NCBI GenBank assembly: GCA_963082975.1
Contig: OY720344.1
Span: 94,431,228 to 94,495,227 of the forward strand
Length of the DNA stretch: 64,000 nt
Source of the DNA: Labia minor
Taxonomy: Eukaryota; Arthropoda; Insecta; Dermaptera; Spongiphoridae
Direction: 5' to 3'
The position numbers were made by a program, and so were the translations under genes. How positions within the stretch are numbered: position 1 is the first letter of the stretch; the number at the start of each line of letters is the position of its first letter. The notes under the pieces are model-generated. The model saw only the letters and a program-made list of their open reading frames with translations, was not told the origin of the DNA and made no database searches. This document shows, one piece after another, positions 1-64,000 of this stretch.

Positions 1-794
1 ACTAAAGATGATTCATAGAAAGTTTTATATTTTTGAAGTTAAATTTTAGTTTCGATTTTAATATTATCTATATATATTGTACTTAAAATAATAAAAAAAA
101 AAATTATTTGATATAATTTAAAATATAATAACATTGCAAAAGTATCTTTATAAATTTAATCGAGTTCATGCAATACTATATTACTATTTGAAACTTTGAC
201 AACGAGTAAACAAAACCAAATAAGATAAAATTTAACATTAAAAAACTTTTTTATTAACTTAAATATTACTCTTAAAAAATAAAAAAAATTGGTAATAATA
301 AAGTTGAAAAATATATGTATTATATATTTCTTCAAATTAATATTAATATATTAATAATAATATAATATCTAAAGCTAACTCAAGGCTTTATTTATTTATT
401 AAAGTTTCATGAAATACTGTTCATTTAGATCTATTATTTATTAAATATAAAAGTTAAAATTTGATTTATATAATATTTTTCTATAGATATGAATTTATTA
501 CTTTTTTATGTCAATATCCCTAATTTATTATTTTATTTTATTATAAACATTGAAATATGTAAAATAAAAGTATAAACAAGAGAAGGGTGATGAGAAAATC
601 TACTTCTTCAAAGATAGATTTAAATAATAAAAATTTGATTATGATAAAAATGAAAAAATAAATAAATAAATCATTTTCTAGAGATAAATAAGTATATATA
701 AATATATATATATTTTTGATTAGAACAATTTAGGAAAATAAATTTGAGTATTTTTATAATAATTTGTTCTAATCAACATATACTAATTTAATTT
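1..794. other. AT-rich stretch, nothing recognised
   Basis: The sequence is made almost entirely of short A/T-rich words and homopolymer runs. No open frame of convincing composition, no splice-bounded exon and no repeat boundary could be recognised on either strand. Confidence 0.6.
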
Positions 795-1130
795 TTGAAA
801 ATGATTTATTTAATTCTTTTTACCCACGCCGATAGGAAGGGAAGGTATTGTTTTCACACCAAATTACACATGTGGAGACTTTTCATACCTCCACGAATCA
901 AGCATTTTGTTAACAGAAAAAGTATTTTTAGCATTATTTCTGTCCGCCTGCCCGTCTCTCCGTCTGTCCAAAATGTGTCTGTATAGACGTTTACAGCTTG
1001 TACAGCTCAACGGATTTTGATAAAATTTTGTATATTTACTTAATGCATCAGTAGCATGAATTCATCAACTTTAGGTCTATACCCGGAAACGCAAAGTTGT
1101 AGTTTACAAAGTATTAATTTTATATTCATT
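795..1130. repeat. GC-richer repeat-like block, unclassified
   Basis: This block is clearly less AT-rich than its surroundings. It holds a CTGTCCGCCTGCCCGTC-type track followed by text about 'gctcaacggattttgataaa', a layout often seen in non-autonomous arthropod repeats. A 63-codon frame crosses it but has no coding character. A weakly similar track (gaacagacatacagaccgac) occurs near 59.45 kb in the opposite sense. No ends or target duplications were found, so the class is unknown. Confidence 0.3.
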
Positions 1131-1339
1131 GTCGGTAAATTTTTCACTTAAAATATAATAATAATTAATAATTGAGTAATTAAACTAAAAATAAAAACCA
1201 AAATAATATAATTTAGTAATTTTAATTCAAGTTTTAAAAATATTTTTTTATTATACTTTATATATGGTATATATATATAATATTGTTTGGGGAAATTAAT
1301 TTATTTCAAATCGTCGGTCGGTTCTGTGACTGGCCACAG

Positions 1340-2617
1340 CTTATTTTTTTATATTTTTATCATATAATATTGTTTCGTTTATATATGATTTGATAACACT
1401 TTCGAATATTAAAGGTATTTATTTCTTATGTTCATTACTATTTGATTAGATATGTGTGAACAAATAATAATAATTCGATAAAATAAATATAAAACTAATA
1501 AATATTACCTAATATAATACATATTAATATACCTATATATTATTATTAAATTACATTCTTTTTAAAATATACTTTAAAGAATAAAACATTAAATAAATAG
1601 GATAGGAATAATATAATTATAAAATCTGACAAAACTATTGTGTATAAAGTATTAAATGTGATCATTCAAATTTTTTTTGTTATCCCATGATTATGATTTC
1701 TTTATCATTTATCAAAATAGATTTTATCTCATTATTATAATATTGTTTTTAAGTTGGATTAAGTTAAATACATGACGACAAAGATATGCATATTAATAAA
1801 TAATTTTATACCATCTGGAATGGTTACTTTACTCCAAACATAGAATATACACGAGAAACCAATATAATTATGATTTTATCAGTAAAAATTCATATCGATT
1901 AATTATTTTAATTTATCAAATAAATAAATGAAAGCATGTTCTTGCAAATGAACAGTTGAACAATATTTAGTCATTTTTATTTAATTTTACTAATAAACTT
2001 TTGGATAATAAATAATAATTTTTTTTATTTATTAATTATTTTATTTCTGATGTTAATCTAATTTATTTAATACAGATAAGATATAGATAAAATGCAGTAA
2101 CATTTAACAGGTTGTTGTTCTAAATTACAGAAGATAACTATGTGGCCCTAAATATTTTTAATTTTCTTCCTGAAAGACCCCTTATCAAATTATTTTTAGT
2201 ATTATGAGAAGTTACTAACGTTTTTACTCTTGAATATTCTTTCTTTTTTACAATTACATTATCTATTGATAAAATACATTAAAAAAAAAACAAATGACTA
2301 TTACATTCTAATAGAGATCCGATTATTAATTATTTTTATATTATTAAATTATAAAATTCCCTTATTTTTTGTATTTATACAACGAAAATATAATTTTAAT
2401 ATAATTTTTATATTTTATAGAATCCAGTTTGGATTTATATTATAATTGGTTTACTTATGGTTTATTATAATTAAGTATTTTCTAAGAAGAAAAAGATAAT
2501 CTTTTGATGAATTTTCATAATAATATTAATTTTATTTAATAATATATTTTAGCCTTTATTATACATATATTTTTAATATGACTATTATTAATATTTAAAT
2601 TTTTTGACAATTTATCT
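1340..2617. other. AT-rich stretch, nothing recognised
   Basis: A/T-dominated sequence without a credible exon, transposon terminus or RNA gene. A 71-codon frame near 2230 is low-complexity Ile/Leu/Phe/Tyr-rich and is explained by base composition alone. Confidence 0.6.
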
Positions 2618-2652
2618 CCTTTGAAGAAGATCGATTGGCATCCGAAACGTTG
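2618..2652 (+). repeat. Stem-loop plus CGAAACGTTG motif (retroelement-end-like)
   Basis: A TTTGAAGA-type segment, then a small hairpin pairing gat with atc, then CGAAACGTTG. The same order (TTGAA, short stem-loop, GAAACGTTG) recurs at 5548-5584 and in both arms of the inverted repeat at 44.55-44.81 kb. The arrangement resembles a degenerate hammerhead-ribozyme core (CUGANGA, stem II, GAAA), which Penelope-like retroelements are known to carry. That link is inference, because the core cytosine is not conserved here. Confidence 0.35.
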
Positions 2653-4067
2653 TTGATTAATTCAAAAGAAAAATTAATTCTCATTTTTTAATTTTTTATC
2701 GTAATAAGATGGTAAAAGCCAATTCTGGGGAATCCCAGTATCAAGGAATCCATCTTCAAGTGGCTTAAAGTGGATAAAGCAATGATTTTAATTTCAAAAT
2801 TGGCCTCTAGCCCCTCCATCATTATGGTCAATTCTGACAGAAAGAACAACCCCGTTCTTCTCCCTCTTTCTATTAACATCCCGTTAAACCGAATTAATAA
2901 ATAAACCCCAGTTGTCAAAGTAAAAATTAAAGTTTCTACTTTTAGCTAAAGAAATATTTAATATTTTTATTTCTCCTGTTATTTAATAATTATATTCTTT
3001 ATAGTAAATTTATTAAACATTGGATAATGTTTGAAAGCATATTTATTAATTTTGAAATGGAAAATTTTATACATAAAATCGCTCTAATGCTATTGTGGTA
3101 TAAATGTGTTACCTATATAAAAACAAATATATTATAATAACACGTTCTTAATAAAAATCAAAACAAAGATCAAAGCAAAACCTTAATAAATTGAGCAAAA
3201 AAAAATTATCATTAATAAAATAAGATAAACGAGTTAAGATAATATGAGGGGAGAAATGTAAGTAAACAATAATGTTTATAATTTATTAAGTGGATAAAAA
3301 AGATTAAATAAAGCAAAAATTTTGTCTTTCTATTATATTAATTTATATTTTTATATGTGATAGTATCTAAATGATGAAACCTTATCAGGAGTCAAGATTT
3401 ATCGGTCTCTGTTCATATTTAATAAATATTTATTTTTATTTTCAGCTATAAATATACTAAACGTATTGTAATCAGTCAAAAATTCGATTTTAAATTTTCA
3501 ATTCGTTTAATCCGTTTTAAGATCCGTTAATTCGATAAACATGGTACCTTAAATGTTCAAAATTTAAATTCTGTATTTAAGTATTTATATTCCTTGACTT
3601 ATAGGAATTGTCACTACTCTATGTTATACTTTTTTGAAATTTTCTAAAAATGGCTTCCAAAATTTCATATTTTAGATATGTATATATAAATTGTAATAGG
3701 CCTGAGATGTTAAATGCTAATTATTAAAATCGAATGAGTAGAATTGTCTCTTTACACCATTGATTTTACCCTTTTGTGAAATTTAAAAAAAATATCGATT
3801 TTTGTTTTTATAATTATTTATAGATTTTAAATAAAACTACCACTTTACATTGTTAATATCCCCCCCCCCCATATCTCGCTTTGCATTTTTCGAAGTTGCG
3901 TCGCTGATTAATTAGTACTAATTTTCAATGTGAGTCGTTAGATTTTCGAGGTTGTGTTGTTTTTAGTTCGTGTCTCTTTAATTTTTTGAAATTTTCTTTT
4001 TATTCTCTGGAAGGATATCCCAGAATGTAAATCAGGGTGATATGTTTTGAGGAAAATTATTTGGAAT
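2653..4067. other. Non-coding stretch, nothing firm
   Basis: From 2690 to 2920 the composition is more mixed and a 76-codon frame is open on the minus strand, but it lacks any family signature. It may be body sequence of the element whose end lies just upstream. The remainder is AT-rich with a C10 homopolymer near 3861. Confidence 0.45.
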
Positions 4068-4475
4068 GTTAAGTGAAAAATTAAATACAATGTGTAACAA
4101 AACAATATTTAAAAAAAATATGTTTACTAGTGAGATCATCGCAAATTTTTGTAAATAGTATTTTGTAATTTTAATTAATTTATTTATTATAATTTATTTT
4201 ATTTATAAATTTTAATTTATTTTTAAATAGATATTAATCTAGATGTGTAAATTCAATAAATGTAATTTAAAAATTGTCGGATTTTCACGTAAGTGAAAAA
4301 TTAAATGACAAGTGAGAAAACAATATTTAAAAATTTATGTTTACTAATGAGATCATCGCAAATTTTGTAAATAGTACTTTGTAATTTAAATTAATTTTCA
4401 AATAAATATTGTATATTACATAGATCATATTCGTTTCTTTTAGATATGTAAATTAGAAGATTGTGGAATTTTCAC
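4068..4475. repeat. Imperfect tandem duplication, two units of about 220 bp
   Basis: The stretch beginning 'aagtgaaaaattaaat' near 4070 recurs near 4290. Both copies then share 'acaatatttaaa', 'tgtttacta', 'gagatcatcgcaaatttt' and 'gtaaatagta'. The second copy carries small substitutions and length differences. A third partial start (ttttcacttaactgaaa) follows near 4471. No coding potential is visible. Confidence 0.65.
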
Positions 4476-5354
4476 TTAACTGAAAATTCTACAATTTTTT
4501 AATTCCCAATATTCCTACTTTTTTCATTAAAGAAAGCCAACTTACGTCAACAGTTAATTAATTAGAAAGTGATTAATTTTAATTTTGTTTTTAATAAATT
4601 AATGTAATAGTTTATTTTGTTTTAATTGAATACGTTTTTTTTTTATTTTTGTATGTATGTAATTTTAGTTCAGTTTCAATTTGCTTCGTGTTTTTTTGGA
4701 ACGTAACCCCGTCGCAAAGGTATGTATTGGTCTAGTAATAAAAGATGAATAAATACGTTGATAATTAACATCAGAAGTAAATTTGCAAAAAAGTCGTAAA
4801 TAGTAGGGTGGTAATTGAAAATTTTGTTATCATCCACCAAGTTACTTATCATAATAATATTATATATTATATTATTAGAATATTTTATTTTACTCTAAAC
4901 TAACTGATATTTACAAGGATATTTCTTTAATTTTTACATATCTACGTAATTAGATTATTTTCTCTTTTTTTGTGAATGATTAATTCCCCTTTCAATCAAT
5001 CTAGAATTACATATTAAAATTATTAGAGCCAAATCGATTCTTTCAAACATCCGTACCAGAGTTTGCATATTCAAAATAAATATTTAACCTGTGTTAATCT
5101 TTCTTGTCTACACCCATCGAAAAAGAATGTCGAACAAAAGAGATTTAACAAGAATTCTTTTCCTACTTATCTTATCCAATGATTGACTTATTTAGCAAAT
5201 ATCTATATATATGAGTAATTATTTTCTTAAAACAAAAGAATCTTTAATATATCATACAATTGCTTTCTATTTTATTATTGCTATGTTTAGAATTTTCAAT
5301 TATAAGTTTCACTTCTGAAAATAATTTTATTTTGAAACTTATTTTTGTACTCAC
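4476..5354. other. Non-coding stretch, nothing recognised
   Basis: AT-rich DNA with long T runs. No exon, RNA gene or transposon terminus could be supported. Confidence 0.5.
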
Positions 5355-5474
5355 TGCGTTGCTGTGGAGCTCCGTACCGGACAATAGCCCGAGGCCAACT
5401 CTGGCCAACTGTCGGTACGGACGTGTGCCAGAGTCAGGATTGCCCAGGATTCTTCGGAGCTCCACAGCAACGCA
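5355..5474. repeat. GC-rich foldback element with perfect 20-bp inverted ends
   Basis: A compact 120-bp island, far richer in G and C than the DNA around it, is bounded by a perfect 20-bp inverted repeat (5355-5374 and 5455-5474, core GTTGCTGTGGAGCTCCG). Internal partial pairings (gtaccgg against tcggtacgg) suggest a stable hairpin on either strand. Because it is near-palindromic, frames are open on both strands, but neither looks like a protein. It could be a foldback MITE or a structured RNA. No target duplication was seen. Confidence 0.6.
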
Positions 5475-5547
5475 AAATCCCGATATTAACCCTTGGTCAC
5501 ACAGACTAAGACCCAGAATCCCAAAAAATATTCCCACCTAAACAATC

Positions 5548-5584
5548 TCTTGAAAATGGCGCCAAAATGGGTGCCGAAACGTTG
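5548..5584 (+). repeat. Stem-loop plus CGAAACGTTG motif, second copy
   Basis: A TTGAAAAT segment is followed by a hairpin in which ggcgcc pairs with ggtgcc (one G-T wobble), then CGAAACGTTGAG. It has the same architecture as 2618-2652 with a different stem sequence. The structure is therefore conserved while the stem bases are not. Confidence 0.4.
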
Positions 5585-5666
5585 AGAAAATAATCTCACA
5601 AAAATACGTATTATATCCCTGATAAATCTGATAGTAATATATATATACATAATATATATATTCTAT

Positions 5667-6719
5667 CAGGTCGTCAAGTATGAAATTTGTAGAAAAAAAC
5701 ACAAAGTTTATTGATAACTTACAAACATAAGGAGTTATTCTAATCATCGAAGTATGCACCCATATTGTCTACACACTTTTGCCATTTAAGTGGGAGGTTA
5801 TTCAGGCCGTTAGTATAAAACCCTGGTGAACGGGAGTCAATGAATTCCTGGAAGGCCAGTTTAACTGCATTATCGGAATTAATTTTTTTCCTATCAAGAA
5901 GTTGTCCAAATTTCGGAAGAAGTGGTAGTCAGTGGGGGCTTGGTCTGGTGAGTATGGTGGATGATGGAGAAGTTCCTACTCCAATTCCTGTATCTTTGCC
6001 ACAGTCATTTATGCAGTGTGTGGTCTAGCGTTATCATGCAAAAGGATAGGTGTCGATCTGTTGACCAATCTGGGCTGTTTTTCTTTAAGTTTTTGCATCA
6101 TTTCGTCCAGTTGGTTGCAGTATATGTCTGCTGTAATCGATGAGCCAGGTTTCATGAACTCATAATGGATTACACCCCTGCGTGGAACCCACTTATCCAA
6201 CTTTTTCATCTTCCCGATTTGCGCTAAATGAGTCAATATTGTTTGTTTGGTAACACCAAACTTTAGTGATAATTCATATGCACTTTGGGATGGGTCAGAC
6301 TCAACGGTGACCTTTAGATCGTCATTATTCACCTTTGATTTCGGGCGACCGCGAGGCTCATTTGCGAGGTCATAGTTACCTGTTCGAAATTTAGCGAACC
6401 AATTAGATACTGTCTGTTGCGTAGTAACACTAGAGCCAAATACAGTATTAATGTTTCGCGTGGCCTGCGACGCCGTATTTCCACGTAGGAACTCATACTT
6501 CATAATTGTTCGAATTTCGGACCTTTCCATTTTAAACAAAATTGATTTAAAAAAAAACCGTTTTACACTTTTTAGGGATTATAAATAATTCTTTCAAACA
6601 AGCAAGCTGTGTAAATTGACAGAAAAAAAAATAACGGTAAAATATTCAGCCAATGTCAAGTTATAAGCTATTAAGGTTGGCCATATTACTAGCTATAAAT
6701 TTCATCCTTGACAACCTAA
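5667..6719 (-). mobile_element. Mariner (Tc1/mariner superfamily) DNA transposon, inactivated
   Basis: About 1.05 kb, with imperfect terminal inverted repeats of about 26 bp at 5667-5692 and 6694-6719. The first starts tcaggtcgtcaag and the reverse complement of the second starts ttaggttgtcaag. TA dinucleotides sit immediately outside both ends, as expected for the TA target duplication of this superfamily. The transposase lies on the minus strand and is frameshifted. Confidence 0.85.
5740..6539 (-). pseudogene. Mariner transposase, frameshifted
   Basis: The reading starts with ATG at 6539 on the minus strand. The first 176 codons give a mariner N-terminal helix-turn-helix region (QTVSNWFAKFRTGNYDLANE, then RGRPKSKV). 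The linker motif WVPRRG follows, and then HDNARPHTA, which carries the second catalytic aspartate of the DD34D triad. That frame stops at 6009. The C-terminal part is readable in another frame as SDNAVKLAFQEFIDSR, FYTNGLNNLPLKWQKC and a final YFDD followed by a stop at 5740-5742. The total span matches a normal mariner transposase of about 345 residues, so the copy is nearly full length but broken by at least one frameshift and one in-frame stop. Confidence 0.85.
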
Positions 6720-6721
6720 TA

Positions 6722-7034
6722 CATATATATTTTTTTTAAAAAGAATCTATTTCTTTAATTGATATTTATTTAAAATGATAATTATGGAATAATTGATTTC
6801 TAATAATTAAATTAACATGATCTAATAGTATAAATAATTTCAGGACTTTTTTAATATATTAAACAATTTAAGTATATGATATTTTATTATTAAAGAAATT
6901 AAAATAAAAATATATGAAATATTTTAATAATTTTCTCCGGTAATTACTAGAATTAATTTTCATATTTTTTATTCATTGTCAAACATGAACAGGGACTCCC
7001 CACTGAAATAATCATCGGTTTAACATTAATTCTT
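6722..7034. other. AT-rich stretch, nothing recognised
   Basis: Low-complexity A/T sequence between the mariner and the next repeat. No feature was seen on either strand. Confidence 0.6.
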
Positions 7035-7039
7035 ATTAA

Positions 7040-7130
7040 AGACTAGCTGCTCAGCCCCTTGGGCGTTCTTCACACCTAGACAGGGGCTCTGCCCCCTGTA
7101 TCCCGAGGTGATACATAGTATTTGGTATTT
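7040..7130. repeat. GC-rich repeat fragment
   Basis: A short block reading 'ctagctgctcagcccc', 'cacctagacaggggctctg' and 'ccccctgtatcccgagg' stands out against AT-rich flanks. It has the look of a transposable-element terminus but no partner end was found. It may be the upstream edge of the dispersed repeat copy that starts near 7435. Confidence 0.35.
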
Positions 7131-7386
7131 TCATCCATTTTGTTTCAATAAGTTTATTACAAAAAACATTCATTTCTTTTTGTGTTCTTATTGAAAATAT
7201 ATTTTAATCTAATCAGTAAATTATATTTATATATTATTATTGTATGTTATATCTATTTAGCTATCTCTGAGGCTCTTATAGAAAAAAAAATTAATTTCTC
7301 ATATTTTTGAATGTTTAAAATTATTTGTTCTTTAGTCAATGAACAAAATGAGGTATTTATACAATAAGATATTTAGAATATTGCTT

Positions 7387-7388
<2 letters not shown>

Positions 7389-7433
<45 letters not shown>
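7389..7433. repeat. (AT)n microsatellite
   Basis: An uninterrupted AT dinucleotide run of about 45 bases lies immediately before the dispersed repeat copy at 7435. Confidence 0.95.
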
Positions 7434-7434
<1 letters not shown>

Positions 7435-7437
<3 letters not shown>

Positions 7438-7975
7438 CTGGTTCACCGAGCCGCTGCTTGGTATTTTAAAAAAATATTCCTTATGAACTATGAATATTTA
7501 ATATTAAGATTATTATTTAAAATAAACGATAAAATATATGAAATAATTTCAAATAATTTAAAAGAACAAAAATTAAAAAAAAATAGTCATAAAACAAACA
7601 GCCCTTAAACGTACGTATTAATGCATTGAAAGACAGAAAAGTATGCCCTGTGGATATAACATAATATATATTTGGTAATTTCATTACAAAATATTATGCA
7701 AATAAATATTTTTAATTTTATTTTATTTATAATATTTTGTATTTAAGGAAGCGCTGTCCGGCGTTACCCGTTATTATTAAAATTCCTATTTTAAGTTAAG
7801 AAAATACTAACAAAGATTTTTTCTGAGGCTGAAATCTATACAGATCGATTTTTCATTATAAATATTGTTTATGGTGTGAATTTCAAAAATATCTTTCTAG
7901 CGATTTAATATTTCAAAAATACAAATATATATACAATTTTTGCTAGTATAATCAGATAAAATATTCATAATAATC
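7435..7975 (+). repeat. Dispersed repeat family A, copy 1
   Basis: This copy aligns along its length with 33518-34035. Shared anchors are 'tggttcaccga', 'ttccttatgaactatgaat', 'gaaagacagaaaagtatg', 'ctgtggatataacataat', 'tgtccggcg', 'cagatcgatttttc', 'atggtgtgaatttcaaaa' and 'acaatttttgctagtata'. Its 3' part also resembles the repeats at 45.6-45.84 kb and 62.94-63.1 kb. A TC near the start and CTAG followed by T near the end would suit a Helitron, but no clear terminal hairpin was seen, so the class is left open. Confidence 0.7.
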
Positions 7976-7979
7976 TAGC

Positions 7980-9608
7980 CAGCCAATGCATAGATCTTCA
8001 ATATTTAAAAAAAAAATATTTTCAAATTGTAAACAGCAAATTTTAAATGTAACGGCGACGAGGTTGGCGACTTAGTTAAACAGATACTGAAACATATAAG
8101 CAAAAAATTGTTATATTATTAATTAAAATTTCTTTTGGATGAGTAGATTTTAAGAAAATATCCTTCTTCATTGATTCATTGATCGAAAAATAAGTAGCGT
8201 GTAGGTAGTATAGTTCAACGTCATTAATACCGTTGAGCTAGAATTCTAACTTAGGTAATTGTATATATGTAGTTAAATAATATTTGTTTATATTGGATTA
8301 ACCTCAAACGACATACACTAGAAACATTGAACACTCATATCAACAACATTGATGTTTACTATTTTAAAAGAGCTGGTCAATTTGTTCACTTATGTTCTTT
8401 TTTTATTTATAATACTTTCACATAAACGAACTTTCATCTTGTTGAATGATGTATTGACATTTCTTTTTCTATGAATAAGAAAAAAAAAACTTAAATAAAA
8501 TAATTGTGAATTTGCATTTACATTAAATTAAAATCTATATTAAAATAGTAGGTTGATTATTAATTTACTACTTTTAATTAAATATAAATTTATAAATAAA
8601 AATATTTTTTGATATGAGGTAAGAGTACTATTATTCTTCTCCAATCATCGTCCATGGGGTTGTTTTTTTTTATTTCAAGGATTCTAGAAGTATACAAAAT
8701 ATTTCTTAAATTTTTTTTTCTGGCTGACTGTTGAAAGTATTATGCGGAAATAAGTCAATCTATTATTATTGTAATATAATAAAGAAAATATAAAAGTTTA
8801 AATATATTGAATGATTATTTGTAATATGTTATAAGTAAACATATTTGTTTTAATCTAAATTTATACTACTCTTTGTGGTTTATTGATACAAACTCTTCCT
8901 AGACTTCCTTATTCCTATATTTCATTAATAATACACATATCGCATACCTATATATAAATATTATTTTATAAATTAATAAATAATTCAATTTATTATTTTT
9001 AATAGTTACTAATGAATGAGGTTAGAAGGTAATTTCATAAATTTAAATAATTTGATATCTAATAGATTTTTCTTCAAAATAAATTGAATAACTACAAATA
9101 TTTTTCATATTGTAAATACGATTGAAACATTTATAGTTGATTATTAAAATATATATATATATATATATAAATAATTAAATAAATAAATCTGAAGAATTTA
9201 CAATCCTCACCCTACCCCCACAAAAAAAAAATTTGAATTGTTTTTTTTATATACTATAAATAAATGCTTTAATCTAAAATTAAATTAATATTAAATTAGT
9301 AATAATATTGTAAATGTTTATATGTTTTCATTACTGATTCTATTTTAAGGCAAATTATCTAATAATTTAATAATCCTATTTATTTTTAAGTATATTTAAT
9401 TTAATAATTAAATTTTAAAAATATAAATATTTTTTTCATAGAATAAATAAATATCTATATTTATAAAATAAATAAAAAAATATTTATTCTTGTTCTCATA
9501 GTTTTATACTTAGTTTAAGTATATATCTTGTTTCTTTGTTTTAAAATACAACCTACATTAATTTTTATTTAAATTTCGGTTTCGCTTTCTTTAAAGATAA
9601 TAATCTTT
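7980..9608. other. AT-rich stretch, nothing recognised
   Basis: A/T-dominated sequence with a short (AT)n run near 9150 and several A and T homopolymers. No exon, RNA gene or repeat boundary could be supported. Confidence 0.6.
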
Positions 9609-9625
9609 ATATCTTGTGATAATTA
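9609..9625 (+). repeat. Target-site duplication, left copy, of the LINE insertion
   Basis: The 17 bases atatcttgtgataatta occur here and again at 11666-11682, directly flanking the reverse-transcriptase element. An exact duplication of this length is what target-primed reverse transcription leaves. Confidence 0.85.
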
Positions 9626-9629
9626 ATTA

Positions 9630-11420
9630 ATTAAGGACAAAATAGATGAAAAACGCAAAGCTAGACAGAGATGGCAAAAGACAAGGTCCCCTACGGATAA
9701 AAAAACTCTAAATAAATGTATAAAAAATTTAAAAAAAATATTAAAAATTGAAAAAGAAAAAGGTATTCAGAAATACTTAAGTAACCTTAGTCCAGGGGAA
9801 GAAAGCAATTACTCTTTGTGGAAGGCAACTAAGACCTTAAAAAGACCCCAAACCCAAATTCCACCAATAAAAACTTCTAAGGGATGGGCTAGAGGTGAGA
9901 AAGAAAAAGTAGATACTTTTGCTAAGCACTTATTTAATGTGTTCAATGAACCCCCTGAAAATGAAAATAAATACAAGTGTGATGAAATCATCATAAAAAC
10001 TAGTAAATTACATAAGGACCCCCATAGATTTAAAAAAATCAAACTTGAGCAGGTTCTTGACGAAATTAAAAATATAAAAGATAAAAAATCTCCTGGATAT
10101 GATCTGATTTCAGGCAAATTATTAAAAGAACTTCCCAAAATAGCCTTTATTTTTATTGCAAATATTTATAATGCTATAATTAAATTAAATTACTTTCCAA
10201 CATTATGGAAAGTAGCTCAAATTATAATGATACCAAAACCAGGTAAAAATCCAAATGAATTAACATCATATAGGCCTATTAGTCTTCTTCCAATTTTGGG
10301 AAAGATCTTGGAAAAAATTTTATTCCGAGAATTAAAGCCTTACTTAACAAATATAATTCCTGAATATCAATTCGGCTTTCGTCAAGAACACTCTACTTTC
10401 GAACAGGTGCATAGGGTAGTTAAAAAAATTAAAGATGCATTTGAAAGTAAATCTTACTGTGGAATAGTATATCTTGATATAACACAGGCTTTTGATAAAA
10501 TTTGGCACACAGGGTTAATTTATAAAATTAAAAACTATTTACCAGACACATTTTATCAATTATTAAAGTCTTATCTATCGAATAGACACTTTTTTGTTAA
10601 ATATGGGTGTTCTTCCTCCAACTTAATGCAAATTAGAGCAGGAGTCCCTCAGGGTAGTATTCTAGGGCCAGCCCTTTTCCTATTATATATGATAGACATG
10701 CCTCTCTCTCCTTATAATGACATAGCAACTTTCGCTGATGATACTGCAATCATTTCAACAAATGTAAATCATAATGTCGTATCTGAAAGACTTCAAACTC
10801 ATCTCGATATGTTATATCTTTGGTTTAAAAGATGGCGGTTAAAGATAAATGCAACCAAATCTATATTTGTCACCTACACCTTAAATAGGCAAACATGCCC
10901 ACCAATATACATGAATAAATCTATCATTCCGCAAAAAGATGAGGCAAAATACCTAGGAATCCATCTAGATAGGCGCTTGACTTGGAAAAAACATATTTCA
11001 GCTAGAATTGTCCACTCAAGGGAAGAGTATAGAAAACTATATTGGCTTTTAGGGAGACATTCTAGCCTAGGATTAGAAAGCAAAGTTCTTCTATACAAAT
11101 CCATAATCAAACCAAAACTGATGTATGGGATCCAACTCTGGGGATCAGCCTCAAAAACTAACATAAAAAAAATTGAAAGTTTTCAAAACAAAACACTTAA
11201 AAATCTTGTAAGAGCCCCGTGGTATGTTCCAATTAGATTCATACAAAGGGACTTAGAAATTAAAAACTTAAATGATGAAATAAACATCCTAAGTGAAAAG
11301 TATATTAAAAAAATGGAAAACCATCCAAATGTGTTAGTTAAAAAATTACTAGTTAGGGATGATACAATCAAGAGATTAAAAAGATATGATATATTGGATC
11401 TCGTTAATAGAAAATTTTGA
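9630..11420 (+). CDS. LINE reverse transcriptase (Jockey-like), N-terminally truncated by 5' truncation
   Basis: About 596 codons are open to TGA at 11418-11420. The frame extends upstream of the first TTG at 9816 to the insertion boundary and has no ATG of its own there, as expected for a truncated copy. It begins with a basic linker (RQRWQKTRSPTDKK, then LSNLSPGEESNYSLWKATK). Reverse-transcriptase blocks follow in order: SPGYDLISGKLLKELP, SYRPISLLPILGKILEKIL, FGFRQEHSTFEQVHRV, motif A YLDITQAFDKIW, motif B AGVPQGSILGPALF, the catalytic motif FADDTAI, and the thumb block YLGIHLDRRLTWKKHI. Together these suit the Jockey/R1 group. No internal stop was seen. Without the endonuclease and a promoter the copy should not be autonomous. 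Confidence 0.9.
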   Translation: MKDKIDEKRKARQRWQKTRSPTDKKTLNKCIKNLKKILKIEKEKGIQKYLSNLSPGEESNYSLWKATKTLKRPQTQIPPIKTSKGWARGEKEKVDTFAKHLFNVFNEPPENENKYKCDEIIIKTSKLHKDPHRFKKIKLEQVLDEIKNIKDKKSPGYDLISGKLLKELPKIAFIFIANIYNAIIKLNYFPTLWKVAQIIMIPKPGKNPNELTSYRPISLLPILGKILEKILFRELKPYLTNIIPEYQFGFRQEHSTFEQVHRVVKKIKDAFESKSYCGIVYLDITQAFDKIWHTGLIYKIKNYLPDTFYQLLKSYLSNRHFFVKYGCSSSNLMQIRAGVPQGSILGPALFLLYMIDMPLSPYNDIATFADDTAIISTNVNHNVVSERLQTHLDMLYLWFKRWRLKINATKSIFVTYTLNRQTCPPIYMNKSIIPQKDEAKYLGIHLDRRLTWKKHISARIVHSREEYRKLYWLLGRHSSLGLESKVLLYKSIIKPKLMYGIQLWGSASKTNIKKIESFQNKTLKNLVRAPWYVPIRFIQRDLEIKNLNDEINILSEKYIKKMENHPNVLVKKLLVRDDTIKRLKRYDILDLVNRKF

Positions 11421-11665
11421 CATTCATGTGTGACAAAGTGAAGTGCGTGTTTATGAAATGTTCGGGATGAGTGTGTGTGTTTAGTGTATAATATTTAAAA
11501 CTAATATGTGTGTGTCAAGTGCAAATATGTTGCTTGGCATGATATTGTATTGCCAATGATATGTATGTATTGTTTGTATTTCATTTTTTATAAAAATTAC
11601 TTATTGCCTATATTAAAATGGGCAGATTGTATATTTTCTGAACTAATATATAAAAAAAAAATAAA
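11421..11665 (+). other. LINE 3' untranslated region and A-rich tail
   Basis: Sequence between the reverse-transcriptase stop and the right target duplication. It ends in an A-rich tail. A 62-codon frame inside it has no family resemblance and is treated as chance. Confidence 0.7.
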
Positions 11666-11682
11666 ATATCTTGTGATAATTA
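11666..11682 (+). repeat. Target-site duplication, right copy, of the LINE insertion
   Basis: Exact second copy of atatcttgtgataatta, directly after the A-rich tail. It fixes the 3' boundary of the insertion. Confidence 0.85.
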
Positions 11683-12114
11683 TTCTTATCAATTAACAAT
11701 CTAATCTAATTTGAATCAATCAATTTTTTTTTTAATTTGAAAACGTGTTATTTGTGTTCATTTTCATACATAAAATATCATCTTTACCTAAACATAAAAG
11801 TTTACTATATTTTGAAATTATCTTATCAAAGATTTGCGATACAAACAAAGTACTAAAAAGCTATTATTTGGCTGGCATATCACCTTTCTAATTAATGCTC
11901 AACAAGTTGATGAGCATATCATGTTATTTCTATCTTATAATTGGATTATTTTATAAGAAAAGTGATTCGAGCACCATTTAATTTATTTATTCTTAAATCT
12001 TTGCTTGTTAATTTTGATTGTTTCAATTTATTTGTAACGTGACTTCAAATTTTATTTTCAAATTTATTTTTTTCAAATATTTATAATGTAAAATTAATTA
12101 AGTCCATTGTTTTT
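11683..12114. other. AT-rich stretch, nothing recognised
   Basis: Non-coding in appearance. No splice-bounded open frame or repeat end was recognised between the LINE and the first HINE copy. Confidence 0.55.
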
Positions 12115-12682
12115 TACTATTGCGATCACGAAAATTGTCGATGTCGAGATTTTGATGTTTTTATACGTTTTGAACGTCCCCGAGTCATTTTCACTAAGGT
12201 TGAGAAAAAATGTTTATGTGTGTATGTAAACAAGATTACGGAAAAACGGTTTGAGCTAGAATAATGAAATTTGGAACACGGGCATCATTCAAAATTCGTA
12301 GTTTTCTATCAAATTTTAAGAAATGTTGCTCTTTCGGAAAAGAGTCATTACCTACTATGTTTTCATTTTATTTCCTCTAAACTAACCGTAAAAATAAAGA
12401 TATACATTTGATATTTTTTCATATAATTAAAAATTGTATAAAACTGCTCTATATAGAATTTCAGCTTGATTGAATGTACTGGAATTAATTTTTTAACACA
12501 TTGACTGGCAATCATGCGCCAGCACGTAACGTGGTGGCATCATCAAAGAGCCAAACGCGCTGGTTTAATATATATTTATCAATTTTAATTTATAATTTAA
12601 TTAATTAAATTTAATTTAAATATAATATATGTGTTTATTAATCCAATTCAAATTGCGAGATAGTCGAGTGGAGACATTCCAG
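12115..12682 (+). mobile_element. HINE (Helentron-like, non-autonomous) copy 1
   Basis: One of ten related copies in the window. The consensus begins ACTATCTCGCC next to a T run and continues 'attgcgatcacgaaaatt' and 'gagattttgatgttttta'. It then has a variable TG/TATG microsatellite and a conserved body ('acggtttgagctagaat', 'atgaaatttgg', 'gtagttttctatcaa'). It ends with GCGAGATAGT, the inverse of the 5' start, plus a hairpin (GGAGACACTCC) and CAG next to another T run. Short asymmetric inverted ends, an internal microsatellite and a 3' hairpin match the HINE/DINE-1 group of Helentron-derived elements. This copy has a reduced microsatellite and lacks the first few 5' bases. Confidence 0.7.
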
Positions 12683-12855
12683 ATTATTTTTTAATCCCGA
12701 AATGTTATAAGATCTAAACCAATTTCAATTAAAAATAATATTTAAATAATTAAAAAAAAATTATCTAACAACCTTTAACAAAATATACGAATGTTCTTTT
12801 TTTTTGTTTAAATTACGAAAATATGTCAAATATAAATAATAAGAGAATATTATAG

Positions 12856-12956
12856 TGAATGTTAAACAAATATTTTATTTACATTTTTCATTATCGCTAA
12901 TTGAAAATGTCGATCAATTGAATTATATTACATTTAAAGCAGACGATTCAACTTTG
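12856..12956 (+). CDS. Weak candidate upstream exon of the receptor kinase gene
   Basis: The frame ending NYITFKADDSTL is followed by a GTATTT donor in phase 0, which is the phase needed by the exon at 13099. An AG precedes it at 12854-12855. The donor is poor, the acceptor lacks a strong pyrimidine tract, and the peptide has no diagnostic residues. It is offered only because the recognised gene model lacks its N-terminus. The real upstream exon could easily be elsewhere or outside the window. Confidence 0.2.
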
Positions 12957-13098
12957 GTATTTAAATATTATTATACCGAGTGGTTAATTTCCGCGGGGGC
13001 AGCTCTTTTATTTGCGTTTGCCCACCAAGAGCTTTGCAAATAGGTCACATTTTGGGTAATGATTAATTCATCCCTCTCTTTTTTCTGTGTTTTTTCAG

Positions 13099-13135
13099 GT
13101 GGCATTCAACTTGAGTGGTGGCGAAATTCACAATG
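13099..13135 (+). CDS. Receptor kinase gene, exon a (first recognised)
   Basis: A T-rich tract and CAG precede VAFNLSGGEIHN. The GTCAGT donor leaves phase 1, matching the next exon to give HNGNNVIHPAP. Phase 0 at entry shows that at least one exon lies upstream. Confidence 0.65.
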
Positions 13136-16100
13136 GTCAGTTCTTATATTTTATTTTTATTTTATTTTTAAAATTTTACCTATTAAAGAATTCATTTATT
13201 GTTTTATTCATATTGTAGCGATTATAATCATAATATAAATATACAAAAAATACAATTTTTATTTTCTTTATATAATTACAAATTGTGCATATAAGTAATA
13301 ATATTACTCATCCAAATCAATTAACATTTTTATAACAAAGATTATAATAAAGACAAATAATATTCATATATCATTGAAATAATTAAATTAATTTTTTTAG
13401 AATTTCAAAGAATACAGAAAATTCCTCATCATGATTGATTTAATAAATGAGCCTCTTAGAAGCCAAACCGATTAACTCCAATTTTTAAAATTTTGCTAAT
13501 AATGTAATGTAATGTAATCTACAACATATGAAGTGAATATTGAACTTGATAATCTTAATAGTGCAATGCAATATACATTTTTCTGTAATCAATATCCCTT
13601 AATACAAACTGTGAACTTTGGGCTTCATTTTCTCAGTTTTTTTCTATGTGGAGTTAATCGCTTTGTCTTCTGAGTGGCCCAAATATATAATATATAATAT
13701 AAATTAACTATCAATTAATTATTTAAGATAATATTTTAAAGAGTATTTTATTAACAAATTCAATGTGTTTTTTAAAATATTTTATCTCGGTATATTTTTG
13801 GAACAGAAAAAAGAGATAAAACCATTAGGAAATAATAAAAAATCATTTTATATAATAAAGTATACATCTATTTGAGTGTTTATTAATTATTTTAAAAACA
13901 ATTTAATTTCTTTTAATTGAAAAAAATTAAGAGACCAGAGAAGTAAAAAGAACCTAGATTTATTAAAATTTATAAATTCCGAAAAACCAATTGGAAAAAG
14001 TCATTTTATGGAGCAATATGAAAATAAACCATCAAGAGAAAGATAAATGAAATTGGGTGGTGAAGATTCGAGATAGATAATTTCAAAGAAAATAGAAAAT
14101 AAATAATTAAATATTCCCCTCTGGTGAAATAGACTTCTTAATTACAGTAAACTCATAAAATCAATCTTTTTTTTATATTTATCATATATTTTTAAATAAT
14201 TTTCACTATAAAAATAATAATTAAAAAAAAAAAATTAAATTAAAAAAGAAAAAAAAATAATTAAATATATAATTAAAAATTTCATTTTATAACTACTAAT
14301 ATCTCAACAAAAATATTTTCTAAAGATAGAGTAAATACCCATATCGAATGTTATATGTGTAAATATGTATTATATAGTTTTTTTTCAACATTTTAAAACT
14401 ATTAGAGAAAATATTAATATAATTTAAAAATAATAAATTTAATAAATGTTATAGGTAAATTACGAAATTAACTATGTTTACTTTATTAAATTATACACAC
14501 ATATATACATTAATATTTAATAACAATCCATTTAATTCAATCACCAATTTGAGGGAATTTATTTTCAGGCAATAATGTCATACATCCAGCACCAGTCACA
14601 GGACTTCATGCAAATGCTGGGGTTAATACCGAGAATAACATCACAATTCAATTTCAGCTTTCTTGGGGACTTAACAGTAAGTATATGTTATCATTTATAT
14701 AATCCTCTGTTTCCCAACCTTTTTCTAGCTCGACTCCTTTTAAACTTACTTCTCATTTAAAAGGACTCTATTTTTGTAGTATTTATAAGTATATTAATAA
14801 TATTTATTAGTACTATGACTATTTAATAGAGTATATTTTTAACGATTTTACAACAAAATAAACATTTTTATTACATTACTCTACATTACATTTATTACAT
14901 AGTTAAGCTAATAGTATAGATCATATTATTTAACAAAACTTACAATTCAATATTTGATAAATTAATAATTTCACAAATAATTAATAGCATTCCTGACTAA
15001 AAAATCTGGAGTATCTCCACCCGACTATCTCGCAAATTTGAATTGAATTAATTAACATATATTATATTTAAATTAAATTTAATTAATTGAATTATAAATT
15101 AAAATTAATAAATAATATTTGTATTAAATTAGCGCGTGTTTGCCTCTTTATTGATGGCACCACGTCACGTGCTGACGCTTAATTGGCAGTCAAGTTAAAA
15201 AATTAATTCCGGTACTTTCAGCGATTCAATCAAGCTGAAATTCTATATATAACAGTTTTATACAATTTTTAATCATGTGAAAAACTATCAAACATATATC
15301 TTTATTTTTACGGTCAGTTTTGAGGAAAAAAACGTGGAAGGTAATGACCCTCTTCCTCCTTTCTCCTTTCTCAAAAGTTAATAAAAAACTATGAATTTTG
15401 AATAATGCCCGTGTACCAAATTTCATTTCAGCTCAAATAGTTTTTCCGTAATCTTGTCTACATACACACACACACACAGACATTTTTCTCAACCTTAGTG
15501 AAAATGATTCAGGGACCTTCAAAACGTATAAAAACATCAAAATTTTGACATCGAAGATTTTCGTGATCGCAATACTATCTCTGGCGAGATAGTAAAAATT
15601 AATATGACAGTTGAAGCTGATATTTTTTAGTAATATTTTTGAGAGTTTCAGGTTTCAATTTTGATTAATAATAAATTTCCCAACGAAACCAAATTATATT
15701 ATAAAAAAATTATTGGAAAATATTAATTTAGAAAAAAATAACTTAATCAAACAAACTATTTACTTTAAATGATATTGTATTTAGATTGAAAATTTAAAAC
15801 AAAAATTCCACTGGTAAGTTCTTAAAAAATACCTTGAAACGTGGACGATTATATGAATATAAAAACTTTAATAAATACTACTACTATGGGGACTTGCAGG
15901 ATCCGTTTGTATTTAATTTATTATTAAGTTTTTATTTAGTAAAGAAATCCTTGACTTTTTGAATATAAGAACTAATCCACCCTCAATACCCCCTCAGATT
16001 CTGCCGACCCTATTCTAAGCTCCATAGACCTCAAGGGGTCCACCTGGACCTCTTTGGGAATCCCTGATTATTTTTTTACATTATTCATAATAATATTAAA

Positions 16101-19100
16101 AATACAAATCATACTCAACTTCACTATTAAATTAAAATTTAAAAATGATAAAGAAAAAAAAATTACTAATTTCTTCTTTCTAAAAAGTTCTGGGTAACAT
16201 CTTAAGTTATTTTTAACTTGACAATTTCTCCCCATGCTCTCTTTTGTTATGATTCTGGCTTAGTTTACGGAGTGAAAATTAAAAATAAATATTTTCATGT
16301 TAAAAGTGAAAAAAATATCACATGAATTTCTTTTGTTTTCAGAATCATCTCGAGTTCATCCTAAAGATTTTAATATTCATTTAAATCCACTTGGTGACAG
16401 CTGGTGCCAAGAGGTTTCTCACTCCTACTTCTATGTTACAGTATGATCAATTATTTTTATACTAATTGTTACAATAATAAAAAATTGTTTCATTTTCGTT
16501 GTTTACAAATAAATTCTTAAATTTTGTTAATAAATAAAAATAATGTTTTGTGAATATTTGATAATTTCTTATATATTGGGAGTTTTTATTTAGAATAAAA
16601 CTAACGTGAAGGTCCCTCTCACTTCTGAATCGATTTTTCAACTTCTTCCTGGTTGTACCTATAATATTCGGATAGAAGCCAACCCTCACAATGGTCTCGA
16701 TGCAGCAACAATTAATTACACTCTACCAGGTAAATGAATTAAACAAATGTTTAATTAAATGTGTGTAAATAAAATAAATTAAAGTAATTAAAACATTGTC
16801 TTTTATGGGCTAGAATGTCTAGGACACATCTGCATGTGTAGACATGATGTGCCACCGGTACGCAATCTCACAGCATCAATCGTTGAAGATCAAGTGGTTT
16901 TAGTCTGGCAATGGCCCGAGGAGGATGCCGAGTTTCCAATAAAACAATTCCGAATCAGGTATACTCATAAAATACTATTTATCCGTCTCTAATGAAAAAA
17001 ATCTATATTTATCAATTTTTTAATTTGTCTATATAATTAAACGACTACGCAATTCTAAACTCCTTCTAAACGGCTTCATTGTTCTGGTATCATTAGAACC
17101 GTCATGACCCAAGGATAAGTTATAAGGTTGAAAATTTCAAAAGATTTGATCCGTTCCAAAGTTATGGGCAAAAAACCGACCCAAATAAACAACGCTCTAT
17201 GTGGCGCCTCTGGTGGCTCAGTTAAGAAGTTGACACTCAAAATAAAATTATCATTCTAGAAATCTCCATACAAAGAATGTTTATAATATTTAATTTTTTA
17301 TTTTAAGTTCTAATATTCTATAATATTAAAAGTAAAATTAAATTAAATTAAATTGAATATTAAGTACTACTCATTGATTAATATTTTCTAAAACAAAGTA
17401 AGTAATATTTTATATATTTAAATTTATATTTTGAAAAATTGTGAAATTTGCAAATTTAAGTGAAAACGAAGATCCAAATGAGAGAAAAAATATACTGATT
17501 GAATTAAAATAAATTAAAACCTTTCACATACAGACTTTCCACAAATTATCGCAGAGCCCCCTGCCTAGGTGCGAATTAAATATCCATTTAAAAATTTAAT
17601 TAATAAAATAACAATCCTTTTTTTTCTAATTATAAAAATGTTTAGAGTTGATGATTAATTAATAAATAAATTAGATAATTTTTATTTTAATAAATATATA
17701 TTAAAATAATAATAATTATATTATGTTTTTAGTTATGGTGAACAATGGAAGGGAAAAGATATTCGATATTTAGATCGAACTCTAACATTGGACGCCAATG
17801 GGGAAGATATTGAAGAAATTACTATGGGAAAATTCAAGATGATTTTATCAATTGATTTGGAAAATTCAAAGGAATATTTTGTTTATATTGAACCACTCGA
17901 TATCAGAGGTTGTCAAGGTCCATTCACTAATACTACATTTGCGTTAGGTAAATAATCTCTTTCATTATTATTAATAGAATTATTATTTTATCGATTCATG
18001 TATCAATTATTCATTTGTTTTATAGTGAAAAAGATACATTAGTTAATTTTGAAACACTAGAAGGAAGGGATTTAAATATAAAAAATTTGATTTTCAGAAA
18101 ATCACAAATTTTAAAATAAATTTATTTTTCTTTATATATTATTCTTGTGTTCGAATGATCAAAAATTAATTATAGTCATTCAAGGATAAAACAGTTATAT
18201 TTATTTGTTTAAATATTATTTTATAACTAATACACAATAAAAAAAAATATTGATAATTTTCATAATTTTTTATTCTTTGTATTTCAATAAATAAATTAAA
18301 TGACTAAATTTGTTATTAAAAATGATTTTGAAAAAGCATAGAATTTTCTCTCTTTAATATTTTCTTATATTAGGTCATACAAACACATATATATGAGGCT
18401 AAGTTTATATATATTTATATTTATATTTACGAATAAACTCACCTATTCATTTTGATACAAGAATTGGCAGGGCACAATACACCCATTCACTCATAATCAA
18501 TCAGTTTTAACTTGTTTTAAAATTAATATAAATTATTATTATATTATTATAATAGGTGGGTAGTTTATTCTGAGACAAAGAGATCAAAGATAGCGAATTA
18601 AATTAACTCACTTGATAGGAATATTTCCATTTTATTAAATTAATTAAATTCTATAAAAAAAAAGAAATGATATCAGAACTAAACAAATATTAACTCTTCT
18701 AAATTATTTATTTTTCTAATTTATTAAAATTATTAATTATTTTATTTATTTAGAGTAAATATTTTTTCTTTCTTGTAATTTTTGGCTCAATATGAAAACA
18801 ATAAATTAACAAAACTGCCTATTAATTTTTAAATCATTATGAAAATATATAAATATATATATATATATATTCTGGCTTAACTATATATTTATCTTTAATG
18901 ATATAAATATTACCAGAGATTAACGATTAGATAAAAGCATTTCAAAAGTGTGTATTTGGCATATTATCTTATCTTTATTTAATAAAATAACTTTTTAATG
19001 TCAAATTAATAGAGACAATAGATTTAATTAAATATAAAATATAATAATAAAAAATTTATAAAAACACAAAATAATATTATATTTATTTAATTAAAATTTA

Positions 19101-22100
19101 AACATATTATATAATTTTTAACATATTATTAATGTCAAAAAAGTAAATTTAATTAATAGTAAGAGAAAAACTACTTCGTTCTTAGCCATCAAGTTAAGTT
19201 ATCATGTAAATAATAACTTGAATATTTATTTTTTTTTTAATTTTAATTTAATTCATTAGATTTGGTATTTAGTTATTTGATGATATCTTACAGACAATAT
19301 TTAATGTTTCTCAATGTAAAGTCAAAAAAAAAAACTTTTTGATAGATAAATGATAATATTCTAATAAAAATAATTCCTTGAAAAAGTAGTATTATTATTT
19401 ATTAGTTGAAATGAACATTGGCATAAGGTTACTGTCACGTTTATTTTTTATTTATGAGACGTAGGTTTCAGATCTATCAGCTTGTTTATCTCAAATTTGA
19501 AAGAGATAAATATATGAAAGCATTCCAATTATTTATTTTCCATTTAAAATTAATCAATTATAGAATTAGATTGATTAAATAATAACATATATATTTATAA
19601 TTATTTCAAGATTGTTATGTTCAAAATAGAAATAAAAACGCCTGAAAGATATGCAACCATTCCGAAACTACAAGAACAATACAATAATAGTGGGTCCGTT
19701 CGGAAAGTCATTTTTTTTTCCTAAAAATGCAATACCATTTTCGAGTAGTGAATAAGTATTTTATTAAATTATATATTGGGCATTCTGGTCCAAAACCTTC
19801 TGCCATTTTTGAGGTAGAGACAGAATACCACGCATTAAAATCTTTTTTGGTCCTTGTCTTGATTTGAAGTAAAGGTTTTCCGAAACAAATAATAATTCGG
19901 GAAAAAGCGAAATTACTTTCCGAACAACCTAATAGTCAGTAATAGATCATTCCAAATAGTAAAAGTCTATAACCAGCCCACCTTACAATAAATGAATAAT
20001 AGAAATTGTAATTTTGTCGAGAGAATCAGAATTATTTATGCTATTTTTTATAAAATATTTTCTAAGATTTAATAAATTAATATTTATTTATTTGATTAAC
20101 CTTAGGAAAGAGTTTCCAAACTCCTATATTAAATAAATATAATAATTTTATTATTATAAATCTTAATCTTTTTTATTAAAATTATAATGATATTTTTAAG
20201 ATAGAAATGTATTAATATTTGATTTTTATTTTTATTTTTTCAGCACATCACATGGAAACAAAAGTAAGTTAACTATTTACATTGATACTTATTAACTATT
20301 TAAAAAAAAAAACTATACAAATTTATTTTTACAGATTCCTTTATTCATTGACTGGCATTCTAGAATAATTAAAATCATTTTCTCATTAACTTCTGTGATA
20401 ATTTTATGTATAGTAATATTATATTTTTGTCAACCGCATTTATGTATTAAGAAACAACTTCAGTCTTTGAATTACGATGGATCAAGGTATATCCATTTTT
20501 TTTCTTTATGTTTTAATCAAATAAATTGACAAATTATTCAATTAACCTGTTATTCTGTTCTAGTCAATTAAATCCATTATTGAGACTAGCAACAATCGAA
20601 ATGAAGCGAAGTCCTTTATATATCGAAAGAGAAATTGTGGTAAATATATTTATAAATGTTTTAATTATTTGATTTAAATTCTAATCAATATTTATTCATA
20701 AATTTAAAATTTATTTATTCACCCGATTTTTTTGAAATAAAATAAAAATAAAAATACAATTTTCTACTTATAAGAGTGAAGATTTAATACTATTATTATT
20801 ATTATTTTTATTTTGTTTTAAATTAATATATACGATATATATATTTGTTTTCATTTTAGGACGCTCGCAACGCAGGCATAGTAGATGAGTGGGAAATCTC
20901 TCCAAATCAATTAACAATGAGACAAGAGTTAGGCAAAGGTGCATTTGGTCGGGTTTATTTAGCTACAGCTGCTTGTCTTCCATCGTCTCATGGAAAACCA
21001 ATTGAAGTTGCTGTGAAAATATTGGGTGGTAAGCTCTCTCTCTAAATATATCTATTTATATTTATATATTTATAACATACTTTTATGATTAGTTATAATC
21101 TCTGACTTTTGAACATCCTACTCAGGGACAACGCCTATCAAGTTAGTTATATTATATTAATTAGGTAGGTGTTGTATGATCAGTAGAGCGACCCCTATCA
21201 ACCTTTACCTTGATTTTCTTGATCGTAGGCGCTGCCTTTTATCAAGAAGCTTCCCAATCTTGATCCCTGAGGCTTAATTAAAAAAGATAAACATAGGCAG
21301 TTGTGTTTGCAGTTTATGAAATTGCTTATAACTTCTTGTCCTTACCATCCATTCTGCTCCATATTCGGGACAGGATGGATCAAATGACTTAATTAAATGA
21401 TTTGGAATATATTAGAAAATATTTTTTTTTAATTTTAGTAGTACAAGCTTATAATAATGTTTAATAATAATATTAATAATAAATACACTGGAAAATTTGT
21501 AGTTCTTTAAATTAACCTTTTTGTCTTTTTATACCTCATTATCAACTTCTCCCTACCCCCTTCTCTACCACGGTTTTTTTTTAAATTAATAATTATAAAA
21601 TTCTAAAAATAGTGCCATCAGTTGATATTGCTAGTCTAAAGTTGCTATGCTATGATCATTAGCTTTAACATTTATTTATTTTATATTCTGCCTTTATAAA
21701 ACTAGAATATTTATTTATTTATTTGTTTATTTTAATAAAAAATAATGGATTTGTTTTGAATTTTTAGAAAATATCAATGACGATGATGCAAATGACATGC
21801 TTGCTGAGATAGCCATGCTGAAAGCGGTCGGCCAGCACCGAAATGTTATAGCGTTGCTTGGATGTATCACTTTACAGAAACCGTACTGTATTATTTTGGA
21901 ATTGGCACCAGGCGGGGAACTTCTTCGCTATTTAAGAGCACTTAGAGATCAATATGCTGCAATACAAATGAATAACAATATTCGAGGTCCTTGTCATATA
22001 CCAGTCAATTTGATTGACAAAAGAAGATCAAGGTGAAACAATTGATAAATAAAATCATGAACTTGCAACAATGTTGGCCAAAATTTTATGAATTTATTTA

Positions 22101-25100
22101 TTAATTCTAAAATTTAGAAATATTTTCTAGCTTATTCTTTTTAAGATAATTAATTTCCAATTTGTATTCTTAATTATAAGTACTCTTTTTTATATGATAA
22201 AATTACATTTATGAATCAAAAACAGAATTTAATCAAACATTAAATGATGCAAATCAAATATAATAAAATATAAAATATCAAACAAATTATATCCATTAAT
22301 ATTAAAACTAACTATATTTAAAATTACAATTAAATGACATTTTTTTTTCATTTATTCCCTAATATTTGTTAATATTAATTAATAATCTTATATTTTAAAA
22401 ATATTTTTTTATATTTTTCTTTTATTTAAATTATTTATTTTAAAATGATATAATGTGGGAGCAATCCATGTTCACCTGTGTCACCAAAGACACACATTTC
22501 CACACTTTATAAATAAAAAACATCTTTACTCTATTGAAAAAAAATATTTATATTTATATTTTTTTTTAATATTTTCCTAGGGAGTCCCATATGTAATATT
22601 TAATTATTGTTTGCATTTGTTTTGTTTATAATTTTGAAATTTAAATTCTACATTAGAAATATTTTGGTTGTAAAAATCATGACTTCGATCTAATAATGAA
22701 ACTATTATAATTTAAATTAAGTATATTAATAACCATTGGAAATCATTTGAAAATATGAAAATATTTCATCTGTTCCCAAAAAGGGGACAGAAATAAAATA
22801 CCAAACATGTATAACATGTTTAATGAATAATAAATAAATAAATATAAAAATAATATAATGAAAAAAAAATATTTTAAAAAATAATAAATTAAATATTTTA
22901 TGGTTATATTTTCTAGGTCTTATTCAGAAAACAGTGGATATTTATTACCCCGAAATCTTAAATCAGATGACAATTTAAATAGACCATCATTAACTGAAAG
23001 TAAGCTTAAATTATAATATACAGGGTTATTCTAAATGATAGACCCATTTTTAAAATATCGTATTTATTAAAGTACAAATCCAAAATTAACAAGAAAAAGC
23101 TTTCCATACATTATAAGTAAACTTTTTAACTGCCTGTTTTCATTGGTGTGAAGATTGTTAATTTTGGATTTGTACTTTAATAAATACGAAATTTTAAAAA
23201 TGGGTCTATCATTTAGAATAACCCTGTACATATGTGTTGTGATAATAAATTAAATTAATTATTTTTTTTAGCTGTCTATACAATTGTAAGTGATGGATTC
23301 AGTGATACAAACGATGCAATTTTCGAGGATAATGAAGTTGTTATTGAGGAGCGAGGTGTTCCTCGAGTTCCACTCGAATACACTCTTGATAGGCACGAAT
23401 TGCATAGTTTTGCAATGCAAATCGTCCAAGGAATGGCACACCTAGAATCCCTTCAGATTACACATCGGTAAGAATTTTATAAATCTATCTATGTATTTGT
23501 CACCCTCTCTCTTTAAACTTATATATGCCGTAGGCAAATGACAATTTTAGGAAAATAGCATTTGCCTTGCCAAATAGCTTCATCGATTATTACATTTCAA
23601 TTCTTCTTCTTAAGATGCCGTCTCCCTTTCGGAGTTTGGCTATCATCATGACTAGGATAGCCTTAGAAGCCGCCCAGCCATGATGATTTTTCTTGGGAAT
23701 GTTAATGCGGTGGTTTCCCGTTGCCTTCCGCATGTATAGAACCAGTGACAGTTCTTGGAGCCGGAGCCAGCTGATGTTAAATTGAATTTTATTAGAAAAA
23801 TTTGTCCTTAGTTGCAATCGAACGATGACTTCTTGTGTAGAAAATTGCTACGCTACACTCTCGGCTAGCTGCCTTCAATTAGACTAGGAAAATAGCTCAG
23901 AAATGTCGGACATTTATTGGATCGATGACAGATGAACAAGACACCCGATCAGTGTATTCGTCTGTCTTCTTTGCATTCCGTTCTTTTGTTTGTAAAAGTA
24001 GCAAACCTGGAAAAAAAAGTGGGAGGGAAGAAACAGAAAAAATACCCAAATATTATTTATTTTCAAAAATCTTTTAAACAATTAAAACAATTTAATAAGG
24101 AAACGAATATTTTTAAAAAAAGATATAAACAAAATAATTGTGAAAAAATATTAAATATTCTCGCAAATTCTTTGGCTATATTGTAAAATATATTTTGTTT
24201 ATAATAAACTAAAATTAAATGGATTCAACGTGAATCTTAATTACTTACGTTAACACAACACATACTTTCATTGAGCTATTTCACCAATTAATTAATTGAA
24301 ACAAAAACATTTTTTTGAATTTTTTGCACTTTGTCGCCCTAGTTAGAATTCGTAATGGCAATATGTACTGTGGTTATTTTTATTTTTGACACAATCTAGC
24401 AAGCATTGCTCAGTGTGCAACACTTGTTTTAATATCGGTTGAGTGATGTTTTCTTATATTTTTCTTATTTCAAATAAAAATTGTTAAATTTCAGCATTTT
24501 GTCCGTACTTAAAAAGATGGATGTATCGATGAATAAACGAGTAATTATCGTGACAATGGCTAAGCATACCGCAAAAACATCCAGCAGATATTGGAGTAAG
24601 TTTGGCTACAGTCAATTGGATCTTCAATCGCCATAAGGGGTCAGGGGATATCTCAGTGAAGAGGAAAAGGAAATGTGGCGGTGGCGCAAAAAGAACGACA
24701 AATAAACGAGATGACCAGCGATTACTGAATTCTAGCCGAAATGATTGTTGTAAAACTTCAGTAGACCTTCCTCGAGAATTGGCTGAAACTGGTGTCCACA
24801 TAACTCCTATGATTGTTCGTCAAAGACATCTTGTGAAGCGAAAAGACCAGCAAGGAAACCTGACAAGAAACATCTTTTAACAATAACAATGAAAGCCCAA
24901 AGACTTGCATGGGCCAAAAAATATGAAAATTAGATGGCTGAAGATTGAAAAAGAGTCTTGGTTTCTTATGAGAGTAATTTCATCGTGCAAGGCCAATAAT
25001 TTTCGTTCATTCGAAGGGGAAAAGAAAAACTGAACTCGTCACACGTCAACCACCAAAAAAAAATGTTCTGGGGTGTTTCTCAAATTATAGACTAGGGCGT

Positions 25101-27072
25101 GTTGTTCCAGTAACAGGTCTGATGAATAGTGAAAAGTACCAGTCCATATTGGTAGAAAAAATGATACCAGAATTGAAAAAGCAGTGGCCAAATGTCAGTG
25201 AGTTTTTCAGCAAGATTTTGGTCCCTGCCATACTTCGAAAACAATGGTCAAATCTTTTTCGGAAAACCATATCACCATATTATATTGGCCAGGGAGTTCA
25301 CCAGACATCAACCCGATAAAGAATCTGTGAGCAAGAATCGATTGTCTACATTGGATTGTACGACAATGGAAAAATTAGAAACCATAATTATGAATATCTG
25401 GTTTAGAGATGAAAGGATGCTGACAATCAGCAAAAAACTTGTTTATACAATGCCAAAGAGGATCAAACTCTTAATTGAGGCCAAGGGAGGCCACATAAAA
25501 TATTAATCGTAATAATTTGTTTCTATTATTGAAATGATTAATTAATAAAAGATTTTATACAAATTTTCGTCTTGTTTCAATTAATCTATTCGATATTGTA
25601 TTTATTTGAAAACCATGAACACAAAATATACTTGTTTATTGAGATTACACTGTGAGATAATTTGCCCAACAAAGATTTAGACAAATTGCTTTTATCTATT
25701 CAAATGCTATTTTCCTAATTAAATTGCTATTTGGCAAGGCGAATGCTATTTTCCTAAAATTCCCATCTGCCTACGATATATATATATTAGTGATTTATAA
25801 ACATAATTTAACTACTCATTGTAATATATTTCAGGGATTTGGCTGCGAGAAATATTCTTCTTGGTCCTGACAAAACTATAAAAATTTCAGATTTCGGGTT
25901 ATCTCGTAGTGGCTCAATTTATATAACTCAAAAACATTGCAAGCTACCTCTACGATGGTTAAGTATTGAGGCGATTATTGAGCAACGATATTCCAGTTTC
26001 AGTGACGTCTGGGCTTTTGGAGTTGTCCTTTGGGAAATTGGAACTTTAGGTATGTTACTGAACTTTTTTTTTATATTAGTTAATGTGAGTTGTTACTGTT
26101 ACAAAGAACGAATAACATTGTAGATGATGTATTTTTATTTTTTTTTCCACCCGAATAAATCCTTCAAAGAATCTAAAGTAATATTTTTTATATTTACTTC
26201 GTCCTTTTTTCCTCTCTTAAAATATGTAATATTAGAAAATATTATAATTATATCAAGCTGTTGAGTTCTCTCTTATGGAAACCATTTCAAAAGCGTTTTT
26301 CTGACAAGCACCTTTTGTTGAGATCACCCTTATTATTCTTAGCACCTCATATATAAATTATACTCATATATATTTATATATAGAGGAATATATAAAATAT
26401 AAAGAACGCATAAGAGGAACAATTTTCATTAATTATTTTGAAGAATTATTGAGATTAAATGAAGTATCCCTAACACTGACAAGTTAAAACGAATGTGGTA
26501 TTAATATATGAAAAGGTATATAAGAAATTAATCTGATTGGTGAATTAGGATTTTATGTCAAAATATTCAAATTCTTACCAAATCAGGATCCTAAGATTTT
26601 TTTCTTTTCATATTTTTAGAAGTTAATATAGAAAAGGAAAAAATTCAATATTAATAATAAATATTTCATTTTCATTTCAGGTGGATTTCCTTATTTGGGA
26701 ATTGAAGATCATCATATTTTACCATTTCTTTTGAAAGGTTCTCGACTTCAAAAACCAGACATTATCTGTCCTGAACTGTAAGTCTTATATAATTATTATA
26801 TTTTCAATTAATTACATTTAAAATTATTAAAATCATATTTTTTATTTGGAATTGGTATATTTTAATTATTTTTCAGGTATAAATTGATGCATAATTGTTG
26901 GGCACACAAAGCCGAGGAAAGGCCAACATTTGCAAATCTGGTCAACATTTTAGAACAATTTATTGCTCATGATAAAGGCTATGTTGATTTCAGTGAATTA
27001 AACCCTGAATATGTGTTCCCACCCATTCGCCAGGAATCATCGTCACCAAATCTATATAAAAATAATCATTAA
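13099..27072 (+). CDS. Torso-like receptor tyrosine kinase, 16 recognised exons, N-terminus not found
   Basis: The joined exons are 13099-13135, 14569-14676, 16343-16440, 16594-16729, 16814-16958, 17733-17947, 20244-20263, 20335-20486, 20564-20639, 20860-21028, 21768-22032, 22917-22999, 23272-23467, 25835-26049, 26681-26777 and 26877-27072. They total 2208 nt: 735 residues plus TAA. Every junction is GT-AG and all phases agree. The order is two fibronectin-III domains (about residues 15-250), a membrane segment (about 264-285), a glycine loop GKGAFG (354-359), the ATP lysine in VAVK (382), a kinase insert of roughly 95 residues, HRDLAARN (566-573) and DFG (586-588). Fibronectin-III repeats plus a split kinase and the PLRWLSIEA and WEIGTLGGFPY motifs suit Torso, the Trunk/PTTH receptor that signals through Ras/MAPK. 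Torso is usually about 850-950 residues, so the signal peptide and perhaps 150 or more residues are missing. A PDGFR/VEGFR-like kinase is the main alternative. Confidence 0.85.
13136..14568 (+). other. Kinase-gene intron (exons a to b)
   Basis: AT-rich intron without a recognised transposable element or RNA gene. It has a small tandem TGTAA run near 13500. Confidence 0.6.
14569..14676 (+). CDS. Receptor kinase gene, exon b (fibronectin-III 1)
   Basis: Bounded by TTTTCAG and GTAAGT, entering and leaving in phase 1. It encodes VIHPAPVTGLHANAG and ITIQFQLSWGL, the A and B strands of a fibronectin-III domain with its conserved Trp. Confidence 0.85.
14702..14770. mobile_element. hAT-terminus-like fragment in intron
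   Basis: The text 'ctctgtttcccaacctttt' followed by 'ctagctcgactcc' closely resembles the common hAT start 'cagtgtttcccaacctttt'. No opposite end or 8-bp duplication was located. A second hAT-like end on the other strand (ggggtccacctgg, tttgggaatccctg) lies near 16033-16066. Confidence 0.4.
15006..15594 (-). mobile_element. HINE copy 2, in kinase-gene intron
   Basis: Reverse-oriented copy. It opens with ctggag and the 'cgactatctcgc' inverse of the 3' end, and it finishes with 'atctctggcgagatagta', the inverse of the 5' palindrome. The microsatellite appears as a short CA run near 15466. It lies between exons b and c. Confidence 0.75.
16343..16440 (+). CDS. Receptor kinase gene, exon c (fibronectin-III 1)
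   Basis: TTTTCAG acceptor and GTATGA donor, phase 1 to phase 0. The peptide SSRVHPKDFNIHLNPLGD and the Cys in SWCQEVSHS continue the first fibronectin-III domain. Confidence 0.85.
16594..16729 (+). CDS. Receptor kinase gene, exon d (fibronectin-III 1, end)
   Basis: TTTAG acceptor and GTAAAT donor, phase 0 to phase 1. It contains FQLLPGCTYNIRIEANPHNG, the typical 'L.PgttY.vrv.A' strand F/G signature of fibronectin-III. Confidence 0.9.
16814..16958 (+). CDS. Receptor kinase gene, exon e (Cys-rich link, fibronectin-III 2 start)
   Basis: A short Cys-rich link (ECLGHICMCRHD) leads into PPVRNLTASIVEDQVVLVW, the start of the second fibronectin-III domain. The donor GTATAC is used in phase 2. Confidence 0.9.
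17733..17947 (+). CDS. Receptor kinase gene, exon f (fibronectin-III 2)
   Basis: Joins in phase 2 to complete FRISYGEQWKG. It continues through SKEYFVYIEPLDIRGCQG, a fibronectin-III strand F/G pattern, and leaves in phase 1 through GTAAAT. Confidence 0.9.
17948..19689 (+). other. Kinase-gene intron (exons f to g), 5' part
   Basis: AT-rich intron without a recognised element before the deleted mariner at 19690. Short (AT)n runs only. Confidence 0.55.
19690..19932 (-). mobile_element. Internally deleted mariner in kinase-gene intron
   Basis: About 243 bp with TA at both outer edges and inverted ends (gtccgttcggaaagtcattt against gttgttcggaaagtaattt). Minus-strand translation near 19790-19860 gives LSLPQKWQKVLDQNAQYI, the usual mariner C-terminus. 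Most of the transposase is gone, so this is a non-autonomous remnant. It belongs to a different mariner lineage from the 5667 and 34495 copies, judging by its ends. Confidence 0.75.
20244..20263 (+). CDS. Receptor kinase gene, exon g (20-nt microexon)
   Basis: Only 20 nt lie between TTTTTTCAG and GTAAGT, coding AHHMETK across the phase 1 to phase 0 joins. It is required for the flanking frames to meet, and both splice sites are strong. It forms the juxtamembrane link outside the cell. Confidence 0.8.
20335..20486 (+). CDS. Receptor kinase gene, exon h (membrane segment)
   Basis: Encodes a hydrophobic run from IIKIIFSLTSV to IILCIVILYFC followed by KKQ, the expected basic stop-transfer residues. 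Phase 0 to phase 2, with a GTATAT donor. Confidence 0.9.
20564..20639 (+). CDS. Receptor kinase gene, exon i (juxtamembrane)
   Basis: Encodes SQLNPLLRLATIEMKRSPLY, then IEREIV, the cytoplasmic juxtamembrane segment. Phase 2 to phase 0, with a GTAAAT donor. Confidence 0.85.
20860..21028 (+). CDS. Receptor kinase gene, exon j (ATP-binding loop)
   Basis: Encodes DEWEISPNQLTMRQELGKG, the glycine-rich loop GKGAFGRVYLA and the ATP-anchoring lysine in VAVKIL. Phase 0 to phase 1, with a GTAAGC donor. Confidence 0.95.
21109..21295 (-). mobile_element. tRNA-derived SINE family 1, partial copy C
   Basis: The 3' part of a SINE, in the intron between exons j and k. It shares with 61880-62125 the strings 'gaacatccta', 'ggcgctgcc/act ttt', 'tatcaagaagctt' and 'cttgat'. 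The tRNA-like head present in the other two copies is missing here. Confidence 0.65.
21768..22032 (+). CDS. Receptor kinase gene, exon k (helix C, start of kinase insert)
   Basis: Contains the helix-C glutamate in MLAEIAMLKAVGQHRNVIAL, hinge CIILELAPGGELLRYLRA, and then the first part of the kinase insert (RGPCHIPVNLIDKRRS). Phase 1 to phase 2, with a GTGAAA donor. Confidence 0.95.
22033..22916 (+). other. Kinase-gene intron (exons k to l)
   Basis: AT-rich intron. No transposon end, RNA gene or further exon was recognised. Confidence 0.6.
22917..22999 (+). CDS. Receptor kinase gene, exon l (kinase insert)
   Basis: Encodes RSYSENSGYLLPRNLKSDDN. Tyr-containing inserts at this place in split receptor kinases commonly dock signalling adaptors, although that role is not shown here. 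Phase 2 to phase 1, with a GTAAGC donor. Confidence 0.85.
23021..23226. mobile_element. MITE with long inverted repeats, in kinase-gene intron
   Basis: A 206-bp element starting cagggttattctaaatgata and ending with its inverse. Arms of roughly 70 bp are nearly identical, with TA on both outer edges. There is no coding capacity. The TA target and CAGGG ends suit a Tc1/mariner-type non-autonomous element. It almost fills the short intron between exons l and m. Confidence 0.85.
23272..23467 (+). CDS. Receptor kinase gene, exon m (insert end, helix E)
   Basis: An acidic end of the insert (FEDNEVVIEERG) is followed by LDRHELHSFAMQIVQGMAHL, the helix-E block that resumes the kinase fold, and then ITH. 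The donor GTAAGA in phase 2 splits the HRD arginine codon. Confidence 0.95.
23603..23873 (-). mobile_element. tRNA-derived SINE with RTE/BovB-like tail
   Basis: A 7-bp duplication (ttcaatt at 23596-23602 and 23874-23880) flanks the insertion. Read on the minus strand it starts with a tRNA-like head (box A-like tagccgagagtgtag, box B-like gttcgattgc). A second part then contains 'ggaaggcaacgggaaaccac', 'attcccaagaaaa' and 'tcatcatggctggg'. From memory that second part resembles the 3' end of RTE-clade LINEs such as BovB and of SINEs mobilised by them. The RTE link is not verified. Confidence 0.65.
24602..25506 (+). pseudogene. Tc1-like transposase, frameshifted
   Basis: The first piece (24602-24880) carries a DNA-binding region with RKRKCGGGAKRTTNKRDDQR, then RELAETGVHITPMIVRQRH, the Tc1 paired-like helix-turn-helix layout. 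The next piece reads KAQRLAWAKKYENWM and VLVSYESNFIV, which matches the second catalytic region (usually '..FSDES.F'). The C-terminal piece (25192-25506) ends in MPKRIKLLIEAKGGHIKY, the usual Tc1 C-terminus with its G-G-x-x-x-Y. Several frame changes and stops separate the pieces, so the gene is dead. Confidence 0.8.
25835..26049 (+). CDS. Receptor kinase gene, exon n (catalytic and activation loops)
   Basis: Encodes RDLAARNILLGPDKTIKISD, DFGLSRSGSIYITQK, LPLRWLSIEAI and FSDVWAFGVVLWEIGTL. It carries the catalytic Asp, the DFG metal-binding Asp and a single activation-loop Tyr. It is separated from exon m by a 2.37-kb intron that holds a Tc1-like element and a SINE. Confidence 0.95.
26681..26777 (+). 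CDS. Receptor kinase gene, exon o (kinase C-lobe)
   Basis: Encodes GGFPYLGIEDHHILPFLLKG and then SRLQKPDIICPEL. Phase 1 to phase 2, with a GTAAGT donor. Confidence 0.92.
26877..27072 (+). CDS. Receptor kinase gene, exon p (terminal exon)
   Basis: Encodes LMHNCWAHKAEERPTFANLV, the conserved C-terminal kinase block ending in the RPTF motif. A 40-residue tail follows (YVDFSELNPEYVFPPIRQES) and TAA at 27070-27072. The tail has two tyrosines that could be phosphorylated. Confidence 0.95.
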
Positions 27073-27302
27073 GTCCAAACACCTGAGGTAAATATATTTA
27101 TTATTTTATAATATAAATGAAACTCTCTCTACTCTTAATAAATAAATAAATAATAATTTATTTTTCAGATATTTTATTTTGATTATCAGTATTAATTATA
27201 TTTAAGGAAACTTTTTATATACAAACATATATCAAACAACAGATATGAAAATATTTATTATCTTGTTCTAAACAATTTGCATTTATTCATCTTACAATAA
27301 AA
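27073..27302 (+). other. Kinase-gene 3' UTR with candidate polyadenylation signal
   Basis: AATAAA occurs at 27297-27302. A possible short UTR intron runs from GGTAAATA just after 27087 to TTTTTCAG near 27169. Neither is confirmed by transcript data. Confidence 0.4.
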
Positions 27303-27309
27303 GATATAT

Positions 27310-28800
27310 ACTTAATATTAATCTTAAACATATCTTATTCATAATCTAATCTATACAAACATGTAGACATAATTGATGTTTATATACAAATAAATTTTGC
27401 ATTAAAAAACCAAAAACCAAAAAAAAATATATCTGTTGTTTCAAATTAAATAAAAAAAAAATGTTTTAAATTTTAAATCATACTTCCAATAAGTATATAA
27501 GTATATATATATTTATTATTTAAATTTTTTTTTTTTAAAAATAATTTCTATTATTTATTTTGTTACTTATATTGTTTTTTATTTAAAAAAAACTTTGTGT
27601 ATAAATAGAAAATTGAAAAAAACTTAATGAATTTATAATTTGTAATTATTGTAATTATTGTAATTTGTAAATATTCTGTATTTGTGTAAATATAAGTAAA
27701 TAATAAAAAAAATGAATTCAATTATTTAATTATTCAATCATTGACAAATGGACTTTAACAACTTTCGAAATAAACGTCTCTTATACTTATTTTGTTTCAA
27801 ACAATGAAACATTATTATTATTATAGAAATTTTTAATTCATCCAAAATGTTGTTCTATTTGTATTTGATTCTTATTGAATGGATGGAATGGATAGCAACA
27901 TCCATTATTGAAATTTTATACATTACAATACCTGTTAAATAAAATACAAAATCTTAAAAGAAGCAATGAAATAATCATGTGCTAATAATTATCATTTCTT
28001 AAAGAAAATTTCTGAATACTAAAAGTAAAATTAATAACTAAGTTATTTTGTTATTTAATTAATAACTCTAAGTTATAACTACAAATAACTTCGTAACCTG
28101 GCAGTTAGTTCTTTTGACGATTTGGCCCTTGTTTATATTTCTTTAAAATTCTATCTATTTATTTCACTCTGAATTAAATTATTAAAACTTTTTTCGATTC
28201 TTTTCTAATTATTATTTTGATTTCATTTTTACAAATTAATTAAATTAGACAAAATCTCAATATCGAATATATCATATGTGTTTTAACTTAAAAAGAAACA
28301 ATATAAAATGAAAAAATCAAAATAATAAAATTCAAATTTCATAGATAGTTCGTTTTACGTAAAATGTCATTTTAAGTTGCCAGAACCCCACCCCCTTTTG
28401 CCCAGTTAGCCGTATTCATATTTCCAATAACAAGTCAAATTTGTCCAGCCGTATGGAAGTGATTTGATAACATTTAATACACTAATTTAACAAAAATACA
28501 ATTTTACTACATATTCTCTATTCATTTCAGCTTGACCTTAATTTAATTATATAATCATTAGATTTGTTTGAAATAGTGAATTTCAAAGGGTGACATTTAA
28601 TTAATTCCATCACAAAATATTAAACTTAAAAATTAGCTGGATAAATATTTTTTAAATCCTTAATATTTTTACTTCAGCAAAACCTGAACCAAATTGAATA
28701 ATGGATATTTTTTTAATTAAAACTAATTAAAAGAACTATAGGAACTAGTTGATATATATGAATTCGTTATGTAAACTAAAATTTAACTTGAAAATATTAA
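27310..28800. other. AT-rich stretch, nothing recognised
   Basis: A/T-dominated intergenic sequence downstream of the kinase gene. No exon, RNA gene or repeat end could be supported. Confidence 0.55.
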
Positions 28801-28810
28801 ATTTAATAAC

Positions 28811-29135
28811 CCATTCCTAAAGTGGGCGCCTATACCCCCATGTGGGTACTGCAGCAATCCAGTGCATTTCGGAAAAATTGTTCAATTAATAATTTCTAAT
28901 TTACACCTTTCTTTACTAAATTTTATGAAAAATGTAGAAATATGAATACATAAATATAGTTTTCTGTTTAATTGATATTAAAATTTATAAATAAATTAAT
29001 TTTCACAGGACTCTTAGTAATATTATTTTTGAAAAATGTGGAGGAGAGTAGACCAAATAAGTTTAAGCACCACTGTCCTTAAGGGTTTATTCAGGGCCGG
29101 TTCTAGAATTTTGGGCGCCCCAGCAAAACAAAATT
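28811..29135. mobile_element. hAT-type terminus-like fragments
   Basis: From 28811 the text 'ccattcctaaagtgggcgcc' and near 29060 'aagtttaagcaccactg' look like the two ends of a short hAT element, although no clean 8-bp duplication was found. Directly after, 'cagggccggttctagaattt' followed by 'gggcgcccc' at 29093 looks like the start of another hAT. Both calls rest on terminus resemblance only. Confidence 0.4.
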
Positions 29136-29258
29136 TATCTTTTTTATAATGAATTTAAACAAATATTTTTTCTTAAATCGGCATCTCTCAAAATTTAAAG
29201 TTAATTTAAATCAAATATTTAATCAAAATGAATTATTGATAATGCACAAAAATGGTAT

Positions 29259-29264
<6 letters not shown>

Positions 29265-29294
<30 letters not shown>
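29265..29294. repeat. (TAA)n microsatellite
   Basis: About ten consecutive TAA units. Confidence 0.9.
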
Positions 29295-29295
<1 letters not shown>

Positions 29296-29689
29296 CTATT
29301 TGTTTTGCAAATTGTTTACAATATTTAATTTTTTCTTTATTTTTCTCTTAAATAAGCCCATTCGTATTTATAACTTATAAACTTTGACTTAAATAAAAGT
29401 ATTTATTTTATAAAGAAATATAATTAATTTATATAATTAAATATTTTTAAATATTTTTTTAAAACTAATTTTTATTTAAATCATAATAATTATATAGTAA
29501 AACATTTTATAGATACTTAAATGTTGCTTTGATTTTTATTTTTTAATTTTTACTTATTTTATTTATAATATTGTTACTATTATTATTTTTTATTATTCAT
29601 TATATATTTATTATACTTTAAATATTGAAAATGGAAAAATTATATTTAATTGAAAATATGAAAATAAAAATTGAATTGAATTTGAATAT

Positions 29690-30010
29690 GCACCCGCCAT
29701 TTTGACATGACAGTTCTAAAGGGAGCCACTCGGCAGCGGCACTATCGTAAGCTTGTCCAGGACGTGACGTCACGCCCTCGCCTCATTTCGCTCGCGATCC
29801 TCCTTGAGGGAGCACCTACTCTGCTGGTTCTCAACATTTCAATAACCATTCCCACACAGACAGTTAACAAGACATCGTCTCATTACCCAGCTGAATTGCT
29901 CACTCATTTTATTCCGTGACTATTGTATGTGATTGTTCTTGTGCTTCTTACCTGCTCATTGCATCCCGGCATCAATTAAACAACCAAAAACTTTCTTGGT
30001 GAGTCACAAA
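29690..30010 (+). other. GC-richer block of unknown nature ending in a splice-donor-like site
   Basis: This 300-bp block contrasts sharply with its AT-rich flanks. It includes 'gtccaggacgtgacgtcacg', a 70-codon frame and CTTGGTGAGTC, a good splice-donor sequence, near 29998. It could be a promoter and 5' non-coding exon, since a TGACGTCA CRE-like palindrome is present. It could also be a solo terminal repeat of an old retroelement. No first coding exon or second copy was found, so it is left undecided. Confidence 0.35.
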
Positions 30011-30953
30011 CATCAATTATTCCTTATCTTCTATATTTTCAATTTTTAAACGATTGAAAATGATAAAATAAATTTCACTGTACAGTCAATAATCATTTAT
30101 ATTTTCTTATGATTTGTTAAATAAATGTATTCAAAATTTTGCCGCTACAATTAAATAGAAATAAACGAGAGGGAGTTAATGTTGTTGAGTCTAATATAAG
30201 TTTTTTCTTTTCATTTCTCCCGGTTTGACAATCAAATTCAACCCAAACGATGCTTTCAAAACGACTGGCCTATTATTTCAAGGTCCCAGGAGAAAATTCG
30301 ACGCCTTATATTATTAAAAAACAACCGAGAGAGAAAGAAAAAAATTAAAAAAAAAAAAAACTGGTTCGAGATTTCTTATTAATCTGATCACCTCTCGTTT
30401 CAATATTTAATTAAACTGTTGTTGAACTTCTATTCTATTTTAAGCAAGTTTTGATTCGGTTAACATGGAGATAACAACTTTCATGACTCAAATCTCAACT
30501 ACTTATGTAATAACTTGCAAAGATAATATTGTTTTATCTTGTCTATACTATAGATGTTCCCTTTCTCACATGTAAATTATACCAATTGACTATCTATTTA
30601 TATATTATTTCAATTGGATTAAGGATTTTTAAAATTCATGTCATTAATAATATATAATTAATATTTTAATTTATTTATTTACTATTTTTTTGATATTAAA
30701 AAATAAATAAATAAACAAAAATAATAATAAACAATGTCACACCTGCTTCCTTTTTTATTTATTTTTAATACTATTAGGTTTTTTTGAATTTAAATTATTT
30801 CAATGACATTTACTTTCATTTTTTTAAAAAAACATAATTATATTCTGATAAAAAATATAATTAATTTTAATTTAATTTATTTAAAAATAATATTTTGGAA
30901 TTTATGTAAAAATTTTAATCATTTATTTAATTTTATATAAACCTTATTCAATT

Positions 30954-30995
<42 letters not shown>

Positions 30996-32930
30996 GACTA
31001 ATATCTCTAAAATAAAAACAGAAGAGTAAATAGAATTCATCTGCTCCAGGGTGATTGAATTTGAAATATTCACTAAATATCAACTTATATATTATTTATC
31101 TTCCCTATTACTATTAATAATTTCATTTAAAAACATTCAAGTTGATCTTTGGCAAACTAATTATACTATATATAGTAATATATTATATAATATAATCATA
31201 AAAACATACTTTTATTAGACAGAAATCCAAATAAATTAAATTAAATATTTCCTAAAACATTTAAAATATTCACATTTTCAAACAAATAAAATTTTATTTT
31301 AGACAATTCGGTGATGACTACTATTCTGTTTCCATATGTAGATAACTTAAAAAAAAACTTGAAACTCATCTAATGACGCCTTTATAAATTCAATTTGATT
31401 TTAACAAATTTGTATATTATTAAAATAAATATATTTTTCATACTTTATTTTAAAATAAAAGGATTTTTGTTTGTTTGTTTATTCATTAACACATTTTAAT
31501 AAAAAAAAAATTTTGCATAATGTTCAATGAATATAGAAATGAAGAATGAATTAATTAATTTGAAAGATAAGCCTGGTTATTTTGTTTTAAATCATTTTAA
31601 TTTATGAAAAAACCGTTTTTCCATTAAAATTGATTTTGTTTATTCACAATAAAATAATTCTAATCTGCAATCAAATGAATTCCCGGAAAAAATTTGACTA
31701 CTGATAATAAAAATATTTATTTTTTTTCAAATAAAAACTATGAAAAGTTCTATTATACCCATTTCTTAAATTAATATAAAATTTTTCTTAAACAGAAATA
31801 AAAAACAATAATAAAAATGATTAACTATTCTGAATTAATCTATTTTTAAAATTTTATATTAAAAAATAAACATTTCAAATTATTTTCTATTTCTTTTCTT
31901 TTTATCTAAACCCATTTTCGCCCAGCCATTTTTATTTTATTCTAGTTTGATTTTATTTATTATTTCAATTTTGTTAATATTTTGATCTTGAGGAAGTTTT
32001 AAACGCACATGCACTCCACTCACGATTGTATCATTCAATCCTATTATTAGATTATATTTAATTATAATTATTATCATGCTTATTAATTTATTAACTAAAA
32101 TTACTATAAATTTAAGGATTAAAAATAAAATAAATACTTCTTTCGTTGTTTAATTCTCTTAAATTATACTATGAAAAAATATAGAAATGCATACATTTCC
32201 TTATTTAAATATGTGTATAAATTTTTTTTTTTCATTTTATAATATATAATATATATATATATATATATATTATAAATATATATATATATATTCACATATA
32301 TTAAAATATCACTTGCGCCTTAATTTTATGCAACCTGTTCTAACATATATTGAGTTGTTTTCAAGCAAGCATAATTTACTTCATTTGATGTTATATTGAT
32401 GAACTAACTAAAAATAATTTATTTTATTTGGGGTCCAAATAATAATCCGAGGTTATAGCAAACTGAATCTGGCCACAGGTGTGTTGAAAATCTATATTTC
32501 AAATGAAGAATATGTTATAAATACAATTTGAATATTGGTTTAATTGTTGTCACTTAATTTACAATTCTTGATCTATTTTATATTGAAATATGTTTACATT
32601 TTCTGGATTAAATTGATTGTTTCCATCATTAAATCCAAACTATAATAGATCATAATCATAAATAACTTTTACTATTAATAAAATAACAAGTGAGTTAAAA
32701 TTTTATATAAACTTGATGTTATTTTAAAAATTGCGATTGAAAATTAAGATAATTAAATTATAAATATAAAATAAAAAAATAGAGTTTCTTTGATAATATA
32801 TTGTTTTTTATATTTCTATTTGAATTTCAAATTTGTTTATTTATTTAGATTATATATCGTTTCATCTATCTATTTTTTTTTTATTAATACTAAATACACA
32901 AACGATATATAATTGCTATTGACTCGGTAT
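30011..32930. other. AT-rich stretch with (AT)n tracts
   Basis: A/T-dominated sequence with long (AT)n runs near 30959-30994 and 32251-32292. No exon, RNA gene or transposon could be supported. Confidence 0.55.
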
Positions 32931-33181
32931 AATTGTGCGCCTCTCTGTACAAGCTTTTTAACTCAACTGTCTGCTAAAATAATTGGACTTTAAATTTTAA
33001 TGGGCCGGAAACAGCAGCGGTTATACCAATGTGGAGTAGTCTCCATGGGGAGGGTGACAGGCTCACAAAAGGGCACGAAAACACTTCCTCTCTGTTTGTA
33101 CCCCTTTTACTTGCACCTAGCGAATATCTACCGCTTTGTTGCTTATTAATAATAACTTGAGAGGTATAAACGTTTGTCAAG

Positions 33182-33261
33182 ATGTACGGAAATGAATCAA
33201 TGATGGAATTCTATCCGAGACTCATATCTCATTCACATGGGTCTTATTCAATTACTGATAG
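33182..33261 (+). CDS. Candidate first coding exon, gene unknown
   Basis: ATG in a good context (tgtcaagATG) opens MYGNESMMEFYPRLI, then SHSHGSYSITD. A GTTAAA donor at 33262 splits the next codon in phase 2. The 220 bp upstream are less AT-rich than usual here and could be promoter and 5' UTR. The frame uses varied residues rather than the Ile/Lys/Asn/Tyr-rich filler of random frames in this window. No family was recognised and no partner exon was found, so it could still be chance. Confidence 0.3.
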
Positions 33262-33517
33262 GTTAAATATAAAAAATATAGAACTATTAATTATTAACAT
33301 ATAAACTATTTGGTTAAGTGGGTGGCTAATTTCCGGTGACTTTTAAGGATACCAATTCTATTAAATAATATTCCACAAGTGTGATTCACCCAATTCATAG
33401 AATTTAAATCATTCGATATCATCCATTTTTTCCCTTAATTCCTTTATATTCATAAATTATTTATTTAGCATCTATTCAGCATATTAAAATTTCAACTCTG
33501 ATTGAAACATAACTTGT

Positions 33518-34035
33518 AGTATTTGGTTCACCGAATCGCCGCTCGGTACTTTAAAAAAATTATTCCTTATGAACTATGAATATTTAATATTAAGATTATT
33601 ATTTAAAATAAATAAACGACAAAATATATGAAACAATTTCAAATAATTTAAAAGAACATATATTAATGTATTAATGCACTGAAAGACAGAAAAGTATGGC
33701 CTGTGGATATAACATAATATATATTTCGTAATTTCATTACAAAATATTATTAAAATAAATTTTTTTAATTTTATTTTATTCATAATATTTTGTATTTAAG
33801 GAGACATTGTCCGGCGAGTCCCGGCGCCATTTTTTTATTATTAAAATTTTTATTTTAAATTAAAAAAAACTAACAAAATGATTTTTTTCCGATGCTGAAA
33901 CTAATACAGATCGATTTTTCTTTTAAAAATTATCTATGGTGTGAATTTCAAAAAATCCTTAGAGCGATTTAATATCTCAAAAATACATATATATATATAT
34001 AGACAATTTTTGCTAGTATAATAAGATAAGATTAT
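33518..34035 (+). repeat. Dispersed repeat family A, copy 2
   Basis: Same order of anchors as 7435-7975. It keeps 'ggcgagtcccggcgcc' in the middle, where copy 1 is shorter, and lacks a small internal piece found in copy 1. It ends in an (AT)n tract and 'acaatttttgctagtata'. Confidence 0.7.
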
Positions 34036-34125
34036 TTATTGATTAAGCTAATAATAAAATTACAGTAAGTTTATACCTTCATCAAGTCAATTTCTATATT
34101 AGATAGTTTCAATAAATTCTATAGA

Positions 34126-34494
34126 ATAGATTGATTTCGAAATCTTTCTATTGGAATGCTTACGTGACAATATTGTTTATTAATTCAAATGATTTTTCAA
34201 TTTATTATGCTTACACTTATAATAAATTAGTTCTTTATTTATATAAACTCAAGGATGGAGTAAGGTTTTTATTGGAGCTCCAACACCCCTTTTCAAGTGT
34301 AGATCTGGGATTTGGCCTTGTGTAGATTTTAATATATATGTATGTATATATATTCCACCCTCCAAAATTTTTATAATTGTAATTTATAAAACTATTATAT
34401 TTTTCAAAGTTTTAATATATGGTTAAAATAAAACAATTTTTTCTAATTTTTTTTAGTACCCTAATTATTATATGTAGATTTATTTAACAAATTA
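34126..34494. other. Non-coding stretch, nothing firm
   Basis: A 64-codon frame is open here but has no recognisable family and no splice context. Otherwise AT-rich. Confidence 0.4.
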
Positions 34495-34880
34495 CGAGGG
34501 TGGGGTGAAAAGTTTACGGCCTGACCAAGAAAAACGATGTTTTTAAATTTTTTTTGCTATATTTTTCAACATAATCTGCATCAACACTGATAAATTTCTC
34601 ATAACGGTGTTCTAATTAATTTAAATTCAATTTAATTTAATTTAAGTCTCATCAACAGTTATGAATCGACGCCAAAATTCGTTTGGAATACACCTACAGC
34701 GCCAAATTGTCGGTAGAAATAGTTTTTCGAAGCAGTTTTTGGTCTAACGTTAGCAAACGCGACACCCATATTCAAATGGGTGTGCAAAATATTTCGCACA
34801 CGTTCTGCTGACATCGTACAGGTCTTAGCTATCTTGAATGGTTTTCTTGAACAGGCCGGAAACATATCACCCCACCCTCG
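34495..34880 (-). mobile_element. Internally deleted mariner
   Basis: A 386-bp element with inverted ends cgagggtggggtga and tcaccccaccctcg, each flanked by TA. Minus-strand translation gives IAKTCTMSAERVRNILHTHL, a mariner helix-turn-helix segment, and then text ending QFGAVGVFQTNFGVDS. The catalytic core is gone. Confidence 0.8.
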
Positions 34881-34882
34881 TA

Positions 34883-36478
34883 AACCTCTATAGTTTATTT
34901 AAACCAGCAAGGTCACACAAAATTTCTAAAAACAATCCTCAAAAATTGAACTATTTTTCGATTTATTTTTAAATTTTACTTTAATAAATATTCTTTTTGA
35001 AAATAAGGCACATAATATTTAAATATGATAATTATACTATTTTAAGCATCTTTCAAAAAGTTTTCGATATCTTACTTCCTTCAATTAAATTATTTAGCTC
35101 CTATTTTCATTCAGCTTATGTATTTTTTAATGATTATTAATATAATATAGAAAACACTGTTTATCTTTACAACCGGTACTGGTTGGCAAAACCAAAATGA
35201 AAAGTTGCTGAAATAAAGAAATTCTATTAATTTTCTTAAAACCTGAGACGGATTCTAAGATTTTTAAGATTCAATTTAAACAACAATTTAGTGAAATTCT
35301 TTTGGAATACGAAAAAATTCAAATTTTTTGCAGGAGTAAGTCAGTTTTCACAATTTTACACTGGTGACAATGCTTGTTTCTTGCCTACCAGCTGACCTCA
35401 CTCTATTTTCTCCTATTATGTGAATATAAATAAATATTCTCGTATTAACAGGAAATATATTAGCAATTTTATATATTTATTTATCATTATTTATTTTAAG
35501 GATTTTTATTAAAGAAAGTCTAATTAAAATCAAATTTGTGGTTGATATTTGATTTGTTCTAAATATAAATAAATATTTTAAATAAAAAAATTTTATCTCG
35601 AATTTTATGAAGATGTTGAAGCAGAGCCATATTTTTAACTTAGCTATCTCGTGGAACTCATTGACATTTTCGAATAGAATAAATTATTCTAATGACGATT
35701 TTATTGATTTCTTTTTGATATCTTCTTTTGGGGCAAGGTCAATGAATTATCAATAATACATGTAAGTTTAAAATTCAGATCTTCCGGATTCGAATTATAA
35801 CACTTAATATTTTGATCATTTATGTTATCCAATTAATAAGAAAATTAAAATTTACAAATATAATTATTCAATAAACTACATATATTAATAATTATTATTT
35901 TATTTAAAACAAGGATATATATATAATATGCACCATCCAATTTTGGTATTTAATTAAATCGCTAAAATTTTCTGTCATATTAAAGCTAAGCTGCTAAACA
36001 TCCAGAAATTATAATCCTTGAAGAAGATCTAAACATTCTCATTATCATGACATGAAATAATTAATTACTATTATATTTATTGCTCGCATCTAATTAATCA
36101 TTCTTAATTTTTTTATATTAATTATCATTCTTCGAACATCTCTTGCCTTTATCTGCTCTTCAACAGCTTTTGTTTATTCTTATTTTCTATTAAAAAGGTT
36201 TTAAATTATTTTATATATATATATATTAAATTTTATAAAATCCCAAATAAAATATCTTTATTATATCAAAAAATTATTAAATAATTCCATTTTTTTAAAA
36301 ATAATTACTTAAATTGTATAATTTAATAAATTATATATATATATATATACGACTTATAAACTATTTTAAATTAATTTCTAATGTTTGTGTGTGTCATAAT
36401 TCATTTTTTCAAATTATAAACATAATTGTATATATATAGTGGATGAAAATTTATTTTTTCATAATTTTTTTATGAAAT
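34883..36478. other. AT-rich stretch, nothing recognised
   Basis: Low-complexity A/T sequence on both strands. No exon, RNA gene or repeat boundary could be supported. Confidence 0.55.
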
Positions 36479-36559
36479 TCTCTTAAATAAAACTCTTGCA
36501 TTTAATTTTTAATTTTGTCACCATTTTTAATTTAAATGCAAGCGTTTTATTTGAGAGAT
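36479..36559. repeat. Short imperfect inverted repeat
   Basis: The arm 'ttctcttaaataaaactctt' plus gcatttaa is mirrored by ttaaatgcaag plus 'cgttttatttgagaga', separated by about 18 bp. It would form a hairpin of about 30 bp. No target duplication was seen. Confidence 0.55.
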
Positions 36560-36574
36560 CCCTAGAAAATTAAT

Positions 36575-39500
36575 TAACTAATTCATTTTAATTAGGCTCT
36601 TTATTCAAAGTATCTAGACCATTGTTGTTGAAGTGAAAAATTATTTTCTAGTTTTTAGTGCATTTATAAATAAAACACTGTAACTTAATTTTTTTTAATT
36701 ATTTATTTTATTAATGTTTTCATTCAAATTGCTATTAATTCAAATTAATTACAAAATGAATCTATTTATTTTCAATTATAAAATCAAGGAATTTATATTT
36801 AATTTAAAAATTATTTTCTATTAAAATTGTAATTCTATGTTGTTCTTTTTTGTTTCTGTCCCTTTCATTAATTCTCTATTTTTTATAGATTTTTTTTTAA
36901 ACCCAAGTCACCCATTTTATAGGTATCTTTTCAATTTTCTTCCAATGATTGATTTTTTTTTCTTCCTATCTGGTTTGAACCTCTTATAAAAGATTGATGG
37001 ATCTTTTTAAAATAAAAGACAAGGAACCTAGTTACTGTACTAAATATAACATAATGAAAACCATCTGAAAAAAGATGTTATCGGTTAATCCAAAATCTTT
37101 ACAAATGTTCATTTCTTATTTTTACTAAAAATTTCATATGTGATTTTTCAATATATAAAAAAGATTATATTTTTTATAAAGTGTTTGAAGATCAATAATA
37201 ATTCATCATTTCCAAAAGATTGAAGAAAATTTTATCGTATGAAAAAGTGATAAATTCAATATCCTTTTATTTTCTTCTAAAATAAAACATTGTTTTAATA
37301 TCATTGCTTTGGTAATTATCTCAGTTAAACGAATATAATTTTTATTATAAAATCTAGCAATAAATTAAATTCAATTTTATCTTCAAACTATTTTAATCAA
37401 AACGAAAAGACATTTAATATTGGTGCGTGGCAATTGACCAAAATTAACTTGTTAAATAAAAAAAACATATAAAAACACATAGTTATATATAAGACAGAAG
37501 AGTATACAATATAGCATATTGAATATTTCATATAATTATATATTAAAAAAAGAAAATAGAGTACAAATGAATAAATTTTAATATTTATAAATATTATGTT
37601 AATAATTCTATAAAATTAATATTGTAAACTCACACTAGTATTTAAAAGGGCTTGAGATGAATTAATTAAAATATATTATACCATACCTTTTTAATCTATA
37701 TATTTTAATGAAAATAATAAATTAATATTAATTTTTATATCATAACATTGCATTACAAAAAGGCTGAGAAACGGTCAGACGCAAAGTTAACGAAGTCGAT
37801 CACGTAGCATAAATATATGTGAAGTCTGGCTAAAAAATGTCGATCGCGCATGGATAAGAATAATTAATGTCGAACATTCCTGTATTTGCACATATATGAT
37901 CATCCCTCTGATATCTCTCCCACTCCACAGAAATACTTTAATATTCTTATATTTAATATTTTAATTATATTTTTTAAAATTTAATAGTGATTTAATTAAT
38001 TGAAATTCATATTTTTTTTTAGAATTTATATAAAATATAATTTAAATATATTTAACTGAAATATTCATTTTCTTTATAAATGATGGTCTATAATTATAAG
38101 AGTATAAAACAAATAAATAAAAATTCAAATATACATTGTGAACTATTCACCTGCAACGTATCATTTAACAAAAAAATGCTTGATATTTTTGAGAAAAACA
38201 ATTTCTAATATAATTTTCTTCTAAAATACGAACTATTTCATTAAACCAACCATTGGCTGAACTTTTTTTTATTTTCATTTTAAAAAAGTTTTTCTTATAG
38301 TCTAGACGTTAATATAACATAAACTTTTTAATAACTTCCACAATATTCGAAACTTTAGATGAGAATTTATCTTTTAAGAATAAAGTCAGTTTATTTCATT
38401 TTTAAACTCAAGGTCTTTAGTGGAAGCTTTATCTTCATCGTTAAGGATTGTGATTTCATCCTTTAGAAAAAGTAGAAAAAAATATTGTTATAATAATACA
38501 AAAAAAAAAAAAAACAAAGAAAAAAATATAAAAAAAATCCAAATTATATAATTATTAATTATTTAATTTTTATCAAAATTAGAATTTTCTTTGATTTTAT
38601 ATATACATAGGGTTGTATAATGAGGAATTATATTGATTAAATAGATATATAATATTAGATAGAAGCGAATTGACAGGTGTCCAAGAGTGTTTCAAACTGG
38701 CAAAAACTTAATTCATTAATTTCAAATTATATTTTTTATTGGTAATATGAATATATGATAATATAAATGTAAAAAAGTGTGAATGCATAAAACAATATTT
38801 GTTTTTATTAATTGAATATTTATAAAAATTTTAGATAAAATGCGGGACAATATTGCACGGTATTTATTTATTTTTTATTTTCATCAAAATAAATAAAATG
38901 TTCTTAAACCCCTTTTTCCTTTTATTTAATAGACATTCAAGATTATTAGATATTAACTAGTTAAATTTATTTAGTAGATTGTTCCAATTTTCCTAACGGT
39001 ATAGAATAGAAAATCGATTAAACTAGAAATTTCCAAGCTTATCTCTAATTGTAATAAGGTATATAACTTGTAATCTAATTTATACCTTTGTATTTTATGA
39101 ATCGAAAGCTGCCTTGAGGTAGAATTTCGTATTCAATAGAAATGTAATAATAATAGTAACAATTAATATTGACAATATTCAAATTAACTAAAGAAACTTT
39201 ATTCAAAGATTTATATAAATTATACTATAGCAAATTTTAGATATAATCAAAATAGATGAACTATTGATATAGTAAAGTAAGTATATTTTTGTATTAATTG
39301 ATAACGTAACAATGAAATCAGGTCGAGTACAATGTCCTGTTTATTTCGTGATTTTAAAATTCGACTTTTCGTGTTGCCAGGGGAGCACTTCCAAATCTAC
39401 AAAGCAACATTCTAATTGGAAATGAAATGGCAAAGGATTCGAAATACCAATAAAAATAAAGTTAAATGGAAATAAGCGAAATGCTCCTCTTAATTAAAAG

Positions 39501-40702
39501 TACTTTTATTTTAAACTACAAAAATAAAACTTCTTTTTTTTTAAATTTTATTGTAGTTTTATAACATTTTATAAGTAGATTTATTAAGTGAGCTTAATAA
39601 AATTAATACGGATATTGATCAATGATTTATTTTTATTATTTTTGAGTAAATAATTATTTCAATCGCTGATAGGTAAATAAATATTTATTGTCTAAAACAA
39701 TTCCTTATATTTAAATGTTTAATAAAGTTTAATACTATTAGTAGTATTACCTAAAATACTGAAGTTAAATGAATTGAAATAATATTCATGAAATTAAAAC
39801 TTTATTCTTGTTGGATATTGATTTTTATAGTATATTATAGTATAGAGTAAATATTTTATAATAATAGTATATAAACTTTTTTGTCTCTTAGTGCACTTGA
39901 TAATTTAAGAATTCATTTTAACAAATTTACTTTAAATTTGCTCATTGTATATTTCTTATAATAAACACACATAAATAATTATTATAACTATTATAATAAA
40001 TTTTATTTAAAATAGGGTAAACGTACCCGTAGTTGACTAAGTAATTGACCATTTGATAGAATTTTCATTAAAATAAGCTTTTTAATTTCAAATTAAGCGT
40101 CCAATTTAAGAGACCAATCGCTGCATTTGAAATAGAATTGTGAATCTTTTAAAACACCAGGTAAGCGTTCTTGCATTTTAAGGTTAGATTTTTAAGCAAA
40201 ACGTTAATGATATGCTTCACTTTATTTTCAATAGATTATGTTTTATTTAATATTAATTTCATACCAAAAGTTCAATTCAATAGTTGATACTACAAATTAT
40301 ATTAATCAATTTAATATATTTTCTTAATATGAACATTAACATATATCAAGAGGGTGGCTCATTTCAGAAACAAATATCACATTTTTTTTTAGAAATTGAC
40401 CGGGGGGGGGAAGGGGTCCATTCCTTAAATATTCATATTAATATAATAATACATTTCTTTTATTAAATTTATTTATTATTTAAATATGGAAAAAAGAAAG
40501 AATAATTACAAATGATTAAAAATAAGCAGTTTTAGAGGCAAGAAGAATCCCAGAAATCTGCGGTAAATAATTTGGATATTACTATTCTGGAATTTTGTAA
40601 AATAATAAAATTAATAATTCCAAACGGTTTTTTTATATTTAGAATGTTTGCGTTCATAATTTATAATTAAAATGATTTTTATAAAGTTGAAAACTTAATT
40701 AA
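36575..40702. other. Long AT-rich stretch, nothing firm
   Basis: Four kilobases with no convincing exon or transposon. A slightly GC-richer patch near 37760-37880 (cgaagtcgatcacgtag, gtcgatcgcgcatgg) and a G8 run near 40403 are the only departures from A/T-rich filler. Confidence 0.5.
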
Positions 40703-41249
40703 TATCTCGCCAGAGATAGTATTGCGAAAATTTTCGATGTTGAGATTTTGATGTTTTTATACGTTTTGAAGGTTCCTCAGTCATTTTCACTAAGGATGAG
40801 AAAAATGTCTGCCTGTGTGTGTGTGTAGACAAGATTACTAAAAAACGGTTTGAGCTGGAATAATGAAATTTGGTATATGGGCATTATTCAAAATTCGTAG
40901 TTTTCTATCAACTTTTCAGAAATGTAGCTCAACTGAAAGAGGGTCATTACCTACCACGTTTTGATTTTGAAGTGACCGTAAAAATAAAGATAATATGTTT
41001 GATAGTTTTTTACACGATTAAAAATTGTATAAAACTCAGTTTGATTGAAACGCTGAAAGTACCGAATTAATTTTTTAACACGTTGACTGTCAATCACGCT
41101 CCAGCAAGTGACATGGTGCCATTAGTAAAGATTCAAACACGCGCTGTTTTAATAAATATGTTTTTTTAATTTTAATTTATAATTAAAATTAAAATTAATT
41201 AAATTTAATCCAATTGAAATTGCGAGATAGTCGTGTGGAGACACTCCAG
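40703..41249 (+). mobile_element. HINE copy 3
   Basis: Begins tatctcgccagagatagt and ends 'gcgagatagtcgtgtgg' with hairpin and ccag. The TG tract is short. A few bases of the 'gatcacg' block near the 5' end are missing. Confidence 0.75.
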
Positions 41250-41870
41250 CTTATTTTTTATTAGGTATAATAGTAATAAGTTGATCTTGTTAATAATGAA
41301 ATAAAGAAAAAAATTTTTTTTTTTAAAATTAAAATTAAGTGTATATTCCTGTATCATCTTAATCCAACCCAGATGTGTATAAATACCCTCCAATTCAATT
41401 ATTTATTATTTTATTTGTTAAATGTTAATGTTTGTTTGATTTATAAAGGTAATTAAATTAAAAGAAAGCTAATAAAATTATAAATTGAGTATTACATCAT
41501 CTTTAATTATCTTGGAAAATTATGTTACATCTAACAACAAACAATCAATTAAATGACAAAACATGATACCAGAATCAAAGTTTTCATTAATTGAAATTAT
41601 ATGGTAAAATCAATTTTACTCTTTGCACTTACTCTCTCCAAATCTCGCTAACACCCTCTCCCTCTCACACATTAACACACACTCTTTCTTTTCTCTTCAC
41701 TCATTTATTGGATTGTACCACTCTCAATTGGGAAAATGCCGCTGATCGAGACCAAATAGAATGGTTTTTATTTATCAAATAACTGATATACAAAGTTCTT
41801 TATATTCTTTGTGTTAAATGAATAATAATTATATTTATTTAATTATCTTTCTTTCTCATATTCTTTGCAG

Positions 41871-41986
41871 AACTTTATTCTCTTGTACAAACAGTTAATT
41901 TAGTTGATATAAACAACAGAATTCATGTAAACGGCAGATGGCAACCATTAAAGGATCCATGTCGAAGTTGTTCAAGAAATTCAAAA
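41871..41986 (+). CDS. Candidate exon, von Willebrand C-like
   Basis: A strong pyrimidine tract and TTTGCAG precede a frame open only in phase 1: ELYSLVQTVNLVDINN, then RIHVNGRWQPLKDPCRSCS. The G-x-W-x-P-x-x-D-P-C-x-x-C pattern is the core of von Willebrand type C domains found in extracellular matrix and BMP-binding proteins. The expected C-x-C is reduced to one Cys here. The 3' boundary is uncertain: GTTCAC after 41986 is in phase 0 but weak, and GTAAAC inside the exon would cut it short. No partner exons were found. Confidence 0.4.
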
Positions 41987-42062
41987 GTTCACTTTTTTGT
42001 TTTATTTAGCTTTCTTTATAACTCGATTAAAAAAAAAAATAAATAAAAGTTTAGTAATTTTT

Positions 42063-42230
42063 ACAAGAGATAGTATTGCGATCACGAAAATTTTCGATGT
42101 CCATGTGTGTGTAGGTATGTATGTAAACAAGATTTGAAAGGTTTGAGCTAGTATAATGAAATTTGATACAGGAGCATTATTCAAAATTCCTAGTTTTCTA
42201 TCAACTTCCGGATATCCAGATTTTTTTCTT
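42063..42230 (+). mobile_element. HINE copy 4, truncated
   Basis: Only the 5' half remains ('agagatagtattgcgatca' to 'gtagttttctatcaac'-like text), with the 'gagattttgatg' block deleted. It lies about 190 bp upstream of full copy 5 in the same orientation. Confidence 0.65.
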
Positions 42231-42420
42231 ATATCTAAAGAGTGGGACAATCTGAATCCAGTTTGACTATTTAAAAATAATATTAAATCTATATATATAT
42301 ATATATATATATTATTTATAATTTTTATAAGTATGTACTTAAATCCTTTTTAAAATCCCGAATTTTCAAAAAACCGATTTAAAATATACCTAGAGATAGA
42401 TTATTTGAAAGTTGTTTATT

Positions 42421-42531
42421 ACTATCTCGTAAGAGATAGTATTGCGATCACGAAAATTTTCGATGTTGAGATTTTGATGTTTTTATACGTTTTGAAGGTT
42501 CCTGAATCATTTTCACTAAGGTTGAGAAAAA

Positions 42532-42577
<46 letters not shown>

Positions 42578-43029
42578 GACAAGATTACGCAAAAACGGTT
42601 TGAGCTAGAATGATGAAATTTGGTACATGGACATTATTCAAAATTCATAGTTTTCTATCAACTTTTGAGAAATGTAGCTCAACCGGAAGAGGGTCATTAC
42701 CTACAACGTTTTGATTTTTTTTCCTCTAAAGTGACCGTAAAAATAAAAATATATGTTTGATAATTTTTCATATGATTAATAATTGTATAAAACTGCTATA
42801 TATAGAATTTCAGCTTGATTGAATTGCTGAAAGTACCAGAATTAATTTTTTAATACTGCAAATCTCACGCCCCAACACGTGCCATGGTGCCATCAATAAA
42901 AAGCCAAACATGCGCTGGTTTAATATTTATTATTTATAATTTATAATTAATTAAATTTAATTTAAATATAATATATTATGTTATTTAATCCATTTCAAAT
43001 TGCGAGATAGTCGAGTGGAGACACTCCAG
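42421..43029 (+). mobile_element. HINE copy 5, full length
   Basis: Complete from actatctcg to the 3' hairpin and ccag, with a long TG/TATG tract near 42535-42575 and T-rich DNA on both sides. It is one of the best copies for defining the family. Confidence 0.8.
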
Positions 43030-44546
43030 CTTATTTTTTTATTTTATTTACTTTTCGTTAATTTATTAATATTGTAAAAAAATAATTACACTTAAGTATA
43101 TTATTTTTCTTAAATTTACATTTTTATTTGAAATTGTATAGCTCTAGTACTCTAGTATATAACTATAATAAATTAATTAATTTAAATAGATTTTTTTCTT
43201 ATATGATGTAGACTTGTAGACCAATTTTAATATTCGATAAAACTTATCCGAGGCATGTATATGAAAAGACGGTTAAAAGAATTGATTAATGAATATATTT
43301 TAACAATTTTTTCCAGTAAACCACTCATAATCCTCATTCCCAAATTTATTCTATTTATTAAATTTTATACCTTCATTAAATTTAAAGTTGTATGATATGC
43401 TCTTTAATTTATCTAAAAAAAATTGTATCTTATAAATGTAATTTAATCCATTGTTTTTCTAAATAACTAATACTAATAATTGTTTTTTCTTCAAATAAAA
43501 TGATTTGTTTAATTTAATTTTGAGTAGGGCATTTATATATGCAAAAGGTTTAACAAACTCACCCCACTCCCCTTCTAATACAATAAAATATTAATTAAAT
43601 AGTGAGGCTTCTATAGACCTCTTTATGTTTATATGGGTCAAAAAGTCATGATGAATACAACACTAAAGTTCAGTTGATTTTAAATTATATTAATATAATA
43701 TATATATTTATATTTATATATACTGATATTTTTTTATACTCCCCCTATAACATATTTACATTTTAATTAAAAATATTAAAATAATACACATATATTAATT
43801 GTAAATAATAGTATAAACGTAAAAAGGAAAATATATACCAATTTGCATTGCATAATTAAAGCTAATTTCTTTCTTATATTTGTATTTTAAATAATTATTA
43901 GTTAGAACATTTTAATTTCCTACTGAAAAATAGGAACACTATTAATTATAATAATAATTTTTCTATTCTGAAATTGTTCATTAAAAAAAATGTACTAAAG
44001 AAATATTTATTAGTAAAACAATACTTTAATCAAATCTGAAATATGATAATTTAATTTCTAAGATATTCCTCTCTGGTCATGCAATCAATCCTTCATTCGA
44101 TCTCAGAATAATAGACTGACGATTCGTGAATGTTGATTAGATCTGTTCAACTAATATCTAACAGATCAATATTATGGAATCATCTGGGATGACTCGTATC
44201 TCTGACATAGACCACCCACTCATAAGCAGTTGAATCTTTATTAACTTATTATCATACTTGTATTAAAATAAGATAATAACGATAATTGAATGATAAACTT
44301 TATTGATAATTACTTAAGCAAAAAATTTTGTGTTTAATTCAATAGTAAAACAAAACTCAATTTAGCATACTCTTTTATTGGATAATTGAATTTTTTTTAA
44401 CATATTAAACATCTACAAAGCGGAGATAGTTTGTCTAGTTATTAATTAAACTTATCATTTATTTATTGTATGTATATGCCATGCGTTATATATATGTGTA
44501 TAAAATAGTAGAAGAGTATTTATTAAAGCTTTTGTGGTTATTTTGA
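43030..44546. other. AT-rich stretch, nothing recognised
   Basis: A/T-dominated sequence without an exon, RNA gene or repeat end that could be supported. Confidence 0.55.
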
Positions 44547-44807
44547 TAATTATTAAGAGAATTTTTATTAAAAGACCACATTATTTGTATAAAATTATTT
44601 ATTAAATTAAAATAATTGTACAACGTTTCAACTGCTTATTCTGCAGTCGTTTTCAAGCGTTTTCAAGCGGACCGAATCGGAGCAAGCGTACGGTTACTTG
44701 AAAACGACTGCAGAATAAGCAGTTGAAACGTTGTACAATTATTTTAATTTAATAAATAATTTTATACAAATAATGTGGTCTTTTAATAAAAATTCTCTTA
44801 ATAATTA
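44547..44807. repeat. Perfect 111-bp inverted repeat with CGTTTCAA ends facing a 39-bp loop
   Basis: The arms 44547-44657 and 44697-44807 are exact inverses of each other. Each arm carries, next to the loop, TTGAAAAC, a hairpin (actgc with gcagt) and TTGAAACGTTG. This is the motif arrangement seen singly at 2618 and 5548. The loop is GC-richer (gcggaccgaatcggagcaag). Perfect identity over 111 bp of AT-rich DNA implies a young or converted structure, or a folded-read artefact in assembly. Confidence 0.9.
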
Positions 44808-45072
44808 GTAGAAGAGTCTTGATTTTTATGAGTGTATTTGTAAAGTTCGCGAAATGAAATACAAAGTATCAATTCAATTAAAAAATAGGGCCAACTGACT
44901 TGAGCATAATGTTTATATTATATTATTAATAAATTTTAAATCGTTTCGTTAGGTTTATCAGGTGGTTGGTAGGTCTATTTGGATTAAAACTGCCAGAGAA
45001 GGAAAATTTGTCAAGAGCGTCTAAACCACTTTAACTAAAAAAAAGGATTTTATCCCACGATTTATTACAGAG

Positions 45073-45258
45073 ATGAAACTTAAAGTTACTATTATAGACC
45101 TGAGAAGATTTTTCACGGAAGGCAGTTTTTTAAGTTATTTTAGAGGCCTTGCCGAATCACTCTCGTGTTGGCATAATGGCTCTGAAGCGAAATGGATTGA
45201 ATTTAAAGGAGAGTATCTGGAACACCGAGCTATCGCTCGACCCTTTAAAAAATATTGA
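45073..45258 (+). CDS. Short open frame of unknown origin, possibly a transposase tail
   Basis: A 61-codon frame from ATG reads MKLKVTIIDLRRFFTEG and ends with AKWIEFKGEYLEHRAIARPF. Upstream text in the same frame (TTLTKKKDFIPRFITE) is interrupted by a stop. The W-x-x-x-x-G-x-Y-x-E end loosely recalls the C-terminus of mariner-type transposases, but the spacing is off. It could also be an exon, since TTATTACAG precedes the ATG. I do not recognise the family. Confidence 0.25.
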   Translation: MKLKVTIIDLRRFFTEGSFLSYFRGLAESLSCWHNGSEAKWIEFKGEYLEHRAIARPFKKY

Positions 45259-45840
45259 TATACAATTATTTAATAATTTATTACAATTATTAAATGTTAC
45301 ATCATTGCATCAATCTGATTAAAATGAATGGAACTTGGGGTCCTCAATAATAATAAATAATAAATAATATTTATTTTAATAAAAGAACAATGAATAAATA
45401 AATATAAATGAGTAATTTAATAAAAATTAAACAAGAAAATAGATAAATGAAAAACATAAAATTGACTTATAAAAAATTATAAGAATTAACAAAAAATTAA
45501 ACGACAAAAAAAATTTCAAATATTTCAGAGAAAAAAATAACAATACTTACCATGTTTGCAAGACAATTACCAAGCCGTATTTGTTTTTGTTTTTTGAGAG
45601 ATTAATAACTATATATATTTTATTAAAATAAATATTTTTAATTTTATTTCGAAATTAAATAATAAATTTTAAAATATTTTAAATATAAAAAAATATGAAT
45701 ACAATATCAATTAAAAAAAATTGGCAAGAGGCAAATTTCAATATGGATAACGTCGTTCGAGCGATTAATTAATAAATTAATTAAAAAATATACAAATATA
45801 TATACATACTAGTTTTGCTAATATATATAATAAGTTTAAA
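45259..45840 (+). repeat. Dispersed repeat family B, copy 1
   Basis: Aligns with 62300-63110. Shared anchors are 'gttacatcattgcatcaatc', 'aatgaatggaacttggggtc' and 'aaaagaacaatgaataaata', followed by similar A-rich text and 'atcaattaaaaaaaa'. The 3' end (gcgattaat, caaatatatatac, ttttgcta, tata) matches the end of family A, so the two families share a 3' module. No open frame. Confidence 0.65.
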
Positions 45841-46058
45841 GGAGATAAAGGAGATTAAGTTGAAAAATAATATATATTTCAGAAAATATTTTTTCATTTT
45901 ACGAACTTTTCACATACTCTCGAATATTTTTTTATTTTTCAATTTTAAATTATCGTTTAAATTAAATTAAATTATTATTTTATACGATCTAATGAAAAAC
46001 AATTCAATTTAAAATTTTGTAGCGAAAACAGAAAAAAAAAATTCATGTCTCACATTTT

Positions 46059-46157
46059 TACTATCTCATCAATTGCGATCACGAAAATAAATATTATTTA
46101 TTAATTTTAATTTATAATTTATATAATTAATTAAATTAAATTTAAATATAATATATG
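46059..46157 (+). mobile_element. HINE copy 6, internally deleted
   Basis: The 5' text 'tactatctca' and 'ttgcgatcacgaaaat' is fused directly to the AT-rich 3' subterminal part 'aatttaaatataatatatg'. The whole body and the 3' hairpin are absent. Confidence 0.6.
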
Positions 46158-46570
46158 ATTGACTCAATAAAATGAAATAAATATTTATTCATACCATCAG
46201 TTATACATATTTTCAATTTTTAAAATATTAAGTTTTTATTTAATATTCATAATTCTTACTAAGTATTTAATCCTGAAATAAAAACATTTATTAATTGGAG
46301 TTTTTATCTGAATTTTTTATTTGTATCATGGGACATTTTTTAAATAACAGTAAATACATTAGTTTCCTAAACATTTCTTTTCTATCTTTTGCTGGTAGTT
46401 GATTTTTTTACTGGCTTCTCAGATAAACAACTTCTAATCTCTTGGGGGATAGGTGGCCTCTTTTTTTCATTTTATCACCTTTCGAATATTATTTACCAAC
46501 AGAGAATAAAAATAAAAATAATACAATATCTGTAATCTAATCATATATTTGATGGTCTTTCTGTTTTAAC

Positions 46571-46597
46571 AAAAAAAAAAAAAAAAAAAAAAAAAAA
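46571..46597. repeat. Poly-A run of 27
   Basis: An uninterrupted run of 27 A. It is not tied to a recognised retroelement upstream. Confidence 0.9.
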
Positions 46598-46844
46598 CAA
46601 TGACAAGAGATCTCTTTTATCAATAACAAATTTACTTTCTCTTGTGTTTATATACGCACAATTTATACCTAGGTAGCATAGTTTTTTGTTTCTTTATTTG
46701 TAAAAAACTAAAAACATAAAAATCAATACCATCACAATTCATCCATAAAATAAACATGTTTACTTTATTTTTATATCTATTCCCATTTATTTTTTTAAAA
46801 ACTCAGTTATTATATAAATTAACTGGAGTGTCTCCATTAGACTA

Positions 46845-47667
46845 CAGTAGAAGTCGATTAGTCCGGCTTCCAACAGTCCGGAATGCCCAATAGTCCGGCA
46901 TCGCTCCGGAAAATTGTAAAAATTTTGGTTTTCTTCAAAAGTGTGTCTTTAAAGCAAATAAAAACGCTCGAGAGCTATTCCCCTTTTGTGATAGGTAAAT
47001 CTTCAAAACCCAGGGCTTTTAAGAATGCACACTTGCCAGTTCAATACTATACTCAAACAAATGCGTGGATGACTGCGTCCTCTTTAAAGACTGTTTTTTT
47101 CACCATTTTGTGCCTGAACTGAACTTTGAATCCTTCAAAAGCCTTGGTCTACCACTAGATACTAAAGCCATCCTTCTTTTGGACAATTGCAAAGCTCACC
47201 TGCCAGTAGATGAGTTAGTTTGTGGGAATATTGTTGCTACTCTGCTCCCACTTAACATAAAATCTTTGATTCAACCCATGGACCAAGGGGTTATACAAAA
47301 TTTTAAATGCTTTTATAGAAGGTCTTTTATTCAAGGCCTGTTAAATGACTACTGTGACTAGCTACAGTGCTTCAGAAAAATTATTGATTTCCATATCATT
47401 AGAAATAAATTTTATACTAAACGCCAAAAGTCAAGAAAACAAAAAGACATTCGTGACTTTTTTAAATCAAAGTGAAATATTTTTTACAGTACGTGTACAT
47501 ACATTATATGAAATGTAAGATAAACTTTGTTGTATGTATTTGCATACTGTATTTTTAGTTTAATTATTAACCTAAAAGTTCTTATAATTACCGCCCGATA
47601 ATCCGGAATTTCCGATAATCCGGCACCGAGCCGGTCCCGAACGTGCCGGATTATCGGACTTCTACTG
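46845..47667 (+). mobile_element. Tigger/pogo-type DNA transposon, internally deleted
   Basis: Inverted ends cagtagaagtcgattagtcc and ggattatcggacttctactg, with TA duplicated at both edges (46843-46844 and 47668-47669). The size is 823 bp against about 2-3 kb for complete Tigger elements, so much of the transposase gene is missing. Subterminal ATCCGG and GTCCGG repeats line both ends. Confidence 0.88.
46883..47361 (+). pseudogene. Tigger transposase remnant (DDE domain)
   Basis: Two overlapping frames remain. The second gives [20 protein letters not shown], which holds the DNCxAH catalytic block. It continues [20 protein letters not shown] and [15 protein letters not shown], the standard Tigger/jerky DDE ending with the last acidic residue in MDQG. 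The DNA-binding half and the first catalytic Asp region are absent. Confidence 0.8.
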
Positions 47668-48098
47668 TATCTCGCAATTTAAATTGGATTAAATAACATA
47701 ATATATTATATTTAAATTAAATTTAATTAATTATAAATTAAAATTAATAGATAATATTTATTAAACCAGCGCATGTTTGGCCCTTTGTTGATGGCACCAC
47801 GTCACTTGTTGGAGTGTTGCAGTGTTAAAAAATTAATTCTGGTACTTTCAGCGATTCAATCAAGCTGAAATTCTATATATAGCAGTTTTATACAATTTTT
47901 AATCACGAGAAAAACTATCAACATATATCTTTATTTTTACGGGCACTTTAGAGGAAAAAAATCAAAACGTAGGTAATGACCCTTTTCCGGCTGAGCTACA
48001 TTTCTCAAAAGTTGACACAAAACTACGAATTTTGAATAATGCCTATGTTCCAAATTTCATGATTCTAGCTCAAACCGTTTTTGCGTAATGTCGTAACG

Positions 48099-48540
48099 CA
48101 GAGGTTCTTAAACTGTGGTCCGTGGACCCCTGGGGGTCCGCAAAGCCATCGTACAGGTGCACGAGAAAATTATGAGTCAGTTAAAACTTTATTTAATATA
48201 AAAGGAGCGATGGCATGGCTTTGTGAGGAAACAGAGATCAAATACCCAAATTCAACGAAATGTGCAAGAAAACTATTGCTACCGTTTCCATCTTCATATT
48301 TAGCTGAATTTTCTTTCTTCAATATTATAATTTCTAATAAAATGTGTTCTACAATATGCAAAAAAATCGTCATTCACCAATCACTGTTAGAAGTATTCAT
48401 CATATATCCTTGTTCTTATGAGATCGTAAGCCAGAAATTAACTAATAAAATGACGCAAAGTACCTAAAGTTGGGATGGGGTCCGTCAAAAAAATTTTTTC
48501 AAATGGGGGTTCGCGGAGTACAAAAGTTTAAGAACCTCTG
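48099..48540 (+). mobile_element. hAT DNA transposon remnant, nested in HINE copy 7
   Basis: Inverted ends cagaggttcttaaactgtgg and caaaagtttaagaacctctg are bracketed by an exact 8-bp duplication tcgtaacg (48091-48098 and 48541-48548), the hallmark of hAT. A plus-strand frame carries KCARKLLLPFPSSYLAEFSF, the C-terminal dimerisation region of hAT transposases. The element is 442 bp, so only the end of the gene survives. Confidence 0.9.
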
Positions 48541-49026
48541 TCGTAACGTAACGTTTTGTCTACATACATACATACATACATACCCACACACACAGATGGC
48601 GAGATAGTAAAAAATATACCTAGAAATAGTTTTTTATCTAATATTAAATAAAGAAAATGATTTTCAATTCAATTAAGATTCATTTTATTATATTATATTG
48701 ATACAATCATGAATCAATAAATAATTATTTATAAATGAACATTGATTAAATATTTATTCGTTAATTTATATTATATATATATAAGAATATATGCTATTCT
48801 AAACATAAAAACAAAAATATTAGAGAACATTTAATGAAAAATAAATTTATGTTTATTTCCGATTGTTTCAAACGAACATGTGCTTACATTTAAGACGAGA
48901 AAGAATAAAAAACATACTGAAGTGCATGAACCTATACACTCCTACAAATAATATAAGTAATGAAAAACACTAACAATATAATTATATAGTTGTATTGTAA
49001 TTGTAATGTAATTATACATTTTTTTT

Positions 49027-49541
49027 TACTATCGATGTCGAGATTTTGATGTTTTTGTACGTTTTGAAGGTTCCTGAGTCATTTTCACTTAGGTTGAAAA
49101 ATGTGTGTGTGTGTGTGTGTGTGTATGAATGTATGTATGTATGTATGTATGTAGACAAGATTACGCAAAAACGGTTGGTACTAGATTAATGAAATTTGGT
49201 ACACATGCATAATTCAAAATTCGTAGTTTTCTATCATTCTCATTCGGAAGATGACCATTACCTACCACGTTCTATTTTTTTCCTCTAAACTGACCATAAA
49301 GATAAAGATATATGTTAAGTAGTTTTTCACATGATTAAAATCTGTATAAAACTGCTATATTGAATCACTGAAAGTACCGGGATTAATTTTTAACACTGCA
49401 AATCAAAAGCCAAACACGCTGGTTTAATAAATATTATTTATTAATTTTAATTTACAATTTAATTTTAATTTAATTTAATTAAAATATAATATATGTTAAT
49501 GCAATTCAAATTTGCGAGATAGTCGAATGGAGAATCTCCAG
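49027..49541 (+). mobile_element. HINE copy 8
   Basis: Lacks the first bases of the 5' end (starts tactatcgatgtcgag) but keeps a TG/TATG tract near 49105-49150, the body and the 3' hairpin (gagaatctcca in place of the usual gagacactcca). Some body blocks are deleted. Confidence 0.72.
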
Positions 49542-49544
49542 ATT

Positions 49545-51370
49545 TTTTAATTAAATAAAGTTATAAATTTATTATTTATTATGCCTTAAAAGGTTTAACC
49601 ATCTGTCTTCCATCCTATTTCCAAAGATATTAGGCAAATAATTATTGTTAACTATTGACAAATTTTTATTGTTCTTGCTTTACCTTCATTCGCCTACATA
49701 TTGTTTATATAATACATTGATCGTAATTTTTTTATTCAGACATGTAAATTTTTTTAAAATTCTTTATAAGAAATACCACAATTGCTTATAAAAAATTATC
49801 TGCAGGTTTTTGATGCCTAATTATTGGACAACACTCACCCGATTGTTTAAAACGAACATGTTCGTAAAAGGTGGCATTTGATTATTTTCTAGTTTGTTGC
49901 TCGTATAAATAGTTGTTAAATTGTGTGATAAATCTTAAGAAATAGACTTTGCGATCCTATTTTACTTAGAAAGCAATATCACTGCAAAAATATATTCTAC
50001 TCTTGGTTTGGTCCAAATTTCGATGTCAAAGATGCACTACGCTATTGACAAGTCAAAAAATTGATAAAATTTTTCAACAAACGGCATAGTTAAAACATAA
50101 ACCAGATGACAGTTTTCAATCATTTGGAAAGAGGTTATATAAAGAAGCTCGATGGTAACTTTTTATATAACCCAATATAATTAATTAATGAAAAAGATGA
50201 TGTTCTATAACTATGAATAATTACTTTTTCCTTTAAAATTAAAATCTATAATTTTTAGAACATCTCTAACTAGAAAGTTAATATCACTTTCCGAAAAGGG
50301 ATGTTTTGATCTTCTAATTTAAAAATTTAAATTAGTTCCTATTTAATTATTTCAACTATATTAAGGTAGCATTAATTTGCACATTTTTTACGATCTGCTT
50401 TTATTATAAAAATAATTTTTTTAAGTCAATTTTTTTTATTATCAATTAGTAATGAAAATGCGTCTTTATATATATATATATATAGTTATATAATACTCTA
50501 AATACTAACATATAAACTGATATAAACGGATTAAAGGAGAAATATGATAAGGAAACGTTTTTTTACTGTATTTTTTTTTTCTCAAAATGTATATATCTTT
50601 TATGTAAATATAGGAAAATGTATATTTCAAGCCCCAAAGTTAGGGACGGGAAAACATAATAAATTAATATTCTATCTTGAGATTACGGAATGATCCAAAA
50701 AAGGGGCTGCCGTGATTGACTATTTGTTATTCTCTGAGCGTAAAAGGGCTTTCCTTCAACAGCCTCGTGTTCGTCCTCTTTTTGTCATTTTCATGATTAT
50801 ATATATATATGTAAAATATTTATAGTTACCTCTACCTACTTATATCACCCTCTAGCGGACATCTAATTACTCATTTATTATTTATCTATTTATATGTGTT
50901 ATCGACATTTAATTTACTCATTTTATTATTTATCCATTTGTATATATTTTATTTATAAACTTGTATAATAATTTAAAAGAAATAAACTTGAAAATTAATT
51001 TGTAAAATAATAACAACAGAATTTATTATATCCAAAAAGGAATAATTAATTTTCAAGTATTTTACATATATATAAACCTAAACTTATAATAATTTATTTT
51101 TTATCTTTTTTTATCTTGTTTTACTATTAAAACTTCGTCAATGATGTTTTTTTATAACAATTTTTAAAAAATAAGCATTTAAATACTATAAATAATGTGA
51201 TAATATAAATTGGTTTTGTATTTTATTTCACATAATTGATTTATAATTCTAATTGGGTTGAGAACCCATATTATAAAATCTAAAAGTACTCTCAATGCAC
51301 TAGTTTTTTTATTTTTTCAATATGTCTTTTATATAAAAATATAAAATTTTATGTGACGATTTTACTTTTT
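49545..51370. other. Mostly AT-rich stretch, nothing firm
   Basis: Two patches are less AT-rich: 49850-50160 (frames interrupted by stops, vaguely transposase-like) and 50690-50790 (gattgactatttgttattc, ggctttccttcaacagcctc). Neither could be assigned. The rest is A/T filler with short (AT)n runs. Confidence 0.45.
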
Positions 51371-51373
51371 TTT

Positions 51374-51978
51374 TACATCTCGTTTTGCGATCACGAGAAT
51401 TTTCGATTTCGAGATTTTGATGTTGTTATACGTTTTGAAGGTCCCTGAGTCATTTTCACTAAAGTTGAGATGTATCTCTCTCTGTGTGTGTGTGTATGTG
51501 TATGTGTATGTAAACAAGATTACGCAAAAACGGTTTGAGCTAGATTAATGAAATTTGGTACACGGGCATTCAAAATCGTAGTTTTCTATCAACTTTTTAG
51601 AAATGTAGCTCATTCGGAAGAGGACCATTACCTGCTACGTTTTCATTTTTTTTTCCTTTAAACTATCCGTAAAAATAAAGATTTATGTTTAATAATTCTT
51701 CACATGATTAAAAATTGTATATAAAACTGCTATACATAGAATTTCAGTTTGATTGAATCGCTGAAAGTATCGGAATTAATTTTTTAACACGTTGACTGTC
51801 AATCACTCGCCAGCACGTGACGTGGTGCCATCAACAAAGAGCCAAACACGCGCTTGTTTAATAAATATGATTTATTAATTTTAATTTATAATTTAATTAA
51901 TTAAATTTAATTTAAATATATAATATATGTTATTTAATCCAATTATATTTGCGAGATAGTCAAGTGGAGACACTCCAG
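51374..51978 (+). mobile_element. HINE copy 9
   Basis: Starts tacatctcg and 'ttgcgatcacgagaatttt'. It has a CTCT/TG tract near 51475-51510 and runs complete to 'gcgagatagtcaagtgg', the hairpin and ccag. Confidence 0.78.
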
Positions 51979-51979
51979 A

Positions 51980-52718
51980 TTTCTTTTTAAAATCCTATGC
52001 TTCAATAATGAGTTTGTGAATTTCTCGTGAATTGAAACTAGCTGTCGGAAAAGCTTAAGTTGCAACTCGTTAGGATGTAGAAAGATAGGTTAAGAGGAGA
52101 TAGGTAGTGTAATGGAGAACAATAGGTTGAGATTAGCCTTTGTGTATTGATCTCATAAATAACTATCTCCACTCGACAAAATGGAAAATAATACAATCTA
52201 CCGCCCCTTAAAGAGAGAGATAACTTATCAACGAGTAAAATATATAATACTTCATCTGGTTCAGATTATTTTAATATTTAATTGAAAATTTAATTATGTT
52301 ATTTTTCTTACAAATACTCAAAATAATATAATTCAATTTAATAAAATTCTCTAAGATTATGTTTTTAAAATAAAAAAAAATACATATAATAAAATCAAGA
52401 GTTAACTTTAGACATATATTTTTTCAAAATATAAACAAAAAAACAAAACAAACATCTTTACTTAACATTGCTTTAATCTCTTGTAAAAACTGGTTGAGCG
52501 GGCAATTGTTTTTTACGCTAAAAAACTTTATATAGTATATCTCAAATATAAATAAAGTTTTTGTCTGTACGTTGCTTGGAAATTCAATTTTTTTTATCTA
52601 TCTTTACTCTTCCCAGACTGGAGAATATAAATATTTTGTTTTAAATTTTACATGTTTTTTCTAGTGATATTGTGATTAAATACCTCGATTTTATTATGAA
52701 TAACCTTTATAGTATTTT
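51980..52718. other. Non-coding stretch between HINE copies 9 and 10
   Basis: AT-rich. A patch at 52010-52160 (gctgtcggaaaagcttaag, ggttaagaggagatagg) is less so but gave no match to a known family. Confidence 0.45.
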
Positions 52719-52850
52719 TACTATCTCGCCAGAGATAGTATTGCGATCACGAAAATTTTCGATGTTGAGATTTTGATGTTTTTATACGTTTTGAAGGTTC
52801 CTGAATCATTTTCACTAAGGTTGAGAAAAATGTCTGTGTGTGTGTATGTA

Positions 52851-52911
<61 letters not shown>

Positions 52912-53364
52912 AGACAAGATTACGCAAAAACGGTTTGAGCTAGAATGATGAAATTTGGTACATGAGCATTATTCAAAATTCGTAGTTTTCTATCAACTTT
53001 TGAGAAATGTAGCTCAACCGGAAGAGGTTCATTACCTACAACGTTTTGATTTTTTTTCCTCTAAAGTGACCGTAAAAATAAAGATATATGTTTAATAATT
53101 TTTCACATGATTAAAGATTGTATAAAACTGCTATATATAGAATTTCAGCTTGATTGATTCGCTGAAATTACCAGAATTAATTTTTTAACACTGCAATTCT
53201 CACGCGCCAACATGTGACGTGGTGACATCAACAAAAAGCCAAACATGCGCTGGTTTAATATTTATTATTTATAATTTATAATTAATTAAATTTAATTTAA
53301 ATATAATATATTATGTTATTTAATCCAATTCAAATTGCGAGATAGTCGAGTGGAGACACTCCAG
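52719..53364 (+). mobile_element. HINE copy 10, full length
   Basis: The cleanest copy. It has the 5' palindrome 'actatctcgccagagatagt', a long TG tract (about 52833-52910), the full body, subterminal AT-rich text and the 3' end 'gcgagatagtcgagtgg', hairpin and ccag. The open frame of repeated Thr-His over the CA strand of the tract is an artefact of the microsatellite. Confidence 0.82.
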
Positions 53365-53573
53365 CTAATTTTCCTAGAAATACCTATATATATTTGAACA
53401 TCTATTTTTCTGTTCATATATTCAAATAGTAATTAATTTTTTGTATAAAAACTTTATTTAGGAAATATTTTAAGATCTCCCGCCTTATAAATTCCTTATT
53501 CATCAATTTCTTGAATAATGTTTATTTATTTTTATATATATATAATTTACGTTATATAAATTATAAATACATA

Positions 53574-54483
53574 CAGGGTCCGCCATGTAACATTTTTTTT
53601 AAATGCAATAAAACAAAAACGGTTGGATGAATTTTCAAATTTATTTTTTCATAGTGCAGTTTAGACCTTCCAATTATTTATGAAATACAATTTCTTTCAA
53701 ATCGCTGCCTCGGCTGGTCTTACAGTAGGCCATTGAAGGGAAGCTGATTTTGGCCAAAAAAATCATCTTTTTCGGATGAGGCGCATTTCCTTATTTTCGG
53801 ATACATCAACAAACAAAATTGCCGTATCTGGGGGACGGAAAACCCACACGTTATCAAGACCATTGCATCCTCAGAGAGTGACGGTTTGGTGTGGATTTTG
53901 GTCTGGCGGCATCATTGGGTGTCATTTTTCTTTGAAAATGAGGCAGGAGCCGCCGTTACGGTTAATGGCGACCGCTATCGCGCCATGATTTCTGATTAGT
54001 TGTTCCCGAAACTTGAAGAGGAAGACTTGGACAACATTAGGTTCTAACAAGACGGCGCTCGGTGTCACACAGCTAAACTTACAATCGATCTTTTGCGCAA
54101 TGTCTTCGGAGACCGAATTATCAGCAGAAATTCTGATGTCGTTTGGCCGCCTCGGAGCTCGATTTGACACCGTTAGACTATTATTTGTGGGGAGCCGTCA
54201 AAGACAAATGTTATGCAGACAAACCAGAGACAATTCAAACTTTGAAGGACAATATTCGTGCAGCCATATCTAAAATAGAGCCGTATACTATCACAAATGT
54301 ACTAAAAAATTGGACCGACCGTATGTCGTACTTCAAGGCCAGCCGAGACAGCCATTTGAATGAAATAGTATATCATAAATAATCGGAAGGTCTATACTTC
54401 ACTATGAAAAAATTAATTTGAAAATTCATCCAACCGTTTTTGTTTTATTGCATTTAAAAAAAAAATTTACATGGCGGACCCTG
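53574..54483 (+). mobile_element. Mariner-type (IS630/Tc1/mariner) transposon with long inverted ends, internally deleted
   Basis: A 910-bp element starting cagggtccgccatgtaac and ending with the inverse, TA on both sides. The inverted ends run over 100 bp ('aacaaaaacggttggatgaa', 'gaaggtctat..cactatgaaa'). The middle holds the C-terminal half of a transposase. Confidence 0.88.
53762..54382 (+). pseudogene. IS630/Tc1/mariner transposase, C-terminal half, frameshifted
   Basis: Pieces in changing frames read PQRVTVWCGFWSGGIIG, NGDRYRAMI, a QDGA-x-CHTAKLTID block with the second catalytic Asp, then DLTPLDYYLWGAVKDKCYAD, KPETIQTLKDNIRAAISKIE and LKNWTDRMSYFKASRDSHLN. The DLTPLDYYLWG block carries the last catalytic Asp. 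The N-terminal helix-turn-helix half is missing. From memory, close relatives are numerous in parasitic copepods, a resemblance worth testing when naming the host. Confidence 0.82.
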
Positions 54484-54489
54484 TATATA

Positions 54490-55658
54490 CTCGATTTTCA
54501 AAAAATTCCTCTAAATAGAATGAATATTACATAGTAAGTAATTATGAATAATTGGAAAAAATAATTTCTTATTAATTAATTATGATTATTAATATTAAAT
54601 AATTATATATTTGATATTATAATTAACTAAAGATTATTTGTCAATACCTATTATATGGTGTTACTTTGAGAATTAGTACTTTTTCTAACATATATTTAAA
54701 AAATTAAGTCATATATTTTCTTATTTCAACGGACCAGTCATCTAAGCACGTGTTTGGTCGAAATAGAGTGTGAATCTAGGGAAAAAAAAATATTATCGTT
54801 TTCTATGTAGAGAGAGATTGTAAAAGTAAGTTTGATATCCGGAATAGAGGAGCAATGTCATATATTCTGAGCTCTCCTTCCCCCCATTCCTAGAATGGAT
54901 AAAATGTTGATCGTAAATAAATATGATATATGAATAATCTGGGAAATTTTTTTGATAATATTTTTAAGATAAATTTCTTTAAAAAAGAAACGAGAAAATT
55001 ATTTCTGTTTTTTTTTTATTTTTGTTATATTTACATAATATACATCACAGTCTCTTTCTCTATCTCTATCTAGGTCTTATAATTTAATCTAATTAATCTC
55101 TGTCTGTGTCTTTTTTATTAATATAATTTTTTGTAACTACTATCAATGACACATCTTTGAACATACCATGTTTGTACTTTATTCGTTTCAAATAAACAAT
55201 AGAAAATATAAAAACAAACAAACATTTTGATAGAATTATTTTATTTATTTTATTTAAGGTAAATGATAATTTATATGGACCTTTTATATTAGAAGCGATG
55301 TAAGTCCATATTTTGTTGTTTCGATAAAATTAAAGGCTAGCATATTTTGTCAATTAAAAATATTGATTCATTATTTCAAGTTTGACCAAGATTTTATCAA
55401 TTTATCAGTATATTTATTGATTATAAAAATTTCTTTCAGGCGAATATAACTAAATATAACTAAAATAGTGTATATATAAAATAATACATACATTGTCTTA
55501 GCGATCAATTTTGGCATATTTTAAGATATTAAATATTAAAAAGTTTAATAAATTATATAATATCTCATGTTTTGAAAAAAAAAACAATGAACTTAAACCA
55601 TTTTCAAAATTACCGGTCCTTATCATTAATTTATCAAAATGTATCAAACCATTTATTA
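54490..55658. other. AT-rich stretch, nothing recognised
   Basis: A/T-dominated sequence, with a short C-rich patch near 54875 (gagctctccttcccccc). No exon or element could be supported. Confidence 0.5.
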
Positions 55659-55666
55659 ATTATAAA

Positions 55667-57104
55667 TAGGGCTCGGATTTATAGGCATTAAAAATCTTTA
55701 AAATAGGCAACTAAGCACTAAAAATTATTAAAATAGGCACTCAAAAAGGCATTTAATATAAAAATAGGCACTTAAAATTGCATTTTAAAAACAAAGTGAA
55801 ACTTGAAAATAATAGTAAAATATTGAGTGAAATTTTAAAATATGTTTATTGGCATGTTTATTTGTTTAAATATTTGGCATTACAATTTATTATTATGTAT
55901 TTTTCAAGATTCTCACTGGTAAAAGATTTCTCTATAATCTGAAAGAATTGTTTTATTTATTGAAAATGTGCGTTCAACTTCACAGGTGGTTAATGGACTA
56001 AATTTAAATTAGCCATTTCAGATGGTGTTAAATTTTCTTTTGCACAACTATATCCTGTACTACCCTCCAAAATTCCTGGTTAATCTTTATTATTGTCCAA
56101 CCAGCATTATTTTCTCAATTTTTTTAATAAGATCGAAGGCAATCGGACCAGGTACTTTTTTGATATTTTCTTAAAATCTCTGTAATATTTTTACAAACTC
56201 AATCAAAGAGAGATTTCTTGCTTCTAATTCTGTAATGGTTATAGGTATATTATTAAAATTACACTTTATATATGCTAAATCCGTTGTAAAATTAGATTCA
56301 CCTTTTATCCACTACCGAAATAAGACTTTTTTGGTTGATTTTTGGTTTCGGCATTGCTTGTCTCTTACAAATTTGACTTACTGGTTGCAATGAGAATAGT
56401 TTAGGTGAACTCCCCAAAATAGGCTTTAATTTGTTCATCTAGTCCAGAGGTTCCCAAAGTAGTCTATATCGACTCCCAGGGGTCTATGGCAGCCTACAAG
56501 GAGTCTACGGCAGCTAATAAAAAATTTGAGTGTCCATGAAATGAAAATGGGAGTCTACGATAGTAGATCTCAAGACTATTTACTTACAATATACTATCTT
56601 ACAATTCAAAAAAAAAGGTAAATTGTTTTTCCGACATGGCTCTTAAAACATTTTTGATTTTTTAATAAGGCTCTTAAAAAAAAGTAAAATTTTTTTTTTT
56701 ACGAAAAATCTATTTAGGGGGTCTACCCAAAACTGAAAAACATGGCAAGGGGTCTACGACACAAAAAAGTTTGGGAACCTATGATCTAGCCGCTAAGTGG
56801 CGACGAGGCGCCTGGCGCGACAAATGATTATTTCAAATTATTTTCTTGATTATTCAAAAAAAAATTTTAAATTTAGGATATCTATAGATCGTAAAAAATG
56901 AAAATTGGCTATTTGAACTTAAAATAGGCACTAAAAAAAGGCATTTATAAATGAAATAGGAACTAAACCCAGAATCGGCCAAAATAGGCATTCTAGGCAC
57001 TAACAAATACCTCTTCTTTTATTCAGAATTTCTTGAAACGTATACATATAATATTGACCTAAATTTTAAGCCATAAATTAAAAAAAGGCGAAATCCAAGC
57101 CTTA
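55667..57104 (-). mobile_element. hAT DNA transposon, degenerate, with a smaller hAT nested inside
   Basis: Ends tagggctcggattt and aaatccaagcctta are flanked by an exact 8-bp duplication attataaa (55659-55666 and 57105-57112). Both subterminal regions carry repeated AATAGGCACT and AAAGGCATTT words, which could be transposase-binding sites. On the minus strand near 55900-56010, PLTTCEVERTFSINKTILSD is the C-terminal hAT dimerisation block. The rest of the gene is decayed or deleted. Confidence 0.85.
56445..56783. mobile_element. hAT-type MITE nested in the larger hAT
   Basis: Ends cagaggttcccaaagtagtc and agtttgggaacctatg sit between atctagtc (56437-56444) and atctagcc (56784-56791), an 8-bp duplication with one difference. 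There is no coding capacity. It has repeated GGGGTCTA/GAGTCTAC words near both ends. Confidence 0.82.
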
Positions 57105-57112
57105 ATTATAAA

Positions 57113-60100
57113 TTATTAATTGTAACCTTTTTTACTCATAGGTAAATTTAGTTTGGTTTATGCTTCGAACTCAAAAGAAAAACAATTGAAATACGATATA
57201 GTGGAATTTTTTTTTTTATTATCCCAATCTAGCTTAATATATAAAATATCTAATGAAATCTTAAAACTTTCATATTTATATTTAAAATAATATAACAATA
57301 TTACAATGTTTTATATGATAATTTCATATTTTATAATTGAAAATTAAGTTAAATGCTTCTTTTCTTTCTTTTATTTTTCGATACGTTGGTTGCAGCCATT
57401 TCAGGAGTTAAAAAATACTATTGTGTATATTTTGATATAATCCCATTGAATTTCACGAGCAAAGATAACATGGAAAAATAAATAAAAGCTGGGTCAGATA
57501 TAAAACAAGAAATGATTCTAATATATATACCAATAGTAAAAATATCAAATATTTTAGAGATTATCCGTTTTATTATCGATTTCATGATGAAATTTATTTT
57601 TACTTTCTTTTTAAATTTTTATTATTAATAATAATAATAATAATAATAATTTCATGTTTAGATATTTCATATGCATTAAAATTTTTTACAATCTAAAAAA
57701 TTATTGATTACTTTTTTTCTCAAGGGGGTAGAAAAAAATTTATCTTTGTCTAATGGCTTGTTAACTCACTTTTCGAGTTGTTATCAGGCAAAGAATAAAA
57801 AAAAATGAAATGATCGAAGATATTAACTTCATGATTTAAATGCAGAAATATAATTCTTATAAAAAAAACTTGATATAATTTTCTTCTTTTTTTTTAATAA
57901 AATTTATTGCTAATAAAAAGTATTTTTACAGTTCTAGTGAACAATTGTTATTGGAGTCGAAGCCAACGAAATGATAAATTACCAGCAACCTTTCTCATTT
58001 CTTTCTTTTATTGATCACATCTTGCTTGTATTTCAAGCTATCTCGCGTAAACAGAAGATGAATAATGACATTTTTACTTTTGCTTATTACTATCCATTTA
58101 TCCTGTATATCAGCGGTGACAAAACTTCAGTTTCTCTCCCTTTCGTGCATGGATTACATGTTGCATAAACTTAATTATGTAGTTAACAATAATTTACAAC
58201 CAAATAAATAAACATTTTCATTCAATTCGAGAAGATATAAAACAAAAATAATAATTATATATCAAAAGAAAATGAAAATAATAAATAATAATAGCTTATA
58301 AAATAAACAAAATTATTGATTAAACTATTCAATGAATCTATTTTATTATGATCAATTATTCACATATATTTTAACATAAATTTAACACTAACCATTAATT
58401 TTTAAAGACTTTTGGGTAAATATTATGTGTAATTGATTACAATTGCCTTTAAACGTCTGAAAATCAATTATCAGTTCTTCTTAACTTTACTCCGGAAATT
58501 CATTTGAGTGATATTCAAACTTCAAATGTTTTCTGTAATTACTGTTTAACTTTGTTATGTCGAAATTGATAGAGCATATTCTCCATAAGAATCTTCAGTA
58601 GTATTCTTTATCTTTCAAAAATAAGTTTTCTCTTTGATACATATTATTAATTAAAATCATCTAATTATGTTTTGACATGAAGTGAAATACATTCTGGTAA
58701 TTTTATTAAGTTAAGAAAGAAAACAACAGTAAAACGAAAATAAAAAATATCCGATCTTAACCTGTATATTTCTTTAAACACCCCTGGCTGGTCAATTATG
58801 CTCTGACATTTGTAATAGAAAATATTTTACGGGTGATTCGTTGTTATTTATTATATATTATATATATAAGCTTATTTAAGCACAAAAAATTATTATAGTT
58901 TAATTTGTCTTTTAAAATAATAAAAACTAATAAATTTGTAAAAAAAAATATATTTTTTAAAAAAAAATGTGTTTGCCCGAAAATCAAACTTACGCCGTTT
59001 GCAGTCCGAAGAGGCAAAAACATCAGGGCGCGCAATAACTTGCTACCCCATCACATTTTATATTTTTTATATGTACTACAAGGATATTTAACTAACGTGC
59101 GCGAAAAGTAAAACTTTTCCTGAGAATTTCGCGAAAACTAGGGCCCATTCACTCAAATCCCTTTACATATTTTTATTCCTCAACCTACTCTATCGAATGA
59201 ACTATGACTCATTTAAATAGTAATTTTACAATTCTTGCCATCTCCTTGTCAATATTTATCCGTCAGATAGTGTGAATGGAAATTCAATTTTTAAAGCAAT
59301 TATTTGTTAATTACATTAAAGTTAATTAATTATAATTCAATTGTATTTCTTCTATATCTTCTAGGAATCCATTGAAATATCTATAAAAATTTTTAAACTC
59401 TAGCTCAATTTAAAGTTGATGAAAAATCGATTTCAATTTATCATAAGGGCGAACAGACATACAGACCGACATGAAGCGAAGTTGATAAAAACCTTATAAA
59501 AACAATAATATATATATATATATATATAATATAGTTACGTTTAATTATTTTTTCTAATTTTAGAAAGATGAATGAAGCATTTATGAGATTAAATTTTGCG
59601 AAAGCGTTCTACACATATTTATATTTCTCAGCATCCTTATAAAGAAAGTCCAATGTTTTGTTTGTAATGGGTCGGTAGGTCATTGGAATATTTACATAAT
59701 AAAAGATGGATCAGATGGTTAAGTCCATTTAGACAATTAATTAGAGAGTGCATGCTAGGAAAGGGCGGGGTCCATGCAATACACGCGAAACCACCGGAAA
59801 ACACCCTCCAGTAAGCATCCCGCGAGAAAACAATGAACGAGGGAATCGAAATTGCCTTCAATTAATTACAAATTTAGGTAAACAATTTATAAATATTAAT
59901 AAATATTATATTGTTCAATAAATGGTATTAAGATCAAACCAGAATATAGGTGGTTATTGGGCTCAGGGATATTCCTAATAAATATATGTTTGGATTATTT
60001 TTAAAGGATATAATGGATTAATAATTTGGACATTTTTATTTAATCGATATTTCGAAATATTTATTTAATTAATGTACACAGGCATATTATCCCTTATAGA

Positions 60101-60185
60101 ATAGAGAACAAATAATTATTTTTATTTGTTTTTATAAAGTTTTTTTATAATTAAAAAAAATGTAATTAATTATAATATTTATATT
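57113..60185. other. Mostly AT-rich stretch with unassigned patches
   Basis: Patches at 58960-59150 (ttacgccgtttgcagtccga, catcagggcgcgc) and 59660-59860 (ggatcagatggttaag, cgcgaaaccaccgg) are less AT-rich and could be repeat fragments. The second vaguely resembles SINE text. A 65-codon frame at 57971 follows a TTTTTACAG but has no family match. (AT)n runs at about 59505-59530 and an (AAT)n run near 57625. Confidence 0.4.
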
Positions 60186-60189
60186 GTGT

Positions 60190-60462
60190 GGAAGGCGTCA
60201 CGTAATCTGGGACAGCATGATTAACTATCAATCTCGTGGTCCTGGGTTGTAGTCCTTGGCCTGTTGGGTACTATGGGAACGAGGTCCACCCAGATTAAAA
60301 TTGAAAAACTATATAAAATAAAAAGTAGCGGCTTCCGACAAAGTAAATCAAGATAAAAGTTGAGAGGATTCGTTGTATAGCTCATATAACACCTCTACCC
60401 GGCTCTACTCTAGGAAGCAACCAACTTGTTAGGTGCTTGTTCTTTGTAGGTTCTCTTTTAAT
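60190..60462 (+). mobile_element. tRNA-derived SINE family 1, copy A
   Basis: A tRNA-like head with box B-like ggtcctgggttgtagtcc is followed by a body shared with 61880-62125: 'aaagtagcg', 'atcaagataa', 'gttgagagga', 'ttaggtg' and 'ttctttgtagg'. The orientation is plus. It ends in T/A-rich text near 60460. No clear target duplication was located. Confidence 0.7.
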
Positions 60463-60465
60463 TTA

Positions 60466-61875
60466 TATTTATATTTGACTGGCAGAACATAACTAAAAAT
60501 TTAAACTTTTATTTAATTAAAAACAAACATTTATAATTTATAATTAATACTTTTCAAATGATGAAAAATGTTTATTTGATCGATTGCTTGATTATATATC
60601 ATGCAAATATGGTCCTCTTCTATCAAAGAAGATGCTGCTACCTTAAGTACGAATACATTTGCAAATCTTAAAGAAGTCGTCTCCCAGGGGGTTTTTCGAC
60701 TGCGCTTCCCTTGTTGCTAACTTTGAAAACACTCCCCTTTCTTCCATACATCTTTCTTATCTAAATTTTTAAACCCCTCTGTTTTTTGTTGACTGGAATA
60801 TTATTTCCACTTGTTTCGTGAAAAGAAAATATTTCTTTTGAAATAAAATAAAACAATTTATATACATATTTACAAAAAGTAATTACTGTTTTTAATTCTA
60901 AATGATATATTTATTTTTCTTATCTATCGATAATGTTTTATGTTAAGTTAATTTTTTTTAATTAAGTATTTATTTTATACTTTTTTTCATTTGATTATTT
61001 CCTTTTTGAATAAATATATAAGATTAAAGGACGCACGCGCATTGAGGTGATTTCTTATTTTTGAACTTTTCTTCAATGTTGTTGATTATGAATGTAAATT
61101 CATAGATTCATCGGACATTGAACCTCCAGGCCAGCCAGTAAACAGTAATTCACTCAATAAATGTAAAATATAAATGAAAAACATGTCTTTTCGTGGTAAT
61201 GGATTTAGTTAAAAAACAAAATAAATAAATAAAATACAGTTGCGGTTAGTTCACAAGTACACTCACTCCTAAGTTACCCCATTTGCTTTTCTTCTCAACA
61301 CATCAGCTTTAAAATGAAATCTTTATTTATTTATTTATTTATTTTTTTTAGTTTCATTGATATTTCTGCCTCTCTTTGCTTTTTACGGACTCACCTACCT
61401 ATTATACCTTACTGAATGAAGTCAAATATTCAAAATTCTATTTTGAATGAAAATATCTATTTTGTGCTTCATTGGATCGAATAAATCCTTTTTCAATTAT
61501 ATGATATATTCTGGATTAGAATTGCATTGAAATTGTTTTTATTTAAATAAATATCGACTATGGATATGAAGAAAAATATTAGGCCCATTATAAACAAAAT
61601 AAAAAATAAGTCTTTTGAATTATTATACTTATTTCCTCTTTCTACATATCTCAAATTTACTTTGAAATGCATATATTTCATTTTATCCCTATATAATCAA
61701 TTTCAAATTTATAATAAAATTAGCATCTATTAATAGAACGAATATTCAAATTCGTAATAAAAGTGAGAGTTTAATCTTATTATTTAAGAATCAATATAGT
61801 TGATTTAATTTTAATTGATAAAGAAAATGTTTATGCTCTTTTTTCTAACAACTAAATAGATCAAAAACATAACAT
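60466..61875. other. Mostly AT-rich stretch, nothing firm
   Basis: No supported exon or element. Slightly less AT-rich text at 60615-60800 (gtcgtctcccagggggtttt) has no assignable family. Confidence 0.45.
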
Positions 61876-61879
61876 CTAG

Positions 61880-62125
61880 CTTATGAACATCCTACGAAAG
61901 GACATCACCTATTAAGTAGATTGCCGCCTAATCGGATTAAGGTATCCTATAATCAGTAGAATGGGTCCTCTCAACCATTATCTTGATTGGAGGCGCTACT
62001 TTGTATCAAGAAGCTTCGCAATTTTGATCATGGAGGCTGGCTCCGTCTAGACTTCTGCTAGAGAAATTCTCTTGCCAGACCCGGGACTTGAACCCGGGAC
62101 CACAAGAATGTGAGTCAACGTCGTT
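61880..62125 (-). mobile_element. tRNA-derived SINE family 1, copy B
   Basis: On the minus strand it reads from a tRNA-like head with a near-perfect box B (ggtcccgggttcaagtccc). The body follows: 'ggctccatg'-type link, 'gaagcttcttgataca', 'aatcaagataatggttgaga' and 'gtaggatgttc'. It is the best-preserved head of the three copies and defines the family as tRNA-derived. Confidence 0.75.
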
Positions 62126-62299
62126 TAAGTTAAATTTAAATAGTAGTGATTCAATTTTTCCCCATGTAACCATGTATTTTGTTTTACAGCTAATAGGTGA
62201 CTCAAAAAGGTCTTAATTATACGATATATATACCTATACATTATTGTTTTTATATTTACAAGTACCTGGAACATAGATATAATTATATAATATTGTTAT

Positions 62300-63125
62300 A
62301 CAATTCTTTAATTATATATTACAATTATTAAATGTTACATCATTGCATCAATCTGATTAAAATGAATGGAACTTGGGGTCCTCAATAATAATTAATAATA
62401 AATAATATTTTAGGGGAAAATATTAAAAATTATAATAAAACTATCTAAAAATTAATTAATAAAAGAACAATGAATAAATAAATATAAATGAGTTATTTAA
62501 TAAAAAATAAACACGAAAATAGATAAACAAAAAACATAAAATTAACTAATAAAAATTTATAAGAATTAACAAAAAATTAAACGACAAAACAAAAATTTTT
62601 TAAATATTTTAGAAAAAAAATTAATTAAAATATATAATAACTAATTAATAAAAAAATTATTAACTAATAATTAAAAAATAAATGAAATTTTTTTAAATAT
62701 TTTAAAGGAACAGGAATTAAAAAATTATTTATTTATGCTTTTCTATTTCTATTTGATATTATTAGATCATATTTATTCAATAATTTATTTTGAATAAAAT
62801 ATTCTTTAATTATCATTTTAAATGAATATTAATTAGATTGTTTTTAAAATATCAGAAATAATATGTATAATATGTTTTCAAGATAGAAAAACACAAAAAT
62901 ATAATTGCAAGACAAATAAGATAAATTTTAATTTTTTTTGGTGAGAGATTAATAAATATATTTCATAATTTGATTCTAAAATATTATTAAAATAAATATT
63001 TTTAATTTTATTTCAAAATTAAATAAAATTTTTTAAAATATTTTAAATATAAACAAATATTAATACAATATCAATTAAAAAAAAAAAGAATGGCATGTGG
63101 TAAATATGGATGGCGTAGTTAGTGA
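62300..63125 (+). repeat. Dispersed repeat family B, copy 2
   Basis: Second copy of the 45259-45840 repeat. It begins 'acaattattaaatgttacat' and 'cattgcatcaatctgatt'. It carries an extra internal segment near 62410-62460 and more A-rich text near 62620-62900, and ends in 'atcaattaaaaaaaa' and 'tggcatgtgg'. Its middle also matches family A. Confidence 0.65.
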
Positions 63126-64000
63126 CGTCATATAAATTTAAAATAAGAAAGTTTTTATGATAGACTCAAAATCTATAACTAATTATTAAAATCTTATTAT
63201 CTAGGAAAAGACTATAAAAAACCTAGACTATATTGAGTTAATGTCTTTAAGCCCAAGCAGCGTGGCTTGTTACTAACAGATCATCACCCAAAATTTTAAT
63301 ATAATAATAAAATTGTACTTGATTGACTATTACAGTAGAGCCATAAACACTTTTCATATTTTCAGCAGCCTGGCTTGGGTTTTCACCTTTATTGAAAAAT
63401 ACTTTTTTTCCTCCTTGCTGGTCATCTTTATCATGAGCTCCTACAAAACTAAGTCAATCATTCTCAATAAAAATTTTTTATAACTAAATGTCAGCTTTTT
63501 AGTGCGATCTATTGTCTTATTAATATTTGATACCTGTAAAGCTTAATTTGACTAGGGAAAGTTCGGTTGATAATTAAGATGGATATACTTCTATACAAAC
63601 CGTTTCACTCCCTCAATAATGTCCAATACAAGATAGATTTAGTAATCATCGAAATCAATCAAAAAATATAAATCAATCAAATTAATCAATTGAGGAAATT
63701 AAAATTTGAGATGCAATCATAGCTTAAAGTGTATTATAATTAGTTAATTCTTCTTTAGTTTAGTTTTATTTGAAAAACAATTAGTTTATGAATTATGAAA
63801 ATTATAATAATAATAAATATAATTAAATTAATTGGTTATATTTTCTTTTCTTTCTTAAATAAAAAAAAATAATAATAAAATAAATAATGCATTCAATCAG
63901 CAATCGATCATGGAAGATAAGATATAGAATGTTGTATAAAAGTTAAACTATAATAAAATAACTTGTATATTTAAATGAGGGAAATGGATAGGATGGTCGT
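63126..64000. other. AT-rich stretch, nothing firm
   Basis: Text near 63240-63440 is a little less AT-rich and has a pyrimidine-rich patch (cctccttgctggtcat). No frame or splice pattern allows a gene to be called at this edge of the window. Confidence 0.45.

Follow-up and report, generated by a model that had tools for sequence, protein, structure and literature searches.

Ten HINE copies and a co-resident Rep/helicase-bearing Helentron with both of their ends

The ten repeat copies found in the window, that is, in the whole stretch of 64,000 nucleotides that was analysed, are almost certainly HINEs, which would have arisen by deletion, as non-autonomous derivatives, from a Helentron with a putative endonuclease that resides in the same genome. 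The initial annotation had read the family as Helentron-derived, and this reading is supported by the copy number, by insertion at T-runs, and by a partner element that carries both HINE ends. A very numerous orphan repeat is now linked, within its own genome, to a rolling-circle element that carries ORFs and has kept its Rep-helicase frame uninterrupted.

Results

Copies in the window and structure of their ends

The annotated count of ten copies in the window was confirmed by BLAST with copy c10 as the query, by a repeat finder, and by aligning all copies except c7, which is split. Two of them lie at 12.1 and 15.0 kb, and the other eight are packed between 40.7 and 53.4 kb (Table 1). The copies range, as had been described, from full length (c2, c5, and c10) to internally deleted, with c6 cut to ~110 bp.

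The initial annotation had also assigned a common 5' start to the copies. The family motif indeed occurs far above chance, as ACTATCTCGCC with up to two mismatches was found 20 times in the window against 3.4 expected, but its 11 bases are exact in only three of the ten copies (c2, c7, and c10). The 5' hairpin is damaged in c1, c4, c6, c8, and c9. Two further motifs were enriched in the window, GCGAGATAGT with up to one mismatch (13 against 0.8 expected) and GGAGACACTCC with up to two mismatches (12 against 1.5 expected), and the block formed by the 3' subTIR and the hairpin is absent from c4 and c6.

A 20-nt palindrome, ACTATCTC-GCCA-GAGATAGT, makes up the 5' motif; the initial annotation did not contain it, and it folds as an 8-bp hairpin with a z score of -4.4. 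On the 3' side, GCGAGATAGT equals the reverse complement of ACTATCTCGC without mismatch over 10 bp, so that the 3' motif is the inverse of the 5' start, as annotated. Palindromic subTIRs, a feature of HINEs and Helentrons, are thus present in the family. For the proposed 3' hairpin, the palindrome TGGAG-ACA-CTCCA is present 3' of the subTIR, whereas the fold energy of the 3' end as single-stranded DNA is not significant (z -1.3 and -1.5). The palindrome lies ~1 nt from the terminus, which is CTAA in 11 of the 14 copies scored for their flanks (see below), CTTA in two, and another sequence in one. At the left boundary, Ts precede ACTATC, and each of the 14 scored copies has T as its left flanking base. 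The TG/TATG tract differs in length among the aligned copies, in line with its description as variable. A repeat in the window (45245-45720 and 62283-63084) does not span c6, and therefore provided no empty site for this copy.

Table 1. Positions of the HINE copies, of the end features of reference copy c10, and of the insertions in c7
Feature	Position in window	Strand	Remarks
HINE copy c1	12110..12692	+	5' hairpin lost (TTTTTTACTA / TTGCG); 3' end GCGAGATAGT...GGAGACATTCC
HINE copy c2	14999..15598	-	full length, 5' end exact
HINE copy c3	40697..41260	+	full length, internal deletions
HINE copy c4	42066..42215	+	fragment; most of body and 3' block missing
HINE copy c5	42417..43044	+	full length; 91% to c10
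HINE copy c6	46056..46165	+	deleted to ~110 bp; without 3' block, 5' hairpin damaged
HINE copy c7	46816..48612	-	split by two later insertions
Insert in c7 at TA	46845..47667		TA at 46843-46844 and 47668-47669, from the sequence; presumably Tigger/pogo-like, by its TIR
Insert in c7	48099..48540		15-bp TIR CAGAGGTTCTTAAAC; 8-bp TSD TCGTAACG at 48091-48098 and 48541-48548; presumably hAT-like, non-autonomous
HINE copy c8	49020..49547	+	72% to c10, most diverged long copy; 5' hairpin damaged
HINE copy c9	51360..51986	+	5' subTIR damaged
HINE copy c10	52715..53372	+	full length; reference copy
5' subTIR, palindrome ACTATCTC-GCCA-GAGATAGT	52720..52739	+	c10; DNA fold -5.9 kcal/mol, z -4.4
TG/TATG microsatellite	52831..52911	+	c10; length differs among copies
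3' subTIR GCGAGATAGT	53337..53346	+	c10; reverse complement of 5' start
3' short palindrome TGGAG-ACA-CTCCA	53351..53363	+	c10; from the sequence

Genome-wide abundance

The HINE family amounts to tens of thousands of end matches in the host genome. The exact 5' 11-mer occurs 17,925 times in the 604 Mb genome, compared to 31 times for its backwards control, and the 28-nt 3' end block including the palindrome, with up to three mismatches, occurs 36,936 times, compared to 0 for the control. The prediction of thousands of genomic copies is thus upheld, whereas the statement that the family forms a major part of the genome was too strong, because its estimated share is roughly 3-4%. The density in the window is unexceptional, with seven 3' ends detected against 3.9 expected (Poisson P ~0.10).

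Outside this genome, the HINE was unmatched in phages and plasmids, its end motifs had no exact match in viral contigs, and its 5' motif had none in the GTDB genome contigs. A literature text search with the 11-mer returned only works unrelated by title, and a search with a 14-mer of the body returned nothing.

Insertion sites

Both ends are flanked by at least two Ts in all 14 scored copies, six of which come from loci chosen at a T-run (nested pattern), and the T-rich DNA that had been noted outside the copies is thereby corroborated. Beyond the Ts, the two flanks match over 0 nt in nine of the 14 copies and over 1 nt in five. The constant TSD expected of a MITE or DDE transposon was not seen, and insertion without target duplication, as anticipated for this family, agrees with the absence of any consistent duplication beyond the Ts among the 14 copies, a test in which an all-T duplication would go undetected.

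Of 11 distinct loci with the nested pattern, a HINE located at a T-run of another HINE, six show the host HINE resuming in register with only the Ts differing; the remaining five yielded no right half of the host HINE. The six nested sites have 9-11 Ts in all, compared to eight Ts in 17 of the 18 matches without an interruption (overlapping loci kept).

Three of the initial set of eight 5'-end loci (L001-L008) did not enter the scoring of both flanks: L001, with a degenerate 3' hairpin; L006, without a 3' end in the stretch; and L008, with ends more than 800 bp apart. The strict two-end test was passed by three of the ten window copies (c2, c5, and c10), and L048, L057, and L058 had no strict 3' end match. 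The overlapping L050 and L051 were counted once, and a row was left out when its last 25 flanking bases repeated a preceding row, which applied to the first HINE of L053 and to L052 and L056.

A Helentron sharing both HINE ends

A 12.2-kb Helentron (L042+L043, hereafter copy 1) was found in the same genome at C1:47862605-47874777. Its 5' end corresponds to HINE nt 1-564 (two BLAST pieces, both 91%) and its 3' end to HINE nt 609-653 (45/45). The HINEs and the Helentron therefore have in common the 5' end, microsatellite and body included, as well as the 3' subTIR with the palindrome, as expected if the HINE is a deletion derivative of a same-genome partner. The autonomous Helentron that the initial annotation had called for is thus matched by an ORF-bearing Rep/helicase element with both ends. 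Neither of the findings that the initial annotation had named as refuting arose: the scored copies have no consistent duplication, and the partner obtained is a Rep/helicase element.

The ORFs of at least 60 aa in the Helentron were listed, and the main one and two small ones were scanned with Pfam. The main ORF is an uninterrupted Rep-helicase frame of 2,181 aa with matches above the cut-off to DUF6570 (45.5 bits), Helitron_like_N (84.6), and PIF1 (109.8), and it contains the motifs RGSPHEH (Rep), SYVLKY, Walker A and B, GDFN, and YHKP. It thus combines an RGSPHxH Rep with a PIF1 helicase, the S in RGSPH being the published Helentron signature (PMC4067079). No RPA match was obtained in the three ORFs.

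The putative AP-type endonuclease region lies at the expected position, includes GDFN and YHKP, and gave E 5.7e-5 when a 200-aa piece was scanned. It is nevertheless sub-threshold, as Exo_endo_phos_2 scored 19.0 bits in the full ORF and 23.4 in a piece against the Pfam cut-off of 27.4. No endonuclease was matched when a 220-aa piece was compared with solved structures. The endonuclease stretch is ~35-40% identical to many short frames across the genome, which we take to be non-LTR retrotransposon endonucleases.

Alternative explanations

That the two ends match each other inversely over 10 bp would also suit a MITE, a short terminal-inverted-repeat element driven by a DDE transposase, and DINE-1-like elements were once classed under that name (PMC2374699, PMC4067079). 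However, the inverted repeat is non-terminal on the 3' side, the flanks beyond the Ts and the six in-register nested sites provide no constant TSD, and the ends are common to a Rep/helicase element; on these grounds the MITE identity was rejected, and we consider it extremely improbable. Descent from a canonical Helitron with an RGLPH-type Rep, rather than from a Helentron, might be argued from the RGLPH found in 23 of the 30 Rep loci fetched from the genome and from the 3' CTAA, which fits CTRR. Nevertheless, the HINEs lack the 5' TC terminus and the A/T insertion of canonical Helitrons, the left flanking base being T and not A, the element with both ends carries RGSPHEH and endonuclease motifs, and the 1.5-kb flanks of the RGLPH-type elements contained no exact HINE 5' 11-mer. 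The RGSPHEH partner and the left flanking T led us to reject this derivation, the probability of which we judge to be very low.

The HINE-like sequence that precedes the 2,181-aa ORF could instead be an unrelated truncated HINE beside a Helentron, since ~3.6 kb with another repeat intervenes between the HINE-like 5' part and the ORF in copy 1, which harbours a high-copy repeat at hel 3663-3800, and a second Helentron copy (copy 2) lacks the 5' end. On contig C60, however, the same HINE 5' end is joined through the same junction to the same ~100 bp of Helentron-specific sequence, with a 5' flank different from that of copy 1, and a 99% ORF piece follows the same orientation at a distance of ~22 kb. 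Moreover, hel 3534-3657, part of the sequence that follows the HINE 5' end, adjoins the ORF in copy 2, the 3' end of which is the same as that of copy 1 down to the final Ts. Given the C60 linkage and the copy 2 evidence, chance neighbourhood was rejected as highly improbable. It is also unlikely that a different Helentron lineage, through cross-mobilisation, accounts for most of the family's present movement. Other long open frames of the RGSPH type exist (L034-L037), as does a 1,754-aa Rep-helicase frame (L041), but none of the four HINE end motifs occurs in the 10-kb stretches around L039/L040 and L041, which may not cover the whole elements, and these loci were rejected as the HINE partner because the motifs are absent from those stretches.

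A putative C-terminal protease

The C-terminus of the partner ORF shows a sub-threshold Ulp1/SENP8-like (C48) domain, at a position that is occupied by an OTU protease in a related Helentron from this genome. We lean towards the interpretation that the DUF6570-Rep-helicase-endonuclease polypeptide of the partner ends in a Ulp1/SENP8-like C48 protease, which replaces the OTU of the related Helentron. If this is true, Helentrons would swap ubiquitin-like-modifier proteases (OTU, VTD, and C48) with the function kept, and NEDD8 or SUMO may be the target of the C48-bearing lineage. The alternation between C48 and OTU is relevant to the question of why such proteases are retained by rolling-circle transposons. 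A Helentron-C48 fusion was undescribed in those parts of the literature searched, including PMC2836005, PMC3212892, PMC9741609, and PMC6431247, which constitutes a weak negative.

Discussion

The 12.2-kb Helentron probably moves the HINEs in trans. In the proposed mechanism, its Rep-helicase-endonuclease protein would recognise the HINE ends and nick at the Ts; one strand would then be peeled off, starting at the 5' hairpin and finishing at the 3' palindrome, and the single-strand copy would be pasted between Ts elsewhere. A partner with the same ends makes a test of trans-mobilisation possible.

The family is a further example of the established HINE/Helentron type. The HINEs of Metaseiulus occidentalis and Culex similarly have palindromic subTIRs, a 3' palindrome, and a microsatellite, insert into a T-rich target without duplication, and are deletion derivatives of a Helentron with an RGSPH Rep and a PIF1 helicase (Thomas et al. 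2014, PMC4067079). In contrast to that system, the inverted match of the subTIRs is 10 bp here and 12-15 bp in the mite HINEs, and the present partner has a sub-threshold endonuclease, a C48-like C-terminus, and no RPA match in the three ORFs scanned (PMC4067079). The distance from hairpin to terminus is ~1 nt in the HINE, whereas the hairpin of canonical Helitrons lies ~11 nt from CTRR (PMC4067079).

Drosophila DINE-1 shares the subTIRs, the microsatellite, the 3' stem-loop, the TT preference, and the high copy number, but differs in the 13 bp of its subTIR, in an inverted repeat that is separate, and in a core sequence of its own, whereas the subTIRs here are palindromic; the end matches here exceed the 334-6,297 DINE-1 copies listed per species, although the criteria differ (PMC2374699, PMC4067079). 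Cg_HINE of Crassostrea gigas resembles the family in module layout and in its T-rich target without duplication, and differs in its satellite-like tandem arrays, where the window copies have only the TG/TATG tract (PMC7492417).

Helentrons with an OTU or VTD deubiquitinase likewise place a ubiquitin-like-modifier thiol protease in the Rep/helicase/endonuclease protein; the partner described here has a C48/Ulp1-like region instead, with OTU in the related element of the same genome (PMC9741609). Although Ginger1 is of the DDE/integrase type, with a transposition mechanism unrelated to that of Helentrons, it offers a parallel to this alternation, with either OTU or Ulp1, but not both, at the transposase C-terminus (PMC2836005).

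Copies of the HINE family in the window

A BLAST search of the window with the best, full-length copy (c10, 52715-53372), together with a repeat finder and an alignment, bore out the claim of the initial annotation that a Helentron-like (HINE) family is present in ten copies, eight of which lie between 40.7 and 53.4 kb. The alignment took in nine of the ten copies, c7 being omitted because it is split. The HINE end motifs counted in the window were far in excess of the shuffled expectation. From 5' to 3', a full-length HINE shows flanking Ts, a palindromic 5' subterminal inverted repeat (ACTATCTC-GCCA-GAGATAGT), a conserved block, a TG/TATG tract whose length varies, the body, an AT-rich stretch, GCGAGATAGT, which matches the 5' ACTATCTCGC exactly in inverse orientation, the short TGGAG-ACA-CTCCA palindrome, and further Ts. 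The exact 5' 11-mer is kept in only three of the ten copies.

The identity of the long copies to c10 ranges from 72% (c8) to 91% (c5), which argues against one single burst. In addition, c7 was hit later by two other elements (see table), indicating that it is older than both.

Features in the window and at the Helentron loci (plain numbers, window coordinates; C1, contig; L, fetched loci; hel, Helentron copy 1)
Feature	Position	Strand	Remarks
Helentron partner (copy 1), both HINE ends	C1:47862605-47874777	minus	12,173 bp, L042+L043
Helentron copy 2	C1:44694773-44699771		
Repeat in Helentron 5' region	hel 3663-3800 (L043)		98-99% copies at at least 39 other places; possibly another transposon or shared promoter region
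C48/Ulp1-like domain of the partner	L042:2395-3060	-	sub-threshold
OTU domain of related Helentron	L060:2149-2898	+	38.4 bits, cut-off 23.3
Insert in c7, presumably Tigger-like	46845-47667		TA both sides
Insert in c7, presumably hAT-like	48099-48540		8-bp duplication TCGTAACG
Perfect 111-nt inverted repeat	44547-44807		39-nt spacer, 100% complementary; possible young foldback or MITE
Remnant, presumably mariner-like	53593-54463		141-nt inverted repeats (90%) at its bounds, transposase-like fragments within
Open frame, presumably non-LTR reverse transcriptase-like	9627-11417	+	597 aa
Open frame, presumably mariner-type transposase-like	6012-6578	-	
Exon-like frames, presumably receptor tyrosine kinase-like	21746-22033, 25812-26120	+	

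Abundance in the genome

The window corresponds to C1:94431228-94495227 in a genome of 604,477,936 bp (71 contigs). Across this genome, the exact 5' 11-mer ACTATCTCGCC occurs at 17,925 sites (8,872 + 9,053; 16 + 15 = 31 for the backwards control), and the 28-nt 3' end, three mismatches being allowed, at 36,936 (18,279 + 18,657; control, 0), in line with the thousands of copies expected. Since this 3'-end criterion recovers seven of the ten window copies, a rough extrapolation from one window gives ~53,000 HINE copies. At ~0.5 kb per copy, the size of the window copies, the family would occupy an estimated ~18-26 Mb, about 3-4% of the genome.

Seven 3' ends were detected in the window, the expectation for 64 kb being 3.9 (Poisson P 0.10). 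The first 100 exact 5' ends listed on C1 show clustering, with a variance/mean of 1.9 per 64 kb and a maximum of three in any 12.7 kb. Because the 40.7-53.4 kb patch holds only two exact 5' ends, a count outside which damaged copies fall, it is not shown to be unusual. Elsewhere on C1, ~600 kb (1783376-2398017) in otherwise dense surroundings contain no exact 5' end among the sites listed, and a similar gap is seen in the listed exact 3' ends (1854276-2428030).

A Helentron with both HINE ends

The genome contains at least 104 Helitron_like_N (PF14214) matches. Among 30 Rep loci fetched, 23 carry RGLPH (Helitron type), four RGSPH and three neither; RGSPH is the Helentron signature of Rep according to an excerpt of PMC4067079. 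Around one further Rep frame lies a Helentron (copy 1), the first ~745 bp of which align with HINE nt 1-564 in two pieces, both at 91%, and include the microsatellite and a 204-bp internal duplication. Its last bases are identical to HINE nt 609-653 (45/45). A putatively autonomous Rep/helicase element sharing both ends, as the initial annotation had called for, is thus present in the same genome.

The 2,181-aa ORF of this partner matches DUF6570, Helitron_like_N and PIF1 above the cut-off and Exo_endo_phos_2 below it, and contains RGSPHEH, SYVLKY, Walker A and B, GDFN and YHKP. In phmmer comparisons with solved structures, the helicase region matched PIF1 helicases and Helraiser, and the endonuclease piece gave no relevant match. 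The reading of HINE as a very numerous family that shares its genome with an ORF-bearing Helentron partner is ordinary in kind and well supported.

An unlikely alternative is that the HINE-like 5' end is not really part of the Helentron. Copy 2 is 99% identical to copy 1 over 5 kb and has the same 3' end, the two diverging one base past the shared Ts, but it lacks the 5' end, a different Helentron (about 67%) adjoining there; copy 1 also carries a repeat present in high copy elsewhere. However, contig C60 carries a copy that agrees with copy 1 in its start, its HINE-like block and the next Helentron-specific 100 bp but differs from it in the 5' flank, which argues that the 5' end belongs to the Helentron. 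C60 also contains a 99% ORF piece ~22 kb away on the same strand.

As a separate observation, nine Helitron-type (RGLPH) frames on several contigs (L015-L023) have nearly equal scores, and seven of them measure 1,651-1,655 aa; the similarity in profile scores and frame lengths suggests that a canonical Helitron was active recently.

Insertion between T residues

All 14 copies with both ends have at least two Ts on both flanks, and the flanks match beyond the Ts by 0 nt in nine and 1 nt in five, in agreement with the anticipated insertion between Ts without target duplication. The final four bases ahead of the Ts are CTAA in 11, CTTA in two and another sequence in one; CTAA is also compatible with the Helitron CTRR.

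A pattern designed to detect HINEs located at a T-run of a second HINE (ACGTTTTGAT, 1-12 bases, ACTATCTCGCC) was found at 56 places (control, 0), and 12 of these loci, 11 of them distinct (L050/L051 counted once), were read. In six (L047, L052, L053, L054, L055 and L056), the host HINE resumes in register past the inner 3' end, with 9-11 Ts in total, compared to 8 in 17 of the 18 uninterrupted matches (overlapping loci kept). Each insertion therefore adds 1-3 Ts, and nothing else is duplicated. The added Ts are either the element's own or a T duplication, the data fitting both; the excerpt of Thomas et al. (PMC4067079) describes the same difficulty in assigning them. The right half of the host is absent at the five other distinct loci (L048, L049, L050/L051, L057 and L058). 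L050/L051 is a tandem array (nt 1-335, 1-335 and 1-652) with the right halves missing, which fits either rolling-circle tandems with 3'-truncated upstream units or nested insertion followed by loss. At L053:1515-2787, a HINE encloses two other, full HINEs, which are linked head to tail by TTT.

We propose that the ends common to HINE and its partner would be recognised by the partner's Rep-helicase-endonuclease, that a nick would be made in the flanking Ts, and that one strand would be displaced and inserted between Ts; HINEs would then have retained both ends and lost the ORF. The variable T number at the HINE sites fits the indiscriminate endonuclease cutting within a T-run proposed by Thomas et al. 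(PMC4067079, excerpt).

A protease-like domain at the C-terminus of the partner

The last ~200 aa of the partner's protein, downstream of the endonuclease, gave a weak Peptidase_C48 match (19.6 bits, below the cut-off of 20.7), which covers 34 aa surrounding the cysteine. Among solved structures, SENP8 is the best relative (E 0.0044, residues 67-190 of the 222-aa piece), and the piece contains GHW...IFDS...QQNNYDCG. Two broken copies with stops and frame changes (L044 and L059) retain HW and QQNNYDCG, L044 having IFNS in place of IFDS. In a related Helentron (L060), whose endonuclease is ~38% identical, an OTU domain occupies the same place, and the C48 part had no match in L060.

Excerpts of the literature describe OTU and VTD deubiquitinases in published Helentrons (PMC9741609) and either OTU or Ulp1 in Ginger1 transposons (PMC2836005). 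Judged by sub-threshold profile scores in one lineage, the C48-like domain of the partner thus looks like a further protease swap in this known pattern.
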